Assembly (NCBI GenBank): GCA_020403045.1
Contig: JADBYK010000031.1
Span: forward strand, 62,001 to 126,000
Length of the DNA stretch: 64,000 bases
Origin: Cytophagales bacterium
GTDB taxonomy: Bacteria; Bacteroidota; Bacteroidia; Cytophagales; Cyclobacteriaceae
Reading direction: 5' to 3'
Shown here: positions 1 through 64,000 of the stretch, one piece after another
Layout of the letters: every line of letters starts with the position of its first letter
Position numbering within the stretch: position 1 is the first letter of the stretch
The notes under the pieces: model-generated
The model's input: only the letters and a program-made list of their open reading frames with translations
Databases searched by the model: none
Told to the model about the DNA's origin: nothing
Translations under genes and position numbers: made by a program

Positions 1-210
1 TTCTACCCCAAATCCTGCGTTTGCATTGGTGGCGAAAAGCTCACCATACAATGGCTGAAACCCAATAAAAAACTTATTGACAGAATAAGGTTCGTCATAA
101 AGTTCCTCATAAGTGACCGCAGGCTTCTCTTTGTTGGCCTGAGCAACCATTGAAAACGGGAGTAACAGCGGCAGGCAAAAAATCAGGAACCTGTTCATAG
201 AGTTATTCAT
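1..210 (-). CDS. Exported protein, 5' part only (runs off the window)
   Basis: The first 70 codons of a gene that continues past base 1. The reading frame is open from an ATG at 210 with a second ATG at 198; the second directly precedes a typical signal peptide (MNRFLIFCLPLLLPFSMVAQ, cleavage after AQA), so 198 may be the true start. The mature part begins NKEKPAVTYEELYDEPYSVN and then contains an aromatic stretch ending GFGVE, which suggests an outer-membrane or periplasmic protein, but too little is present to name a family. It lies 142 bases downstream of the periplasmic-binding-like gene and on the same strand. Confidence 0.6.
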   Translation of the reverse strand, partial: MNNSMNRFLIFCLPLLLPFSMVAQANKEKPAVTYEELYDEPYSVNKFFIGFQPLYGELFATNANAGFGVE

Positions 211-352
211 TATACGCCAAGTTAACAAAAAAAGAAGCTTCGAAAAAAGTTTGAAAGACTCCTTGAATATCCAATTAACACGAAAGGTAATTAAAAACGG
301 ACTTACAACTAATTGAGGCGTAACTATTTCAATCAATTTGAATCAAAAAAAG

Positions 353-2122
353 CTATTTGATCACCTTCAGTTGCCCCTCTTTGAAGTGAACAAAGGGGAC
401 CAATCCGTTGTCACGGCCAGGCTGTAGCAAGTAACCAGACGTGAGTACACCCGGCAAAACACCAGCTACGAGCAATCCATCTTGAAAGTAATTGCCATAG
501 AGCTGCAGAGCCCTCCCAATATTCATCATTACCTCATAACCTTTTATCGCATTATCTGGCGGCATCATTCCATGTTTATTGATATACGATGAACGGAAAT
601 TCAGAAAGGCCGGATTGCCGGGCGAGTAATAATTGGGAGCAATAAATACCACTCCGTTATCATCAAATTTTCCGTATTCAACTGCGTTATCTTGAAGCCA
701 AGACTCCTGTCCAATAACAATGATTGAATCACCTCTGGATTCTACACTGTTGATGATCTTTGTATAAATAACAGGTTCATCAGATGCCACAAAAATAGAT
801 CCAATGCTGTCCTTTTTCAACGTGAACTCCAATGGATTTTTCCACTCATCGTATTTTGTAGCCTTCGCTAATTTTTCAAATATGCCGGCCGAAGTTTCAC
901 GCCTTACTTCCTCAGCGTACACAACCTTCACACCCAAGTCTAGCGCTCGCTTGATATAGTTGAAGGCCAGTATCGAATCTTTAGGACTGGTGCCATAGTA
1001 TACCATCGAGGTTTTTTTTCGAGGCATTTTGGCCACCATTTCTGCGACTTTTTTGCCCATCGTTGCGTGGCTGGGTTGATAGAGAAATGAGAATGGATTT
1101 TGCTGAATAAAATCACTGTTGCTCGAAACGGGGTTAACGATCAGATTAATCTCATTTTTTTGTGAAAAAAGTTGAACTGCTTTGACGTCTTCCGAAAACA
1201 ACGGTCCAATGATGAGGTCTACGCCCATTAACTCGGGTCGGGCTAGAAGTGTTTTTGTCGCCTCGGTATTTCGCTCTGTATCATAGGCAATCAGATCAAT
1301 GCCAATAGCGGCCCTGTTCAAAGAATCTGCTGCGAGTCGCATCCCCTGATACAAATCGAGAATGGGTTGATTTCTTTTTTTCTCAGGACTTGGCTCGAGG
1401 GTAGCAGTTTGAAAAGGGAACAACAACGCCACTCGATATCGATCTTTCTTAATAGATCTCTTTTGATCGGGCACCAGAAACTCATCACGTCTCCAAGCGT
1501 ATTTTGTTAGCAACGAATCAAAAAGATTATTTTCTAACGTTGATAAACCTTTTCTTCCGATGGCTCTGGCCAAGGCACGATCCACTTCTTTATCATTGGG
1601 GTGGTTTTCCCGAAGCATCTTCATCGTCTCCACGTCTTCGATCTTTGAAAGATAGAATCGCTTTAGCGAATCGCACTTGGGGCCGAGCGAACTGTCTTTT
1701 ATATCGGCCAGCAAAAGCATCGCTTGAAAAAAATCAGACTGCTGAAAAAACAAACTGGCCAGCCAGAGATTCACTTCATTCAACTGAACCCAAGTGGGGT
1801 ATGTTTTCCGTATAGCCGAAAATTGATTCTTTGCCAATGTGGTAAACCCCAGCCGTTGTGCGGATAGCGCATAATAAAAAGAGGCGTACTCCGGATAGGG
1901 ATTGTTTTTATCGTAAACAATCAGCGCGTTGAACCCATCCATGGCAGCACTATAGTTGCCTTTTTCGAATTGATCTTTTGCTTTGTTGAATTGCTTTTTA
2001 AAGTCCTGCGAAATTGCATTTCCTCCAAGAGCAAGCAAAAGGATCAACAACAAAAATCGCAGGCATGATTTTACTGAGAAAGTAAAGTGAGCATAGTTAA
2101 TGATCATTCCGTTTCGCTTCAT
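353..2122 (-). CDS. Exported TPR + type-1 periplasmic-binding-fold protein (ABC substrate-binding-like)
   Basis: A 589-residue protein with an N-terminal hydrophobic segment (LRFLLLILLLALGG, cleavage near ISQ). Roughly residues 40-210 form TPR-like helical repeats (for example QFEKGNYSAAMDGFNALI and ALSAQRLGFTTLAKNQFSAI). Residues about 230-580 resemble the Leu/Ile/Val-binding fold (YRVALLFPFQ, LDLYQGMRLAADSLN, VDLIIGPLFSEDV, GYEVMMNIGRAL). The arrangement resembles LpoA-type or LivK-like proteins of Bacteroidota, and no ABC permease is nearby, so a sensing or envelope role is as likely as transport. The ATG at 2122 is preferred over the TTG at 2128; another ATG at 2107 lies closer to the hydrophobic core. 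It follows guaA by about 40 bases and is probably co-transcribed with it. Confidence 0.75.
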   Translation of the reverse strand: MKRNGMIINYAHFTFSVKSCLRFLLLILLLALGGNAISQDFKKQFNKAKDQFEKGNYSAAMDGFNALIVYDKNNPYPEYASFYYALSAQRLGFTTLAKNQFSAIRKTYPTWVQLNEVNLWLASLFFQQSDFFQAMLLLADIKDSSLGPKCDSLKRFYLSKIEDVETMKMLRENHPNDKEVDRALARAIGRKGLSTLENNLFDSLLTKYAWRRDEFLVPDQKRSIKKDRYRVALLFPFQTATLEPSPEKKRNQPILDLYQGMRLAADSLNRAAIGIDLIAYDTERNTEATKTLLARPELMGVDLIIGPLFSEDVKAVQLFSQKNEINLIVNPVSSNSDFIQQNPFSFLYQPSHATMGKKVAEMVAKMPRKKTSMVYYGTSPKDSILAFNYIKRALDLGVKVVYAEEVRRETSAGIFEKLAKATKYDEWKNPLEFTLKKDSIGSIFVASDEPVIYTKIINSVESRGDSIIVIGQESWLQDNAVEYGKFDDNGVVFIAPNYYSPGNPAFLNFRSSYINKHGMMPPDNAIKGYEVMMNIGRALQLYGNYFQDGLLVAGVLPGVLTSGYLLQPGRDNGLVPFVHFKEGQLKVIK

Positions 2123-2165
2123 TTTCAAATTATCGAATCATCAAATTGTCACATCGACTAATCAA

Positions 2166-3692
2166 TTACTCCCATTCAATAGTGGAAGGCGGCTTCGAAC
2201 TGATATCATATACCACCCGATTTACTCCCTTCACTTTGTTTATGATATCCGAGGACACTTCACTCAAAAATTCATGTGGCAAATGAGCCCAATCCGCTGT
2301 CATCCCATCTACACTAATCACTGCCCTCAGCGCAGCAACTCTTTCGTATGTTCTTTCATCACCCATTACGCCAACTGTATACACAGGCAACAACATGGCT
2401 CCGGCTTGCCAAACTTGATTATACAAATTGTGTTTCCTCAAACCTCCAATAAAAATGCTGTCTACTTCTTGCAATATTCGTACTTTCTCTGGTGTGATAT
2501 CGCCTAAAATTCGAATGCCTATTCCGGGACCCGGGAATGGATGTCTTCCTAAAATGCCCGGGTCAATTCCTAACGTTTTCCCAACTAACCTCACCTCATC
2601 CTTAAACAACGTGTTGAGCGGTTCCACTACTTTCAACTTCATTTTAGCGGGCAACCCGCCCACGTTGTGGTGTGATTTGATTGTCGCGGACGGGCCCTTT
2701 ACTGAAACTGACTCTATCACATCAGGATAAATTGTTCCCTGACCCAACCATTTCACATCTTCTATTCGATGAGACTCCTCGTCAAAAACATCAATGAAAG
2801 TTTTGCCTATTGCCTTGCGCTTTGCCTCTGGCTCAGTAAGATCTTTAAGTGCCGCATAGAATTTTTCCTTTGCATCTACTCCCTTTATGTTCAGGCCCAT
2901 TCCTTTGTAGGACGTCAAAACTTGCTCAAACTCGTCTTTTCGTAGCAATCCATTATCAACAAAAATGCAAAACAGATTTTTGCCGATAGCGTGATGTACT
3001 AGCATGGCCGCTACAGTAGAATCAACTCCACCCGAAAGTGCCATCACGACCCGATCATTCCCTAACCTGCTCTTCAACTCCGCTACAGTAGTTTCTACGA
3101 ATTGATCAGGAGTCCAGTCCTGTGCACAGCCACAAATGTGAACGACAAAATTTCTTAACAATTCTTTTCCTTGTAAGGAATGGGTAACTTCAGGATGGAA
3201 CTGAATGCCGTATAAATCAACGTCTCTCTTTTTGAAGGCTGCTACTTTTACAGACGAAGTGCTGGCGATGATATCAAATTCACTTCCTACAGAAGCAATT
3301 GTATCTGCATGAGACATCCATACCTGTGAATCGATGGATATCTCTTTCAATAGAGGATTGTGATGATCAACCGTAGAAAGTTTGGCTCTACCATATTCTC
3401 TAATTTGTGAGGGTAAAACTGAGCCTCCCGTTTTTTGAGCGATCAATTGTGCTCCGTAGCAAACACCTAAAACCGGCAAGTTTCCAAAAAGACTCAAGTC
3501 TATGTCAGGTGAACCTTCATCTCTTACGGAACAAGGGCTCCCTGACAATATCACACCTTTAATGCTGGCACTAATTGCAGGGATATGATTAAATGGGTGA
3601 ATTTCGCAATAGACATTCAGTTCCCGTACTCTCCGGGCTATTAGTTGTGTGTACTGTGATCCGAAATCAAGGATTAAAATATGATCTGCCAT
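2166..3692 (-). CDS. guaA: GMP synthase (glutamine-hydrolysing)
   Basis: Converts XMP to GMP using ATP and glutamine, the last step of guanylate synthesis, in the cytoplasm. The 508-residue length is normal for the family. The N-terminal class I glutamine amidotransferase domain shows the nucleophile motif GVCYGAQ (Cys78) and the IQFHPEVTH motif with the catalytic His and Glu. The ATP-pyrophosphatase domain shows the P-loop ALSGGVDST near residue 220. The C-terminal dimerisation domain ends in the conserved KPPSTIEWE. It sits in a same-strand run with typA and a TPR gene upstream and a periplasmic-binding-like gene downstream, with gaps of about 40 bases on either side, so an operon is likely. 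Confidence 0.98.
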
Positions 3693-3729
3693 GTGTAAAA
3701 ATAGTAAACTGACTGCTATAGTAGTTGCG

Positions 3730-4560
3730 CTACTTAAAAATATCGTAACAACGCTCTTTTAGATACCCGGCTGCATCATCCTGCCCGGCCTTGAACGCGC
3801 GTGCCAAAAGTCGACAGCCCTCCTTCTCGTTATTCAACTCAACCAAAACCATGCCTTTGTAAAACATTGCATTCGCATTCTCGGAATTTACTAATAAGGC
3901 AAGATTGAGGTACTCAAGGCTCTTAGCATATTTCTCAGTTTCGAGGCAAAAGGATCCGCCATACAGGTAGGCTGGTTCGTAAGTGGCATCCAATTCAATC
4001 GATTTATTGATGGCGATGAGTGCGCTATCAATATTGCTCAGAGAATAGTAAGCCAAGGCGAGGTTAGTCTCCAATTCAGGATCATCCGACTGATTTCTCA
4101 CTATCAAAAAATCTGCCTTCGCCAATTGGTACTCGTTTTTCTGAAGAAACAACGATCCCCGCCATTTGACAAGTTCTAAGTTATCCGGCTTTAGTTCAAT
4201 GGCTTTTTGAATACTCGCCAACTGTCCATCTGCATTATCCAACTCACGACAAATAAATGCGCGGAGCACAAAGGCTTGCGCCACCTGAGGAAATTCCGGA
4301 AGAAATACATCGAGGTCTTTCAAGGCCTTATCAAATTCACCGGTGTAGTAGTAGGAAAAAGCCCGCTTATACAGGGTTCGATAATCGTCTCGTTCTTTGA
4401 GCCCGCGTGTTGTGATTACTTTTGAATAGAGTTTTGCCGCTTCCTCGAACTGCTGTCGGTTCATCAATGTGTCCGCCTCAGTCTCCCACTGGGCATGCTG
4501 TGCAAACCCTGCAGCATGGAGCAAAAACAAAATGACCACACTCAAAAAGAGTCTGGTCAT
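3730..4560 (-). CDS. Exported tetratricopeptide-repeat protein
   Basis: A 276-residue protein with signal peptide [20 protein letters not shown], then about six TPR units: [82 protein letters not shown] and [15 protein letters not shown]. TPRs are protein-interaction scaffolds; no catalytic domain is present and the partner is unknown. I chose the ATG at 4560 because it directly precedes the signal peptide; an upstream ATG at 4596 would add 12 residues. It lies about 50 bases after typA and 37 bases before guaA on the same strand. Confidence 0.8.
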
Positions 4561-4611
4561 TTTAAGGTTACAAATAAAAAGAGCCACTAAAGACACTTTA
4601 TAGAAATAAGG

Positions 4612-6435
4612 TTAAGCCGTCACCGTTGCCTTGTTGGCATACCGTTTACGATCTGTTTCGTTCAAATAAATTTTTCTCAAGCGGATCGACTTGGGTGTCA
4701 CTTCCACGTATTCATCTCCCTGTATGTACTCAAGCGCTTCTTCTAATGAAAACTTAGTAGCAGGGCGAATCGTCATTTTCTCTTCCGATCCTGTCGCACG
4801 CATATTCGTCAGCTTCTTCGTTTTGGTGATGTTAATCACTAAATCGCCACTGCGATTGTTCTCACCTACCACCTGTCCTTCATAAACTGAATCACTTGGG
4901 TCAACGAAAAACTTTCCGCGATCTTGCAAGTTGTGCAAGCTATACGGAATGGCTTCTCCCTGTTCCATACAAATCAACGAGCCGTTTATCCTTCCTGGAA
5001 TCTCTCCACGGTAAGGCTGGTACTCTTTGAAACGATGGGTAACCACGGCCTCGCCAGCAGTTACGTTTAATAAGTAGTTTCTTAATCCAATAATACCGCG
5101 GGCAGGCATAATAAATTTCAAAATCATCCGATCGCCCTTAGGGTCCATGTTAGTCATCTCTCCTTTGCGCTGCGACACGGTTTCAATGGCCTTACCAGCA
5201 ACCGCTTCAGGCAAGTCAATTGTTAACTCCTCCATCGGCTCGCATTTCACACCGTCAATCTCCTTAAAGATTACTTGTGGCTGTCCGATTTGCAACTCAT
5301 ACCCTTCCCTTCTCATTGTTTCGATCAACACGGATAAGTGAAGAACGCCTCTACCGAAAACCAAGAAGCTATCAGCAGAACCAGTATCTCCTACCTTCAA
5401 TGCTAAGTTTTTCTCTAGCTCTTTATCCAATCGATCTTTGATGTGGCGGGAGGTAACGAACTTACCCTCCTTGCCATAAAATGGAGAGTTGTTAATCGTG
5501 AAGAGCATACTCATGGTCGGCTCATCAATTTTGATCGATTTCAATGCTTCTGGTTTTTCCAAATCAGAAACAGTATCGCCAATTTCAAAACCTTCCAAAC
5601 CCACCAATGCGCAAATATCTCCTGCAATTACTTCATCTGCTTTCTTCTTGTCGAAACCTTCAAAAACATATACTTCTTTGATACGTGTTTTGACGATAGC
5701 GCCTGTATCGCGTTTTACTAAAGCTACGAACTGCCCTGCTTTCACACTTCCACGCTGAATACGGCCAATGGCAACCCTCCCTATGTAAGAAGAATACTCA
5801 AGTGATGTGATCATTAACTGAGTAGGGCCTACATCAATTTTTGGTGCAGGTATATATTTGATAACGCCTTCGATAAGTGCAGTGATATCGGTGGTTGGTT
5901 TTTTCCAATCATCACTCATCCAGCCTTGCTTAGCTGAACCATAGAAAGTTGGAAAATTAAGCTGCTCTTCTGTGGCATCTAAAGCAAACATCAAATCAAA
6001 TACAGACTCATGAACTTCATCAGGTGTACAGTTTTTCTTGTCCACTTTATTGACCACCACAATTGGCTTTAAACCCAATTGCAGCGCTTTTTGTAACACA
6101 AAGCGAGTTTGCGGCATAGGTCCTTCAAAGGCGTCTACCAGCAACAAACAGCCATCGGCCATGTTCAACACACGCTCTACTTCCCCGCCAAAATCGCTGT
6201 GCCCAGGTGTATCAATTACGTTGATCTTATAATCCTTATAGCGAACAGACACATTCTTTGCGAGAATAGTGATACCGCGCTCGCGCTCCAAATCATTGCT
6301 GTCCATGATCAATTCCCCTGGATTCTCATGATCCTTGAAAATATGACCTGCATGGAGCAGTTTATCAACTAAAGTTGTTTTTCCGTGGTCAACGTGGGCG
6401 ATAATCGCAATATTCCTGATTTTTTCAACATCCAT
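4612..6435 (-). CDS. typA: Translational GTPase TypA/BipA
   Basis: A ribosome-associated GTPase of the EF-G/LepA type, linked in other bacteria to 50S assembly and stress growth. The 607-residue length is typical. G1 is [10 protein letters not shown] (residues about 12-21), G3 is [12 protein letters not shown] and G4 is NKVD. Domains II, III and V follow, then the BipA-specific C-terminal domain ([29 protein letters not shown]). It is the first gene of the minus-strand run leading to guaA, and a -7 promoter element lies about 40 bases before its ATG. Confidence 0.97.
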
Positions 6436-6473
6436 AAATGGCCTATTCTAGTGGTTTTTCTGAATTAAGGCCG

Positions 6474-6481
6474 CAAAGATA
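6474..6481 (-). promoter_or_regulatory. Putative -7 element upstream of typA
   Basis: On the minus strand this reads TATCTTTG, an exact match to the Bacteroidota -7 consensus TAnnTTTG, 39-46 bases before the typA start. No matching TTTG is found at the expected -33 spacing, so the call rests on the -7 element and position alone. Confidence 0.45.
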
Positions 6482-6552
6482 GGCTTTAATAGCCAAAGTA
6501 GCGAGTCACTCTGATCAAAAGAAAATTTGGCCAAATTACTACTCTGAGAGCC

Positions 6553-7449
6553 TTATACTTTCTTGAAGCGCAGGAAAGTACCCATCGGCAAATCATTGCC
6601 CTTTTTGGGATGCAAAACAAATTCTCCAAACTCAGGATCGATATCTTTAAAATTGCTTTTGGCAACGTTCAGGCCTACAATAGACGAAAGTCCCACCGCA
6701 TACATCGACAAGATGAAAAACGAATTCTTCTCTTCGAGCAATTCACTACTTAGTGAAACTAGTTCGTTCAATTTTTCTTCCAGTGTCCACTTCTCTCCAT
6801 CAGGACCGCGTCCATAGGGCGGTGGATCCATTATAATACCATTGTACTTTTTTCCTCGCTTCGCTTCGCGCTTCACAAACTTGAGCGCATCTTCATGCAC
6901 CCAACGAATGTTATCTAAGCTGTTCATCTGCATGTTTTGATTGGCCCAATTCAATCCGGGTCGTGAAGCATCTACATGTGTTACGTCTGCCCCTGCCGCT
7001 TTGGCGACCACGGAAGCTGCACCTGTGTAGGCAAACAAATTCAACACTTTCGGACCTGAAAGACTCCAACTTGAAATAGCATCGTAAATAAAATTCCAGT
7101 TGGCTCCTTGCTCCGGGAAAAGTCCAACATGTCCAAAGTTGGTCAATGCCAATCGAAGCGAAAGTGAAAGCTTGTTGTATCCATACTTGATCTCCCAACT
7201 ATCGGGCATGGTCTTATACTTCTTCCATCCGCCTTTTATATCGTCTCCAAAGCGAAAGTTATCCTTTTGCTCACGATTAAAATGAGCAGTAGCCAATCGT
7301 TTCCATTCGTCTTGCGAAAGAGAACTATTCCAAATAGCTTGAGGTTCTGGCCGAATAAGGTGATAAGCACCAAAGCGCTCTAACTTTTCAAAATTGCCTG
7401 AGTCAACAAGTTCGTAGTCAATCCAAGAAGAAGGGCTTATGATGTTCAT
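6553..7449 (-). CDS. Class I SAM-dependent methyltransferase (RlmI/RlmL-like)
   Basis: A 298-residue cytoplasmic methyltransferase. SAM-binding motif I is KVLNLFAYTGAASV (about residues 140-155), followed by the acidic loop THVDASRPGLNWANQN and the DPPPYGRG motif IV typical of the RlmI/RlmK group of 23S rRNA methyltransferases. The precise nucleotide target cannot be read from the sequence, and an N-terminal PUA domain as in RlmI is not obvious. The ATG at 7449 starts MNIISPSSW. A longer frame reaches 7515, but its extra residues are the translation of an intergenic repeat, so that extension was rejected. Confidence 0.82.
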   Translation of the reverse strand: MNIISPSSWIDYELVDSGNFEKLERFGAYHLIRPEPQAIWNSSLSQDEWKRLATAHFNREQKDNFRFGDDIKGGWKKYKTMPDSWEIKYGYNKLSLSLRLALTNFGHVGLFPEQGANWNFIYDAISSWSLSGPKVLNLFAYTGAASVVAKAAGADVTHVDASRPGLNWANQNMQMNSLDNIRWVHEDALKFVKREAKRGKKYNGIIMDPPPYGRGPDGEKWTLEEKLNELVSLSSELLEEKNSFFILSMYAVGLSSIVGLNVAKSNFKDIDPEFGEFVLHPKKGNDLPMGTFLRFKKV

Positions 7450-7460
7450 GGCGTAAATAT

Positions 7461-7508
7461 AGTTACCTGTTACCAGTTTCTGGTGCCGGTTTGCCAGTTC
7501 CCGGTTTG
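7461..7508. repeat. Interspersed CCGGTTT/CCAGTT-type intergenic repeat
   Basis: A stretch built from short units such as TTACCAGTTTCTGG and CCGGTTTGCCAGTT. A near-inverted copy, AAACTGGAAACCGG, lies at 7603-7629 and a related unit lies at 19929-19990. All three are in or beside gene ends, which suggests a dispersed intergenic repeat family in this genome. Confidence 0.5.
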
Positions 7509-7602
7509 TAAACATTGCAAATTAGTGTAGAAGTTTGAATCCAAGAGTTTAGGGCTGCGGCCTTTGGGTGTAAAACAGTCAGGAGTTCAATAATCGAAGC
7601 CC

Positions 7603-7629
7603 AAAAACTGGAAACCGGAAACCCGCAAC
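7603..7629. repeat. Inverted partner of the 7461-7508 repeat
   Basis: The unit AAACTGGAAACCGG is the near reverse complement of CCGGTTTGCCAGTT at 7488-7502. The two copies flank about 100 bases of non-coding DNA between the divergently oriented methyltransferase genes. Confidence 0.45.
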
Positions 7630-7669
7630 TTGCATCACTTTCGATTTGAATGCCTAATTTTGAATTAAG

Positions 7670-8467
7670 ATGCATTTCAAAATCACCAGCACGCAAAACC
7701 CGAAAGTAAAGAGCTTGCTTGCTCTCGAAAAGCCCAGGGAACGAAGAAAGCAGCAACTCTTTATCATTGAAGGCAAAAGAGAAATCGCTTTGGCGCTGGA
7801 GGCCGGATATAAAATCGGTAATCTTTTTTTCTGCGATGAGATCATAAGTGAAAAAGAATTGGCTGAACTTCCAATGGAAGACAAACTACTCATACCTGTT
7901 TCAAAGGAAGTGTTTGATAAAATTGCTATTCGTGAAAGTACGGGTGGAATTTTAGCGGTAGCAGAACAGAAGACCCATCGACTTGCCGAAATAAAATTAA
8001 GAAAGAATCCCTTGATCTTGATTTTAGAAGGCGTAGAAAAACCTGGCAACTTAGGTGCCGTTTTAAGAACGGCAGACGCTGCGGCTGTAGATGCGGTCAT
8101 TATCTGCGATCCGCAAACTGACTTTTACAATCCCAATGTGATTCGATCCAGTGTGGGTTGTGTCTTTACCAATCAGCTAGCTGCAGCTTCTTCGGAAGAA
8201 ACGATTGACTGGTTGAAAAAAAATAACATCTCCATTTATTGCACTTACCTAAAAGCTTCTAAACCCTATCACCTAACTGACTTTACGCAACCTTCCGCCA
8301 TTGTCATGGGGACAGAAGCCACGGGCTTATCAGATGTTTGGGTAAAAAATTCAAAAGCAAACATCATCATCCCGATGCTTGGCAAAATTGATAGCATGAA
8401 TGTTTCCAATGCTGCTGCGGTCGTAGTGTACGAAGCGATGAGACAAAGAGAATTCAAAATTAGTTGA
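7670..8467 (+). CDS. TrmH/SpoU-family RNA 2'-O-methyltransferase
   Basis: A 265-residue SPOUT-class enzyme that probably methylates a ribose 2'-OH in rRNA or tRNA. The N-terminal substrate-binding part (STQNPKVKSLLALEKPRERR, residues 6-25) is typical of the RlmB/TrmH group. The C-terminal knot shows the three conserved blocks: EGVEKPGNLGAVLRTADA (motif 1, with the Asn and Arg), IVMGTEATGLSD (motif 2), and IPMLGKIDSMNVSNAAAVVV (motif 3). A TAATTTTG box at 7655-7662 is only 8 bases from the ATG, so the message would have almost no leader if that box is the promoter. The gene is convergent with the amidohydrolase cluster downstream. Confidence 0.93.
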   Translation: MHFKITSTQNPKVKSLLALEKPRERRKQQLFIIEGKREIALALEAGYKIGNLFFCDEIISEKELAELPMEDKLLIPVSKEVFDKIAIRESTGGILAVAEQKTHRLAEIKLRKNPLILILEGVEKPGNLGAVLRTADAAAVDAVIICDPQTDFYNPNVIRSSVGCVFTNQLAAASSEETIDWLKKNNISIYCTYLKASKPYHLTDFTQPSAIVMGTEATGLSDVWVKNSKANIIIPMLGKIDSMNVSNAAAVVVYEAMRQREFKIS

Positions 8468-8542
8468 ATGTGTAAAATCTAAAAGTTCAAAGTTCAACGC
8501 TATACCTACTTTAAATCTTTCAACTCTACGCATTAGGCTTTT

Positions 8543-9847
8543 CTACTTCTTCAGCCCTGGTTCGCGCTTTAGGAATTCATTGTATAACTCAGTCTGGCGG
8601 CTTACCATCGGCATACTCCAGCCTTCAATAAAGACATGAGAAACCTGAGTCTTCGTTTCAAACGGGTCGCCATTGCAAATGAATAGCGTGGCACTCTTAC
8701 CCACTTCTATTGATCCCAATTTGTTGGCCACTCCAAATAACTCTGCCGGAATAATTGTAATGGCTTTCAACGCATCTTCTTTATTCATACCATAGGCTAC
8801 CGCAAAACCAGCATGATAAGGTAAGTTGCGATAGTTGTTGTTATTGCTCTCCGACTTGATAGCGACTTTCACTCCTGCTTTCTTTAGTAAACCAGGGTTG
8901 GCATAAGCTTTATCATAGCGGTCATAATCACGTGTAGGTAATTCTAAAACTCCGCCCGTTATTACCGGAATACCGGACTTAGCAATTTCATCAGCCACTC
9001 TCCAACCTTCAGCAACGCCCGTTAAAATTGACTTCTTCACTTTCTTTTCTTTCAACCATTTCAAAGCAGCCTGAATATCTTTAGAGGCGTTTACTTCCAC
9101 CAACAATGTTTGCTCGCCACGCATGACGGGAATTAACGCTTGTAGTTCAGGATAGTAACCGGCTTTTCCTTTTGTAGCAGAATCAAGCTTTTGATATTGG
9201 GTAGCTTTTTCCCAAACATCGTTCAAGCTTGCTAGCGCCTTGTCTGAAGCTTTCTTTATTTCTTCATCTGTTCTTCGGTCAAAAAAACCTCTCCGACCAG
9301 TGTTTGGAAAATTCAAAACAATACCCTCAAACCCGGCAAACATTTGGTCGGGTGTATAACCATGTAGATTGATCAAAGCAGCAGTTCCTGACAACATCCC
9401 ACCAGTGGGGATAGACAGTGCTGTAGTTACACCACTCACCCTCGTAACAGGAATAGCGCTTGCATTTGGGTTCACTGCAGTCAACGCTTTCATCTGGGGG
9501 ATCACTTCACCAATTTCATTGAAGTCGGTGGTCCGAGCGACAGAACTGATTTCACTCAAGCCAAGGTTCGTTCCCGCATCAATCATACCAGGGTATATGA
9601 ATTGCCCTTTGCAGTCAATAACGTCTGTTCCTGTGGGAATGGACACATTACTACCAACTGCGGTAATTTTTCCATCCACTATGAGCACAGTGCCATTTTG
9701 TATAGTGCCTTTCGTAACGGTTTCAATCGTTGCGTTAGTCAATGCCACATTTCCATATTTTCCCTTAGGGCTTTGCGCCTCAACGCGCAATACTACTATA
9801 CAGACGATCGCTGTCAGTAAACCCATTATTGTTTGTAATCCTTTCAT
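8543..9847 (-). CDS. Exported amidohydrolase-like protein lacking the HxH metal motif
   Basis: A 434-residue protein with a signal peptide (MKGLQTIMGLLTAIVCIVVL, mature part after EAQS). The composite amidohydrolase ends are clear: an N-terminal strand domain (GKITAVGSNVSIPTGTDVID) and a C-terminal one (LGSIEVGKSATLFICNGDPF). However, where active members have DxHxH the sequence reads GMIDAGTNLGLSE, and the later metal-binding His positions read LLVEVN and VAEGWR. It probably does not bind the usual dinuclear metal centre and may be a non-catalytic partner. The ATG at 9847 lies one base beyond the stop of the upstream gene; a longer frame would overlap it. It is the last gene of a three-gene amidohydrolase run. 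Confidence 0.82.
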   Translation of the reverse strand: MKGLQTIMGLLTAIVCIVVLRVEAQSPKGKYGNVALTNATIETVTKGTIQNGTVLIVDGKITAVGSNVSIPTGTDVIDCKGQFIYPGMIDAGTNLGLSEISSVARTTDFNEIGEVIPQMKALTAVNPNASAIPVTRVSGVTTALSIPTGGMLSGTAALINLHGYTPDQMFAGFEGIVLNFPNTGRRGFFDRRTDEEIKKASDKALASLNDVWEKATQYQKLDSATKGKAGYYPELQALIPVMRGEQTLLVEVNASKDIQAALKWLKEKKVKKSILTGVAEGWRVADEIAKSGIPVITGGVLELPTRDYDRYDKAYANPGLLKKAGVKVAIKSESNNNNYRNLPYHAGFAVAYGMNKEDALKAITIIPAELFGVANKLGSIEVGKSATLFICNGDPFETKTQVSHVFIEGWSMPMVSRQTELYNEFLKREPGLKK

Positions 9848-9848
9848 C

Positions 9849-11231
9849 TTATTTTTTGTTGGCATTAAATAATTCTGAATCCAAAATAAACTCTGCGCCT
9901 TCCATGCAATGATCTTGATCGGAAAGTTTATCTCTGAAAGTAGCGGTTTCAATGGCTTGTTTGGGATCTACCATTAGCCTCATGTCATCGGGGTCTTTCT
10001 CGCGATCGAAGCGTATGACTCCATCTACAATCGTAAACATCGGAACGCCATAAATCGATAATGGGTGATTCTTAAATATCGCAATGTCTGCTTCTTTCCC
10101 TATCTCCAAAGAGCCAACTCTGTTATCAATACCCAATTGTTTAGCAGGGTTGATGGTGATCAAAGCCAACGCTTCTTCATCGCTCAAACCGCCATACTTT
10201 TGTGTTTTGCCTGCTTCATGATATAAATGGCGCATCATTTCTCCATCGTCTGAATTGATAGAGGTAACTACCCCATTTTTAGCAAGTATCGCTGCATTAT
10301 AGGCCGTAGAATAATACACTTCAAATTTGTACGCCCACCAGTCCGAAAATACGGAAGCCATGGCTCCTTGTGCTGCCAACTCCGGAGCCACTTTGAATCC
10401 TTCGTTCACGTGTTGAAATACAATGCGCTTGATGCCAAAGTCTTTGCACACTTTCAACATCATATAAATCTCATCTGCACGGTAGCTGTGGCAATGAACG
10501 ATGATTTTATCGTTCAGAATATCAGACAACACTTCATGTCGGTAGCTATACGAAGGTGGTGCACCTCTAAAACCTTTTACCAGTTTCGATTTATTGTATT
10601 GGTTCCATTTCTCGGAATATTCTTTTGCTTCAGTAAAAGCCTGACGTATCACAAACTCCACGCCCATTCGCGTACGAGGCACAATGCCACTCCCTTCTCC
10701 ATGGCTACGAGTCGGGTTTTCACCTAGCGCAAATTTTATAGTGCGAGGTGCTCCGTCCATTTTCAATACTTCCGGATCAAATGTTCCATAGCGTAGCTTA
10801 ATAGTCTCGCATTGGCCGCCAATTGCGTTGGCCGACCCATGCATGGCGTGCACTGTTGTGATTCCTCCGCCTAACGCACGATAGATTCCTATTTGGAATG
10901 GATTGATAACATCACTCTCGTTTACCTCTGGCGTAATAGGATTTGTACCTTCATTGATTCCATCCAAAGCAATGTGTGTGTGCGCATCTATAATTCCGGG
11001 CATTACAAAATGGCCGGACGCATCTACTATTTTGATGCCTGCCGGTGCAGTTATATTTTTCCCTATCTGGGCAATCTTTCCATCTTTAATCAGCACATCG
11101 GTTTGCTCCAAATTGCCTTTGGTGATGGTGATGACGGTTCCATTTTTAATCAACAAATTTCCCCTGTCCACTTGCGCCATTGCGCCAAGCAGAATAAAAC
11201 TTGAAAAGAGCAGTACGAATAATTTCTTCAT
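9849..11231 (-). CDS. Exported metal-dependent amidohydrolase (imidazolonepropionase-like)
   Basis: A 460-residue protein with signal peptide MKKLFVLLFSSFILLGAMAQ. Unlike its two neighbours it keeps the active-site set: GIIDAHTHIA (HxH), the His of IVHCHSYRADE, the His of IVFQHVNEGF and the Asp of SINSDDGEM. The C-terminal composite domain reads VGSLEIGKEADIAIF. It should hydrolyse an amide or cyclic-amide bond in the periplasm; the substrate cannot be told. It lies between two HxH-less paralogues with gaps of 1 and 17 bases, so the three are almost surely co-transcribed and may form one complex. Confidence 0.88.
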   Translation of the reverse strand: MKKLFVLLFSSFILLGAMAQVDRGNLLIKNGTVITITKGNLEQTDVLIKDGKIAQIGKNITAPAGIKIVDASGHFVMPGIIDAHTHIALDGINEGTNPITPEVNESDVINPFQIGIYRALGGGITTVHAMHGSANAIGGQCETIKLRYGTFDPEVLKMDGAPRTIKFALGENPTRSHGEGSGIVPRTRMGVEFVIRQAFTEAKEYSEKWNQYNKSKLVKGFRGAPPSYSYRHEVLSDILNDKIIVHCHSYRADEIYMMLKVCKDFGIKRIVFQHVNEGFKVAPELAAQGAMASVFSDWWAYKFEVYYSTAYNAAILAKNGVVTSINSDDGEMMRHLYHEAGKTQKYGGLSDEEALALITINPAKQLGIDNRVGSLEIGKEADIAIFKNHPLSIYGVPMFTIVDGVIRFDREKDPDDMRLMVDPKQAIETATFRDKLSDQDHCMEGAEFILDSELFNANKK

Positions 11232-11248
11232 ATCAATTTTTTTAAGTC

Positions 11249-13000
11249 TTAGTTTTTAGGATTTTTTGTTCCTTCAATGGAGAAACTTCCACGGGGTCCA
11301 ATGCTTGCATTTCCCTTGAACGAATCGCCTTCTACCGTTGCCTCCACGTCTACCTTAATCGAGTTGCCACCAAAACTAAGCGAGTAAGAGTAGGATAACT
11401 TATTTCCTTCCAAGGTGACGGAAGTTAAATCTGCCGGGGCAGGCATTCTACCCCCGGAAATAGTTCCCTTGTACCCGCTTCCGTCTTTTTTAAAAGTCAC
11501 TTTTCCATCGTTGCTGCCTTGTGGAGTTTGAGTAACGGTAGACCAGCTTCCCTCGATCTCTACTTTTGCATTGGGGTCAGATTTCCCTGCCTGTCCGGCA
11601 GGCAGGTTTTCTTCTTTTACTACTTGCTTATACATTACGCCATCTACAAAAACGTAACGCACTTTCGCTTTCTCATTGAAATAAGATTTGTCCGAAATAA
11701 CGAGGTTAGCCATTTTGCCATTTTCTACCGTTCCCATTCGATCGGACAAGCCGAGCAATTGTGCCGGTGTCGTGGTTAAAGCAGCTAATGCCGCATCTTC
11801 TGATAATCCTGCCGCAATCATTCTTCGTAGATTAGTAGGAATGTCTTTTGGCTTGGCACTCAATGACGAAAAGCCAAACGAAACACCCGCATTATTAAAG
11901 ACACTTGCCTGAGACGTGTAATTAGCAATCGCTTCCGCCTTTCTTTTTTCCAACGCATCTCTTTCAAGGTCAGCTGCTGTCTTAGGCTTGGTTACTTCTT
12001 TGGCTTTGGTAGAGTCTGCCTTTTTATCGGATTTGCCTCCACTCTTCTTATCATCTTTTTTTGCTTCTTCGGGCAAATCAAGAGATAAGAAAATCTTAGC
12101 GCCCGATGCCTTAATCTTGCTCGCTACAGGCCAGCCTTCTTTTACATCGGCCAGCATCAGCGAAAAACCTAAATCATTTTTTAATGTGATAATGCGATGC
12201 GCATCCAACATTTTTTCAGATTTAAACAACACAGGAATTCTTTGATCGATCACGGGATAAAACGCTTCCAACACGCGATCGCTACCCGGCCTTTCTAACC
12301 CAATCCTATTAGATGCATACAAACTCTGATACGATTTTGCTTGCGAAGCCTGTCTATACAATTCCCTCCACTTGGCCATTACGGCCATTGTAGTGTTCGG
12401 ATACACACCATTGGCGCCCGACAATTCGGAATACAACGCTGAATTACTGATCAGCACCATTTGGTCTGCCGACTTACCGCTCAATAAAACGATGCTACCC
12501 AGCCCAGGTAAAAGGTTTCCATAAGGGACAACCTGTGCCACTGTGAATCCCACATTTCGAAGATCTTCGATTAATTTATCGGAAGCGTTTAAAGAATTAC
12601 GAACATCATTTTGAGGAGTGATACCTGCTCTTTCCGGGGCGGGATTCCCCGGATCTTTGACACGATCACGGCCAGCTTCTTCTTTAGGCTTCGTCACACC
12701 CGCTCTCGACAACCCGTCAATAAATCCAGCATACACATACATGGAATCAGCTTTGATGACTACTGCATCTGCTGGGATAGTGACCCCTTTACCCACTGCC
12801 GTGATCAAACCATCTTTGATCAATATTGTGGCCATATCTACTTTTTTTCCGGGAGCCTGCACGACATTAACATTCGTGATGGCATAGGTTCGAGTCACAG
12901 GCTTGAGCTCTTTTTCATCTTGTGCAAAAAGTGAGAAGGCACAACACAGCAATGCTAAAGCTCCCTCTGTAATTCGTTGAATAAATCTTGTTTCGACCAT
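11249..13000 (-). CDS. Exported amidohydrolase-like protein lacking HxH, with extra C-terminal domain
   Basis: A 583-residue protein whose signal peptide spans about residues 8-27 (ITEGALALLCCAFSLFAQ). The amidohydrolase core is recognisable (ILIKDGLITAVGKGVTIPAD at the N-terminus, LGLSDRMGTVENGKMANLVI near residue 430), but the metal site reads YAGFIDGLSRAG instead of DxHxH. A lysine-rich insert (residues about 320-345, KKDDKKSGGKSDKKADSTK) and a C-terminal beta-rich domain of about 100 residues (GSWSTVTQTPQGSNDGKVTF onward) are added. A palindromic repeat is inserted in frame at 11586-11606, giving LPAGQAG. This is the first gene of the three-gene run. Confidence 0.82.
   Translation of the reverse strand: MVETRFIQRITEGALALLCCAFSLFAQDEKELKPVTRTYAITNVNVVQAPGKKVDMATILIKDGLITAVGKGVTIPADAVVIKADSMYVYAGFIDGLSRAGVTKPKEEAGRDRVKDPGNPAPERAGITPQNDVRNSLNASDKLIEDLRNVGFTVAQVVPYGNLLPGLGSIVLLSGKSADQMVLISNSALYSELSGANGVYPNTTMAVMAKWRELYRQASQAKSYQSLYASNRIGLERPGSDRVLEAFYPVIDQRIPVLFKSEKMLDAHRIITLKNDLGFSLMLADVKEGWPVASKIKASGAKIFLSLDLPEEAKKDDKKSGGKSDKKADSTKAKEVTKPKTAADLERDALEKRKAEAIANYTSQASVFNNAGVSFGFSSLSAKPKDIPTNLRRMIAAGLSEDAALAALTTTPAQLLGLSDRMGTVENGKMANLVISDKSYFNEKAKVRYVFVDGVMYKQVVKEENLPAGQAGKSDPNAKVEIEGSWSTVTQTPQGSNDGKVTFKKDGSGYKGTISGGRMPAPADLTSVTLEGNKLSYSYSLSFGGNSIKVDVEATVEGDSFKGNASIGPRGSFSIEGTKNPKN
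11586..11606. repeat. In-frame GC-rich palindrome encoding LPAGQAG
   Basis: A 21-base dyad with 8-base arms CCTGCCTG and CAGGCAGG around TCCGG, inside the 583-residue amidohydrolase-like gene just before its C-terminal domain. It is GC-rich compared with its surroundings and leaves the frame open, as expected for a small mobile palindrome of REP type. Confidence 0.6.
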
Positions 13001-13095
13001 AAAATTAAACTTGAGCCGAAAAGGTAAGAAGTTTTGATTGAGTTTTTGGCGGCCTTACAGGAGTGGTTTTTATGGTGGCCAAGTGGGCACAAACT

Positions 13096-14994
13096 CTAGG
13101 CCTTGGCCGGTAAGGAAAAAGTAAATGTTGAGCCTTCACCCAGTTTACTTGTAACGTGAATCTTTCCATTATTAAGTTCAACGAACTCTTTCACCAGCAA
13201 GAGCCCCAGACCAATTCCTTTTTCGTTTTTAGTACCTGGCATTGAAAAATTAACGCCCGCCCGAAAGAGCTTTTCTATATCTGCTGCAGCAATTCCTACA
13301 CCATTGTCAGTAATAGCAACTTCAACTTGATCCTTCTTCTCACTAGCTCCGATTATGACCACTCCGCCCTCCTGACTAAACTTAATCGCATTGCTGACAA
13401 GGTTTCTGATGATCAATCCCAGCTGGTTTTTATCGGCCCGAACACGTAAATCGCGATCAACCTCCACGTGAATGGTTATGGCTTTGACTGAACTACTCTC
13501 CGCCAACAGGTCAACTTTCTCGATAATCACATCATACAACCCAAGCTCCTCAATCGAAGACTTTAATCCATTTTGCTGTGATTGCGCCCAACTCAACAGA
13601 TTGTCGAGGTCAGTATAAACGTAGTCTACATTCGTTTTGATTTTTTTTGAGAATGAAATAAATTCGTCTTGCGTTAAAATAGACTTGTCCAACAAATCCA
13701 TCATGCCCCTTAGGCTATTCAACGGGCTGCGTAGATCATGTCCAATGATGGAAAAGAGTTTGTCCTTTGTAGAATTCAATGCCACCAACTGCTGCGCTTG
13801 TTCATTGATAAAGATATTCTTCTCGGCCAATATTTTATTAATGGAATGGCTCCTTCTATTTGTTCTCATTAACACCAGCACCAGAGCGGACAATAGAAGC
13901 ATGCCCCCTATCCCAACATACTTTAACGTCCGTTGTAATCTTAGCTCATTCTCTTTGAGTAACGCATCTTTGGTCAGTAATTCTATTTGCGAATTTTTTA
14001 TATCAGATTCAAATTGAGCTTGAGTAATAGCCATTTGTTCACCATTTCTCTGCTCGCTCAACGAATCATGTAATGCGAGATATTGATTTTTGAATTGATA
14101 CGCCTTTTTGAAATCGCTTTTGATTACATAAATCTCTGCCAATAAATTAAACACTTCTTCTAATTCTCGTGTATAGTTATACATCTTTGATATTGGCAAA
14201 GATTGATTTAAGTAAAGCAATGCTTGCTCCGTTTTTCCCAGCTTCAGGTGAATTTTACCTAGTCGAATAAGCGTGGAAGAGATAAGATAATTGTTGTTTG
14301 ATTGGATTGACGACTTTAAGCAGTTTTGCCATTTCTCTAAAGCTGCTTTGTAATTACTTTCCTCAAAAAAAATATCACCTAAAGTTCTTTTTGAAAATGC
14401 CGTCCTGAAGTCATCGTTAACATTTTCATCAATCGCCCTTTGTGCGTAGTACCGCGCGGAGTCTAACTGACTAGTTTTCAAAAAAGCAAAAGAGATATTG
14501 TTTAGACTTCGACTTTTGATTGCAATCACGTTAAGTTTAACCCCTAATTGGTAGGCTTTTTTATAATTTGCTATTGCTGCATCATAAAGCTTTTCCTCAA
14601 CGTTTACTGCCCCAATATTGTTAAGGCAGTTAGCAATTTCCCTTTCATCACCAATTTCCTGATTCATTAGAAGCGCTTCTGATGAGACTTTCAAAGATTT
14701 GGCATACTTCCCCTGACGGTAATACATCCATCCAATGTTAGCTTGCACCTTTGCCAAACCTTTTTTGTATTGCAGTTTTGTTGCTAAATCTCTTGCTTCT
14801 TCAGCAAATTGAAGTGCCCGGTTGTTATCTCCCTCTCGAAGCGAAGTTGCAACATCATTAAGTAACAACACCCTTGTGCTGTCCATTGGCGCTGCTAGTG
14901 CTTTACCCAATAGGCTGTCGCTGACAGGGGATTGTGAAAAAGCTGTAATTGCAAAAAAAAATAGCAAAGAGAACTGTAAACAAAACCTGCTCAC
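13096..14994 (-). CDS. TPR-sensor histidine kinase (orphan)
   Basis: A 632-residue sensor kinase. It has a signal or anchor segment (LQFSLLFFFAITAFSQS), then about seven TPR units between residues 40 and 320 (for example ALQFAEEARDLATKLQYKKG and YAKSLKVSSEALLMNQEIGD), a coiled region, one membrane span (YVGIGGMLLLSALVLVLM, about 356-373), the HisKA helix with the phospho-acceptor His in IIGHDLRSPLNSL, and a HATPase domain with N box NLVSNAIKFS, G1 DNGVGIA and G2 GIGLGLLLVKEF. No response regulator is adjacent, so its partner is elsewhere. The only usable start is a GTG at 14994, since an in-frame stop precedes it. Confidence 0.92.
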   Translation of the reverse strand: MSRFCLQFSLLFFFAITAFSQSPVSDSLLGKALAAPMDSTRVLLLNDVATSLREGDNNRALQFAEEARDLATKLQYKKGLAKVQANIGWMYYRQGKYAKSLKVSSEALLMNQEIGDEREIANCLNNIGAVNVEEKLYDAAIANYKKAYQLGVKLNVIAIKSRSLNNISFAFLKTSQLDSARYYAQRAIDENVNDDFRTAFSKRTLGDIFFEESNYKAALEKWQNCLKSSIQSNNNYLISSTLIRLGKIHLKLGKTEQALLYLNQSLPISKMYNYTRELEEVFNLLAEIYVIKSDFKKAYQFKNQYLALHDSLSEQRNGEQMAITQAQFESDIKNSQIELLTKDALLKENELRLQRTLKYVGIGGMLLLSALVLVLMRTNRRSHSINKILAEKNIFINEQAQQLVALNSTKDKLFSIIGHDLRSPLNSLRGMMDLLDKSILTQDEFISFSKKIKTNVDYVYTDLDNLLSWAQSQQNGLKSSIEELGLYDVIIEKVDLLAESSSVKAITIHVEVDRDLRVRADKNQLGLIIRNLVSNAIKFSQEGGVVIIGASEKKDQVEVAITDNGVGIAAADIEKLFRAGVNFSMPGTKNEKGIGLGLLLVKEFVELNNGKIHVTSKLGEGSTFTFSLPAKA

Positions 14995-15102
14995 TTATAC
15001 AAAAAGGTTCTAATCCAGTCTTAAATGTAGCTTTTGCAGGTGCTGTAAAAGCTAGAAAAACACATCAAACCTTACATACAACAGCTTTTCAGTCGATTCC
15101 AA

Positions 15103-17571
15103 TTAATTCTCACAGTATTCCAAATCAGAATCGCCAATCGGCATGCCAGGGGGTGCAGGTAAAAGTTCCTCGCCTTTGAACTCTTCTGGATTTTGCTGAA
15201 TAGAATTGATCTGACGGGCTATAAAAGCATAATGCGCACGCCATTCTTCATCGTTGGCCGTTTTGGTTAACAACCAACCTTTGAGTTGTTCGAGTTTCAA
15301 TAACACAATTGCCTTTGTCTCTGCTGACGCATTTTTCGCCAGCGCCAGTTTTGCTAGGTTGGTGAACAAAACATAATTTGTTGACATCTGAATAGCTCCC
15401 TCGAGTCCTGGTTTGGTGGCAGACTTAAAAGTTGCACTCACTAATCTATCGATCACTGTCTGCAAGCCGGCTAATTTAGGATCGCGAGCGTGATGCTCTA
15501 TTAGTCTGTTTGCCCTTGCTGAGTGAAGAATCAAACTGAACGTAAGATCAGCGGCACTTTCCGCTACAGATATCGGGTCAAATGTTAATTCTGTTTTTAT
15601 CTTTATCAACTCCCGATGACGGTTGTATCCTATAGGCCGAGGAGGAATGATTTTTAACACACTTTCAGGTAAGGCTAAGAGGGAGGGGTCGACCGTTTTA
15701 ATAAGTGCATCAAGCGCTTTTGCTTCTTGCTGAGGAGAAAGAAGTTCCGTAACCGGCTGCCCATCTCCCCGTAAGGCATACCGATAATTTAATCCACCAA
15801 TCATTTTTACAGCGGCTTCTGCCTGATAGCGATGGGCGAAATACAGGGGTACCAGCACTTCTTCCAATGTTGCCATCGGTGCACCTATTTTTATATTCTT
15901 CTCTCCAAAGTTTTTCAAGGCAACCGTCCTGACTTCCATCACCCGATTCAATTCATCGACCGGATCTTTTCCGTTGTCCCACAAGTGGGTGTATGGGTGA
16001 GCTCCACCAATTGGGCGAGCATCCTGATCAGATAAAAATGTAAGGCCGGCTCTTAGCGAATTCTGAAGAATGGCATCCAGCGCCTTTTCTTCATCTGTTC
16101 CCTTTGGAAAATCCTGGTATCCAAATGCGATAGAGACTTTATCGAATACTCCAATTTTTGTATCGTAAGCTTCACTCAAATCAATTTTGCCATTATTCAA
16201 TTTTGCGATAGGGTGAGGATAATCCATCACAGAAGATAAATTTTCTGCACTTGCGGAATAGGCATGCGCTAATCCCAACGTGTGTCCTACCTCATGTGCT
16301 GCTAATTGTCTCAACCTGGCCAATGCCATTTGCTCCATTTCCCTTGAAACGGGTTTCCCTTCTTCATACGGTGCTAGCAATCCCTCCGCAATCAGGTAAT
16401 CTTGACGCACACGCAGCGAACCTAATACCACATGCCCCTTAATGATTTCTCCCGTTCGAGGATCTGTCACCCCTCCTCCATAAGACCAGCCTCGCGTGGA
16501 GCGATGCACCCAGTTGATCATGTTGTAGCGCACATCCATCGGGTCTGCATCCTCAGGAAGAAGTTCGACACGAAAGGCATCTTTATAGCCCGCTGCTTCA
16601 TACGCTTGATTCCACCAACGAGCGCCATCCATTAAAGCTGAACGAATGGGTTCAGGTGCTCCCGGGTCCATATAATAAACAATTGGCTTCACTGGCTCAC
16701 TCAACGCAGCCGTTGGATTTTTTTTTACTAATCGATGACGTGTAATGAATCTCTTCTCCAACGGTTCGCTGATAGGGGTAGCATAATCATAAAACGAAGT
16801 AGAATAATAGCCAGCACGCGGATCAAACTTCCTCATTTTAAAGTTGTCATCCGGTAATTGTACAAATGAATGATGTTCGCGAACCGTTATAATCGAAGAA
16901 GTTGGAGTAACACTTCTAATGTATGCACCTGTCGGCTGCCCAGTGAATGTAAGCGTGACTTCAAACTCAGTGTTTTGAGGAAAATTTTTCGTGCGAGGCA
17001 AGTAAAAAGCGGAGCGCGATTTGTCTAAAGAATACGATCCTTGCTTTGTTTCTTTCAACGTGCCAATTACATCATGCGCATCTTGTAGCAAAAAATCGGT
17101 GGCGTCTACCAATACTTTTCCTCCATCTTCAACTTCAACTTTAAAACCCCACAACACCGATTGCGCAAATGATTCTGTGACTGCCTTACGTTCAGCCGCA
17201 TTGGTGCTTATGGCGCGATAAAAATAATTGGGCTGTGTCATCAAAACCTTGGGACCTCTTCGTTCAAACTTAACAATTCGCTCGCCTCCTAATTGATTGC
17301 GATCGATGCCAATATCATTAGACCCCACACCAGCTGTTACAGATTCCACATAAATAAACTCTGAATCCCATTTATCAATCAACAGAAAAACCTTATCCTG
17401 CTTCTCATCATAATAAAAATCATAGAAGCCTGGGTACTTCTTCATACCACTAACTTTACCCTCTATTGCAGAAGGTGTTGGTGTAATAGAAGCAAGTGAT
17501 TGTTCTTGCTTTTTCTTTTGGGCGAAAAGGTTGGCCGAAAACAAAACTAGAAGTAGCAGTATTCTGTTCAT
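15103..17571 (-). CDS. Exported zinc-dependent metalloprotease (metzincin, DUF4953/DUF5117 type)
   Basis: An 822-residue protein with signal peptide [18 protein letters not shown]. The N-terminal half matches the domain found with these proteases in Bacteroidota ([40 protein letters not shown]). The catalytic domain carries the extended metzincin zinc site [13 protein letters not shown] (about residue 430) and the Met-turn SSVMDYPHP. It is expected to cleave proteins or peptides in the periplasm or outside the cell. The ATG at 17571 was chosen because it directly precedes the signal peptide; the frame extends upstream to 17640 without a plausible leader. It lies downstream of gapA but is separated from it by a terminator. 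Confidence 0.9.
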
Positions 17572-17732
17572 ACAAAATGGATTTGGATGGTAAGATAAAA
17601 AATATTTAGCAAGAAGAAGTGGGAAATTGATGGAAGGCAAAATCCCAATCAGGCTACTTCTAATAGGTTAACAGTTACAGCTCTTACTACGTTTCCTACT
17701 AAAGACTGCTTACGTACTGGCTTCTAGCCATC

Positions 17733-17767
17733 AAAAAAAACGCCCGACTCGTTTAAGAATCAGGCGG
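17733..17767 (-). terminator. Rho-independent terminator of gapA
   Basis: On the minus strand a 10-bp stem with two wobble pairs (CGCCTGATTC / GAGTCGGGCG, loop TTAAAC) is followed directly by eight T. It begins about 24 bases after the gapA stop. Confidence 0.8.
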
Positions 17768-17790
17768 CTTAATTTTTACCGTTATTTGTA

Positions 17791-18801
<1,011 letters not shown>

Positions 18802-18886
18802 TTAAAATTTATGAGGTAAAATTAACCTACTCTGAAGCGAAAACCAATGTAAAGAGTTCAGATGAGTAACTTTTTTAATGCGGGGG

Positions 18887-18917
18887 TTTGTAAATCTACC
18901 GCAGGAATCTATCTTTG
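18887..18917 (+). promoter_or_regulatory. Promoter of tRNA-Glu
   Basis: TTTG at 18887-18890, a 19-base spacer, and TATCTTTG at 18910-18917 exactly fit the Bacteroidota consensus TTTG-N19-TAnnTTTG. The -7 box ends 19 bases before the mature tRNA. Confidence 0.8.
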
Positions 18918-18936
18918 CGCCTCTTTACAGAAAGAC

Positions 18937-19008
18937 GGTCCGTTCGTCTAGGGGTTAGGACACCAGATTTTCATTCTGGTAACACGGGTTCGATTCCCGT
19001 ACGGACTA
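18937..19008 (+). tRNA. tRNA-Glu (anticodon TTC)
   Basis: A 72-base cloverleaf. The acceptor arms are GGTCCGT and ACGGACT (one G-U pair) with discriminator A. The D arm is GTCTAGGGGTTAGGAC, the anticodon stem CCAGA/TCTGG carries loop TTTTCAT with anticodon TTC, and the T arm is CGGG-TTCGATTC-CCGT. CCA is not encoded. A strong terminator follows. Confidence 0.96.
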
Positions 19009-19020
19009 CGATAATCGTTT

Positions 19021-19047
19021 AAAAAGCCTCAATTTGAGGCTTTTTTT
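19021..19047 (+). terminator. Terminator after tRNA-Glu
   Basis: The stem AAAAAGCCTC / GAGGCTTTTT around the loop AATTT ends in seven T, starting 12 bases after the tRNA. Confidence 0.85.
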
Positions 19048-19163
19048 GTTAATAGCCGGTTGACCAAAGCTGACTCTGGATAGTGAGTTGTTTGTGACTT
19101 ATCCTATTACTTCGCATTATCACTTTGTCTGCGATGTAAAAATAGACTATAAACCGCCCACGC

Positions 19164-19724
19164 ATGTCGGAAGCTGAAATCCGGAAAGAGCAGGAAGTGA
19201 TCGAGCAATCGAAGAAAAACCCGAAGGCGTTTGGCGAAATCTATGAAACTTACTTTGACCGAATTTATAACTACCTCTACCGCCAAACCGATGACGAAGA
19301 ACTAGCTGGCGACCTGTGTTCGCAAACTTTTGTGAACGCGCTCAACCACTTGGGCAAGTATGAGTTTCGTGGGTTTCCGTTTTCGGCCTGGCTTTACAAA
19401 ATTGCGGGCAATGAGGTGAATAAACACTATCGCAAAAACAAAGGGAAAAAAGTGTTTAGCATTGAAGAATTAAAAGTAAAAGAGCTGGTTGAACAAAGTG
19501 ATGAGGGCTGGGACGAGGAATTGATCACGCAAGTAATCAACTACATGAACGAGCTACCCACAGACATGGTGCAGGTATTGGAGCTTCGATTTTTTGAAGA
19601 CAAGGACTTTAAGGAAATTGCATTTATATTGGATATGACGGAGAGTGGCGCAAAAATGCGGACGTACAGAGCATTGGATAAACTGCGCACTCAGTTTAAC
19701 ATCAAAGTGAAGTACAATGGGTAA
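19164..19724 (+). CDS. RNA polymerase sigma factor, sigma-70/ECF type
   Basis: A 186-residue group-4-like sigma factor. Region 2 lies at residues about 20-90 (YFDRIYNYLYRQTDDEELAG, FRGFPFSAWLYKIAGNEV), and region 4 at about 125-180 (ELPTDMVQVLELRFFEDKDF, IAFILDMTESGAKMRTYRAL). Its last 8 bases overlap the start of a small membrane-protein gene, an arrangement often seen for sigma factors and their membrane-bound regulators. The gene follows the tRNA-Glu terminator, so it needs its own promoter; TCACTTTG at 19120-19127 is a one-mismatch -7 candidate but lacks a well-spaced -33 box. Confidence 0.93.
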   Translation: MSEAEIRKEQEVIEQSKKNPKAFGEIYETYFDRIYNYLYRQTDDEELAGDLCSQTFVNALNHLGKYEFRGFPFSAWLYKIAGNEVNKHYRKNKGKKVFSIEELKVKELVEQSDEGWDEELITQVINYMNELPTDMVQVLELRFFEDKDFKEIAFILDMTESGAKMRTYRALDKLRTQFNIKVKYNG

Positions 19725-19986
19725 GCACGAAATACGTATGCGCAGACAGCGACTGACTGCCCGGGGCACGGATCGCTTTAAGAACTATGGTGCTGTGCTA
19801 AAACAACACGAAGAGGAAAAGCGTATGAAGAAAATTGTGCGCGTATTTACATTCTTTTTGTTGATATTGGTAGTGATCATTTTAATTGTTATAGTGAATA
19901 GGTGGGAGAAGAAGGCGAAGGAGAAAAAGTTGCCGGTTACTAGTTACCAGTTAAAGGTTAGTGCTAGTGGTGAGGTAAATGGGTAA
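19717..19986 (+). CDS. Small single-span membrane protein coupled to the sigma factor
   Basis: An 89-residue protein of unknown function. A basic N-terminal part (residues 1-36, KHEIRMRRQRLTARGTDRF) is followed by one strong membrane span (VFTFFLLILVVIILIVIV, about 42-59) and a basic tail. The ATG overlaps the sigma-factor stop by 8 bases, which implies translational coupling. It could be a minimal anti-sigma or anchoring partner, but no known anti-sigma domain is recognisable. The last roughly 18 residues (LPVTSYQLKVSASGEVNG) are the translation of an interspersed repeat, so the C-terminus looks recently altered. Confidence 0.6.
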   Translation: MGKHEIRMRRQRLTARGTDRFKNYGAVLKQHEEEKRMKKIVRVFTFFLLILVVIILIVIVNRWEKKAKEKKLPVTSYQLKVSASGEVNG

Positions 19987-20032
19987 CCGGAAACTTAAAT
20001 CATAAAATACAAATCATAAATCCTAAATAACT
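19929..20032. repeat. Interspersed repeat overlapping the 3' end of the 89-residue gene
   Basis: It contains TTGCCGGTTACTAGTTACCA, then GGGTAACCGGAAACTT, then AT-rich units of the AATCATAAA / CAAATCATAAATCC kind. Similar units occur at 7461-7508 and 7603-7629. The first part is translated into the tail of the membrane protein. Confidence 0.5.
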
Positions 20033-20086
20033 CGTGACTCCATCTTCGATTGCGGATTAAGAAAGAAAATTCTAACCCAATCAATT

Positions 20087-20770
20087 ATGGAAGCAAAGAA
20101 AAATCCCAATAAAGATTTAAGCCTACAACGAAACAAATTTTTCTTGATTGGCTTAACGCTGAGTATCAGCCTTGCAATCACTGCGTTTGAGTGGCGCTCA
20201 GTAAAAATGAAGCCAATCGTTCCCCAGCCGAACCTGATGGAAACGGGTACTTTGCTGTTTCCTCCGATTACGACTAGCGAACCCGCAAAAGCTCCCCAGC
20301 CAATCAAGAAATTAGAACCTAAAATACAATCGCCAACACCTACTGATTTCGTAGAAGTTGAAAATGATAAACCTGTTGATGATCAGACTCCAATAATAGA
20401 AACTGGTAGTGAGATTCTTCTTCCATCTGTATTCATTCCCATGGATACGGAAGTCGATACTGTGTTTGTGATTGTAGAAAAAAATCCCGAGCCAGTTAAC
20501 GGTTTCAAAAATTTCTACCAGCACCTTGCTAAAAATCTAAAATACCCTACTCAAGCAAAGCGCATGGGTACCGAAGGCAAAGTATTTGTGGAGTTTATAG
20601 TAAACAAAAATGGTGAGCCTTCTGACTTAAAAATAATCCGTGGCATTGGTTCTGGCTGCGATGAAGAAGCCCTGCGCGTACTCTCTTTAACAAAATGGGA
20701 ACCTGGCAAGCAGCGCGGAAAGCCGGTGCGAGTAAAGATGGCGATGCAACTCAATTTTAAATTGAACTAA
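20087..20770 (+). CDS. TonB-like energy-transducer protein
   Basis: A 227-residue protein with a cytoplasmic N-terminus, one membrane span (NKFFLIGLTLSISLAITAFE, about residues 15-34), a proline-rich periplasmic linker (APQPIKKLEPKIQSPTPTDF) and a C-terminal TonB domain (residues about 145-227: LKYPTQAKRMGTEGKVFVEF, GCDEEALRVLSLTKWEPGKQ). TonB passes proton-motive-force energy to outer-membrane receptors. It ends tail-to-tail with a TonB-dependent receptor gene, overlapping by 4 bases, and may serve this and the other receptors in the window. No ExbB/ExbD genes are adjacent. Confidence 0.88.
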   Translation: MEAKKNPNKDLSLQRNKFFLIGLTLSISLAITAFEWRSVKMKPIVPQPNLMETGTLLFPPITTSEPAKAPQPIKKLEPKIQSPTPTDFVEVENDKPVDDQTPIIETGSEILLPSVFIPMDTEVDTVFVIVEKNPEPVNGFKNFYQHLAKNLKYPTQAKRMGTEGKVFVEFIVNKNGEPSDLKIIRGIGSGCDEEALRVLSLTKWEPGKQRGKPVRVKMAMQLNFKLN

Positions 20771-23028
20771 ATTTTGATATTCAGCGATGCTGTCATGCAT
20801 CTTCCATAGCCATCAATACCAGAGGCATAAACGCGATAAGCTTTGTCAAAAATATTCTGAGCAGAAATTTGAACACTAACAAATTTGAACGAATAGCCAG
20901 CATAAAGATTTACAATATCCCACGCGGGCATAGCCTCATCAATTAATCGGATTTTAATTCGCACATCAGACTTGTCACCAGCTGCCAATCGATCTTGCTT
21001 TCTGGCAATGGCCCACTCTGTCCGGATCCAAACGCCTGAGGGATGTGTATAACGAAATCCAACTCTACCAAACACAGGTGGAATTCTTCGCATGGGTTCC
21101 TTCTTGGTTACATTTTCGCCATGCGTATAGGTAACGTTTCCAAATACAGTTAATGACTTTACCACCAGCGCCTCGATATCTGCCTCCACTCCTTTTACGA
21201 GTGCCTCTCCTAAATTTTGCTTTTGATAAACAGTTCTTCCATCAAAAGTTGTCGAGCCATTGTAACTAGCCGTAACGCGATCGATCAAATCGGTCAGCTT
21301 TGTCTGGTAGGCGGTAATCGTCCATGAAAGTTTAGCGCTACTGTACTTGAAGCCCGACTCCACATTCAACGAACGTTCTGGGGAAAGGCTGCCGCTCGGA
21401 ATTTCAAATACATTGGCTTCTAGCGTGCCAAATTTACTCATATCGTCCACATTGGGTGCGCGAAAACCTGTATTGACAGAGCCGATCATACGCCAGTTTG
21501 AGTTGATCTTATACATAACTCCAGCATTTCCAACCCATGCGCTAGGATTGATTTGTTGATTGCCAAATACATTGTCGACAACAGAAACCGTCACATTGTT
21601 AAATCGGGCACCTGCCGAAAATTGAAATTTTTTCCAATCCAATTGGTGGTTTGTAAAAATGGCGAGATTTGAAATGGTAGAGCCATCGGCATACGATCCT
21701 CTCTGAGACGTCTCGGTATTAGTTGTTGTATTCAGCAGGTTAGACTTGCTATTTACTTTGTCGGAATAAAACTCAATACCTGATTGGACATGCCATTTGG
21801 CAATGGGATTTGATTGCACCTCGGCTATTGCTCCGAATGTATTTACCTCGTCTAACTGCTTTTTGATTTCTGTTGAATTGTTCTTTTGAGAAATGGTTCC
21901 TTCAATGGAACGATTGACTGAAGTCGTCAACCGAAACGATCGAAGCAAAGGGCTCTTTGTCGAGGATTCCCAACGTAAGTAGCTGAGTTGGCGGATTTGA
22001 GGTTCAAATTCAAAAACAGCAAATCCACCCTGCACTACCTGATCATAGCGTGGCACGTGATTTTGAGTTGTTTGTTGAAAAGCAGCTGTCAGCACTCCTT
22101 GCGCGCCCGTCCGTAGTAATAATTTAGCATCTCCCGAGCGTTCGTAATCTCGTGTTGGATTTAGTACGCCCAAGTCACCGCCAGCCACCACATCACCGAA
22201 GTTGCGAGCCGAGAAGCCACCCAAAAAAGCGATCTGCTTTCCTCTCAACTCAATCTCCGGTCGAATGCTCTGTTCCATGCCGGCACTCATCCATTTTGTT
22301 TGAATACGTCCACCAACTTGCAATCCATTGGAGTGAAAAGAAGGCGTGGCCGAAATAACATGCACTACTCCGCCTAATGCATCACTGCCATACAATACAG
22401 ATCCACTTCCTCGATTTACTTCTATCCGATCAATTAATCCCGGATCAATCGTGGAAAGGTATTGATTAGGGCCGTAACGATACGTAGCATTGTTCAACCG
22501 GATTCCATCTACTACCAACAGTACCTGATTACCCACAAGTCCTCTAATGATCGGTGAGCCTCCACCGTGATTTGTTTTTTGAACCCATACGCCTGACTCA
22601 TTCATCAAGGCCTCTGGCGTTGACCGTGGGGAGCGTTCAGCCAGTTGGGTCGCAGAAATGGAAGACGTGGACTGAGCCACATCAAAAGACAGTCGCTCAC
22701 TGCGTTGTGCAGTGATGGTAACGGCATTGTTGAGAAGAATGGCTGAAGGAATCAACTCAATGATAGACTCCTTTTCCCTTCGCATGACGTACTCTACAGT
22801 CGAATAGCCTATCGCGCTAATGCGAAGACGAATAGAATCTGAAGACAAGTTATCTAAAACAAATTTACCTTCCTTGTCGGTAATCGTGCCGAGCGCTGAA
22901 TTGATAACTGCTACATGAACATCGGCCAATGATTGCCGTGTTGTTTGATCAATGACAATCCCTTTAAACTGCGAAAAGGCCAGTTGAGCACCAAGTAATA
23001 ACAGGGTCGTTAAAAAATATCTAATCAT
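20767..23028 (-). CDS. TonB-dependent outer-membrane receptor with carboxypeptidase-like N-terminal domain
   Basis: A 753-residue receptor. It has a signal peptide (MIRYFLTTLLLLGAQLAFSQ), a carboxypeptidase-regulatory-like domain (FKGIVIDQTTRQSLADVHVA, residues about 21-100), a plug (SPIIRGLVGNQVLLVVDGIR; IDRIEVNRGSGSVLYGSDAL) and a 22-strand barrel ending SLNIKI. The plug resembles the heme/haemoglobin and siderophore receptor group, but the substrate is unproven. It is the last gene of the minus-strand SusC - SusD - phosphoesterase run, 96 bases after the phosphoesterase gene, which suggests that it imports something released by those enzymes, or a metal cofactor for them. Confidence 0.88.
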   Translation of the reverse strand: MIRYFLTTLLLLGAQLAFSQFKGIVIDQTTRQSLADVHVAVINSALGTITDKEGKFVLDNLSSDSIRLRISAIGYSTVEYVMRREKESIIELIPSAILLNNAVTITAQRSERLSFDVAQSTSSISATQLAERSPRSTPEALMNESGVWVQKTNHGGGSPIIRGLVGNQVLLVVDGIRLNNATYRYGPNQYLSTIDPGLIDRIEVNRGSGSVLYGSDALGGVVHVISATPSFHSNGLQVGGRIQTKWMSAGMEQSIRPEIELRGKQIAFLGGFSARNFGDVVAGGDLGVLNPTRDYERSGDAKLLLRTGAQGVLTAAFQQTTQNHVPRYDQVVQGGFAVFEFEPQIRQLSYLRWESSTKSPLLRSFRLTTSVNRSIEGTISQKNNSTEIKKQLDEVNTFGAIAEVQSNPIAKWHVQSGIEFYSDKVNSKSNLLNTTTNTETSQRGSYADGSTISNLAIFTNHQLDWKKFQFSAGARFNNVTVSVVDNVFGNQQINPSAWVGNAGVMYKINSNWRMIGSVNTGFRAPNVDDMSKFGTLEANVFEIPSGSLSPERSLNVESGFKYSSAKLSWTITAYQTKLTDLIDRVTASYNGSTTFDGRTVYQKQNLGEALVKGVEADIEALVVKSLTVFGNVTYTHGENVTKKEPMRRIPPVFGRVGFRYTHPSGVWIRTEWAIARKQDRLAAGDKSDVRIKIRLIDEAMPAWDIVNLYAGYSFKFVSVQISAQNIFDKAYRVYASGIDGYGRCMTASLNIKI

Positions 23029-23058
23029 ACAAGCAGGGTGAGATTTGACGACTCAAAG

Positions 23059-23121
23059 TTCAAGATTCAAAACTCAAGATTCAAGTTTGTAAAATCCAAA
23101 TTTTGAATTTTGAATCTTGAA
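23059..23121. repeat. 14-bp perfect inverted repeat between phosphoesterase and receptor genes
   Basis: The arms TTCAAGATTCAAAA (23059-23072) and TTTTGAATCTTGAA (23108-23121) can form a long AT-rich hairpin in the message. The units (TCAAGATTCAA, AATTTTGAATTTTG) resemble dispersed AT-rich repeats seen at 8471-8530 and 35686-35820. Confidence 0.6.
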
Positions 23122-23124
23122 TTC

Positions 23125-25914
23125 TTAGTGATTCACTTTTGTTCTTCCGTCATCTTTTCTTTTCGCGTTTTCTTTCATGTCATCAGGATCATCCAACTCA
23201 GGCGAGTTGCGAAAAGCTTTCCAGTCAAATTTTTCATCGAGTGGCGACATGGCTTTTGTTGGATCAAATATTCGCGGGTCTACCGGCACCGCATTATACG
23301 GTGTAAAGTCCGGTTTACCGGTGAAGCAATCACTCAAGTCATTCACCCCAAAATCGTATTGATTGAGATAGGAAGTACCCAACACATTCCAAAACGTTTT
23401 GAAGATGCTCCCAAAACTAAAATGCTGATGGCTGTTGAAGTTCTTCTTTGAATACGGGGAAATTACCATTAAAATACTGCGGTGCGCATCGATATGATCG
23501 CGGCCGCCTTGTGCATCATCTTCCGTAACTACAATCATCATATTCTTCCAGTAGGGTGTATGGCTCAAAAATTCTACCACTCTCCCAAGTGCCAAATCAT
23601 TGTCGGCCATGTAGCTTTCGTTGAATGCAAACCCGGCCGCTGCGCGCTCACCTGCTCCGTGATCATTGAGTAGTTGAAGTGTCAATACAGAGGGCAGTTC
23701 CTTCTTTGGATTGTTGTACTTCTCGGTAATCTCCTTTACAAAAATGTCGGTCCGGAATTGATCAGGGATCGCCATATTAAAAGTCGGGAACAATCTTGAA
23801 GTACGATTGTACAACGGCCCAGGCAACGGATAATTCGCGAGGTAACGAACGCCACCGTATTTGAAAGTTGAATCTGAAAAACCACCTGCGTCAAATTCTA
23901 CTCCAAATCCAAAATTGTAAAATTCCTTTCCATGTCTTTCCAAATTCTCCCACATAGACCCGGCTTGATTGTAACTCTCCGGGAAAATAGCTCCGGCAGC
24001 ACCCGTCATTCCAAATTTACCCGGAGCTTTTGATTCTTCGCGCTGACTGCGCTTGCCACCGTAAGAGGCCGGGTGATGGGTTTCCATCCATTGGTTAGGA
24101 TAGGTGTTGGTCAACCACACATGCCCATCGGCCGACACATCCGAGTCGACATAAAAGTTATCACTGATTGTAAATTGCTCGGCCAATGCCAAATGATTGG
24201 GCATCACGGTTGCTTTCTCCACTTTCATCGTTTTCTTTTTGTTCGTGAACGAAACATCTTTGGCATAGTGAGCGAGAGAAGAATCTCCCTTTCCATTCTG
24301 AAGCTGACCAAACACTTCATCGTAGGTTCTGTTTTCTTTTGAAATAAAGACGATGTATTTGATCGGAGACTCTTTCGCTCTGGGATATGAAGGGATCGGG
24401 TTCTCGCTCTCTGCAGAGGCGACCTCTTTGAAACTAAAATTATTGGCGACTACTTTTTCGGTGAGGGCTTTCAATTCCGCATCCGCGGGAATATCAATGA
24501 TTGAAACCGTGCCCAGCATCAGTGCACCAATGTAACTGGCGTAGGGATGATCAAAAGGCGGCTTGAAGTCTTTTCCTCCATTAGGCCCGCTACCGAAGCC
24601 TTTCGCATTGGATACGATCAACTGCTTGCCGTCAGGAGTTACTTTTAACTTCGAGGGAAACCAACCCGTGGGGATGTGACCCAGTACTTTCTTAGAATCT
24701 AAATCAATTACCGCGACAGCGTTGATACCCGCTTCCGCCACATACAATCTTTTTTGATCGGGGGAAATGGTTAATCCAAATGGTATCACCCCTTTCAAGC
24801 CTCCCAGGCGTTCATCCAATTTCAATTCGATGCTCTCCACCACTTTATTCTGTTTTGCATCAATGACAGAAATATTATCGTTGTTGCCATTGCTCACATA
24901 CACAAATTGATCGTTAGCAACCATAGAATTTGGGCTTGATCCACCTACGGCAGAAATTCCGTCAATCTCCTCTCCCACCAGCACACCTGTTTTCACTTTT
25001 GAAGTTACTACCGGAATTTCTTTGCTAACATCAATGCCCCACACTGAAAATGACTCGGGTGCATTCGGATCGCCTAAGCCAGCAAATTCAATGGAATCAT
25101 TCTTTACACCTTCCTTCATCTCTTTTGACCCGTAGGCAGATGTTGGATACTTGGCAGCAGTCTCGTTCAATCTTTTCTTATCGAGGCTCTTGATGTAAGA
25201 ATATTCGAACATGCCTACGTTGGCAACATAGACCGTCTTTTCATCGGGCGATAATGCAATGCCAAAGGGATACCGACCTGTTTTTACATTGTGAATAACC
25301 TGATTGCTTTTTGTATCGATTACCATAAGGCGAAACCCGATTTGATCGACTGCGTATAATTTCGATCCATCTTTGCTCAATGCCATGTCGCCAATGTAGC
25401 CATCGTTATAGTCTGTTCCGTCAAACGTTTTGTTGCAATTGATCTCTGCTAATTTTTTATTCGTCTTCAAATCAAAAACATAAATTCTATTCTGTTGCCC
25501 GCCTGCCACATATACTTTTTGTCCGTCAGGAGAAATGGCCAAACCCATGAACGTTGCTTCCAACAAGCCCTTCTCCGGGTTGAGTGTTTCGGGGATTTGT
25601 TTTACCTGTGGCGTTGCCGAATTGTAATCGGTGATGATGGAAATTGAAAATGGGCCTACTCCGGAGTTGGCAGTGATAATTGTTTTACCGTCAGGGCTTA
25701 ACGTTAACCCAAACGGATGGGGTGCAACGGTTATTTGTTTTCCAGTAGGAGCGATAATACGACCATTGGGGAGTATTGTTTCTCCCGCCCGATCAATTTT
25801 GGTGTAGCGATCACCCGCTGGGGCGGAGGCAATCCAAATTTTTTCGGGGCTTCCTTTTTCTTTCGTTGAACAGGATACTGCAAAAAAAATACCGATCAAA
25901 AGGAGTTGTCTCAT
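23125..25914 (-). CDS. Lipoprotein: YVTN/YncE beta-propeller fused to phosphoesterase (phospholipase C-like) domain
   Basis: A 929-residue protein with lipobox FFAVSC. Residues about 20-490 form a seven-bladed YVTN propeller with repeated LSPDGKTI-like units (PFGLTLSPDGKTIITANSGV; YPFGIALSPDEKTVYVANVG; LTISPDQKRLYVAEAGI). Residues about 515-900 form a PF04185-type phosphoesterase of the alkaline phosphatase superfamily (IVFISKENRTYDEVFGQ, EQFTISDNFYVDSDVSADGH, VVTEDDAQGGRDHIDAHRS). Such enzymes cleave phosphodiesters including phospholipids; the substrate here is unknown. It lies 32 bases after another alkaline-phosphatase-superfamily gene, inside the SusC/SusD cluster, and is presumably anchored at the cell surface or in the periplasm. 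Confidence 0.88.
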   Translation of the reverse strand: MRQLLLIGIFFAVSCSTKEKGSPEKIWIASAPAGDRYTKIDRAGETILPNGRIIAPTGKQITVAPHPFGLTLSPDGKTIITANSGVGPFSISIITDYNSATPQVKQIPETLNPEKGLLEATFMGLAISPDGQKVYVAGGQQNRIYVFDLKTNKKLAEINCNKTFDGTDYNDGYIGDMALSKDGSKLYAVDQIGFRLMVIDTKSNQVIHNVKTGRYPFGIALSPDEKTVYVANVGMFEYSYIKSLDKKRLNETAAKYPTSAYGSKEMKEGVKNDSIEFAGLGDPNAPESFSVWGIDVSKEIPVVTSKVKTGVLVGEEIDGISAVGGSSPNSMVANDQFVYVSNGNNDNISVIDAKQNKVVESIELKLDERLGGLKGVIPFGLTISPDQKRLYVAEAGINAVAVIDLDSKKVLGHIPTGWFPSKLKVTPDGKQLIVSNAKGFGSGPNGGKDFKPPFDHPYASYIGALMLGTVSIIDIPADAELKALTEKVVANNFSFKEVASAESENPIPSYPRAKESPIKYIVFISKENRTYDEVFGQLQNGKGDSSLAHYAKDVSFTNKKKTMKVEKATVMPNHLALAEQFTISDNFYVDSDVSADGHVWLTNTYPNQWMETHHPASYGGKRSQREESKAPGKFGMTGAAGAIFPESYNQAGSMWENLERHGKEFYNFGFGVEFDAGGFSDSTFKYGGVRYLANYPLPGPLYNRTSRLFPTFNMAIPDQFRTDIFVKEITEKYNNPKKELPSVLTLQLLNDHGAGERAAAGFAFNESYMADNDLALGRVVEFLSHTPYWKNMMIVVTEDDAQGGRDHIDAHRSILMVISPYSKKNFNSHQHFSFGSIFKTFWNVLGTSYLNQYDFGVNDLSDCFTGKPDFTPYNAVPVDPRIFDPTKAMSPLDEKFDWKAFRNSPELDDPDDMKENAKRKDDGRTKVNH

Positions 25915-25946
25915 GGTGATTAAATTACTTTTAAAGTTAAGTGTTT

Positions 25947-27032
25947 CTATTTAGCAATTGCCGTACTAATCACCTGTCCAATTGGTTTATTGCTAGAATA
26001 ATCTACGTTTAGAAAGGTCGCCAGTGTTTTAGCTACTTGGTTTTGATATAATTGCTGATCACCTTTCATTTCACCGGTTGATGGCGTATCCGGCCCCAAA
26101 AACGCAAACCAGATTTCATCCGCATAAGACATTTTAGCCCCGTGATGTTTCCAATCTTCATCGTTCACTTTTCCGCGTCCATGGTCGGTCGTTAGAATGA
26201 GTGTTGTTTTATTCCTGTATTGAGGCTGAGACTGCAGCCATTCCCAAAGCGTGTGAACAAATCCATCGGTATAATTGGCGGCATGCAGGTATTTGTCGTA
26301 CTCACCTTCATGCGCCCAGTGATCAGTTTCATCAAAAGAAATAAACATCACTTTTGGTTTATTCTTTTTCAGTTCTTCCATGGCATAATAGAAGGTAAGT
26401 GCATCTACGCGGGTGCCGCCAGTAATATTGGGTTGCTGAAAAAGCAATTGGTTTAATAGCTTTTCAGAATCGGTTGGGTTATTTTCTACTTTCATTAAAC
26501 CTGCGTTTACGGGCACTCCACTTCGCTTGGTATTAATGATCCAGGGGAATGTTTCCCAGGAAGTAAATGCACTTACCTTGCCTGCAAACTTCTTTTGCAT
26601 TTGAAGAAACTCCAGCACATTCTTGTTGGGGTTATCCGTTGGGTCGTTGCTGGTAATCTTCTCATCATCAGCAAAACCGCATAGTATTTCATTGTAACCC
26701 GGATAGGAAAACCACATTTTGTTTGATGTGTTTACTTTGTTACCTAGATTTCTATTGCCGTACAATTGTCCTTGTTTAGCAACCGTGTTCCAAAAAAAGG
26801 GCATTAGCTTTTCTCTTCTGGATTCCGGTTTCTCCGCCCAAAATGTTTTGAGTAAGCCACTTGTATCACTCACAAACTTTTTGGCGATCAATCGCCTCTC
26901 GGCTCCGCCAAATACTTCTTGCCAACGCATCCCATCTAATGTGATGAGAATTACATTTTCGGTTTTCGTTGTTTGTGCAAAGCCAAACGAAGCAACCACA
27001 AGAAAAATGATCAGGGTCAATTTTGTTTTCAT
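25947..27032 (-). CDS. Exported alkaline-phosphatase-superfamily (NPP-like) phosphoesterase
   Basis: A 361-residue protein with signal peptide MKTKLTLIIFLVVASFGFAQ. Metal and active-site positions of nucleotide pyrophosphatase-type enzymes are present: Asp33 in LITLDGMRW, a probable nucleophile Ser109 in FSYPGYNEIL (aligned with the KTFPN Thr of NPPs), Asp234/Asp237 and His241 in SFDETDHWAHEG, Asp283-His284 in TTDHGRG, and His297 in KHHGA. The superfamily includes phosphodiesterases and phosphonoacetate hydrolase, so a phosphate or phosphonate ester is a likely substrate. It begins only 14 bases beyond an intrinsic terminator that follows susD. Confidence 0.85.
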   Translation of the reverse strand: MKTKLTLIIFLVVASFGFAQTTKTENVILITLDGMRWQEVFGGAERRLIAKKFVSDTSGLLKTFWAEKPESRREKLMPFFWNTVAKQGQLYGNRNLGNKVNTSNKMWFSYPGYNEILCGFADDEKITSNDPTDNPNKNVLEFLQMQKKFAGKVSAFTSWETFPWIINTKRSGVPVNAGLMKVENNPTDSEKLLNQLLFQQPNITGGTRVDALTFYYAMEELKKNKPKVMFISFDETDHWAHEGEYDKYLHAANYTDGFVHTLWEWLQSQPQYRNKTTLILTTDHGRGKVNDEDWKHHGAKMSYADEIWFAFLGPDTPSTGEMKGDQQLYQNQVAKTLATFLNVDYSSNKPIGQVISTAIAK

Positions 27033-27045
27033 TCGTAAAGGGGTT

Positions 27046-27077
27046 AAAAAAATCCGGGGCTTTTTCAGAGCCCCGGA
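27046..27077 (-). terminator. Intrinsic terminator/attenuator between susD and the NPP-like gene
   Basis: On the minus strand a perfect 9-bp GC-rich stem (TCCGGGGCT / AGCCCCGGA, 7-base loop) is followed by TTTTTTT. It lies 43 bases after the susD stop and ends 14 bases before the next ATG, leaving no room for a promoter between them. Confidence 0.85.
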
Positions 27078-27120
27078 AATTGATTAAAAAAACACCTAGC
27101 AAGTATTATTTGTTGTTGAA

Positions 27121-28638
27121 CTAATTTTTATCCCACCAAACTTGAGTATTGATGTCATCAGCACCCTGCCGACCAACTGCTTCAGCACGATTTGCTCCGT
27201 TTAAAGACTGTTCGGACTGCGGATAGATGTAACGCACTGGAATTAAGTTATTATTCAAATTCCCTGCACCAGGAGTCAGCACGGGAAGTCCAGATCTTCT
27301 CCAATCTGCCCAAGCCTCTAAACCATTGAAGAAAAGCGCTACCCACTTTTGCCGTGCAATTAAATTCAATTTCTGTGCCTGAGTGCCTGCATATGCAATA
27401 CTTGGCTGCGTAAAATAGTTGGCAGGCAACGTCAGACTTATTCCGTAAGACGAAGGGACAATTGCTCTATAGTAGTCCAGGTTTGAATTTATCCCATTTA
27501 CGTAATAAGTGTCAGCGACACCTGTAGTTATTAGGTTTTTCTCACGCGCTTCGGCCAAGATAAATTGGACTTCTGAAAAAGTCATTAGCAATCCTCTGGA
27601 AGCATTAGCAACAGGCGCAGGTGAGCTGCAAACCAAACATGCGAACGTTAATCCTACGCGGGAAACACCTTGCGGACCACCATTAAAACTTAGGGCTTGT
27701 GTATCTTCAAGACCGTTCGGTATACCTTGAATGACTGGAGTTCCAGCAGTTACAGATGCCTCCGTTGGCCTTCCGAAAACTTGCAGGCGAGGATCACCAA
27801 CACTTGTCAAGTAATCACTCATTGTTTTGCTCAATCTAAATTCATCAAACGAGCCAACTCTGGCGGTATATAAAGGCCATTGATTAGGCGCAGCAGATTG
27901 ATAAACAAGAACTGCATTATCCGTATTATTTTCGAAGATTGGATTGAGCGTTGCATTGTCCAAAATAGATTGAAGATCAGCCTGCACACTGCGTTTATTT
28001 GAAATGCGCATGAGATACCTAAGTCTAAGTGAATTGGCAAGCTTCCTCCATCGTGTCAAATTACCATTATAGATCAAATCTCCTGACACCGTTTCGGAGC
28101 TCGTTCCAAGAATTTCATTTGCTCGCTTCAAATCGGCCAATATGCCATTGTATATGACTTCCTGGGCATCGTACTTTGGTGTGTAGTTTGCCGCAGTCTT
28201 TCCTTTGGTCGCATCGAGATAGGGTACATCTCCATAGGTATCGGTCACGACAGAAAACATCCACGATTTCAAAATCAAAGCTATACCCAGATAGTTATTT
28301 TGTACGGGTTTTGCTGCCTCAGAAGCTGCAATGATGTTTTGTACATTTCTTAGATTTCCATAAACACTGTTCCACACACCAGAACGTTCACCCCATAGAT
28401 AACGATCTTCGTTTACGAACTGAATTTTCGCGGTATGCTGCACGACAATATTGCCAATGCTCCAGGCCTCATTCACTTGATCATTGATCGTGTTTCTGAT
28501 CACACCAGATAAAAGTAAGTCCGGTGTTACAGTCGTGGGCACGTTTGGGTTCGTGTTAATCTCTTCAAAGCCCTCATCACAGGAAAATACTGTAAAGACG
28601 GCAACGAAAGCGATAATAAATTTCTTTAAGTTTTTCAT
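27121..28638 (-). CDS. SusD/RagB-family nutrient-binding lipoprotein
   Basis: A 505-residue surface lipoprotein that caps the SusC transporter and captures ligand. It has lipobox TVFSC (Cys20), the family hallmark INTNPN near residue 30, TPR-like helices (YLGIALILKSWMFSVVTDTY GDVPY region, about 105-130), and the C-terminal segment LLMTFSEVQFILAEARE followed by ARQKWVALFFNGLEAWADWR. The features match the SusD-like PF12771 branch. It lies 93 bases after the susC-like gene. Ligand type cannot be read from the sequence; the neighbours point to a phosphorus-containing molecule rather than a plain glycan, since no glycoside hydrolase is present. Confidence 0.93.
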   Translation of the reverse strand: MKNLKKFIIAFVAVFTVFSCDEGFEEINTNPNVPTTVTPDLLLSGVIRNTINDQVNEAWSIGNIVVQHTAKIQFVNEDRYLWGERSGVWNSVYGNLRNVQNIIAASEAAKPVQNNYLGIALILKSWMFSVVTDTYGDVPYLDATKGKTAANYTPKYDAQEVIYNGILADLKRANEILGTSSETVSGDLIYNGNLTRWRKLANSLRLRYLMRISNKRSVQADLQSILDNATLNPIFENNTDNAVLVYQSAAPNQWPLYTARVGSFDEFRLSKTMSDYLTSVGDPRLQVFGRPTEASVTAGTPVIQGIPNGLEDTQALSFNGGPQGVSRVGLTFACLVCSSPAPVANASRGLLMTFSEVQFILAEAREKNLITTGVADTYYVNGINSNLDYYRAIVPSSYGISLTLPANYFTQPSIAYAGTQAQKLNLIARQKWVALFFNGLEAWADWRRSGLPVLTPGAGNLNNNLIPVRYIYPQSEQSLNGANRAEAVGRQGADDINTQVWWDKN

Positions 28639-28731
28639 TTGTTATTTCTTTTTTGAATTCGAATACGCGGAACTTTTTGTCAATCTCAACAAGTAGCACT
28701 GATCGCTTCCGAATTCTATTTTAATAAAAGA

Positions 28732-31700
28732 TTAAAATTTAAGTCCAACATTAAATCCATAACTTCTCGATGAAGGGATAGACATGTTTTCGATGCCAGG
28801 AAGTGCAGTACCGCCTGTATACGACATCACCTCGGGGTCAATGTGCGGAACATCTGTCCAAAGCGCCAGGTTTCTTCCAACCAATGAAATGGTCACACTT
28901 CTAAAAGGCGTTTTGCTAAAGATCTTGTTAGGGATGGTATAACCAATTTGCAACTCGCGCAACTTCACAAATGACGCATCGTAGACCACGCCCTCTGCAA
29001 TGTTCCTTCCACCTGTGTAAGCAGAATGCCATTGCCGTGGCAAAATCCTGTTGTCATTGACTTTGAAAGTACCATCAGAATTTAGATTGACGCCATTTCC
29101 TACAACATACGTCCCAACAGGTGCATTTAATAAACGGGGATCAGCAGTCGCCAAGGCTTGAGGATAATACCCATTTTCCCTTCCTTCTAAAGTCTCCATA
29201 ATAATTCCACCTTCCCTACCTACTGTTTGAGTTTCAGAATATACTTGACCTCCTTGACGGATGTCAAATAGTACGCCCAATTTTACACCTTTGAAAGTGA
29301 ACGTATTGTTGATACCAGCCATCCAGTCTGGATTGTAGTTACCTAATTTGATTCTTGCTGTTGTTGCAATCGGACGACCACCTCCCTGACCTTGAGCGTT
29401 GGGGTTAGTAAACACCTGCTGGCCCACAAACTGCCCGGAAGCGTCATAGTAAGGCTTTGTCGGATCTGTATTTTGCACTCTTGCAAAGCCAATTCCATAC
29501 ATGTCCCCCATTCGTTCACCCACGCGTGCCTCAATTGAAACTCTCCTAGTCGCAAGCACATAGTTGGTCAAGCCATCAGAAAGTGACACCACTTCGCTTC
29601 TGTTGCTAGAGAAATTAACATCTAAATTCCATTGAAAACCGTTTGAGAGCCTCACAGGAATCGAATTAACCATTACTTCGAATCCGTAATTCTTTATTTC
29701 ACCAGCATTAATTGATCGTGCATTGTAGCCACTTGTGTTAGATAATGGAATATTCAATATCTGGTTTTTTGTAAGCGTCTGGTAATAGGTAAAGTCCAGT
29801 CCTAAACGGTCACCAAAAAATCGAACATCAAAACCTCCTTCGTAAGAAGTGCTAATCTCTGGTTTGAGGCTAAAGTTTGCCAACCGGTCTGTCTCGCCAT
29901 AAACCTGAGTAGTTCCAAATGGATCGCTTGGATTAAATGACTGAGTAAATGTGAAGGCATCTGTATCATTACCAACCTGCGCAGCACTCGCTCTTACTTT
30001 GGCAAAAGAGATAAACTTTGGTAATTGAACCATATCCGAAATCACCGCGCTAAGTGCGGCTGATGAGTAGAAATAAGAATTATTTTGAGTACCGATTCCA
30101 GCATCTTTAAGTGCCTGTGGCAGCGTCAGTGCGCTCGACCAATCATTGCGAGCTGTCAAATCAAGATAGAGAATGTTTTTATACCCCAATTGTGCTGACC
30201 CATATAAACTGTTGATGCTCTTTTTAACATCTGTCTGAGAACTTTGCAATGCAGCTCTGAAGTTGGTTAGGTTATACACACCTGGAATATTCAATTGTGG
30301 CGCATTGATTTCTAAGAACTCCGATTTTTGTCGCAATTGGTTTCCACCCAATGACGCAGTCAGTGTAAAAACGGAGGGTATGATCTCCTTATTAAACGTT
30401 AACAAGAAATCGGTATTACGCTCCTCAGTTACAATGTTTGCTTCCCGATACTGACCAAAAGGAAAACGCTGCGTACTGAAAGCTCTCCGGTATTGTCTTC
30501 TCTCGTTTCCGTAGTCTAGAGCTGTGCGCAATTGTAAATTTAACCAAGGGGTAAACTCATACTTAAGTGAGATGTTACCGATAATTCGATCAACGTTCTG
30601 ACCATTGGTATTTTCATACACAGTAAAATAGGGGTTATCATGATAGTTGTAGTTCCATCCTGACTGTCTTCTTCCTTCTAAGCCCGGCATCCAGTAGTTA
30701 CGTAGTGATTCCATATCTACTGATCTGGGCAACCAGCAATTGAATAAGTACATGATGTTTTCCGTGCCATAGCTGATCGAAGGACGATTATCGCTTTCGC
30801 TTTTAATATAGCTTACGAACGCACGGGCAGAGAATTTTTTCGACAGGTTATATCCGCCACCAAATGAAACAGTGTTACGTCTCAAGTCTGTGTTTGGTAC
30901 TATGCCTGTCTGGTCAAGGCCTGTATACGATAGTCTAAAATCTCCATTTTGATTGCTGCCAACAAGTGCTACGTTATTGGTGTATGTCTTTCCAGTTTGA
31001 AAGAAATTCTTCACGCCATCCTTGTCATTTTGCCAGAGTGTTGGAGTGATCACACTTCCAGCAGGCGCATTTAAGTCTCCACCTCTAAAAGCGATCGGTG
31101 AGCCATTCAAAGTTCTAGGCGAATTGAATTGTGGATATAACTGGCCGTTAAAGGCGGGACCCCAACTTTCATCTGTGCCATCTGTTAAGCCGGCACCACC
31201 TCCATTAACAAATGCAAAGTCACCACCATTGCCGTTACCTTGCCCATAAACATTTTGGTAGTCTGGCAATCGTAACGCGGATTCAAAGGTTGTATTAGAA
31301 TTGATTTCTACTCCGATTCCTTTTGTGCCTTTACCTGACTTAGTTTTAATAACAATAACACCATTAGCAGCACGAGAGCCATATAATGCGGAGGCCGCAG
31401 CGCCCTTCAGTACAGTCATCGATTCGATATCGTCAGAGTTAACAAAACTTGCTCCATTGCCAAAGTCAACTTCCAAGTTACTTCGACCAGACGCACCAGT
31501 TATTCCGTTGCTAATTGGCACTCCATCAATTACATACAGCGGTTGATTAGCATTCAAATTCAAAGAACGCTCTCCGCGAATAGTTACTCTTGACGATCCT
31601 CCCACTCCTGAATTGCTTCCGATAACGGTTACACCGGCAATCTTTCCTGCCAACTGATTAGAGATGTTTGTCTCCCTAGCTGTTGTTAGGCTCTCTGCGC

Positions 31701-32118
31701 CAACACTTTGTATTGCATACCCAAGACTCTTTTTCTCCTTTTCTACGCCCAATGCAGTCACAACGATTTCAGATAGTTGTTTGGCATCCGAAGCCAACGT
31801 CACATCAAATGACGTGCGTCCACCAATCGGAACTTCCTGAGATGTGAATCCAACAAAAGAAAAAACCAACACATCGTTTCCTGAACCGACATTAATAATA
31901 AAGGCACCGTTGGCATCCGAAATAGTACCACTGGTTGTTCCCTTCACTAAAATGTTTACGCCCGGAAGCGGGCTTTGGTCTTCTCCGGACGTCACCTTGC
32001 CGGAAACCTGGAACTCCTGTGCCATTGCAACGGAACAGGTCATAAGCACAAACAAAAAAGCTGCGATCCTGGGAATCGCAAAATGCTTGCGCAAACTGTT
32101 TTGTAAAAATTTAAGCAT
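28732..32118 (-). CDS. SusC/RagA-family TonB-linked outer-membrane transporter
   Basis: A 1128-residue barrel. It has a signal peptide (residues about 15-35, FAIPRIAAFLFVLMTCSVAM), a carboxypeptidase-like domain (VSGKVTSGEDQSPLPGVNIL), the SusC-specific plug start (LSEIVVTALGVEKEKKSLGY), the RagA motif (VRIRGE-like, SRVTIRGERSLNLNANQPLY then VIDGVPIS) and a C-terminal beta strand ending FNVGLKF. It imports the ligand held by SusD using TonB energy. The ATG at 32118 is preferred over an upstream GTG. It is the first gene of a minus-strand run and is divergent from an XRE-cupin regulator across 281 bases holding two inverted repeats. Confidence 0.94.
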   Translation of the reverse strand: MLKFLQNSLRKHFAIPRIAAFLFVLMTCSVAMAQEFQVSGKVTSGEDQSPLPGVNILVKGTTSGTISDANGAFIINVGSGNDVLVFSFVGFTSQEVPIGGRTSFDVTLASDAKQLSEIVVTALGVEKEKKSLGYAIQSVGAESLTTARETNISNQLAGKIAGVTVIGSNSGVGGSSRVTIRGERSLNLNANQPLYVIDGVPISNGITGASGRSNLEVDFGNGASFVNSDDIESMTVLKGAAASALYGSRAANGVIVIKTKSGKGTKGIGVEINSNTTFESALRLPDYQNVYGQGNGNGGDFAFVNGGGAGLTDGTDESWGPAFNGQLYPQFNSPRTLNGSPIAFRGGDLNAPAGSVITPTLWQNDKDGVKNFFQTGKTYTNNVALVGSNQNGDFRLSYTGLDQTGIVPNTDLRRNTVSFGGGYNLSKKFSARAFVSYIKSESDNRPSISYGTENIMYLFNCWLPRSVDMESLRNYWMPGLEGRRQSGWNYNYHDNPYFTVYENTNGQNVDRIIGNISLKYEFTPWLNLQLRTALDYGNERRQYRRAFSTQRFPFGQYREANIVTEERNTDFLLTFNKEIIPSVFTLTASLGGNQLRQKSEFLEINAPQLNIPGVYNLTNFRAALQSSQTDVKKSINSLYGSAQLGYKNILYLDLTARNDWSSALTLPQALKDAGIGTQNNSYFYSSAALSAVISDMVQLPKFISFAKVRASAAQVGNDTDAFTFTQSFNPSDPFGTTQVYGETDRLANFSLKPEISTSYEGGFDVRFFGDRLGLDFTYYQTLTKNQILNIPLSNTSGYNARSINAGEIKNYGFEVMVNSIPVRLSNGFQWNLDVNFSSNRSEVVSLSDGLTNYVLATRRVSIEARVGERMGDMYGIGFARVQNTDPTKPYYDASGQFVGQQVFTNPNAQGQGGGRPIATTARIKLGNYNPDWMAGINNTFTFKGVKLGVLFDIRQGGQVYSETQTVGREGGIIMETLEGRENGYYPQALATADPRLLNAPVGTYVVGNGVNLNSDGTFKVNDNRILPRQWHSAYTGGRNIAEGVVYDASFVKLRELQIGYTIPNKIFSKTPFRSVTISLVGRNLALWTDVPHIDPEVMSYTGGTALPGIENMSIPSSRSYGFNVGLKF

Positions 32119-32240
32119 ACTAATAATGGGGTTTAGTTTTTGCCAGCACACATGTATGGTTTATGAGCACTTAGCTTGCTCAAAGATTAATTTAACAATT
32201 GATGTTGAGTTTAGATGTAGGTTATTGATCGGTTAAGAAT

Positions 32241-32274
32241 AAGCGAGTGAAAAAAAAAATATTCACACTCGCTT
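32241..32274. promoter_or_regulatory. Inverted repeat 1 between susC and the XRE-cupin gene
   Basis: Perfect 9-base arms AAGCGAGTG and CACTCGCTT separated by 16 mostly A/T bases. The repeat lies about 125 bases before susC and 126 before the regulator, so it is a candidate operator for either gene. Confidence 0.5.
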
Positions 32275-32278
32275 AAAG

Positions 32279-32302
32279 CCAATGGGGAAAAACGGCCATT
32301 GG
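32279..32302. promoter_or_regulatory. Inverted repeat 2 between susC and the XRE-cupin gene
   Basis: The arms CCAATGG and CCATTGG are separated by 10 bases, only 4 bases away from inverted repeat 1. The pairing of two different dyads in one divergent intergenic region suggests regulator binding, but this is unproven. Confidence 0.4.
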
Positions 32303-32399
32303 AAGTGAAACAAACATATCTTTTCAGTAACAATCAGTTCATACTTGCGCAATAGCTTGCATTGTCAACAAAAAGTTTACAAATAGGAAACAAACAATT

Positions 32400-32975
32400 A
32401 TGGTACAAGAAGAGCTGATTCCCCTTATCGCTAAAAGAATCAAGACGTTACGCATTGAAAAAAGCCTTACGTTACAAACACTGAGTGAACGCACTAACTT
32501 AACGAAAGGGCTGATCTCTAAAATTGAAAACTCAAGAACCATTCCGTCTGTACCGGTTTTATTCAACATAATGAATGCGCTCGAGATAAAACCGCAAGAC
32601 TTTTTCGACACGCTATCAGGAGTTAGAAGTCAAAACTATCTTCACATCAAACGAAAAGAATACAAACACATTAAAAAAGAGAATCGCCCTGGGTTCGACT
32701 ATAGATTCATCCTGGCTCAATCACTTCAGGGGTGTACGATGGAGACAGTTTTATTATCTATTAAACCAAAGTCTAAAAGTAAAGCTACCACCGCTGACGG
32801 CTTTGAGTTCAAGTATGTAGTGTCAGGTGATTGCGACTATTATATTCAAGATGAGAAAATAGCATTGCGCGAGGGCGATTCCATTTACTTTGATGCATCT
32901 AAGCCGCATTACCCTTTGAATAATACAAAACGGAAAGTGACTATGCTGGTCTTTTACTTTTTAACGGTGAAATAG
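32400..32975 (+). CDS. XRE-family regulator with C-terminal cupin domain
   Basis: A 191-residue transcription factor. The helix-turn-helix lies at residues about 8-62 (IAKRIKTLRIEKSLTLQTLS, KGLISKIENSRTIPSVPVLF). The cupin domain lies at about 110-190 (DGFEFKYVVSGDCDYYIQDE, LREGDSIYFDASKPHYPLNN), expected to bind a small effector. Regulators of this build usually control the adjacent catabolic or transport genes. It faces susC across a divergent intergenic region and is followed, on the opposite strand, by the purple-acid-phosphatase-like gene, so it is the best candidate to control the phosphonate/phosphoester locus. Confidence 0.9.
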   Translation: MVQEELIPLIAKRIKTLRIEKSLTLQTLSERTNLTKGLISKIENSRTIPSVPVLFNIMNALEIKPQDFFDTLSGVRSQNYLHIKRKEYKHIKKENRPGFDYRFILAQSLQGCTMETVLLSIKPKSKSKATTADGFEFKYVVSGDCDYYIQDEKIALREGDSIYFDASKPHYPLNNTKRKVTMLVFYFLTVK

Positions 32976-33011
32976 CGACCAAAAAAAGGGCTGAAGTGGA
33001 ACGTGTAGAAA

Positions 33012-34313
33012 CTACTTTTCCTTCGTAATCGAAAATCTATCTCTTACTTGTCCGTCAGCACAAATCCATTTTGCATCTAATCGATTGTCATTGAAATCCA
33101 TCAGTAGTGAACCACCGACCGTTGTATTATAATAGGTAGCCGCCCGTAACGGGTACCCCTCCGCCTGGCCACCCACCTGGCCACCTGAACCGCTTACAAT
33201 GTAGATTACTCCTTGACCTTCTTTTCCAACACGGTAGTTATTCGGTGAATCCTTCTTTTCAACAACATGCTTTATGGGATCGAACGTGTTGGCTTCTCCA
33301 TAGTGACCACGAAGCGGATGAGTACGCTCGTAGACGTGACTATGGCCCGTTAAAACTAAGTCGACCTTGAAGCGTTCTAGAATGGTAAGTAAATTTTCTC
33401 TGATTTTCACCAATTCATTCTCGCGATCAGAATCGTGCGACCCTTTCGTATAGGGAGGATGGTGAAAGTAAACTATAGTCCATGGCAGTTTATTGGCCGC
33501 CAAATCCTTCTTCAACCAGGCAATCTGTTTACTCAAGGTATCATAAATTCGAAAACCGCCATCTAGTTCACCCTGCGAGTCCAACGAAATCAAGTGTACG
33601 TTTCCAAAGTCAACTGCATAATAAGATTCTGACCCGGAAGGGATTCCCCCAGCCTCTCCGTCCTTAGGCATCGTAAATATTTTAAAGTACGAGACATCGG
33701 TCGGATTGCGCTTGGCCTTGCCATAGTCATGGTTGCCGGGAGAAGGATAAAGATTTGTATTCTTAAAAAAGCTTTCTTGGTAAACTCTAAAAACATGGCG
33801 TTGATACTCTTCGTCTAAGCCGATATTATAAGCATTATCGCCCAACCAAAGCCACGCGTCTGGCCGTTGGTCAATCGTTTCTTTAATAATCGCGTCACGA
33901 CAATTAAGTTGATTTTTTGAGCCATCGCCAAAATCGCCCAGCGCCCATATGCGAAGTGGTGAAGTCGAACCAACGGGCGGAGCTGTTACCAAAAATTGGT
34001 CTTCGTACATTTTCGGCTTTGCGGTGATAGCACCCACTGAATAGAAATACTTGGTGGCGGGAGAAAGACCTGAAATAGTAAGTTCATGATCGGTTTTTAG
34101 CTCAGCTTCACTAACCACACTAGCCCGCTCGACTTTGATGCGATTGGTGGAAAAGGACACTTTGCTATCGGTCGGCTTTTCAGTTCTCCAACGAATAACA
34201 GCTGAAGTGGATGATACACTATTTAAATAAGGGCCTCTGATAATATCCAGAGATTGTGAAAATGATCCTATGGCAGGAAAGAAAAAATACACAAGTAAAA
34301 CAAATCTATTCAT
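33012..34313 (-). CDS. Exported purple-acid-phosphatase-like metallophosphoesterase
   Basis: A 433-residue protein with signal peptide MNRFVLLVYFFFPAIGSFSQ. A fibronectin-like N-terminal domain of purple acid phosphatases follows (IRGPYLNSVSSTSAVIRWRT, residues about 24-115), then the metallophosphatase core with all motifs: ALGDFGDG, WLGDNAYNIG, SPGNHDYG, YFHHPPYTKGSHDSD and LTGHSHVYERTHPLRG. It would release phosphate from monoesters in the periplasm. The ATG at 34313 directly precedes the signal peptide; another lies at 34334. It is divergent from the FAD oxidoreductase gene and convergent with the XRE-cupin gene. Confidence 0.92.
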   Translation of the reverse strand: MNRFVLLVYFFFPAIGSFSQSLDIIRGPYLNSVSSTSAVIRWRTEKPTDSKVSFSTNRIKVERASVVSEAELKTDHELTISGLSPATKYFYSVGAITAKPKMYEDQFLVTAPPVGSTSPLRIWALGDFGDGSKNQLNCRDAIIKETIDQRPDAWLWLGDNAYNIGLDEEYQRHVFRVYQESFFKNTNLYPSPGNHDYGKAKRNPTDVSYFKIFTMPKDGEAGGIPSGSESYYAVDFGNVHLISLDSQGELDGGFRIYDTLSKQIAWLKKDLAANKLPWTIVYFHHPPYTKGSHDSDRENELVKIRENLLTILERFKVDLVLTGHSHVYERTHPLRGHYGEANTFDPIKHVVEKKDSPNNYRVGKEGQGVIYIVSGSGGQVGGQAEGYPLRAATYYNTTVGGSLLMDFNDNRLDAKWICADGQVRDRFSITKEK

Positions 34314-34359
34314 GGGAATTAAGGAAACTTGCATTATGAAAACACAACGATCGAGTGAT

Positions 34360-34367
34360 CAAATGTA
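34360..34367 (-). promoter_or_regulatory. Putative -7 element for the purple-acid-phosphatase-like gene
   Basis: It reads TACATTTG on the minus strand, matching TAnnTTTG, about 47 bases before the chosen ATG. No convincing -33 box is at the right spacing. Confidence 0.3.
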
Positions 34368-34533
34368 GCACTTTTAATTATCGGATGTGGTGTTCTTGCT
34401 ATCCGTCAATTTACGATGGCAGTTTAATAATTTACAAGCTCTTCATTTAAGCAGCTTTCGTGAAAAGAATTCTTGCTTGATTAACAGTTTAATAATATCA
34501 ATTAACCAACTTGGCAAAATTACGAGCGATCAA

Positions 34534-35685
34534 ATGAAGAATCATTTTGACTTTATTATTGTCGGTGCCGGAGTGCTAGGGACATTTCATGCTTATCATG
34601 CTGCCAAATTTGGTAAAAAAGTACTATTGGTCGAGAAAGATCAGTACCCCACACAAGCTACGGTTCGAAACTTTGGTCAAGTCGTGCCTTCTGGAATGGG
34701 AGGAGATTGGTTTCATTATGGCGTAAAAGGAATTGAACAGTATAACCAAATCCAACAAAAGTTTGATATCTCAATCCGAAACAATGGCTCTGTTTATATT
34801 GCCTCTGATCCGGACGAGCAACAACTCATTCATGAACTAAAAGCCGTGATGGATCTTCGGGGTTACACGGCACAATTACTAACAACACATCAATGCGTGG
34901 AAAAGTGGCCAGCGTTGAAAAGTAGCTATTGCAAAGAGGCATTATTCTTTCCACAAGAAGTAAGCGCAGAGCCTGAGAAAATGATTTTCAGATTATTGGA
35001 ATACATACAAATTAACTTTCAAAACCTGACCTATCGCCCTGCAACCACGATTATAGATTGCGTAGTATCCGGAAACCTGGTCAGGGTGGTTTCCAATCAA
35101 AAGGAGGAATTCAAAGCGGATAAAGTCATCGTTTGTAACGGAGGAGAATTCAAACTGCTTTTCCCCGACCTATTTAGGCAGAGCGGTATCGTAACCAGTA
35201 AATTGCAAATGTTGCGTAGCATACCAATGCCCGAAACAAAATTAGAAGGAAATGTTTTAACAGGGCTTACCATAAGGCGGTACGAATCGTTTCAAGAATG
35301 CCCTTCTTATAAGAATATTAAGACTCCAGACCACTTGGCTGAACTTAAAAAATGGGGCATCCATATTCTATTCAAAAAAGCAGTGGACGGCTCTATCATC
35401 ATTGGCGACTCGCATGAATATGCCGATGTCAACCATACGGATGACCTGGGCTTCTCTCAAAACGAATATATCAACCGATTAATGCTAGACGAAGCCCAAC
35501 GCATTGTCAACTTTGACGTAAGCCAAATTGCAACTGCCTGGTCCGGCTTTTATCCGCAGCACAATGAAAAAGACATTGTGGAGATCGATATCGAAGATAA
35601 AATTCATATTAGAACAGCCATTGGCGGAAAGGGAATGACTACTTCGGCAGGATATGCAGAGGTGAGCATCAAAAAATTAATTTGA
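34534..35685 (+). CDS. FAD-dependent oxidoreductase of the phosphonate-associated TIGR03364 type
   Basis: A 383-residue DAO-fold flavoenzyme. The dinucleotide-binding motif is IIVGAGVLGTFHA at residues 7-19, followed by LLVEKDQYPTQATVRNFGQV, which includes the ATVRNFG block that I recognise from the TIGR03364 family; the C-terminal FAD contact is GGKGMTTSAGYAE. That family is defined by its synteny with phosphonatase-like hydrolases and is thought to deaminate or demethylate an aminophosphonate by oxidation. Here a phosphonatase-like gene lies 3 kb away and a PhnZ-like gene 4 kb away. The ATG at 34534 is used; a longer frame back to 34387 lacks homology-like content. Confidence 0.82.
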   Translation: MKNHFDFIIVGAGVLGTFHAYHAAKFGKKVLLVEKDQYPTQATVRNFGQVVPSGMGGDWFHYGVKGIEQYNQIQQKFDISIRNNGSVYIASDPDEQQLIHELKAVMDLRGYTAQLLTTHQCVEKWPALKSSYCKEALFFPQEVSAEPEKMIFRLLEYIQINFQNLTYRPATTIIDCVVSGNLVRVVSNQKEEFKADKVIVCNGGEFKLLFPDLFRQSGIVTSKLQMLRSIPMPETKLEGNVLTGLTIRRYESFQECPSYKNIKTPDHLAELKKWGIHILFKKAVDGSIIIGDSHEYADVNHTDDLGFSQNEYINRLMLDEAQRIVNFDVSQIATAWSGFYPQHNEKDIVEIDIEDKIHIRTAIGGKGMTTSAGYAEVSIKKLI

Positions 35686-35820
35686 AAATGAAACAATTTG
35701 AAAATTTGAAGATGTGCCACCATCTCTAAAGGCTAAATTTTCAAATTGACTAATTTTCAAATATTCAAATTGGATACCATTTTCAAATTATCTAATTTTC
35801 AAATCTTCAAATTATAAAAG
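35686..35820. repeat. AT-rich repeat tract between the oxidoreductase and PHP genes
   Basis: At least five copies or inverted copies of the unit TTTTCAAAT(T) occur in 135 bases (for example CAATTTGAAAATTTGAAG and CTAATTTTCAAATATTCAAA). Related tracts occur at 2131-2165 and 23048-23122. No promoter is obvious in it. Confidence 0.6.
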
Positions 35821-36669
35821 ATGTGGTCTAACTTTCATACTCACGCCAATTTTTGCGATGGGAAAAGTACACTGGTCGAGCACATTCAAAAAGCAAAAGA
35901 ACTCCAGTTAAAAAGTCTTGGTTTTTCTTCACATGCACCAGTGCCCTTTGAATGCAATTGGTGTATGAAATCCGAAAAATTAGAGTCGTATTTGCAGGAG
36001 ATTCAAGAGTTGAAGTCAACAACCAATGAATTACAATTATTCGCTGGGTTAGAAGTAGACTATATACCAGGTATCGTATCCCCCACTACTTTTAGCGATC
36101 GACTTGATTACACCATTGGCTCCATTCATTTCGTAGATACCTTCGAGAATGGTACGCCTTGGGAAATTGACGGATTACATGTTCACTTTTTAAAAGGACT
36201 TGATGAAATCTTCCATCACGACTACAAAGCAGCTTTTACCCGCTATTTTGAGTTGACCCGGGAAATGATTGTTGCCGCCTGCCCAACTGTCATCGGCCAT
36301 CTCGATAAAATGAAAATTCAAAATCCGGGAAATGAATTTTTCAGCGAGCAGGAAACCTGGTACCAGCAGCAGGTAAAAAAAACAATTCAAACCATCAAAG
36401 CCTCAGGCGCCATAGTAGAAGTAAACACAAGGGGTATTTATCAAAAGAAAACAACCGACACCTATCCAAGCCCATGGATACTGGAATTACTTGAACACCA
36501 AAAGATTCCGATAACCATCAGTTCTGATGCACACCATGCCGATGACCTGATCAATGAGTTTCAGTCAACTGCCCTACTTCTTCAACAAGTCGGCTTTAAA
36601 AAAATTCAAATTCTAAGTGACGGTGAGTGGAAACCCTTTACCTTTAACCAAAACGGAATAATCTGTTGA
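35821..36669 (+). CDS. PHP-domain phosphatase (HisJ-like)
   Basis: A 282-residue trinuclear-metal phosphoesterase of the PHP family. Motif I is NFHTHANFCDGK (residues 4-15), then GFSSHAPVPFE, the Glu of FAGLEVDYIPG, TIGSIHFVD, a His in TVIGHLDKMK, VEVNTRGIY, and the final SSDAHHADDL. It resembles histidinol-phosphate phosphatase HisJ, but no histidine genes are near. Its place between a TIGR03364 oxidoreductase and a transporter with GlpT-like features suggests a phosphate ester derived from phosphonate metabolism. The next gene starts at a TTG that overlaps this stop codon. Confidence 0.85.
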   Translation: MWSNFHTHANFCDGKSTLVEHIQKAKELQLKSLGFSSHAPVPFECNWCMKSEKLESYLQEIQELKSTTNELQLFAGLEVDYIPGIVSPTTFSDRLDYTIGSIHFVDTFENGTPWEIDGLHVHFLKGLDEIFHHDYKAAFTRYFELTREMIVAACPTVIGHLDKMKIQNPGNEFFSEQETWYQQQVKKTIQTIKASGAIVEVNTRGIYQKKTTDTYPSPWILELLEHQKIPITISSDAHHADDLINEFQSTALLLQQVGFKKIQILSDGEWKPFTFNQNGIIC

Positions 36670-37961
36670 AAACAACCAACTCCAAAATCACAAACTGGCT
36701 GCAGCATACGCATGGCATTTGGTTTACCATTTACGCTTCTCTGGCGGCCTTCTGCCTGTATACTTGTGTGTACGCTTTTCGTAAAACATTTGCTGCCGCT
36801 ACTTTTGAGGGGCTAGCTTTTCTTGGCATCAGCTACAAAGTTTGGCTGGTGACCTTTCAAGTAATCGGCTATGCACTCTCTAAGTTTATTGGGATCAAAA
36901 TTATTTCAGAGCTAAAAGCGCATTCTCGCGGCATTGGAATTCTACTGATGGTAGGCGTTGCCGGTACATCATGGTTGTTGTTTGCGCTCGTACCCGCACC
37001 ATTTAATATTGTGTTCCTTTTCTTTAACGGGCTACCACTAGGCATGGTGTGGGGCATGGTGTTCGGCTACTTAGAGGGGAGGCGAATGACCGAGGTGCTC
37101 GGTGCGTCTCTTTCAGTAAGTTTCATTTTTTCAGCAGGGCTGTGTCGATCTGTGGGCGCGTACCTGATGCGTGATTGGGGCACGTCCGAATATTGGATGC
37201 CTTTCGTAGCTAGTTGTTTGTTCATCGTCCCATTGGTTTTCTTTCTTTTTCTGCTCAACCAACTTCCCCCACCCTCTGCGTTGGATGAAGAATTGCGAAC
37301 AAAGCGACTTCCTATGAACAACGAAGAAAGAAAAAAATTTACGACCACTTTTTTGCCAGGCATCATCTTTTTTGTTCTAGCCTATGTGCTGCTAACTGCG
37401 TTCAGGGATTTCAGAGATAATTTCTCGGCAGAAATTTGGAAGTCACTAGGGCTCGGAAACGATCCGTCCATCTACACAAGAACGGAAGTTCCTATCTCCA
37501 TTGCCGTATTAATTTGTATGGGCAGCCTGATGCTTATCAAAAACAATAAACTGGCATTAATGATCAACCATGTCCTGATTGCATTCGGTCTGATTCTAAT
37601 TGGCGTTGCCAATTATTTTTTTGAACAGTCGCTGATCAGCCCACAACTTTGGATGATCTTAATAGGCCTCGGGCTATATCTTGGTTACATACCATTCAAT
37701 AGCATTTTCTTTGATAGACTATTGGCTGCTTTTAGATATACTGGCACCGTTGGCTTTATAATGTATGTGGCCGATTCTTTTGGTTACCTGGGCAGTGTGG
37801 GTGTTTTGTTCTTTAAAGAATTTGGCTACGCAAAACTCAGCTGGCTGAATTTCTTTATTTCGGGAGGGTATTTAGTATCCGTTATTGGCACCTTCTTGAT
37901 CGCTGGGTCGATGATCTATTTTCACTACAAGCACAAGAATTGGAAGTTAACTAACGGGTAG
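36666..37961 (+). CDS. MFS-type membrane transporter, DUF5690 family; candidate organophosphonate carrier
   Basis: A 431-residue protein with about 12 membrane spans. The start appears to be TTG at 36666, which overlaps the PHP stop (TTGA); the next ATG is far downstream. Positions match the organophosphate:phosphate antiporter GlpT: TM1 YAFRKTFA (Arg39; GlpT YLVRKNFA, Arg45), YALSKF (Lys73; GlpT YGFSKF, Lys80), and Arg247/Arg250 in TM7 TAFRDFRDNF (GlpT Arg269). The late block GFIMYVADSFGYLGSVGVLF also resembles GlpT. In GlpT these residues bind phosphate. The neighbours being phosphonate-type enzymes, import of a phosphonate is the best guess, though the function of the family is not established to my knowledge. 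Confidence 0.78.
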   Translation: MKTTNSKITNWLQHTHGIWFTIYASLAAFCLYTCVYAFRKTFAAATFEGLAFLGISYKVWLVTFQVIGYALSKFIGIKIISELKAHSRGIGILLMVGVAGTSWLLFALVPAPFNIVFLFFNGLPLGMVWGMVFGYLEGRRMTEVLGASLSVSFIFSAGLCRSVGAYLMRDWGTSEYWMPFVASCLFIVPLVFFLFLLNQLPPPSALDEELRTKRLPMNNEERKKFTTTFLPGIIFFVLAYVLLTAFRDFRDNFSAEIWKSLGLGNDPSIYTRTEVPISIAVLICMGSLMLIKNNKLALMINHVLIAFGLILIGVANYFFEQSLISPQLWMILIGLGLYLGYIPFNSIFFDRLLAAFRYTGTVGFIMYVADSFGYLGSVGVLFFKEFGYAKLSWLNFFISGGYLVSVIGTFLIAGSMIYFHYKHKNWKLTNG

Positions 37962-38532
37962 CAACAAGACGTTGTCTTCCACTTAGTTCATTACATTTTT
38001 TTACGACTGAAAAAATAGAACCTGCGTCATGAAGTCGCAGCTTATTCTGGCGAATAAAGTCTTCCAATATCTGCCCGTGCATCTGAACCAGAAAGGGAAA
38101 AACATCCGACTTGAATTTCTTAAGTTCAATTAGTTCACTTCTAAACCAGCAAAAGAAATCATAGTCGTGGCCCTCATCAGCCTCCTGCAATGCCACGTTT
38201 CTTTTTAATCGTCTTAAAATCAGTAGTTCACCATAAATCACAACTTCATAAAATCGATAGATTCCTTCGTGCCGTAATGACTTGAAGTGTCGATTAACAT
38301 TGCTTGCCAAATCAAAATAGCGAAAAGAACTAACGCGATGGGCAGGCATAACAATCCGCGTGGCCGTATCTAAATCAGATCTAATTATTACAGCATCGAA
38401 AGTTGTCTCGACCGCAAAATGTGAAGGAATAACTTCATAGTGATTGTCTACAATAACCCCGTGATGCATATTGGGTTGTGCTGATATCAACCCGGAAACG
38501 GCCAGAAATATGCTGGAAAGAAGGATTTTCAC
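37951..38532 (-). CDS. Exported protein of unknown function
   Basis: A 193-residue protein with signal peptide MKILLSSIFLAVSGLISAQ. No family is recognised. The middle is beta-rich (AVETTFDAVIIRSDL, IYRFYEVVIYGELLILRRLK) and the C-terminal part is helical (RSELIELKKFKSDVFPFLVQ). The start is a GTG at 38532, immediately next to a 26-base palindrome. It lies 44 bases after the phosphonatase-like gene on the same strand and overlaps the transporter gene tail-to-tail by 11 bases, so it probably belongs to the phosphonate locus. Confidence 0.6.
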   Translation of the reverse strand: MKILLSSIFLAVSGLISAQPNMHHGVIVDNHYEVIPSHFAVETTFDAVIIRSDLDTATRIVMPAHRVSSFRYFDLASNVNRHFKSLRHEGIYRFYEVVIYGELLILRRLKRNVALQEADEGHDYDFFCWFRSELIELKKFKSDVFPFLVQMHGQILEDFIRQNKLRLHDAGSIFSVVKKCNELSGRQRLVATR

Positions 38533-38558
38533 TTCATGTTAAGTAATATTAACATGAA
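38533..38558. promoter_or_regulatory. 26-base perfect dyad abutting a GTG start
   Basis: The arms TTCATGTTAA and TTAACATGAA around GTAATA touch the GTG start codon of the 193-residue exported protein. There is no T-run after it on the minus strand, so it does not look like a terminator of the upstream phosphonatase-like gene. It could be an operator or an RNA hairpin covering the ribosome entry site. Confidence 0.6.
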
Positions 38559-38576
38559 ATTAACAATTTAATAATA

Positions 38577-39269
38577 TTAAACTATACTTGCGCGCGAATT
38601 AATTATGCCTAGCACTTCAGGAATTTGGCTGATTAAATGAGTGTGTGGAACGGTCGACAATTGCTCTTTGGTAAATGCTCCTGTTGTAATTCCGATTACT
38701 AGCCCACAGCCTGCAGCATTGCCTTCGGCCAAATCAGACACCGTGTCCCCCACCTTTGCAACTCTCTTTACATCACTCACTCCAGATAGTTCCATCGCTC
38801 TGAAAATCAAATCAGGATGCGGTCGCCCATGTGCCACTTCATCACTTGTTACACTGCCATCGATCAGTTTATTCTTCTCCCAGGCCATTCTCTGTAGTAG
38901 CGCATCAACAATAGGTCGATCAAAACCAGTATCGACAAATACTTTTATACCGGCAGCTTTCAATAAATGAAACGTTTCGGAAACCCCTTCATTCTCCGCG
39001 ACTGTCTGGTCGTTCTCGTAAAACAAAATCATGTCTTCTACAAAATCGGCATGTATGGATCGAATCAAATCATCTGAAATAGTGCTACAATTTACTGACT
39101 CTAACAGCTGTCGAATGGCAACCGGCTTGGGAATACCCATCACCTGACTGGCTTGCGCAATGGAGATTTCTAATCCGACCTTGGAAAAGGAATTTTTAAG
39201 TGTACGCTGTACATCAAAATTTTCTTTCACTGTAGTGCCCGCTAAATCAAATACGATTAAGTCAATCAT
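38577..39269 (-). CDS. Phosphonatase-like HAD hydrolase (TIGR03351/PhnX-like)
   Basis: A 230-residue HAD enzyme of the phosphonatase group. Motif I is IVFDLAGTTV: the nucleophile Asp8 is followed by Ala10, where most HAD phosphatases have a second Asp; this Asp-x-Ala pattern is the hallmark of phosphonoacetaldehyde hydrolase PhnX (DWAGT). The cap shows VMGIPKP with Lys48 at the place that lines up with the PhnX Schiff-base Lys (PMGLLKI). Motif II is FVDTGFD, and the motif III/IV region is KVGDTVSDLAEGNAAGCG. Expected action: hydrolysis of a C-P bond in an aldehyde-type phosphonate. It is divergent from the PhnZ-like gene. Confidence 0.85.
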   Translation of the reverse strand: MIDLIVFDLAGTTVKENFDVQRTLKNSFSKVGLEISIAQASQVMGIPKPVAIRQLLESVNCSTISDDLIRSIHADFVEDMILFYENDQTVAENEGVSETFHLLKAAGIKVFVDTGFDRPIVDALLQRMAWEKNKLIDGSVTSDEVAHGRPHPDLIFRAMELSGVSDVKRVAKVGDTVSDLAEGNAAGCGLVIGITTGAFTKEQLSTVPHTHLISQIPEVLGIINSRASIV

Positions 39270-39409
39270 AGCTTTTCAATTTTAAAACAAAGAATGGGAG
39301 AATGTTCGTCATATCCTCTGGTCATTGTCTTAATTAACTATTTAGTAATGTCATCTCAGATCCGCTTAGAAGTTATCTTGAGTACCTTCGAACTTATAAA
39401 GATAAGAAC

Positions 39410-39919
39410 ATGAAAAGTGAAGCCATTGTAAAAGAGATATTCGAACTGTATGAGAGATACGGAAACGAAGACTACATTGGTGAACCTGTTTCACAAATTG
39501 AACACATGTCTCAGGCGGCAGCGTTAGCGATGAAGGAGGGATACGATGACGAAGTTATTTTGGCAGCATTTTTTCATGATATCGGCCACATCTGTGTCAG
39601 TCGAAATAAAGAGAATGATATGGACGGATTTGGAACAAAAAGCCATGAAAAAATAGGGGCTGATTTTTTGCGCGAGAAAGGGTTTTCTGAACGTATTGCC
39701 AAATTGGTTGAAAATCACGTACAGGCAAAAAGATATTTAACCTTTAAGCAACCCGACTATTTCTTGAATCTTTCAGAAGCCAGTAAGAAAACGCTAGAGC
39801 TACAGGGAGGCGTAATGAGCGAGAGTGAGGCAATCACATTCGAAAAAGATCCACTCTTCGATACTAGCATAAAAATGAGATACTGGGATGAGCAAGCGAA
39901 AGAGTTAAATCCCCGCTAG
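39410..39919 (+). CDS. PhnZ-like HD-domain diiron oxygenase
   Basis: A 169-residue HD-domain protein with the full set of positions known from PhnZ, which oxidatively cleaves (R)-2-amino-1-hydroxyethylphosphonate to glycine and phosphate using a mixed-valent diiron centre. The iron ligands map to His32 (SQIEHMSQA), His56-Asp57 (AFFHDIGH), His79 (TKSHEKIG), His103 (VENHVQAK) and Asp160 (MRYWDEQ). The Tyr22 and Glu25 of EDYIGEPVSQIEH match the Tyr/Glu pair that gates the PhnZ site. This places it with phosphonate HD oxygenases rather than with nucleotide-hydrolysing HD proteins. A PhnY-type hydroxylase is not in the window. It is convergent with a Kelch gene across a terminator. Confidence 0.87.
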   Translation: MKSEAIVKEIFELYERYGNEDYIGEPVSQIEHMSQAAALAMKEGYDDEVILAAFFHDIGHICVSRNKENDMDGFGTKSHEKIGADFLREKGFSERIAKLVENHVQAKRYLTFKQPDYFLNLSEASKKTLELQGGVMSESEAITFEKDPLFDTSIKMRYWDEQAKELNPR

Positions 39920-39935
39920 TCGACCTGGAAAAAAT

Positions 39936-39967
39936 AAAAGCCAGAGCACTTCATGCACTGGCTTTTT
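39936..39967. terminator. Bidirectional terminator between PhnZ-like and Kelch genes
   Basis: The stem AAAAGCCAG / CTGGCTTTT with an A-A mismatch and an inner GC pair, loop ACTTCAT, carries T-runs on both strands and lies between convergent stop codons. Confidence 0.8.
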
Positions 39968-39986
39968 CAACAAACTATTATTAGAA

Positions 39987-41066
39987 CTATTTAATTGGAA
40001 CTCCATTAGGATCAAACTTCACAGTGTCATCCAATCTGAAATTACCGTTTCTGCCTGTAGTGACATACCCAAAATTTCCAATGCCGAAGCCAACCGCTCC
40101 ATCTCTCGCTACACCTCCAAACGCATTGTTAATCGAATAATATTGTACCCAGCGATCTGTGGTCGAATTATATTGCCATACATCGGACAATACAGATCCA
40201 CCTGAGGTTTGTACTCCACCTACAAGATATCCAAATCCTTCGATTGTAAATGTAGAAGCCGATTCTCTAGTGGTAGGTTGATCAATTTTATTTCCCTCTT
40301 CATCTCGTTGATTGAGTGGAAGTTTTTGTGTCCATGTGTCAGTGGAGGGATCATATTGTTCCACATTGCGGACGGTGAGTTGTGTACCGCCTAAAACGTA
40401 TGCGAAATTGCCAATTGTCATAACCGAGGCGTTCACTCTCTTGAAGGCCACGCTTGTTCGTTGCGCCCAAGTATCGGTAGTAGGAATGTACTCCCAAAGG
40501 TCGTTGGTACTAGTTGAACTGCTTGTACTTCCGGCACCAACGAATCCTCGATTATTCACCGCGAATGCAATACATCCGAATCTACCCGTTTCTGTTAACG
40601 GATCTCCAAAGTCTTTCACTTGCCGCCAGGTTCCTACCCCACTATTTCCCGCAGGATCAAATTCCCAAAAGTCTTTCAGCCTATTGCTGGTTGCGCCAAT
40701 ACCGGTACCAACATACCCTTTTCCTGAAATAACAAAGGCTACAGCGGCACTTCTGGCCGCCCCCGGAAAATCTGCTTTCTTAACCCAACCATTTTTGATT
40801 GGATCAAATTGCCACCAATCTTTCAGGCGCCTGCCTTCTTCATCAAGACCGCCTCCTACATAGGCCTTTCCGTCAATCACCAAAGAAGAAGCCCCGCTCC
40901 TTCCTGTGCCGCTAAAACTTGCAACCTGCGACCAGTTCCCTGGTTTCGCAACCGTTGGTGTAGAGGAGGAATCACCACACGAGGAAAGAGTTAGTGCAAC
41001 AAAGCTCACCGAACTTATCGCCAAAAAATAAAATAGTTGCTTCACACTGCTATTAGTTTTGTACAT
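39987..41066 (-). CDS. Kelch-repeat lipoprotein
   Basis: A 359-residue lipoprotein (lipobox TLSSC, Cys30) made almost only of Kelch repeats forming a six- to seven-bladed propeller: GRSGASSLVIDGKAYVGGGL, WWQFDPIKNGWVKKADFPGA, GRFGCIAFAVNNRGFVGAG, VNASVMTIGNFAYVLGGT and others. It has no catalytic domain, and its role is probably binding at the cell surface. It overlaps the end of the DUF4270 gene by 14 bases, so the two are translated from one message. Confidence 0.88.
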   Translation of the reverse strand: MYKTNSSVKQLFYFLAISSVSFVALTLSSCGDSSSTPTVAKPGNWSQVASFSGTGRSGASSLVIDGKAYVGGGLDEEGRRLKDWWQFDPIKNGWVKKADFPGAARSAAVAFVISGKGYVGTGIGATSNRLKDFWEFDPAGNSGVGTWRQVKDFGDPLTETGRFGCIAFAVNNRGFVGAGSTSSSTSTNDLWEYIPTTDTWAQRTSVAFKRVNASVMTIGNFAYVLGGTQLTVRNVEQYDPSTDTWTQKLPLNQRDEEGNKIDQPTTRESASTFTIEGFGYLVGGVQTSGGSVLSDVWQYNSTTDRWVQYYSINNAFGGVARDGAVGFGIGNFGYVTTGRNGNFRLDDTVKFDPNGVPIK

Positions 41067-42483
41067 ACGAATATTGAATTTTTAACTTGATTTTATGTTG
41101 CAAATTACGTTGATTACCTAAAACAACTCGGCTTACCTCCGCATAGAACGCTGGTGGAGCTACGGCAATCACCAATGGAGTGACAGTATTTAAGGTTGTG
41201 GCCAACTCGTTGCCCAAAAAATTGACCAGCGGAAATGTATAGGTCGTATTTAATCCATAGTCTAAATCATACGAAATCGCAGCTGATAAAAACCCAGATC
41301 GGTCTATTGCCGGGGCACGGTTTAATACAACGTTGGATTTATCAGTAACATACAATGCTAGTGTACTAGGCGCCAAATTAACTGAAGAATAAGAGTTTTG
41401 GACAGGCCGTACCTCCAGCGCTGCATCGACTAGGACAAGGTTTCTACCGGAAAAAAAATTCTTTAGCGTTGGAAACTCAACTTTCGTGGCCAAGCCAACT
41501 CCTGATTGAACAAAGGTAGTGTTACCAGTAAGAGTCGATGAAATGGCGGTGCGACCGACAAGTCCTGAAATCGATGTCGCGCTGCGGTCACTTTGTATAT
41601 TATTATACTGAGCTGACGGATTTATTACCGAAAAGTCAAAAAACTTTTGTTCTTCCAATCCTTGTAGTTGTAGTTGCTTATAATAAAGCCTGATCTTAAC
41701 ACGATCTAGCCGAAAACCCACAATGCTTCCACTAATCCCAGCATCTGTATTTAAGTGAAGGCCATTAAAAAATTCGGTATTAAACAGTGAAGATTTAACA
41801 GACTTAAAATAGGAAGTAGAAGTGCCAGCTATTACATCGGCCTTTGCCAGGTCGAACCAATTTTGTCCAAATGCTAGAGGTAGTTTAACAAAGAGCGATC
41901 CGCTCTTAGGCGAAAACTTCACGCTAGCGGTTGTGATCGGTACCGGATTGAAACTAGACTGGCTTGTGTTGTAAATCGCAGATTGAGTAGCCGCCACGAA
42001 GAATGAAATATTATCGTCCGGCCGAAAAGTTGGTGAAGTTCTTAGCCTTGGGATGCTCGTCATCTGGTGTATCTGAATCGTTTGAGACTGAGTAGTGTCC
42101 CCATAAAAATATCCAGAGTAAGGAAGAATCAAGCCAATCGAGTCAAATGTGCTAGTTACGTCTGGCTCAAAAGATCCGGAATAACCTAATTGAAAATAGG
42201 TTGAGGCGGAAACTTTGCCCAAATAAGCATCTTGATAACGTCCCAACAAAATCTGACCAGTACCGGAACTAGGAAGTGAATCAACTAAAATGGTTGAGGT
42301 TACTACTGAAAAGGTATCTACGTAAACAGTTCTCAATGTGCTTTTCCCAAAGTTTTGGTCTGCCTTTAAAATCCCTGGGTCCTCACAGCTGATTAAGAAC
42401 AACACAAAGATGACAATAGCGTAACCGAGAAACGGTTGACCCACTAAAATAGCCTTGCTTGCACGTTTACTAACCACCTTCAC
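41053..42483 (-). CDS. DUF4270-family lipoprotein
   Basis: A 476-residue lipoprotein (FVLFLISCED, Cys at about residue 33). The segment TVYVDTFSVVTSTILVDSLP followed by LLGRYQDAYLGKVSASTYFQ is the recognisable start of the DUF4270 family of Bacteroidota, whose function is unknown. The rest is beta-rich. The start is a GTG at 42483. It is followed by, and overlaps, the Kelch gene, and lies 85 bases after tRNA-Arg on the same strand. Confidence 0.82.
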   Translation of the reverse strand: MKVVSKRASKAILVGQPFLGYAIVIFVLFLISCEDPGILKADQNFGKSTLRTVYVDTFSVVTSTILVDSLPSSGTGQILLGRYQDAYLGKVSASTYFQLGYSGSFEPDVTSTFDSIGLILPYSGYFYGDTTQSQTIQIHQMTSIPRLRTSPTFRPDDNISFFVAATQSAIYNTSQSSFNPVPITTASVKFSPKSGSLFVKLPLAFGQNWFDLAKADVIAGTSTSYFKSVKSSLFNTEFFNGLHLNTDAGISGSIVGFRLDRVKIRLYYKQLQLQGLEEQKFFDFSVINPSAQYNNIQSDRSATSISGLVGRTAISSTLTGNTTFVQSGVGLATKVEFPTLKNFFSGRNLVLVDAALEVRPVQNSYSSVNLAPSTLALYVTDKSNVVLNRAPAIDRSGFLSAAISYDLDYGLNTTYTFPLVNFLGNELATTLNTVTPLVIAVAPPAFYAEVSRVVLGNQRNLQHKIKLKIQYSYVQN

Positions 42484-42568
42484 TAAGACTATTTGATTAA
42501 CCGGAAAGTTTTACAATTCTAAACTAATAAACAGCGGAACAATCAAAATATTGCACCGCGATGTAAAG

Positions 42569-42642
42569 TGGGCTTGGAGGGATTCAAACCCCCAACCTTC
42601 TGATCCGTAGTCAGATGCTCTATTCAGTTAAGCTACAGGCCC
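42569..42642 (-). tRNA. tRNA-Arg (anticodon ACG)
   Basis: A 74-base cloverleaf on the minus strand. The acceptor arms are GGGCCTG and CAAGCCC with discriminator A; the fifth pair is a C-A mismatch. The anticodon stem TCTGA/TCAGA carries loop CTACGGA with anticodon ACG, and the T arm is GGGGG-TTTGAAT-CCCTC. CCA is not encoded. Confidence 0.95.
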
Positions 42643-42700
42643 ATGTTTCAACATACAACTAAAAGAGTGCCTTCTGCATCTTCTATTCGCAATCGGTCGG

Positions 42701-42731
42701 CAAATTTAAGAGAATTAATCCTTTGAACAAA
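42701..42731 (-). promoter_or_regulatory. Promoter directed at tRNA-Arg
   Basis: On the minus strand TTTG (42731-42728), a 19-base spacer and TAAATTTG (42708-42701) fit the consensus exactly. The -7 box ends 58 bases before the tRNA, leaving a leader of about 50 bases to be removed. Confidence 0.7.
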
Positions 42732-42740
42732 TCTTTGATG

Positions 42741-42771
42741 TTGGCCACTGAGCACTAAAAATGTATTTTTG
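42741..42771 (+). promoter_or_regulatory. Promoter of the outer-membrane protein gene
   Basis: A TTGG-type -33 box at 42741-42744, a 19-base spacer and TATTTTTG at 42764-42771. It ends 24 bases before the ATG at 42796 and so supports that start. It is back-to-back with the tRNA-Arg promoter, 9 bases apart. Confidence 0.6.
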
Positions 42772-42795
42772 CCGTTTCAATTTTCAAAAAAAGCT

Positions 42796-43518
42796 ATGTT
42801 TCGCCATCTTTTTCTCCTGATACTCCTCGTGACTTCCTTCCAATTATCCATAGCTCAGGAAAAAGTGCAAAAAGCAAGAAGGCCCGATCTACCAGGTTCA
42901 TTTATTGTAGAGTTTGGTTTTAACCGGGCACTGGGAAGTACACCTTCCAGATTCGAACAAGGTTTCTGGGGGTCTCGTACGCTCAACCTTTATTATCAAT
43001 ATCCGATACGACTTCTGAATTCAAAATTCAGTTACAATCCTGCTTTTGGTCTATCATTGGAGCGTTATAAACTAACGAACAACTACAGCTTGACAAGAAC
43101 ACCGGAAGCAGATGGAACGTATGCGCTTCGGCCTGCTAGCGACTTGGGCATGCCCAATGCTGATAAAAGTATGCTGATCATGAACTATGTTGATTTTATG
43201 CCAGCTGAACTACGATTTGATACTAATCCAGATGACAAGAATCGAAGTTTTCATATGTCAGCCGGTGTGCGGGTAGGTTTTTTATTCGAGAGTCACACCA
43301 AAGTGAATTATACAGATGGTGGGGAAGATATCACGCTGAAATCAAAACAGAATTTCGGACTTAGTTCTTTCCGCTATGGCTTTTACGGAAAATTGGGAGT
43401 TGGGTCATTTAATATCTTTGGCTACTATAATGCAACTCCTGTGTTCAAAGAAAATAAGGGGCCAGATCTTACTAGCATGAATACGCTGACTTTCGGAATA
43501 TCGCTTAGCGGATTTTAG
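42796..43518 (+). CDS. Outer-membrane beta-barrel protein, unknown role
   Basis: A 240-residue protein with signal peptide MFRHLFLLILLVTSFQLSIA and alternating aromatic/hydrophobic strands (NLYYQYPIRLLNSKFSYNPA, FGLSLERYKLTNNYSL, SSFRYGFYGKLGVGSFNIFG) ending TLTFGISLSGF, as expected for a porin-like barrel with a C-terminal Phe. The family is not recognised beyond that. The ATG at 42796 fits both the promoter and the signal peptide; an upstream TTG frame start at 42769 would lie inside the promoter. Confidence 0.75.
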   Translation: MFRHLFLLILLVTSFQLSIAQEKVQKARRPDLPGSFIVEFGFNRALGSTPSRFEQGFWGSRTLNLYYQYPIRLLNSKFSYNPAFGLSLERYKLTNNYSLTRTPEADGTYALRPASDLGMPNADKSMLIMNYVDFMPAELRFDTNPDDKNRSFHMSAGVRVGFLFESHTKVNYTDGGEDITLKSKQNFGLSSFRYGFYGKLGVGSFNIFGYYNATPVFKENKGPDLTSMNTLTFGISLSGF

Positions 43519-43533
43519 AATCTCAGCTCTTAT

Positions 43534-44316
43534 CTATTTACCCAGAAATACCGGCTTCCTCTTTTCGAGAAATGCCTGAACACCTTCTTTGTGGTCGTGC
43601 GTAGAACCAGCAATCTCCTGGCAGTACGCTTCGTACTCCAACATTTCATCTAAACTGGCAGTGGTTGACTTATTGAGCATCTTCTTTATGAGGCTAATGG
43701 CCTTTGTTGGGGCAACAGCAAAATAATCTGTGTATTGTTTCACCGCATCGTCCAATTCGGCAGGAGCAACAACTTTGTTCACTAGCCCGAGTTGAAGTGC
43801 TTCCCGAGCCTTTACACGTTGGCCCATACTACACAACTCGAACGCTTTCGCCATCCCCACCAGACGCGGAAGAAAATAAGCTGACCCAGAATCCGGAACA
43901 AGGCCAATATTGACGAAGACCTCGATCAGCGTAGCTTCTTCTGAGGCCACAATGATATCGCACGCCAATGCGAGTGAACAGCCTGCTCCGGCCGCCACAC
44001 CATTTAACCGACACACGATCGGTTTCGGCAAACTGCGCATCGCAGCAACGATTGGATTGTATCGTTTATGCAAGGAATCCATGAACGATCTCTTTCCTTG
44101 TTTAGAACTATCTTTTAAATCCTGTCCGGAGCAAAATGCTTTTCCTACACCCGTCAACACCATCACGCGAACCTCGTCATCTTTTGCTATGGCCTTCAAT
44201 ACATCTTGAAGTTCATAGGTGATCCCATCATTTAGTGCATTGTAAACTTCGGGACGATTGAAAGAAACGGTAGCGACTCCCTCGTTCTTTACGTAGGTTA
44301 GAAACTGAAAATCCAT
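43534..44316 (-). CDS. Enoyl-CoA hydratase/isomerase (PaaG-like)
   Basis: A 260-residue crotonase-fold enzyme. The substrate loop reads FCSGQDLKDSS, the oxyanion hole lies in NGVAAGAGCSLALACD, and the region IGLVPDSGSAYFLPRLVG has the catalytic Asp rather than the Glu of standard hydratases. These features resemble PaaG, the ring-epoxide isomerase of phenylacetate breakdown, but no other paa genes are nearby, so a general fatty-acyl isomerase is possible. It is the last gene of the rpoN operon, 22 bases after the PAP2-like gene. Confidence 0.9.
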   Translation of the reverse strand: MDFQFLTYVKNEGVATVSFNRPEVYNALNDGITYELQDVLKAIAKDDEVRVMVLTGVGKAFCSGQDLKDSSKQGKRSFMDSLHKRYNPIVAAMRSLPKPIVCRLNGVAAGAGCSLALACDIIVASEEATLIEVFVNIGLVPDSGSAYFLPRLVGMAKAFELCSMGQRVKAREALQLGLVNKVVAPAELDDAVKQYTDYFAVAPTKAISLIKKMLNKSTTASLDEMLEYEAYCQEIAGSTHDHKEGVQAFLEKRKPVFLGK

Positions 44317-44338
44317 AACTCACTTTTTTTGATTGATG

Positions 44339-44953
44339 TTAAAACAAAATAATCATTCCAAAGAACCCAACAACAAACCCGACCACACTTCCATACATCA
44401 CTTCGCGAGGGGTGTGTGCATCTAGCAGTAGACGGGAAGACATTACAAGACCCGTTGCCAAAATAGTAAATGCGGTAGGCCATAGCAAACTCATTTGCTC
44501 GGTCACTTGATTCAATGGTAACAAGATGCCAATGCCTCCACCCATCGCAATGCTATGAATGCTGATTTTATAAAACAACGTGATCAGTAGCGAAACCACC
44601 ACCAATGCCGAGACGATCATCATCAACTTTTCAAAATTCGCACTAAATGGAAGTTTGAAGTAAAAAAGAAAAGTGAAAAGCACATAGAACATTGAAATAA
44701 AAACAAAGGGTAAAATTCGCTCCTTACGTGATTGCAACGTGAGAGACTGAATAGTGCCGAATGCGCGAAGCATAACAAGGTTAACGGCCGGAAGAACGAA
44801 TGTGAATACGAATACTAGACCAATAATGATCATTCGATTCTCTTTGCGAATCATCAACATAGAAGGAAAATAATACGATAAAATAATGACCAGATAAGTG
44901 GTCAACAGCAAGGGATGTAAAACAACAGAAATAAATTTTGCTACTTGCTTCAC
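44339..44953 (-). CDS. PAP2-superfamily-like membrane protein
   Basis: A 204-residue protein with about six membrane spans. Phosphatase motif 3 is nearly intact (SRLLLDAHTPREV, usual SRxxxxxHxxxD with the Asp replaced by Glu). Motif 1 is reduced to RKERILPF, and where motif 2 normally has SGH the sequence reads ISIHSIAMGG. It is probably a lipid-phosphate phosphatase relative that has diverged or lost activity. The GTG start lies two bases beyond the rpoN stop, implying coupling with rpoN. Confidence 0.75.
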   Translation of the reverse strand: MKQVAKFISVVLHPLLLTTYLVIILSYYFPSMLMIRKENRMIIIGLVFVFTFVLPAVNLVMLRAFGTIQSLTLQSRKERILPFVFISMFYVLFTFLFYFKLPFSANFEKLMMIVSALVVVSLLITLFYKISIHSIAMGGGIGILLPLNQVTEQMSLLWPTAFTILATGLVMSSRLLLDAHTPREVMYGSVVGFVVGFFGMIILF

Positions 44954-44955
44954 AC

Positions 44956-46443
44956 TTACATCTCTTTTCGCAAACGAGCCACTGGAATATTCAATTGCTC
45001 ACGGTATTTTGCCACCGTACGTCTGGCAATGTTGTATCCTTTTTCGTTCAATAGATCTTCTAACTTATCATCAGGAAACGGCTTGCTCTTGTCTTCGCTT
45101 TCGATGAGGTCTTTGATGATTTGTTTCACTTCTCTGCTACTCACCTCTTCTCCCGAGTCGGTTGAAATACCCTCCGAAAAAAAGTACTTCAATGGATAAA
45201 TACCAAAATCAGTTTGGATTGTTTTGCTACTCGCCACCCGACTAACAGTAGAAATATCCATATTGATCATCTGAGCGATATCTTTAAGAATCATCGGCCG
45301 CAACCTGGTTTCGTCTCCCTCTTGAAAATAGTCAAATTGAAAATCAACGATGGCTTTCATGGTTCGCAGTAAAGTGTGTTGACGTTGGCGTATCGCATCG
45401 ATAAACCACTTGGCCGCATCCAATTTTTGCTTCACAAACGATACCGCCTCCTTCAACTTTTTGTCCTTCTTATCGCTTTTGTCATATGCCTTAAACATAT
45501 CTGAATACGATCGACTGATTCGTAGTTCAGGTGCATTTCTCGAGTTAAGGGACAACTCTAACTTTCCATTGTTATTGACTAGAATAAAATCCGGAATGAC
45601 GTATTGATTTTTCACGTTACCACTGCTCACTTCTCCTCCGGGTTTTGGATTCAGCCGAACAATTAGTTCGATCGCATCTTTGATATAATCCTCATCGTCT
45701 AAATCTAATTTTTTGAGGATCTTCGCGTAGTGCTTTTTTGTAAATTCTTCATAGCATTCTTGCAAAATTCGTTTGCCCACAATTACGTCTACGTCCTGGC
45801 CATCATCCATTCTTTCTAACTGAAGCAAGAGGCACTCCTGTAGATTCCGAGCCCCAATCCCGGCTGGATCAAATGATTGTATTTTTTTGAGAACGGCCTC
45901 CACCTCTTCTAAAGTCGTTTCAAAACCCTGCGAAAAGGCGAGGTCATTCACAATGGATTCCAATTCTCTGCGTATGTAGCCATCGCCTTCTATGCTTCCG
46001 ATTAGCTGTTTCCCTATGGTGTTTTGTTTTTCATTTAACCCCAAAAAGCCCAGTTGAGTCATGAGGGTTTCATGCAATGAAGTAGAGGTTGGCATCGGCA
46101 TCTCCCGCTCCTCTTCATCACCGTCATCATTGTACGTTTTGTAACTTGTGTAGTCGTCATCTCGCAGATAGTCGTTGATGTCAATTTCATCATTCACGCT
46201 TGGCTCCTCGACCGCTTGCTCGTCTGTAGGTGAATCCGAATCAGCAGACTGTTCGGGTGTCTCCTCCGGTCTGTTTTCTTCCTGTTCTTCCTCCTCTCCT
46301 TCTTCCAGTACCGGATTTAACTCCAATTCCTCTTCGATTCTATTTTCGAGTTCGGCCGTTGGCACTTGCAGCAGCTTGATAAACTGTATCTGTTGGGGAG
46401 ATAGTTTTTGCTGTAGGGATTGATGTAAGCCGAGTCTTTGCAT
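44956..46443 (-). CDS. rpoN: RNA polymerase sigma-54 factor
   Basis: A 495-residue sigma-54. The N-terminal activator-interacting region is QQKLSPQQIQFIKLLQVPTA followed by LENRIEEELELNPVLEE. A very acidic linker (about residues 45-115) comes next, then the core-binding domain (ESFDPAGIGARNLQECLLLQ-like, SFDPAGIGARNLQE) and the DNA-binding end with the RpoN box IARRTVAKYREQL. Genes it controls are not evident in this window. It heads an operon with a PAP2-like and an enoyl-CoA hydratase gene and has a good promoter just before its ATG. Confidence 0.97.
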   Translation of the reverse strand: MQRLGLHQSLQQKLSPQQIQFIKLLQVPTAELENRIEEELELNPVLEEGEEEEQEENRPEETPEQSADSDSPTDEQAVEEPSVNDEIDINDYLRDDDYTSYKTYNDDGDEEEREMPMPTSTSLHETLMTQLGFLGLNEKQNTIGKQLIGSIEGDGYIRRELESIVNDLAFSQGFETTLEEVEAVLKKIQSFDPAGIGARNLQECLLLQLERMDDGQDVDVIVGKRILQECYEEFTKKHYAKILKKLDLDDEDYIKDAIELIVRLNPKPGGEVSSGNVKNQYVIPDFILVNNNGKLELSLNSRNAPELRISRSYSDMFKAYDKSDKKDKKLKEAVSFVKQKLDAAKWFIDAIRQRQHTLLRTMKAIVDFQFDYFQEGDETRLRPMILKDIAQMINMDISTVSRVASSKTIQTDFGIYPLKYFFSEGISTDSGEEVSSREVKQIIKDLIESEDKSKPFPDDKLEDLLNEKGYNIARRTVAKYREQLNIPVARLRKEM

Positions 46444-46459
46444 TTAAATTGCTAAGTCA

Positions 46460-46489
46460 CAAAGTTATGAATTAGCGAGGGGATGCAAA
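46460..46489 (-). promoter_or_regulatory. Promoter of rpoN
   Basis: On the minus strand TTTG (46489-46486), an 18-base spacer and TAACTTTG (46467-46460). The -7 box is 17 bases before the rpoN ATG, so the leader is very short. Confidence 0.7.
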
Positions 46490-46587
46490 ATCTGATCCAA
46501 AATTAATAGGCAAGGGTAAGACAAAACTCAGAACCAAGTAACAATTGCACCTTCATTCGAGGATTGCCAACTTCGCTTGTCAAATTC

Positions 46588-46618
46588 TTTGATTAAAAAT
46601 TCAAAATGCCTTGCTTTG
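46588..46618 (+). promoter_or_regulatory. Promoter of asnS
   Basis: TTTG at 46588-46591, a 19-base spacer and TTGCTTTG at 46611-46618 (one mismatch to TAnnTTTG), 21 bases before the asnS ATG. Confidence 0.55.
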
Positions 46619-46639
46619 CGATCCAAAATTTGAAGCTGT

Positions 46640-48073
46640 ATGAAACGAGTCAAAATCAAAGAGTTATTGGCAACACCTCCAACCGGACAGGTTGTAAAAA
46701 TACAAGGCTGGGTACGGACTTTTCGAAATAACCAGTTTATTGCGTTGAACGATGGATCGACCATTCAAAACATGCAAGCGGTGGTTGCGTTGGCTTCGAT
46801 AGATGACGCCATGCTCAAACGAATCACTACGGGCGCTTGTTTGTCGATTCAAGGTGAGTTAATTGCCTCTCTCGGCAAGGGCCAATCGGTAGAAGTGAAA
46901 GTGACTGAGCTAGAAATCCTAGGCGACTGCGATGCTGAAAAGTTTCCATTACAACCCAAAAAACACTCGCTTGAATTTCTACGGGAGATCGCACACCTAC
47001 GGTCGCGCACAAATACTATTAGCGCTGTGATGCGCGTGCGGCACGCCATGGCTTTTGCGATTCATCGTTTTTTCAACGAACGAGGATTCTATTATATTCA
47101 TACACCGATCATTACCGGGTCAGATGCAGAAGGGGCGGGCGATATGTTTCGCGTGACTACACTAGATGGCAAAAATCCCCCGCTAGATGAGAACGGTCAC
47201 GTTAATCACAAAGAAGACTTTTTTGGCAGAGAAACAAACTTGACTGTTTCGGGGCAACTAGAAGGTGAAACCTATGCATTAGCATTAAGTGAGATTTATA
47301 CTTTCGGACCTACGTTTAGAGCTGAGAATTCAAACACTGCCAGGCACCTAGCTGAGTTCTGGATGATTGAGCCTGAAATGGCCTTTTATGATATCCATGA
47401 CAATATGCAGCTGGCTACCGACCTTTTGCAATACCTGGTGCGCTATGCGCTAGACAACTGCAGCGATGACTTGGAGTTCCTCAACAAACGGGCGCAGGAA
47501 GAAGAGGCTACCAAACCACAAGAACAAAGAAGCGAGTTGAGCTTATTGGAGCGACTAAAATTTGTCGTTGAAAATGATTTTCAAAAGCTGAGTTATACGG
47601 AAGCCATTGAAATTCTCAAGAATTCAACTCCGAATAAGAAAAAGAAATTTCAATACGTAGTAGAAGAATGGGGTGTCGATTTGCAATCGGAGCATGAGCG
47701 CTATCTGGTGGAAAAACATTTTAAAAAACCGGTGATTTTATACAACTATCCCAAAAACATCAAGGCCTTTTACATGAGGCAAAATGAAGACGACAAAACC
47801 GTGGCCGCGATGGATGTGCTATTCCCGGGAATTGGCGAAATCATTGGAGGTTCGCAGCGCGAAGAGCGCCACGACAGACTTCTGAAAAGAATACAAGAAA
47901 TGAATTTGCCGGAAAAAGAATTGTGGTGGTATCTCGAGTTAAGAAAATTTGGATCGGCTCCACACAGTGGATTTGGTCTTGGTTTTGAAAGACTCATCTT
48001 GTTTGTAACCGGCATGACAAATATTCGAGATGTAATTCCCTTTCCACGATTTCCAAAGAGCGCAGAATTTTAA
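46640..48073 (+). CDS. asnS: Asparaginyl-tRNA synthetase
   Basis: Charges tRNA-Asn with asparagine. It is a 477-residue class IIb synthetase: an N-terminal OB-fold anticodon-binding domain ([20 protein letters not shown], residues 17-36), motif 2 ([20 protein letters not shown]) and motif 3 ([18 protein letters not shown] followed by [12 protein letters not shown]). The central insert and the [15 protein letters not shown] block favour AsnRS over AspRS. It leads a plus-strand run with a ferric-reductase-like membrane gene 9 bases downstream. Confidence 0.97.
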
Positions 48074-48082
48074 TCTTTAGAT

Positions 48083-48625
48083 ATGGAAACAATCGAGGCA
48101 TCGGGCATAATTGGAATGATTGGATTGGCAGCGCTAGCAGCTAATTTCATCATTGGCATTTGTATTTGGTCGAGTGTTAGCTATCAGCTACCCTTTAGCC
48201 TTACATTTCTTCAACTGCATAAGATAACCGGGTATTCTGCGGCTATTTCCATACTTATCCACATCGTGTTGATTCCATTGGATCCAAAGTCAGAATTTAG
48301 CTGGACTGATTTGCTTTTGCCGGCCTGGACCCAACACCAACCATTGGCAAATACCTTCGGCTCGGTGGCGTTCTATTTGCTAGGTCTGGTTGTCATCAGT
48401 TCGTATTTCAAAGATCAACTAAAAAATACCTTGTGGCGAACACTCCACTATCTCTCTTATTTTGCTGTTGTTCCACTCATTTTACACAGCATCATTACTG
48501 ACCCAAAACTCGAAGATCGACCGATTGATTGGCTGGATGCCGAAAAACTTTTTGTGATCGTGTGTTGCTTGGTAATTCTAAGCGTGTCATTTTTCAGATT
48601 TAAGCAGCGAAAAAAAGCAAATTAA
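48083..48625 (+). CDS. Ferric-reductase-like/cytochrome b561-like membrane protein
   Basis: A 180-residue protein with about five membrane spans. Histidines in FLQLHKITGYSAAISILIHI and TLWRTLHYLSYFAVVPLILH form the two His pairs expected for haem binding in the ferric reductase transmembrane domain (PF01794-like). No flavin domain is attached, so it could be the membrane subunit of a small electron-transfer module. It lies 9 bases after asnS and 46 before the CapA-like gene. Confidence 0.7.
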   Translation: METIEASGIIGMIGLAALAANFIIGICIWSSVSYQLPFSLTFLQLHKITGYSAAISILIHIVLIPLDPKSEFSWTDLLLPAWTQHQPLANTFGSVAFYLLGLVVISSYFKDQLKNTLWRTLHYLSYFAVVPLILHSIITDPKLEDRPIDWLDAEKLFVIVCCLVILSVSFFRFKQRKKAN

Positions 48626-48671
48626 TTGGCTTAACATAAGAGTTATCTACCAAAATTTCAAAGTTCCCTAC

Positions 48672-49718
48672 ATGCCGAAAATCTACTTATTCGTTTTTCC
48701 GTTGCTGCTTCTTTTAGAGCCTTTGGCCGCACAAAACAAAGACACCATTACCGTGATCGGGGTGGGAGATATTATGATGGGCAGCAATTATCCGAATGAT
48801 TCAAAACTTCCAACTCAGGACGGACTCCTGTTAATGAAGCAAGTCGAACCTATTTTGAAAAACGCAGATGTAACGTTTGGAAACCTGGAAGGTGTTCTAT
48901 TGAATCAAGGTGGTACTGCGAAAACGTGTCGCGATCCAAAAGTCTGCTACGTTTTTCGAAGTCCCGAAAAATATGTACAAAACCTAGTGAATGCCGGATT
49001 TGACATAATGAGTTTAGCGAATAATCACTCTGGTGATTTTGGTGAATTGGGCAAACGAAAGAGCATAGAAACGTTGGAGAAAGCAGGCATTCAGCAGGCG
49101 GGTCAATTAAACAAACCTTATGTGGTCATTGAAAAGAATGGCGTAAAGTTTGGGTTGGCAGCTTTTGCACCCAATGCTGGGTGTCCGGACATCAATAAAA
49201 TAGGAGTTGCAAGAAAAATCATTGCTCAACTCGATTCGTTGGTGGATATCATCATTGTCTCTTTTCATGGGGGAGCAGAGGGGCCGCAGCATGAGCATGT
49301 GCCGCGTAAAAACGAAATTTTTTATGGTGAAAATAGAGGAGATGTCTACCAGTTTGCTCACCAACTCATTGATGCAGGCGCAGATATCGTACTGGGGCAC
49401 GGTCCTCATGTCACGAGAGGAGTAGAGGTCTATAAAGACAAGTTCATCACTTACAGCATGGGAAACTTTTGCACCTATGGAGGGATAAATGTGAGTGGAA
49501 TCAATGGCTTGGCTCCCATAATAAAGGTTTTTACGAATAATAAAGGAGACTTCTTTAAAGCACATATCACGTCTACCAAGCAAACATTTTATGGCCCAGT
49601 GATGCTGGACGAGCAAAAACAAGTATTAAAACGCATTCAGCTATTGACAAAAAAGGATTTCCCCGAAAGTCTTATTGAAATCGACAATGATGGCTGGGTT
49701 CGGAAATCCACAAAGTGA
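48672..49718 (+). CDS. Exported CapA-family (PGA_cap) metallophosphatase-like protein
   Basis: A 348-residue protein with signal peptide (MPKIYLFVFPLLLLLEPLAA). The calcineurin-like core of the CapA family is visible: VIGVGDIMMGSNYP, FGNLEGVLLNQ, MSLANNHSGDFG, IVSFHGGAEGPQHEH and LGHGPHVTRGVEVYKDKF, then ITYSMGNFCTYGG. CapA in Bacillus acts in poly-gamma-glutamate export, but no capB or capC is present here, so the function is open. It follows the ferric-reductase-like gene closely. Confidence 0.88.
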   Translation: MPKIYLFVFPLLLLLEPLAAQNKDTITVIGVGDIMMGSNYPNDSKLPTQDGLLLMKQVEPILKNADVTFGNLEGVLLNQGGTAKTCRDPKVCYVFRSPEKYVQNLVNAGFDIMSLANNHSGDFGELGKRKSIETLEKAGIQQAGQLNKPYVVIEKNGVKFGLAAFAPNAGCPDINKIGVARKIIAQLDSLVDIIIVSFHGGAEGPQHEHVPRKNEIFYGENRGDVYQFAHQLIDAGADIVLGHGPHVTRGVEVYKDKFITYSMGNFCTYGGINVSGINGLAPIIKVFTNNKGDFFKAHITSTKQTFYGPVMLDEQKQVLKRIQLLTKKDFPESLIEIDNDGWVRKSTK

Positions 49719-49752
49719 TGTGAGTAGCTTGTCGATAAAAAATTTACCCAAC

Positions 49753-49783
49753 TTTGCTTACAGTTTAAAGAATTGTTACTTTG
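49753..49783 (+). promoter_or_regulatory. Promoter of the merR-like gene and dprA
   Basis: TTTG at 49753-49756, a 19-base spacer and TTACTTTG at 49776-49783 (one mismatch), about 50 bases before the merR-like ATG. Confidence 0.5.
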
Positions 49784-49833
49784 CATAATGTTCGTTTATC
49801 AAAAACGAGCAAAATCAGGCGCTACTCAACTTC

Positions 49834-50172
49834 ATGGCTTACAAAGAAAAAGAAATCGAAAAGCTGTATTACTCGATCGGTGAAGTTGCCGAACAGTTTA
49901 ACGTAGCCCCGTCTTTGATCCGTTTTTGGGAAACCGAGTTTGAGTTAATCCAGCCTAAAAAGAACAGGAAAGGAAATCGCCAGTTTACAAAGGAAGATAT
50001 TGAGAGTGTCCGTACGATTTATCATCTGGTAAAAGAGAAGGGATTCACACTTCAAGGAGCAAAGGAAATGCTCAAAAACGATACGCAATCCGTTCGTGAT
50101 AAAATGGAATTGCTGGATTCGTTGAAAAAAGTACGCCAGTTTTTGGTGGAAGTAAGAGAAAAACTTTCCTAA
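49834..50172 (+). CDS. MerR-family transcriptional regulator
   Basis: A 112-residue protein consisting of a MerR winged-helix domain (YYSIGEVAEQFNVAPSLIRF WETEF region, residues 10-35; NRQFTKEDIESVRTIYHLVK) and a coiled-coil dimerisation helix (DKMELLDSLKKVRQFLVEVR). There is no C-terminal effector domain and no Cys pair, so a metal-sensing role is unlikely. It lies 59 bases before dprA on the same strand and is probably co-transcribed. Confidence 0.9.
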   Translation: MAYKEKEIEKLYYSIGEVAEQFNVAPSLIRFWETEFELIQPKKNRKGNRQFTKEDIESVRTIYHLVKEKGFTLQGAKEMLKNDTQSVRDKMELLDSLKKVRQFLVEVREKLS

Positions 50173-50231
50173 ATAATTCGTTTATTCGCTATCAATTTGT
50201 TGGTGCTTTTCATCAACGGCAAGTTGAATGC

Positions 50232-51350
50232 ATGGATCAAGAACAACTTTTCTTTGTTGCTTTACATCAGATACCCGGAGTGGGTGATTATCTTTTACGT
50301 CAGTTAATTAGTTATTGCGGATCGGCTGAGCAGGTTTTTAAGACCCCCATAGGTAAACTGCAAAAAATTCCGGGCGTGGGCAAAGTAACAGCTGATGCAA
50401 TCAGGAAGCAGACTAGTTTCGAACGTGCGGAAAAAGAAATAGCTAAAGCGGCAAAATCAAACACCGAAATTCTACTTTTCACAGATAAGCGATTCCCAAA
50501 AAGACTTCGTGAATTCAATGATTCGCCAAGCCTTCTTTATTTTCAAGGCGATGCCAATTTGAATGCAAGAAAAACGGTAGGGATCGTTGGCACCCGTCAG
50601 GCAACAGCCTACGGAAAAGAAATGGTTACTCAAATCATCAACGATTTAGTTCCACATCAAGCGTTGATCATTAGTGGACTTGCTTATGGAATAGATATTC
50701 AGGCACACAAACAGGCACTCAAATCAGGCCTTTCAACAATCGGTGTAATGGGCAGCGGCATGGACACCATTTACCCATGGGCCCACAAAGACACCGCTCA
50801 CAAAATGATACATCAGGGTGGGCTGCTCACTGAAAATAAGTTTGGCACCAAACCCGATGCTCATAATTTCCCGGCTCGTAACAGAATTATTGCTGCATTG
50901 TGCGATGCATTGATTGTAGTGGAGGCTGCTGAAAAAGGAGGAGCATTGATCACAGCGGAAATTGCTAACACTTACAACAAAGATGTATTCGCGGTTCCCG
51001 GCAGTATTGGTGAAACGTATTCAGCGGGATGCAACAAACTGATTAAAACGAACAAGGCCAATATTTATACATCCATCAAGGACGTAGAATACATTATGAA
51101 TTGGTCTGCAAAAGATGACAACCTAAAAAAAGAAAAAACTTTTTCCATGGATGTTAGCCAACTGGAGCCTGATGAGCAAACGATCTTGAAAATATTGCAG
51201 GATAAAAAAAGCCCCATGATGATAGACGAACTATCTATAAAAACAATGCTCCCGCCAAGCCAATTAGCGTCTTTACTACTGGGTCTAGAATTCAAGAACA
51301 TCGTTAAATCACTTCCCGGAAAGACGTTCTCGCTGGTCAGCTTAAAGTAA
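50232..51350 (+). CDS. dprA: DNA-processing protein DprA
   Basis: A 372-residue protein that loads RecA on incoming single-stranded DNA during natural transformation. It has an N-terminal helix-hairpin-helix (LHQIPGVGDYLL, KIPGVGKVTADAIRK), a Rossmann-like core (VGIVGTRQATAYGKEMVTQI, ISGLAYGIDIQAHKQAL, GVMGSGMDTIYPWAHK, EAAEKGGALITAEIA) and a C-terminal winged helix (EQTILKILQDKKSPMMIDEL). The length is normal. Together with comEB-like dCMP deaminase at 54.9 kb it is the only competence-related gene seen here. Confidence 0.97.
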   Translation: MDQEQLFFVALHQIPGVGDYLLRQLISYCGSAEQVFKTPIGKLQKIPGVGKVTADAIRKQTSFERAEKEIAKAAKSNTEILLFTDKRFPKRLREFNDSPSLLYFQGDANLNARKTVGIVGTRQATAYGKEMVTQIINDLVPHQALIISGLAYGIDIQAHKQALKSGLSTIGVMGSGMDTIYPWAHKDTAHKMIHQGGLLTENKFGTKPDAHNFPARNRIIAALCDALIVVEAAEKGGALITAEIANTYNKDVFAVPGSIGETYSAGCNKLIKTNKANIYTSIKDVEYIMNWSAKDDNLKKEKTFSMDVSQLEPDEQTILKILQDKKSPMMIDELSIKTMLPPSQLASLLLGLEFKNIVKSLPGKTFSLVSLK

Positions 51351-51420
51351 ATCCAGGCAACAAAAGAATGAAAATTCTGTTTAATAAATCAACATCCTTT
51401 TACCACCCAATTTTTGAAAT

Positions 51421-51837
51421 ATGGACAGAAAAGAATTTTTATCGCAAGTAGGTTTTGGAGCAGCTGCGCTGCTACTACCAGCCTGTATCAGTACCCTGAC
51501 CAGCTGTTCGTCAAACGATGTTTCCCCAACAACACCCACGAACGTTGATTTCACTATTGACATATCTTCGGGCCCGTTGGCAACCAACGGAGGGTTCTTG
51601 GTAAATAATCGAATAATTGTAGCGCGTACAACAGCCGGAGGTTTTTTAGCCGTATCCGCCATTTGTACACACGAAGGCACTACGATTCAATATCAAAGTG
51701 GGAGTAACAATTTTCGTTGTCCAAACCATGGCGCCACGTTTAGTGCAACAGGCCAGGTGACCAACGGCCCGGCCAATAAACCTCTTACTCAATATAAGAC
51801 TGAACTAACCGGAACATCTTTGCGTGTTTTTTCTTGA
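51421..51837 (+). CDS. Rieske [2Fe-2S] lipoprotein-like protein
   Basis: A 138-residue protein with a hydrophobic N-terminal segment and lipobox TLTSCSS (Cys29). The Rieske cluster ligands are present: CTHEG (Cys, His) and CPNHGATF (Cys, His), 21 residues apart, with a C-terminal beta domain. It is probably a periplasmic electron carrier or a subunit of a small redox complex; no cytochrome b or dioxygenase gene is adjacent. It is convergent with the HMG-CoA-lyase-like gene. Confidence 0.88.
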   Translation: MDRKEFLSQVGFGAAALLLPACISTLTSCSSNDVSPTTPTNVDFTIDISSGPLATNGGFLVNNRIIVARTTAGGFLAVSAICTHEGTTIQYQSGSNNFRCPNHGATFSATGQVTNGPANKPLTQYKTELTGTSLRVFS

Positions 51838-51861
51838 GTAGTACACAATCATTTTCTTGAA

Positions 51862-52710
51862 CTAGTGGGGGAATATGGTATCAGCCAGAAGAAGCGCCTC
51901 ATTAAATGCCAATCTATCAATAGATGGTGCATCCTGTTTGGAATCAAGGTAAGAGAGAACTGTTTCTGTAGCCAGATTCCCGATAAGTTCATCATCTGCC
52001 ATCGGGCAGCCGCCAAACCCTTTAATCGCCCCATCGAACCGCTGACACCCTGATGCATAAGCCGCTGCAATTTTTTCAATAGCCGTTGCGGGGTTAGAGT
52101 GAAGATGTACCCCGAATTCAATCTTGGGATATTTTTTCGTCAATCCGCCAAACAACATCTGAATCTGGTCGGGTTGGGAAACACCAATGGTATCGGCAAG
52201 AGAAATGATACGAACATTCATGGCGTTGAGTAAATCCGAGAATTGTTCAACAATTCCGGTGTTGTACGGATCGCCATAAGGGTTGCCAAAACCCATACTA
52301 ATATAGGTGACCAATACCTTATTCTTTCGAGCGCAGATTTCCTGGATCTCTTGTATTGTTGCGAGCGCATCTGAAATTGACTTATTAGTATTCCGCTGCT
52401 GGAAAGTTTCGGAAATAGAAAGGGGAAACCCAAGATAGGTAATACTCTCATACTCCGCTGCTTCCAACGCTCCTCGTGTATTGGCAATAATGGCCAACAA
52501 TTTTGACTTGGTCTTTGTAAGATCTAATCGTGAAAGTACTTCAGCGGTATCCCTTAGTTGCGGAATTGCTTTGGGTGACACAAAACTACCAAAGTCAATC
52601 GTATCAAAACCAACCTTTAAGAGTTGAGATAGATAGGCTACTTTTCTATTTGTGGGAATAAAAAAGGAAAGACCTTGCATCGCATCGCGGGGACATTCAA
52701 TGATCTTCAT
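51862..52710 (-). CDS. Hydroxymethylglutaryl-CoA lyase-like enzyme
   Basis: A 282-residue TIM-barrel enzyme of the HMGL group, expected to cleave HMG-CoA to acetyl-CoA and acetoacetate in leucine breakdown. Motifs include the N-terminal ECPRDAMQG (metal-binding Arg-Asp), FGSFVSPKAIPQL, DTIGVSQPDQIQ, the metal ligands of GVHLHSNP, and the signature Cys in IKGFGGCPMADD. The family normally has about 300 residues. No other leucine catabolic genes are adjacent. Confidence 0.9.
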   Translation of the reverse strand: MKIIECPRDAMQGLSFFIPTNRKVAYLSQLLKVGFDTIDFGSFVSPKAIPQLRDTAEVLSRLDLTKTKSKLLAIIANTRGALEAAEYESITYLGFPLSISETFQQRNTNKSISDALATIQEIQEICARKNKVLVTYISMGFGNPYGDPYNTGIVEQFSDLLNAMNVRIISLADTIGVSQPDQIQMLFGGLTKKYPKIEFGVHLHSNPATAIEKIAAAYASGCQRFDGAIKGFGGCPMADDELIGNLATETVLSYLDSKQDAPSIDRLAFNEALLLADTIFPH

Positions 52711-52746
52711 ATTCTATTCTTAAAACAAATCGAAGCAAACGGCTAC

Positions 52747-52754
52747 CAAAAGTA
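52747..52754 (-). promoter_or_regulatory. Putative -7 element of the HMG-CoA-lyase-like gene
   Basis: It reads TACTTTTG on the minus strand, 37-44 bases before the ATG. No -33 box is at the standard distance. Confidence 0.3.
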
Positions 52755-52947
52755 AAACTTAAATCTTGCCCTAACGAGCGAGCTTGAGTTCATCAACAAT
52801 GGGCGAATCAAATTTCTAAAAAAAATAATTGATTTGTTCGTTGATTAACTAAGTTCCCCCTCAGTTAAATCGAGTACAACCAGCTCCATAATTTTTGTCA
52901 ATGTAGTTTATTATGTCGGTTGTTTTTTATTCCTTGCTCTTCGATTT

Positions 52948-53973
52948 ATGACTCAAATTGAAGAAAATAAAGACCTTAGAGCGTTAAACACTTTTGGATT
53001 CAAGGTAAAGGCAAAGTTTTTCACCACCATTCATTCAAAAGAAGAGCTTCATGAATTGATTCATTCCGATCTCTACCAGCGAGAAGAACGCTTGATCTTA
53101 GGTGGTGGGAGTAATATACTGTTTAAGCGGGACTACGATGGATTAGTGATTAAAGTAGATCTAAAAGGAATTACCGTAGTGTCTCAGACAGAAGACTCCC
53201 TCTTGCTGCAGGTTGCCTCCGGTGAAGTGTGGCACGAATTGGTTCTTCATTGCGTAAATAATAACTGGGGTGGCATCGAAAACTTATCACTCATACCCGG
53301 TCTTGTTGGAGCCGCACCCATTCAAAACATCGGTGCGTACGGTACGGAGATCAAAAATAGGATCACCCAGGTAGAAGCGATTGATCTGAAAACAGGATTG
53401 ACTAAATTGTTCACCAACGAGGAATGTTGCTTCGGATACCGAGAAAGTGTTTTCAAAAACGCGCTTAGAGAAAAATATTTTATTTCAAGTATTACTTTAA
53501 CTCTTACCAAAAAAAATCATCGACTCAACACAAGTTATGGAGCTATTCATGAGACGTTGTCGAGTATGAATATTGAGCAACCAACGATCAAATCCATTAG
53601 CGATGCCGTGATTGCGATACGACAAAGTAAGTTGCCAGATCCACGAGTGATAGGAAACGCAGGCAGTTTTTTTAAGAACCCGTCTATCACTGTAAATCAT
53701 TATCAGGCACTGCAAAAAACTAATACAACGATACCATCTTACCCATCTGCTAATCAGGAAGTTAAAGTTCCGGCTGGTTGGCTCATTGAGCAATGTGGAT
53801 GGAAAGGAAAAAAAATAAATCACGTGGGTGTTCATCCTAAGCAAGCACTTGTGTTGGTCAACTACGGTGACGGAAAGGGAGAAGATGTTTTCGATCTTGC
53901 AGTGAAAATTGCATCAAGTGTAAAAGAAAAATTCAACATCGAATTAACACCGGAAGTAAATATTATTGAATGA
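52948..53973 (+). CDS. murB: UDP-N-acetylenolpyruvoylglucosamine reductase
   Basis: Reduces UDP-GlcNAc-enolpyruvate to UDP-MurNAc, the second committed step of peptidoglycan synthesis. It is a 341-residue type I enzyme: FAD-binding blocks (ILGGGSNILFKRDYDGLVIK; SLIPGLVGAAPIQNIGAYGT), the catalytic Ser in NAGSFFKNP and a conserved Glu near the C-terminus (TPEVNIIE). The gene stands alone, without other mur genes. Confidence 0.97.
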   Translation: MTQIEENKDLRALNTFGFKVKAKFFTTIHSKEELHELIHSDLYQREERLILGGGSNILFKRDYDGLVIKVDLKGITVVSQTEDSLLLQVASGEVWHELVLHCVNNNWGGIENLSLIPGLVGAAPIQNIGAYGTEIKNRITQVEAIDLKTGLTKLFTNEECCFGYRESVFKNALREKYFISSITLTLTKKNHRLNTSYGAIHETLSSMNIEQPTIKSISDAVIAIRQSKLPDPRVIGNAGSFFKNPSITVNHYQALQKTNTTIPSYPSANQEVKVPAGWLIEQCGWKGKKINHVGVHPKQALVLVNYGDGKGEDVFDLAVKIASSVKEKFNIELTPEVNIIE

Positions 53974-54056
53974 GAAATGGAGTGAAGTTATATGCGAGTC
54001 GACAAAATCATTGACATGAATTTCTTGCCTCATAAAAAAATATTTTGCTAAAAATT

Positions 54057-54086
54057 TTTGTAGATTAATTTTTTGTTATACATTTC
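54057..54086 (+). promoter_or_regulatory. Promoter of the lysine-rich micropeptide gene
   Basis: TTTG at 54057-54060, an 18-base spacer and TACATTTC at 54079-54086 (last base differs from TAnnTTTG). It lies 30 bases before the ATG. Confidence 0.55.
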
Positions 54087-54115
54087 GTAAGTTTTAAACC
54101 AAAATATAAAACGCT

Positions 54116-54181
54116 ATGGCAAAAAAACCCGCTAAGAAAGCAGCTAAGAAAGCAAAGAAGGCTGCTAAGAAGAAAAAGTAA
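54116..54181 (+). CDS. Lysine/alanine-rich 21-residue micropeptide (histone-H1-tail-like)
   Basis: A 22-codon frame encoding a peptide that starts MAKKPAKKAAKKAKK and ends in four lysines: 13 of its 21 residues are Lys, and 6 are Ala. It resembles the tails of histone-H1-like bacterial proteins, so DNA or RNA binding is likely by composition. It has its own promoter-like sequence 30 bases upstream and a strong terminator 24 bases downstream, which argues for a real, separately expressed gene. It is too short for most gene finders. Function unknown; it could also be the visible part of a small RNA. Confidence 0.6.
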   Translation: MAKKPAKKAAKKAKKAAKKKK

Positions 54182-54204
54182 TCAGGCTTAGCTTGATGCT
54201 CAAC

Positions 54205-54235
54205 AAGGGAAGTGATCTTAGATCGCTTCCCTTTT
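54205..54235 (+). terminator. Terminator of the micropeptide gene
   Basis: The stem AAGGGAAGTGATC / GATCGCTTCCCTT (13 bp with one T-G pair, loop TTA) ends in a T-rich tract, 24 bases after the micropeptide stop. Confidence 0.88.
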
Positions 54236-54449
54236 TCTTTTTAAAAAACAAACTGAACGTTGAAGCCATTACATTATAAATCGATGAAGTTTGTTAGCAT
54301 ACTTAGCTCATTAATCACAAAGATTATCTTATTCTTTAATGCAGTAGACAGTTGTAAGCATCGTGCAATCCATTTCAAGAGATTTATTTCAAGAAACGAT
54401 TGCGTAAATATTAACTGATTCTCACTTGTTTACGATCGAGTAATGACCT

Positions 54450-54457
54450 TAACTTTG
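54450..54457 (+). promoter_or_regulatory. -7 promoter element of the 109-residue Lys/Ala-rich gene
   Basis: TAACTTTG matches TAnnTTTG and ends 18 bases before the ATG at 54476. A weak TTG at 54426-54428 is 21 bases upstream. It overlaps a longer alternative frame start at 54443, which is therefore rejected. Confidence 0.6.
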
Positions 54458-54475
54458 CACAAAAAACAAAAAACT

Positions 54476-54805
54476 ATGGCTAAAACTACTGCCAAGGCCC
54501 CTATTGCAAAGGCTGCACCAAAGAAGGTGGCCGTCAAAGCAGCTTCAAAGACATCGGCCGCTACTGATATTGAAAAGCTATCAATAAGCATTTTACAAAA
54601 ACTGAAAGCTCTCAATCTAGATGGGCAACTTCAGGCTGACATCGAATGGTGTCTAGGAAGCTTCAGCTACGACAAGAATCCCGTTGGGCTAATTAAAGCA
54701 GCTCATAATGCGGTGAACGTATTCAAGACTGAGTTGGCAAGGAAAACCAAAGGTGTTACTGCCAAATTGATTGCAGATATCGAGAAAACATTAGAAGCAG
54801 CTTAA
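54476..54805 (+). CDS. Small protein with Lys/Ala-rich N-terminal tail
   Basis: A 109-residue protein with an AT-hook-like basic tail (MAKTTAKAPIAKAAPKKVAV, residues 1-20) followed by a helical domain (IEKLSISILQKLKALNLDGQ, DIEWCLGSFSYDKNPVGLI, GVTAKLIADIEKTLEAA). No family is recognised. The tail composition parallels that of the micropeptide 300 bases upstream, and each gene has its own promoter and terminator. A nucleoid-associated role is a reasonable guess but only that. Confidence 0.7.
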   Translation: MAKTTAKAPIAKAAPKKVAVKAASKTSAATDIEKLSISILQKLKALNLDGQLQADIEWCLGSFSYDKNPVGLIKAAHNAVNVFKTELARKTKGVTAKLIADIEKTLEAA

Positions 54806-54821
54806 ACTTCGTTTTACAATG

Positions 54822-54856
54822 AATGACAAAGGCTGGAGGTTCCAGACTTTGTCATT
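54822..54856 (+). terminator. Terminator of the 109-residue gene
   Basis: A long hairpin: outer stem AATGACAAAG / CTTTGTCATT, one mismatch, inner stem CTGGA / TCCAG around GGT, followed by TTATT. It lies 17 bases after the stop. Confidence 0.75.
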
Positions 54857-54901
54857 TATTCTCAGTTCAACTCGCACCGGTAGTTCAGAAAGACGACTCG
54901 C

Positions 54902-55390
54902 CTAGATCATATGGGTAACGTTGGACAATTCTCCAGAGTAACGCGTGCACTGCACACCAAACCTGTTTAAGAAGTCTACTCCTTCATCCGATACAATTTT
55001 TTTGTATTCTGCATAAGACTTGAGATATATCACCTTTTGGATGCCCATGCTAAAGATCATTCGAGCGCAAGCCAAACAAGGCGACAACGTTACATAAAGG
55101 GTGGCACCCTCAACAGAAGTTTTGTTCTTTACCGCATAAAGAATTGCATTTTGTTCCGCATGTATCGCGAGCGAGCAACTCCCTTTAGAATCTCGAGGGC
55201 ATCCGGCATCAGCCCATTCTTCGTCACAATTGTGAGTGCCCGATGGTGGACCGTTGTAGCCAATGGAGATAATACGAGTATCCTTGGTGAGAACAGCTCC
55301 GACATGCCTCTTCACACAATGGGAACGCTTGGCCAGATTAACAGCCAACTCCATATAAATATCCTCGAATTCAGGTTTTTGTTGACTCAT
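54902..55390 (-). CDS. Deoxycytidylate (dCMP) deaminase-like enzyme
   Basis: A 162-residue zinc deaminase that probably converts dCMP to dUMP for thymidylate synthesis. The zinc site is HAEQNAI (His and catalytic Glu) with PCLACARMI (two Cys). The N-terminal block SHCVKRHVGAVLTKDTRIIS followed by IGYNGPPSGTHNCDE is characteristic of the dCMP deaminase/ComEB group and carries the extra Cys and His. The length is usual. The gene stands alone and is convergent with the 109-residue gene. Confidence 0.93.
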   Translation of the reverse strand: MSQQKPEFEDIYMELAVNLAKRSHCVKRHVGAVLTKDTRIISIGYNGPPSGTHNCDEEWADAGCPRDSKGSCSLAIHAEQNAILYAVKNKTSVEGATLYVTLSPCLACARMIFSMGIQKVIYLKSYAEYKKIVSDEGVDFLNRFGVQCTRYSGELSNVTHMI

Positions 55391-55874
55391 CGTTTAGTGG
55401 CCTAGCGAGTAAAAATACCAAATAAAAAATTTGCTTCACAAAAAATAGAATCGATGTAAGCTAGCAGGCTAGCCCCATCTATTGGACTCCCTAGATCCAA
55501 ATTTTGCAATAGTTAAATTTGCCTTCGGCTAACACAAAATGCGTAGAGGAGCAAATTATGCTAGTGCGTAATTTGGATCAAAGCGATCTTAAAGAGTTAG
55601 TTCTTTTAGCTTCGCAGCTTCAAATTGACTGAAGCCCCCCAACCCAAAAAAACAGCCAAAACGATAAATGGTATTTCATAAATTCTGCTTTGATTTCTCG
55701 AAACTAGCCGTTCATTGGGGATTTAGCCGTGGGCAATAGTCCACCTTCCAAAAAGAGCGGTGGATTGATTCTTTGAGGTGTTGAATCTCTAGGTAAAAAG
55801 AGAAGAAAATCTACGTTGAAGACCCTCGCCAGTTAGGAACAAGCTTTTTTTAAGTTGGGTGGCTATAAAGAAAC
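55391..55874. other. 484-base region without a convincing gene
   Basis: Between the dCMP deaminase start and the cold-shock gene stop. It holds a TAAATTTG box (55514-55521), a 24-codon frame (55558-55632) starting after AGGAG, and otherwise no long frame or strong hairpin. The imperfect pairing GGTTGGCT / AGCCACCC near 55859-55883 on the minus strand lacks a T-run. Confidence 0.6.
55558..55632 (+). pseudogene. 24-codon frame, possible gene remnant or small ORF
   Basis: It encodes MLVRNLDQSDLKELVLLASQ plus four residues. The ATG is preceded by AGGAG at about 7 bases and, 37 bases up, by a TAAATTTG -7-like box. The sequence looks like the first helix of a GNAT acetyltransferase, so it may be a decayed fragment. 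Evidence is thin. Confidence 0.2.
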
Positions 55875-56333
55875 TCAGCCAACCGCCAATTTTACTTTGA
55901 CAGCATTGGGCCCTTTGTGACCCATCTCTACTTCAAAAGTTACTTTATTGTTGTCTTTGATAGGATCGAGTAAACCATTGGCGTGGACAAAAATGCTTTC
56001 CTGTGTTTCAGAATCTTTGATAAAGCCGTAGCCCTTAGAATCATTAAAGAAGGTAACGATTCCTTTGCGCAAGGTATCTTGCACCACGTCTATTCGCTTT
56101 GGCACTCCAATCTGTATATCTTCAGCACGGACAGTATCCTTTCTGCGAATGGCAGAAGGCGGTGTGGAGCTTAAATTTCCATACTCATCAACATAGGCAA
56201 TCATATCGTCAAAACTGGTACTTTCCTTGGCGTTGGCTTTCCGCTCTTCTTTCTTTTGCTCCTTATCCTGCCTTTTCTTCAGGCGCTTCTTCTCCATTTC
56301 CTTCTTGTTCCAGGTGTCTTGCGATTTAGCCAT
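55875..56333 (-). CDS. Cold-shock-domain protein with charged N-terminal extension
   Basis: A 152-residue protein. Residues 1-35 are very rich in Lys and Glu (KKEMEKKRLKKRQDKEQKKE), probably a helical, RNA-binding extension. The C-terminal cold-shock domain lies at about 85-150 with RNP1 KGYGFIKD and RNP2 SIFVHANGL; its start RKGIVTFFND and end HKGPNAVKVKLA are typical. It should bind single-stranded RNA or DNA. The ATG at 56333 is preferred to an upstream start at 56375 because the extra residues are not family-like. Confidence 0.88.
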   Translation of the reverse strand: MAKSQDTWNKKEMEKKRLKKRQDKEQKKEERKANAKESTSFDDMIAYVDEYGNLSSTPPSAIRRKDTVRAEDIQIGVPKRIDVVQDTLRKGIVTFFNDSKGYGFIKDSETQESIFVHANGLLDPIKDNNKVTFEVEMGHKGPNAVKVKLAVG

Positions 56334-56579
56334 AGTTAATAATAGTGGTTGATTTACTGCAAGGTACGATTTCAAACAGAAATCTCCATCATTTGAGGAA
56401 AAGTAGGTCGCTATTTGACCATAAAGCTATAAATAGTTTCGGAAGACCAAACGAAATGACAAAATGAGCCACACTAGAACCTCCAGCATGAAGCTAAGTT
56501 CGCAACCAGCATCATTGCGGGCGAATTGAATCGGGTGGACTTATAAATCTCTACTAGCCGACTTTGAGCAACCTATCCA

Positions 56580-58835
56580 CTACCTCAAAACATATCCCAA
56601 CGAAAAGAAAAATGTTCTTCCATCGCTTGGTAGAAGGCCTGGCCCAGGATAGCCTCCTGATCTTCGTGTAAAATAATTCAAGTCTCCCAGGTTATTGACA
56701 CCTGCTTTTAGTTTAACGCCTGTTTTGTGTTGGTAGCTGATCGTCACATCGTCAACCGTGTAAGCAGGGATCAATCCATTTTGGCCATTAGCCGAAGGTG
56801 TTTCGGTATTATTTGCGTCAGTGAACACCTTATCCGTATAACTCCGCTGCAGTGTGGCAGAAAAACTCTTATAGGTATACGTTACCCCTGCACGGAAAAT
56901 ATTTTCAGGAGCGTACTCCACTCTTTTGTCCTTGTAGTTGCTTTCTGACAATTGATTGTTGACAACCGTTACCACCCTAAAACTATTATACTGCGCATTG
57001 TTGTAGGCACAAGAAATAAAGAAAGAGAGATTCCCAAATGCTGCCGGGATACCCAATGACTCACTTATATTGCTCTCTGCAAAAGCCTCAACTCCTGTAG
57101 TTGTGCTGCTGCCCACATTGGTGCGGAGATTGTAAAAAGATCCATCTTGCCGCTGCTGCCTAATAGTTCCTATTCTGTTTTGATAATCGAGTAAAAAAAG
57201 ACTTATATCAAATTTTAAATAGTTCTTTACATTACCGCGATACCCTACATCTACATTCAATCCTTTTGCATCTGTTAAGTTATTATCAATTACATCGGTA
57301 GTAGGTGCAGCCGTAAGATCTGCAAACTGAACAGCCCGGTACGATTGAGTGGCATTTGCATACAGTGCTGTGGAACGAGTGACGGAATATTCGAATCCCA
57401 GACCGGCCAGTAAAAATCCTCTGCTACGAGATTGATCTTGTATAGCAACCGGAACATTAATGTTCAATCCATTGTAGCCGCTCGCTTGAGTTGTAATGTA
57501 TTCGTAACGAATGCCCGGCACAAACAAAAGCTTATCGGTAATCTGAAAAAGATTTTCGGCAAAAACAGCCACGTTGCCACTTTGATAGTTGATGTCACTC
57601 ACCCAAAGTGAACCATCTTTGCGATCAATGGTATAGTCTGCCCCGGTTGTTCCCACCCCGCCCCGATATCGAAATGTATTGCCTCGATACAATCGCAAGC
57701 CTGCACTGAAATTACTTTGGTGTTTGCCTAATTGATATTGCAGAAGGTACCGTGCTTCTAAACCATAATTTCGGTACTTATCAATATCAATGGTGCGTGA
57801 GTTATAAGCGCCAGTGGTCGTATTGATGGTGTCTTTGACTAAGATTCCTCCACTTGGAAAAAAACCCACACTATTTCGGTCTGCGACAATCCCAAACATT
57901 TTTACATTCACATGTTGATTGCTGCTTATTTTATAGTCTGCTGTAATGCCCGGGGTTAACCAGCTTAAGTCAAACCAATTTCTTGCTCTCACACTTTGCT
58001 GTGGGTCTAGCTGATACTGACTATCCGTGAGGCCACCAGCTTGCTGGCTGCGACTCGCCCATTTTGTAATTTCGGTGGTGAGCGAAAGCCGACTGGAAAG
58101 TTTATACGTTATCGTTCCGGATAATGTCTCGCTTTTAAATTGGCTGTTGTCGCGCCAACCATTTCCAGATCGGTGATCATAAAAGGCATAGTAGTTTATT
58201 TTTTTTGTGTTGCCGCCTATCGCGTTGTAAGAATTGAACAGACCATTGCTCCCCAGAGTCTGGTTCGTCTCAAATTGAAAGGGCTTTTTAAACTCGCTAC
58301 CATTCTTCAAGATGTAATTGACCATACCACCCAATTGAGGCCCGTATTGCAAAGAGCCATGCCCTCTTACAATTTCTATTCGCTGCACGGATTGAAGCTG
58401 TGGATTGTAATAAGCCTCCGGATATCCAAATGGATCGGCAGCAATGTCAAAACCATTTTGACGTATGTTAAATTCCCATGATCGGTTGGGACTTAAGCCT
58501 CTCGCTGCGATTCCTATTTGTATGCCGCTGCTTTCGCTTTCCCAAACAAAAATTCCCGGAACCTTCCCTAACACCTGGCGCATTGTATTGGAGACAATGT
58601 TTCCTTGCACATTATCCATCACCACCAACGAGCTTTTTTTTCCAGCATAAATGGAGGTACCAACGATCTGCGGAAGCTGATGAATATCTGACTTACCGCC
58701 ACGACCCACTAGTGTGAGTTCGGGAAGTATCTGTGTGGTTAGTGTATCGTTTCTGGTTACATCTTTTTGAGCAAAGCCGTAAGAAGTGATCAATGAAAAG
58801 ACTAGCGCAGCCAGTTGTCCATTTGGCAATTTCAT
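56580..58835 (-). CDS. TonB-dependent outer-membrane receptor (FecA-like)
   Basis: A 751-residue receptor with a signal peptide (LPNGQLAALVFSLITSYGFA), a plug domain (IVGTSIYAGKKSSLVVMDNV; QVLGKVPGIFVWESESSG; IEIVRGHGSLQYGPQLGGMV) and a barrel ending FFFSLGYVLR. The plug is closest to the Fe(III)-dicitrate/siderophore receptor group. It has no N-terminal signalling or carboxypeptidase-like domain. It is the last gene of the minus-strand hydrolase cluster, 153 bases after the carbamoylase-like gene, so it may import a product of those enzymes instead. Confidence 0.88.
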   Translation of the reverse strand: MKLPNGQLAALVFSLITSYGFAQKDVTRNDTLTTQILPELTLVGRGGKSDIHQLPQIVGTSIYAGKKSSLVVMDNVQGNIVSNTMRQVLGKVPGIFVWESESSGIQIGIAARGLSPNRSWEFNIRQNGFDIAADPFGYPEAYYNPQLQSVQRIEIVRGHGSLQYGPQLGGMVNYILKNGSEFKKPFQFETNQTLGSNGLFNSYNAIGGNTKKINYYAFYDHRSGNGWRDNSQFKSETLSGTITYKLSSRLSLTTEITKWASRSQQAGGLTDSQYQLDPQQSVRARNWFDLSWLTPGITADYKISSNQHVNVKMFGIVADRNSVGFFPSGGILVKDTINTTTGAYNSRTIDIDKYRNYGLEARYLLQYQLGKHQSNFSAGLRLYRGNTFRYRGGVGTTGADYTIDRKDGSLWVSDINYQSGNVAVFAENLFQITDKLLFVPGIRYEYITTQASGYNGLNINVPVAIQDQSRSRGFLLAGLGFEYSVTRSTALYANATQSYRAVQFADLTAAPTTDVIDNNLTDAKGLNVDVGYRGNVKNYLKFDISLFLLDYQNRIGTIRQQRQDGSFYNLRTNVGSSTTTGVEAFAESNISESLGIPAAFGNLSFFISCAYNNAQYNSFRVVTVVNNQLSESNYKDKRVEYAPENIFRAGVTYTYKSFSATLQRSYTDKVFTDANNTETPSANGQNGLIPAYTVDDVTISYQHKTGVKLKAGVNNLGDLNYFTRRSGGYPGPGLLPSDGRTFFFSLGYVLR

Positions 58836-58988
58836 ATATTATTTAGAATGATTATAAACAACGCAAGTATCTCATTATTTATAACTATTCCAAATAGCGT
58901 TTATTACTATATCATAACTGTCTGGTAATGATTGTTTTGAAAAAAGGTCTAGCGAATAGCTTGCGAGAATAAATTCATGCGGACGCGA

Positions 58989-60305
58989 CTAGAACTCTTT
59001 GTCTACACTCAAAATAGTTTGCAGCAACACATTTGCTCCATTCTCCATATCTGTTGCCGTTGAAAATTCTTTAGGTGAATGACTGATGCCGCCAATGCTG
59101 GGTATAAATATCATTGCCGCGGGCGCTATCGAAGCCATATGCTGCGAATCATGCCCGGCACCACTTTGCATAAACTTCGTGCTAAAGCCCAATGCTTTCG
59201 CAGTGGTGTTGATGTTTTGTTGTAAATTCTTATTCGTTAACGCAGGTGCTGATTCATTTGGCTGTCTTTCAAAACTGATTTTTGTGTTAGAGGCACCGGC
59301 AATCGTGGCTGCACGCTTTTCAATTTCCTTAAACAGCAGTTCAATTTTATCAGCCGATAAATCACGGATCTCCAAACCCAACACTACTTTACCGGGTATT
59401 ACATTATAGGCACCTGGTTGCACCGCAATTTTTCCTACTGTTCCAACCTGGGTTCCTTCCACGCCAGTGATCACTTCATTTACTGCAACGATGAATCTCG
59501 ATGCAGCAAGCAGTGCGTCCTGCCGCATGTTCATTGGTGTAGCTCCTGCATGGTTGGCAAAACCTTCCACTTTTACTTCCCAATGCACAATACCTACAAT
59601 CCCTTCTACCACTCCAATCTGTATCTTTTCTTTCTCTAAAATGCCTCCCTGTTCAATATGCAATTCCAGCCATGCACGAAAGTCCCCTTTCTTGCGTAAG
59701 CAGAACGCAATGTTATCAGGATCACCACCCAATGCTTTCATACCTTCTGCCTGTGTTAAACCACTTTGACTCTTTTGCTGCAGTCCCTCGTTTGCTAATC
59801 CATCAGTCATAGCCTTGCTGCCTATGGTGCCGCCTTCTTCATTGGCAAAAATGATTACTTCGAGGGGATGCTCCGTTACTATTTTGTTTTCATTCAATAC
59901 TTCAATTACCTCCAATGCACTCAATGAGCCCAAAGTGCCATCGTAGTTGCCCCCATCAGGCACCATATCAATGTGTGATCCAAAGCCAATCGGTTTGAGC
60001 GATGCGTTTTTTCCTTTTCGTTTTCCAATGATATTGCCGGCTGCATCAATGGTGGGGTTAAGCCCTGCTTTTTTCATGAGTTCCATAAACCAGGCACGGC
60101 CTTCTATATCGCCTTGAGTATAGGCTACACGGTAGCCACGGCCTTTTTCATCAACCCCAAATTTTGCGAGTTCAAAAATACGGCTCTCGATCCGCTTACC
60201 ATTTACACTTAATAACTCTTTTTTGCCATTGGAAAGTAACGAGCCAAATAGACTAATCCCCATCAAAGTAAGTGATGACTTTTGAACAAAGGTTCTTCGT
60301 TGCAT
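58989..60305 (-). CDS. Exported M20-family N-carbamoylase/allantoate-amidohydrolase-like enzyme
   Basis: A 438-residue dinuclear-metal hydrolase of the hydantoinase/carbamoylase group. The N-terminus MQRRTFVQKSSLTLMGIS looks like a twin-arginine signal. Metal-site motifs are GFGSHIDMVPDGGNYDGTLG, FANEEGGTIGSKAM and a final His in GGISHSP; LHIEQGGILEKEKIQIGVV and NHAGATPMNMRQDALL are characteristic of this group. It would remove a carbamoyl group from N-carbamoyl amino acids or amines. A deiminase that could make such a substrate is two genes upstream. Confidence 0.9.
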   Translation of the reverse strand: MQRRTFVQKSSLTLMGISLFGSLLSNGKKELLSVNGKRIESRIFELAKFGVDEKGRGYRVAYTQGDIEGRAWFMELMKKAGLNPTIDAAGNIIGKRKGKNASLKPIGFGSHIDMVPDGGNYDGTLGSLSALEVIEVLNENKIVTEHPLEVIIFANEEGGTIGSKAMTDGLANEGLQQKSQSGLTQAEGMKALGGDPDNIAFCLRKKGDFRAWLELHIEQGGILEKEKIQIGVVEGIVGIVHWEVKVEGFANHAGATPMNMRQDALLAASRFIVAVNEVITGVEGTQVGTVGKIAVQPGAYNVIPGKVVLGLEIRDLSADKIELLFKEIEKRAATIAGASNTKISFERQPNESAPALTNKNLQQNINTTAKALGFSTKFMQSGAGHDSQHMASIAPAAMIFIPSIGGISHSPKEFSTATDMENGANVLLQTILSVDKEF

Positions 60306-60354
60306 ACTTTTTTAGCTTTATAATGTAGTTAAATTAGCAGTTGCCTACTAAAAT

Positions 60355-61830
60355 CTATTTCTTAAACTTCCCATACACCGGTTGCCCTGGCAACACGCCT
60401 ATTATTGTTTTTCCATTCTTCAACACAAAGGTTCCATTCACCATCACATATTCAATGCCTGATGAAAACTCCAATCCTTTTTCAAAAGTAGCTTTGTCAA
60501 CAACTGTATTGGGATTAAAGATGGTGATGTCTGCATCGGCACCTATTTGTATTCTTCCTTTGAATCGCATCATGGGAGAAATGCCTTCTAACCGTTTTGC
60601 CGGAAGCAGTGTCATTTTCTCGATAGCAGTAATCAAATCAATCACTCTATCTTCTCTTACATATTTGCCGAGCACTCTTGAGAATGTGCCAGCAGTGCGA
60701 GGGTGAGCAAGTTTGGAATAGGGCATTCCATCCGATGCAATCATCACACCCGGAGCGGCAATGCCTGTTTTAATCCACTCGGGTTTCATCATGTGTATGA
60801 TGACAGCACCTCCTGCTTTGCGATTCATTTCAAATGTTTCTTTGGTAAGTCGTTCACCGGTAGGCACCCATTGCAAGTCGCCATAGGAGATTCCTAATCG
60901 CTCTTGCCAACCCTCATCAAACATGGCACTTTGCAGCGTGGTAGAAGCTGCCGTATAAGAATATAGTTCGGTAGCAATATCAAACCCCTTATTCTTTGCA
61001 GCCGCTACCATATCTAGCGCCAACTGAATATTGCCCAACGACATACTATTGATATGAACAATATGCAGTGGAGCGTTGGTGAGCACCGCATCCGCTATTA
61101 CTTCTTGTATCGAAATAATATCGGGGTTTCGCACATGCGAAAATACCAACGCATTGATTTCCCCTGCTAATTGAAAAACCCGGTACATTTCACCCGGGTT
61201 TGTCTTAGGCAGGTAACCAATCGGAACACCAATGCCAATACCGCCTTCTGCCAATGAAGTTTTAATATTTTCGAGAACTATGTTTTGTTGTTTTGGCTCA
61301 ATAGGCATTGTATACGTATGTCGAGTTCTATCTTGCACATTCGCCAACGTGGATTCTCCTTTTCGACTTGCTTCTACAAGTTCTTCCAACAGATTTTCAT
61401 TTTGATTCAATGCTTTAAACCTTTCGTAAGGCCAATTAACACTTGCTCCATAATTAATCAAAGCCTTTGAGTGCCTTGAAGTATACCACTCTTTGAGGTT
61501 TTCAATGCCCCATTCCAACTCTAATGCTGTGGTTACACCATCATGCAATTGGTATTCTTGCTCCACATTGCTGCGGCCATGCACATGCAAATCAATAAAA
61601 CCGGGAGACACCACTAAACCTGTTACATTGATGGTTTCCTTACCCTTCAGTGGCTCACCACTGATTTGAGCAATGCGATTATTGATGATACCCACATTTC
61701 GGATCGCATCCAGTTTTGTTTCGGGGTCAATCACGCGGCCACCCGATAGGACTACATCGTAGATAATCGGTGATTGGGCAAAGGCGTGGAGTGAAAGGGT
61801 GAGGAGTAATGAAGTGAGTAGGTGTTTCAT
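60355..61830 (-). CDS. Exported N-acyl-D-amino-acid deacylase-like amidohydrolase
   Basis: A 491-residue protein with signal peptide (MKHLLTSLLLTLSLHAFAQ). The composite amidohydrolase fold is intact: VVLSGGRVIDPETKLDAIRN at the N-terminus, metal site GFIDLHVHGRSN, later His in VFSHVRNP and LHIVHINSMS, the Asp of VMIASDGMPYSK, and C-terminal GRIQIGADADITIFNPNTV. The features match the D-aminoacylase/N-acyl-D-glutamate deacylase group. It lies 21 bases after the deiminase-like gene and 49 before the carbamoylase-like gene. Confidence 0.88.
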   Translation of the reverse strand: MKHLLTSLLLTLSLHAFAQSPIIYDVVLSGGRVIDPETKLDAIRNVGIINNRIAQISGEPLKGKETINVTGLVVSPGFIDLHVHGRSNVEQEYQLHDGVTTALELEWGIENLKEWYTSRHSKALINYGASVNWPYERFKALNQNENLLEELVEASRKGESTLANVQDRTRHTYTMPIEPKQQNIVLENIKTSLAEGGIGIGVPIGYLPKTNPGEMYRVFQLAGEINALVFSHVRNPDIISIQEVIADAVLTNAPLHIVHINSMSLGNIQLALDMVAAAKNKGFDIATELYSYTAASTTLQSAMFDEGWQERLGISYGDLQWVPTGERLTKETFEMNRKAGGAVIIHMMKPEWIKTGIAAPGVMIASDGMPYSKLAHPRTAGTFSRVLGKYVREDRVIDLITAIEKMTLLPAKRLEGISPMMRFKGRIQIGADADITIFNPNTVVDKATFEKGLEFSSGIEYVMVNGTFVLKNGKTIIGVLPGQPVYGKFKK

Positions 61831-61851
61831 CGAATTGAATTATGAGTTATA

Positions 61852-63177
61852 CTATTTTGATTTTGCCGGTTGCTGTTGTGTTGAGCAATGAAGACCACCA
61901 CCTGACCAATTTTGTGGCATCATATCAATAAAAACTACTTTACGATCAGGGAAGTATTCTTTAAATATTCTTTCAACTCTTTCTTCTTTTTCCTTGGAGG
62001 AACCCATAGCCGTATAAGTGGGCAGCATGACTAACCCGTTTGTAACTAAGTAATTCATGTAACTGGCCGCAGGTACTCGTAAAACGCTGTCACCGAGTTG
62101 GGGTGACTCTGACGGGATAAATCCATCTAACTCAATATCGAGTGTAGCTTCAGTGTCTTCAATCTTTTTTCGCACGGCAACTTTCCTGTACATAAAATCA
62201 GGTAACGGCACTTTTACAATCGTGAATGGCTTTCCGTTTTGATCAGTAGCACTTTCCAGGATTTTTAAATTTTCACTCATCCGCTGGTAGTTCATTTTGT
62301 TAACCGGATTGGTATCTTTTTCAGATTCTTCGACCCAGGCCAATAAAATCGTGGTTGCGTTGGCAAATCTTACAAACTCATCGGTATGTCCCCCGGTTCC
62401 ACCACCGTAGTAGTTTTCAGTAATCTTTCTAAAGAAGTGTAGCGGATCATCAGCCAATCCTTTTTTCATCCAAATGACTTTTGACACGCCTAATACACGT
62501 TTGAATTCACTTTCAATGTATTCTTTCGTCAAGTCAGGATTTCGCTCAAACACAGTAGCTTCACAAAGAATCAATGTGCCTTTTCCATTCACTTCTATCG
62601 CACCTCCTTCATGCACCACATCGGTCTTTAGAACTTTTGCACCCTCAGCTACCGCCATCAAGCTATCAACTGAGCCTGTTTTTTTGGTGTAGACTCTGTA
62701 TTTATCCAGATATTTTTGAACGCTATCCATGTTTCCATTGTATTTCTCTTTTAGAAATCCAGGTCTTCCATAACTATTCCAGGCAAAATCAGCTACCCCC
62801 AGTTCTCCCTTTCCATTGATTAAAAATGCAGCGCCATGATCGCGAATCCAGTAGCGATCGCCTGGCATTACATAGAATCGGATATTGGCAGTATCTACCT
62901 TTTGAGAAATCAAATAGAGTTTGGCCACTTGCATCAAGCTATCAGAGTTGAAAGCCATCTTCACTGTCACATTTGGTGTCAACGTATTGATTGCTTTTAC
63001 GATTGGCGGATAGTATCCTCTGATGGTATCCTTCTCCCATCCCAACCATATCGCATCATGCCTTTCCCACTCTGCAGGCATATGAAATTGATCGTTAGGT
63101 TTACTGCAAGACATGAAGATCATTAGCAAACTGACGGCCGATGCCAGTTGACGGATATTTTGAATTGGTTTTGTCAT
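61852..63177 (-). CDS. Agmatine-deiminase/PAD-family lipoprotein
   Basis: A 441-residue guanidine-modifying enzyme. The family start HMPAEWERHDAIWLGWEKD is clear; active-site motifs are WIRDHGAAFLI, GGGTGGHTDEFVRF (His, Asp, Glu) and the terminal GGGLHCSTQQQ with the catalytic Cys. Unlike cytoplasmic agmatine deiminase it carries a lipobox (LMIFMSCSKP), so it acts outside the cytoplasm. It would turn an arginine-like guanidine into a ureido group. The ATG at 63177 precedes the lipoprotein signal; the frame upstream to 63306 overlaps the dipeptidase gene and was rejected. Confidence 0.9.
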   Translation of the reverse strand: MTKPIQNIRQLASAVSLLMIFMSCSKPNDQFHMPAEWERHDAIWLGWEKDTIRGYYPPIVKAINTLTPNVTVKMAFNSDSLMQVAKLYLISQKVDTANIRFYVMPGDRYWIRDHGAAFLINGKGELGVADFAWNSYGRPGFLKEKYNGNMDSVQKYLDKYRVYTKKTGSVDSLMAVAEGAKVLKTDVVHEGGAIEVNGKGTLILCEATVFERNPDLTKEYIESEFKRVLGVSKVIWMKKGLADDPLHFFRKITENYYGGGTGGHTDEFVRFANATTILLAWVEESEKDTNPVNKMNYQRMSENLKILESATDQNGKPFTIVKVPLPDFMYRKVAVRKKIEDTEATLDIELDGFIPSESPQLGDSVLRVPAASYMNYLVTNGLVMLPTYTAMGSSKEKEERVERIFKEYFPDRKVVFIDMMPQNWSGGGLHCSTQQQPAKSK

Positions 63178-63247
63178 TTTAATGGGATAAATTTTTATTA
63201 CAAAGCGTAAAAAACTAGTGAAGTTGTAAAAATCCAGATTGATTTGT

Positions 63248-64000
63248 TTAGGTCTTAAAAATCTTACCAAGCACTCGCTTCGCATTTTCCCCCATGATTT
63301 TTTCAACCTCGTTGGAAGAAAGTCCCTTTTTCTTTAGGGTTTCGGCAAAAGTTGGATATTGTTCGTAGCTCGAAAGCACAGGCTTGAAATTGCCGTCCAT
63401 ATCAGTTCCGATACCAACATGATCTACTCCTACTACCTCTACCAAACGCAAGGTGTTGTCAACGTACTCGTCAAAGTTTTTGTTAAATCCGGAAGGCCAG
63501 GCACCAATAATGCCACCTGTCTGAGCAACTAATTTTGCATGTTCTTTCGAGATCGCTCTTTTGGCGATGGGGCGATCTGCTTCCATCTCCAAAATACTAT
63601 GCGATAACATAATGGGAGAATCAGTTATGGAAACAACATCTTTTACGGTTTGATAATCGGCATGAGCCACATCAATCAACATTCCCAGCTTATTCATTTT
63701 ACGAACCAGTTCTTTGCCAAATGCGGACAAGCCGTTGTTGATTGGCTCTGATGTTTGCAGATCTCCAACCTTATTTGGAACATAGTGCACCAGTTGAATA
63801 GAACGGACTCCGTCTTGGTAAGCCTCATCTGCCTTCTCGGGATTCTCTTCCAGAAAATCACCACCTTCAACTGACAAATAGGCGGTAAGTTGTTGACTAT
63901 TGTCCAAATCTTTTTTCTGCTTGCCTATATTAACCGACACACTACCAAGGAAATTCGTCATGTCTTTCATCTGGCGCTGGTATTCCTTCCAGGCTTCGCC
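63248..64000 (-). CDS. Membrane dipeptidase (renal-dipeptidase family), partial
   Basis: The C-terminal 250 codons of a gene whose 5' end is outside the window; the frame stays open to base 64000. Family motifs are SVEGGDFLEENPEKADEAYQ, VRSIQLVHYVPNKVGDLQ, LGMLIDVAHADYQTVKDVV (His of the zinc site), PIMLSHSIL and VDHVGIGTDMDGNFKP, ending KIMGENAKRVLGKIFKT. These enzymes hydrolyse dipeptides, including those with a D-residue. It is the most upstream gene seen of the hydrolase cluster, 70 bases before the deiminase-like gene. Confidence 0.92.
   Translation of the reverse strand, partial: GEAWKEYQRQMKDMTNFLGSVSVNIGKQKKDLDNSQQLTAYLSVEGGDFLEENPEKADEAYQDGVRSIQLVHYVPNKVGDLQTSEPINNGLSAFGKELVRKMNKLGMLIDVAHADYQTVKDVVSITDSPIMLSHSILEMEADRPIAKRAISKEHAKLVAQTGGIIGAWPSGFNKNFDEYVDNTLRLVEVVGVDHVGIGTDMDGNFKPVLSSYEQYPTFAETLKKKGLSSNEVEKIMGENAKRVLGKIFKT

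Follow-up and report, generated by a model that had tools for sequence, protein, structure and literature searches.

A SusC/SusD pair beside exported phosphoesterases and carbon-phosphorus bond enzymes in Bacteroidota: a candidate phosphonate-ester uptake and degradation locus

The window analysed here, a stretch of 64,000 nucleotides from a Cytophagales bacterium of the Cyclobacteriaceae (assembly GCA_020403045.1, contig JADBYK010000031.1), carries at positions 20767..39919 a SusC-SusD-PDE-PROP-TBDT2 block running in one direction and adjoining the genes of an XRE-cupin regulator and of phosphonate enzymes (Table 1). Pfam and NCBIfam profile matches recovered every gene named in a sequence-only reading of this DNA, each where that reading had placed it. 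The locus has a SusC/SusD pair and a local regulator in common with the glycan utilization loci of the Sus type, but when its 13 proteins were scanned with Pfam, domains of glycoside hydrolases, lyases and carbohydrate esterases were all lacking; a glycan locus was therefore ruled out, and the earlier remark that glycoside hydrolases are lacking held.

Table 1. Predicted genes of the locus, with positions within the window
Feature	Position	Strand	Evidence and remarks
TBDT2, TonB-dependent receptor	20767..23028	-	PF00593/PF07715; last gene of the SusC-SusD-PDE-PROP-TBDT2 block
PROP, lipoprotein with N-terminal beta-propeller and C-terminal PF04185 phosphoesterase	23125..25914	-	PF10282, PF04185
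PDE, exported alkaline-phosphatase-superfamily phosphodiesterase	25947..27032	-	PF01663
SusD-like surface lipoprotein, clade 1 of phosphonate-locus SusDs	27121..28638	-	PF12771, 340 bits (cut-off 27); tree
SusC-like TonB-dependent transporter	28732..32151	-	TIGR04056, 643 bits (cut-off 368)
XRE-cupin regulator, divergent from SusC	32400..32975	+	PF07883 and HTH
PAP, exported metallophosphatase with purple-acid-phosphatase N-domain; membership uncertain	33012..34334	-	PF00149, PF16656
FAD-dependent aminophosphonate oxidase, PbfD-type	34387..35685	+	TIGR03364, 347.7 bits (cut-off 285.1)
PHP-family phosphatase, HisJ-like	35821..36669	+	PF02811; 4-base overlap with DUF5690 start
DUF5690 inner-membrane transporter, MFS fold	36666..37961	+	DUF5690 profile, 553 bits
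Small exported-looking orphan protein	37951..38532	-	absent from the gene list of the sequence-only reading
PhnX-like phosphonoacetaldehyde hydrolase (HAD)	38577..39269	-	TIGR03351, 212.0 bits, just below cut-off 218.9
PhnZ-like mixed-valent diiron (HD) phosphonate oxygenase	39410..39919	+	TIGR03276, 207.4 bits, just below cut-off 214.6

The true start of SusC, judged by eye from the translation, is likely the ATG near 32118 and that of the TIGR03364 oxidase likely the ATG near 34531, while the start of PROP looks lipobox-like, also by eye. The small orphan gave no Pfam or NCBIfam match, and weak homologues of it lie between the DUF5690 and PhnX-like genes in L005, L028, L110, L111 and L141. 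A genomic island by composition was ruled out by a G+C content that runs from 0.39 to 0.45 across the stretch without a step, and a Kelch/DUF4270 pair at 39987-42483 was dropped from the locus, each gene being present in 1 of 46 loci.

The PhnX-like protein matched PDB PhnX at an E-value of 3e-19 and its Asp8 and Lys48 align with catalytic positions which we take to be the PhnX nucleophile and Schiff-base lysine respectively; PDB 2ioh has Arg where this protein has Lys48, and the score against TIGR01422, the profile of true PhnX, stays below cut-off (109.2 of 220 bits). For the PhnZ-like protein, matches were obtained with PhnZ (4mlm, E 4e-45) and TmpB (6npa, E 1e-32), and His32, 56, 60, 79 and 103, Asp57, Asp160, Tyr22 and Glu25 are invariant in 27 sequences. 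Alignment of these sequences and of 4mlm places in it the diiron HD ligands, roles presumed here for the conserved residues, together with the fifth histidine, five histidines being given as the mark of the PhnZ clade in the available text of PMC11203657. TIGR03364, the annotation carried by PbfD1, is present in 46 of the 47 PhnZ-like genomes.

PhnW and C-P lyase had not been seen in the sequence-only reading, and the source genome gave no PhnW-AepZ match at E 1e-20 and no PhnJ match; more widely, PhnW-AepZ scored above cut-off in only one of the 47 PhnZ-like genomes and PhnJ in none of the 29 genomes searched, source genome included. The resulting route, which had been called non-standard, is less so than claimed, since a FAD oxidase with PhnX and without PhnW is a published variant, namely the hydrolytic PbfD2-PhnX route for aminoethylphosphonate (AEP), described in the accessible part of PMC10590968 mainly from Proteobacteria and some PVC; neither 'Bacteroid' nor 'TonB' occurs in the main text of that paper. 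A PhnZ-type diiron oxygenase is likewise shared with the oxidative PhnY*/PhnZ and TmpA/TmpB pathways (PMC10574752, as far as available), but unlike these the window locus has no 2-oxoglutarate (PhyH) hydroxylase, the three PhyH matches of the source genome lying on contigs C46, C81 and C99 and none on C50. As PhyH-family genes are found in 46 of the 47 PhnZ-like genomes, the PhnY*-like step may be encoded elsewhere.

DUF5690 showed no match to PDB sequences at E 1 and no sequence profile link to the GlpT-like MFS protein that replaces it; its predicted fold is that of an MFS protein, the comparison singling out no one MFS family, OPA structures included, and no paper on it was found in the open-licence PMC literature. 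The fold of PDE, for which PDB sequences gave no match at E 0.01, was also predicted. In relatives, the esterase slot is occupied by interchangeable enzymes, namely NPP/PafA-like PDE, propeller-PF04185 proteins, PF04185 being the phospholipase C/acid phosphatase family, phosphocholine-type phospholipase C (PC-PLC; TIGR03396, 783 bits against a cut-off of 580, in L008) and GDPD (in L039).

The SusCD pair had been proposed to be coupled to the phosphonate enzymes, and co-occurrence in related genomes had been set beforehand as the test of this claim. An order set of 46 loci around PhnZ-like (TIGR03276) genes from the same order as the source was compared with 40 control stretches drawn from 20 order-set genomes, and a second, overlapping set held 46 named Bacteroidota PhnZ-like loci; the Fisher p-values on these co-occurrences ignore shared ancestry of the loci. 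SusC or SusD lies near the PhnZ-like gene in 34/46 order loci versus 2/40 controls and in 38/46 named loci, and on the stricter count of both genes in 31/46 versus 0/40. The 12 order loci with SusCD missing nearby include some on short contigs. An exported ester-cleaving enzyme (PDE, PROP, PLC, GDPD, ALP or metallophosphoesterase) is present in 33/46 order loci and no control, PROP in 16 and none, and XRE-cupin in 11 and none (17/46 named loci). TBDT2 was counted in 7/46 order loci and 1/40 controls, and comes after PROP with the same orientation in L006, L019, L021, L035, L040 and other relatives. The PHP gene occurs in five order loci, and the PAP gene, the weakest member of the locus, in four (60% coverage). 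Among 11 loci outside the order, fetched later as a check, 10 have SusD and eight have PDE, PROP or GDPD at 29% identity or more.

The SusDs of these loci fall mostly into two clades of the SusD tree. Clade-2 SusD was found in 13 of 15 searched genomes, and in all 13 the best match (487-1214 bits) is the copy no more than about 10 kb away from the PhnZ-like gene; the runner-up across these genomes scores 209 bits (35%). At genome level, either SusD type is present in 42/47 PhnZ-like genomes versus 9/194 others, both being missing in the remaining 5/47. Lacking a PhnZ-like gene, six genomes carry clade-2 and three clade-1 SusD; four of the six have a FAD-PhnX-DUF5690 group elsewhere in the genome, and in G119, one of the three, this group adjoins SusCD. 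A related SusCD (48-49%) has a tyrosine-phosphatase-like PF13350 gene as its neighbour instead in G169, and the same holds for second copies in G101 and G151; the association of this SusCD lineage with phosphonates is thus not exclusive.

In the window, most C-P genes are on the strand opposite to the SusCD block and are separated from it by the XRE and PAP genes, as would be expected if an unrelated SusCD operon merely neighboured a phosphonate cluster. In other genera, on the other hand, single co-directional runs are seen: the PhnZ-like gene shares one with SusC/SusD in 20/46 order and 28/46 named loci, L006, L035 and L040 read PhnX-FAD-SusC-SusD-MPE-PhnZ-PROP-TBDT2-DUF5690, and in several genera the whole gene set forms one operon-like run. 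Chance adjacency is hardly credible and was refuted by these runs, the locus counts, the clade-2 best matches and the genome profile; the proposed coupling is supported by a strong co-occurrence, seen in adjacency, runs, SusD phylogeny, nearest-relative comparison and genome-level profile.

General organic-phosphorus scavenging under phosphate starvation, whereby SusCD and esterases would serve ordinary phospholipids, glycerophosphodiesters and nucleotides and the C-P enzymes would be mere regulon neighbours, is considered unlikely. PC-PLC, GDPD and NPP/PafA-like families are known to act on ordinary phosphate esters, and the esterases here could act on ordinary phospholipids; the PF13350 neighbours of related SusCD point the same way, as do the PusCD systems of Flavobacterium, which are induced by phosphate depletion and located with phosphomono- and diesterases (PMC8115612, available part). 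However, the SusD lineages go with the C-P enzymes, the regulator linked to the locus is an XRE-cupin protein encoded there, and no phosphate transporter or PhoBR was found among the 13 gene clusters present in at least 5 of 46 loci. Cluster 11 of these 13 is a generic SDR. Against a dedicated phosphonate locus, no shared operator was found in the SusC/XRE, PAP/FAD, PhnX/HD and FAD-PHP spacers: the 12-16-base words that they have in common are few, short and mostly AT-rich, number no more than about double the shuffled mean, and include none of 16. Import by SusCD of free aminophosphonates, or of some other small ligand, with the exported esterases serving another purpose, is improbable: small ligands are commonly taken up by TonB-dependent transport, but with Bacteroidota queries these esterases were found in 0/34 non-Bacteroidota PhnZ-like loci, and in Bacteroidota they go with SusCD (29/34 order loci with SusCD versus 4/12 without; 32/38 versus 1/8 named loci).

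The analysis thus shows which genes are present, that catalytic residues are conserved, that the genes are co-localised, that SusD lineages track the C-P enzymes, and what folds are predicted for PDE and DUF5690. We hold it to be reasonably probable that the locus is a dedicated phosphonate-ester uptake-and-degradation system, with lipid- or glycan-bound AEP as the probable substrate of uptake. Its substrates, transport direction, cell location and regulation are proposed as follows. SusD and SusC would capture the still-esterified aminophosphonate (lipid headgroup, glycerol ester or decorated glycan fragment) and bring it across the outer membrane, and exported esterases (PDE and PROP; elsewhere PC-PLC, GDPD or metallophosphoesterase) would cut the C-O-P ester and free AEP, its N-methyl form or its 1-hydroxy form for import by DUF5690. 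The TIGR03364 FAD oxidase would then convert AEP or N-methyl-AEP to phosphonoacetaldehyde, which the PhnX-like enzyme would split into acetaldehyde and phosphate, whereas natural (R)-1-hydroxy-AEP would be converted by the PhnZ-like oxygenase directly to glycine and phosphate without the PhnY* step; the XRE-cupin protein may sense the substrate or an intermediate.

Like the locus, with its SusC/SusD pair and co-located exported PDE, PROP and PAP, the Flavobacterium PusCD systems are SusCD-like pairs beside exported phosphodiesterases or phosphatases, with a polyphyletic PusD (PMC8115612, part of the text). They are mentioned in passing beside phosphonate-degrading enzymes; in the available text no phosphonate enzyme set is named, 'phosphonate' occurs twice, once for a chromatography column, and the commonest system is interpreted as serving phosphodiester scavenging. 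In the present loci, by comparison, one defined C-P module (FAD oxidase, PhnX-like, PhnZ-like, DUF5690) accompanies two SusD lineages across several branches of Bacteroidota.

More tentatively, and with somewhat less than even confidence, widespread Bacteroidota SusCD pairs may have evolved specifically for intact phosphonolipid or phosphonoglycan pieces, with interchangeable 'phosphonolipases' releasing headgroups and PhnZ acting on naturally hydroxylated ones without PhnY*. Amoebae, ciliates or invertebrates, with their AEP and 1-hydroxy-AEP lipids, could for instance supply the substrates. 1-hydroxy-AEP occurs in Acanthamoeba. Of Acanthamoeba, the accessible text of PMC3964302 names only the lipophosphonoglycan.

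SusCD pairs are usually interpreted as sugar importers. In Maribacter forsetii, the genes expressed next to a SusCD pair that had been assigned to laminarin encode an alkaline phosphatase, a FAD-dependent oxidoreductase and a phosphonatase-like hydrolase (PMC11345257, available portion), a case which cautions against naming SusCD substrates from co-expression. Among papers on phosphonate catabolism, Bacteroidota are absent from the searched text of two and mentioned once in that of two others. The locus suggests a function for DUF5690, and SusD lineages that track C-P bond enzymes can serve as sequence markers of phosphonate-ester users among Bacteroidota.

Comparison across genomes showed that, as judged from gene content, SusC/SusD genes, exported ester-cleaving enzymes (esterases) and C-P bond enzymes are coupled. 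All genes that the sequence-only reading had listed for the locus were recovered in the window, which is part of a 4.02 Mb genome (contig C50, 62001-126000). SusC, SusD, the exported alkaline-phosphatase-superfamily phosphodiesterase (PDE), the beta-propeller/PF04185 phosphoesterase lipoprotein (PROP) and the second TonB receptor (TBDT2) are consecutive minus-strand genes and, because the intergenic gaps measure 32-96 bases, this block fits a single transcript. The XRE-cupin, FAD oxidase, PHP and DUF5690 genes run in the opposite direction, and the PhnX-like and PhnZ-like genes form a divergent pair. The flanking genes scanned were mostly housekeeping: GAPDH lies to the left, and the right side has enoyl-CoA hydratase, RpoN, a class II tRNA synthetase and DprA. 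No G+C step was seen across the window.

Features of the locus, its borders and related loci (window coordinates unless a fetched locus, L-number, is named)
Feature	Coordinates	Observation
Listed locus genes	20767-39919	domain/profile scans
Inverted repeat	32240-32275	perfect 10-base arms (32240-32249, 32266-32275), A-rich loop; in the spacer separating divergent SusC and XRE-cupin; putative terminator or operator
AT-rich arrays	35679-35813	8-base units AATTTGAA, AAATTTTC; FAD oxidase/PHP spacer
Small orphan protein	37951-38532	exported-looking; weak homologues (27-33% identity) between DUF5690 and PhnX-like in L005, L028, L110, L111, L141
Kelch-repeat and DUF4270 genes	39987-42483	adjoin the locus; dropped as members and probably outside it, since the arrangement recurs only in one same-genus relative (L020)
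PF13350 tyrosine-phosphatase-family genes	L252:10646-11530; L261:10778-11605; L260:7077-7898	3' of related SusCD

The C-P enzymes of the window look functional. Among PDB sequences, the PhnZ-like protein was closer to PhnZ (4mlm, E 4e-45) than to TmpB (E 1e-32), and its five histidines, two aspartates, Tyr22 and Glu25 were invariant in an alignment of 27 sequences. The PhnX-like protein matched PhnX in the PDB (E 3e-19), its Asp8 and Lys48 lining up with the PhnX catalytic pair; entry 2ioh has Arg at the position aligned with Lys48. Scores of the PhnZ-like protein against TIGR03276 and of the PhnX-like protein against TIGR03351 were slightly below the NCBIfam cut-offs, and the FAD protein exceeded that of TIGR03364. 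The characterised PbfD1 is annotated in TIGR03364, PbfC/PbfD convert N-methyl-aminoethylphosphonate (N-methyl-AEP) to phosphonoacetaldehyde, and PbfD2, whose host is without PhnW, also shows good activity on plain AEP (PMC10590968). PhnW-AepZ had no match at E 1e-20 in 44 of the 47 PhnZ-like genomes, the window's own among them, one genome (G204) being above the cut-off and two (G180, G136) giving weaker matches, and PhnJ was found in 0 of the 29 PhnZ-like genomes searched, own genome included. PhyH, the PhnY* superfamily, had matches in 46/47 PhnZ-like genomes; the three in the own genome all lie on contigs other than that of the locus.

A profile search found TIGR03276 in 47 of the 241 genomes of the order. 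Neighbourhoods of up to 20 kb, some on short contigs, were taken from 46 of these (own genome left out) and compared with 40 arbitrarily placed 20 kb control stretches, two per genome in 20 of the same genomes. In tblastn searches with window proteins, both SusC and SusD were found near the PhnZ-like gene in 31/46 loci versus 0/40 controls. The proposed check for co-occurrence of SusCD with phosphonate enzymes in relatives was thus run and bore the proposal out, merged matches giving SusC or SusD in 34/46 loci versus 2/40 controls (both SusC only). By the same merged matches, PDE (12/46), PROP (16/46), phosphocholine-type phospholipase C (PLC, 3/46), GDPD (3/46), DUF5690 (24/46), PhnX-like (28/46), FAD (26/46) and XRE (11/46) were each in 0/40 controls, and TBDT2 was in 7/46 loci versus 1/40. 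When the 615 ORFs of these loci were clustered, 13 clusters were present in at least 5 loci: eleven were window homologues, one was a metallophosphoesterase and one (6 loci) a generic short-chain dehydrogenase. In 20/46 loci the PhnZ-like gene was part of the same run as SusC or SusD, and three (L006, L035, L040) carry a single co-directional run PhnX-FAD-SusC-SusD-metallophosphoesterase-PhnZ-PROP-TBDT2-DUF5690.

The SusDs of PhnZ-like loci fall into separate lineages. When 94 sequences (71 from PhnZ-like loci, 23 background) were placed in a tree, 49 locus SusDs formed one background-free clade, 20 grouped with one background row in another and two fell outside both, with 5 label changes versus 20.7 in shuffles. 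Because the background had been picked by likeness to the window SusD (clade 1), clade 2 was tested apart. With the SusD of L035 as query in 15 genomes, the top match in 13 was the SusD lying no more than about 10 kb from the PhnZ-like gene (49-100% identity, at least 487 bits), the next-best match anywhere reaching 209 bits and 35%, with higher identities in short C-terminal pieces only; the other two genomes (own, G019) have a clade-1 SusD at the locus. Clade-2 SusD occurred in 37/241 genomes (single copy in 35, two copies in G101 and G151), 31 of them with a PhnZ-like gene, and clade-1 SusD in 16/241, 13 with that gene; either type was present in 42/47 PhnZ-like genomes versus 9/194 others. 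The SusD lay within 12 kb of the PhnZ-like gene in 27/31 clade-2 and 8/13 clade-1 genomes; the own distance is 12.3 kb, and the remaining SusDs are on contigs apart from the PhnZ-like gene.

The six genomes with clade-2 SusD and no PhnZ-like gene count against coupling. Four (G073, G159, G184, G239) have FAD, PhnX-like, DUF5690 and XRE genes grouped elsewhere, DNA polymerase I adjoining SusD in the three scanned (G073, G184, G239); an oxidoreductase adjoins it in G139; and in G169 a PF13350 phosphatase comes after SusCD, as it also does at the second SusCD copy in G101 and in G151, an arrangement that suggests another organophosphate-linked SusCD system. Clade-1 SusD was without a PhnZ-like gene in three genomes, one of which (G119) has FAD, PhnX-like, DUF5690 and PDE genes beside SusCD. 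PDE was less specific than the SusD types (24 of 36 PDE-bearing genomes with a PhnZ-like gene). TIGR03364 was found in 46/47 PhnZ-like genomes versus 15/194 others. As 14 of these 15 loci were fetched and a SusC-SusD pair lay nearby only in G119 (L096 and L100 having a lone SusC match each), SusCD accompanies the PhnZ-like gene and esterases rather than the FAD gene alone. The same association holds in G208, G087 and G101, where the SusCD/PhnZ-like/esterase and FAD groups are separate. In G144, of the window's genus, PDE (62%) and DUF5690 (67%) are adjacent, SusCD and PhnZ-like genes being absent from the 20 kb fetched (L250), perhaps a reduced locus.

Beyond the order, the best 80 of at least 199 relatives in named genomes were scanned, 46 taken as Bacteroidota and 34 as others; this set overlaps with that of the order, since L158 and L047, equal in length and identical in SusD, apparently represent one contig. 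Among these 80, the Bacteroidota closest to the window PhnZ-like gene, at 73-74% identity, were records of Ohtaekwangia, Chryseolinea and Cyclobacteriaceae, so the window probably comes from one of the Cytophagales. SusC or SusD adjoined the PhnZ-like gene in 38/46 Bacteroidota versus 0/34 others, with a common run in 28/46, and an esterase adjoined it in 33/46 and 0/34, respectively, the queries being from Bacteroidota so that unrelated esterases may escape. In the wider phylum TIGR03276 was found in 17 of 395 genomes drawn, and the 11 of them from outside the order, which may include species close to the named ones, served as a later check set. SusD was near the PhnZ-like gene in 10/11 (8 nearer the clade-2 query, 2 nearer the clade-1 query), PDE adjoins that gene in the eleventh, and PDE, PROP or GDPD was found at 29% identity or more in 8/11.

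Flavobacterium SusCD systems (PusCD) are described as induced by low phosphate, and one sentence places PusCD next to phosphonate-degrading enzymes (PMC8115612). Low-phosphate PusCD is already known; the specific module, its SusD lineages and its spread were not found in the open-licence literature searched. In Maribacter forsetii, the SusCD pair P177_RS04595/04600 is assigned to laminarin, and its expressed neighbours include an alkaline phosphatase, an FAD-dependent oxidoreductase and a phosphonatase-like hydrolase (PMC11345257); this pair may be a phosphonate SusCD.

Because three C-P-pathway enzymes are encoded at the locus, a phosphonate is strongly implied as the final substrate. The SusCD cargo would be an esterified phosphonate. 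A lipid rather than glycan origin of the ester is weakly favoured, since PLC and GDPD occur. Given the local XRE-cupin gene and no pho genes among the recurrent neighbours (13 clusters in at least 5 of the 46 order loci), the favoured prediction is that the system would be regulated by its substrate rather than by phosphate.
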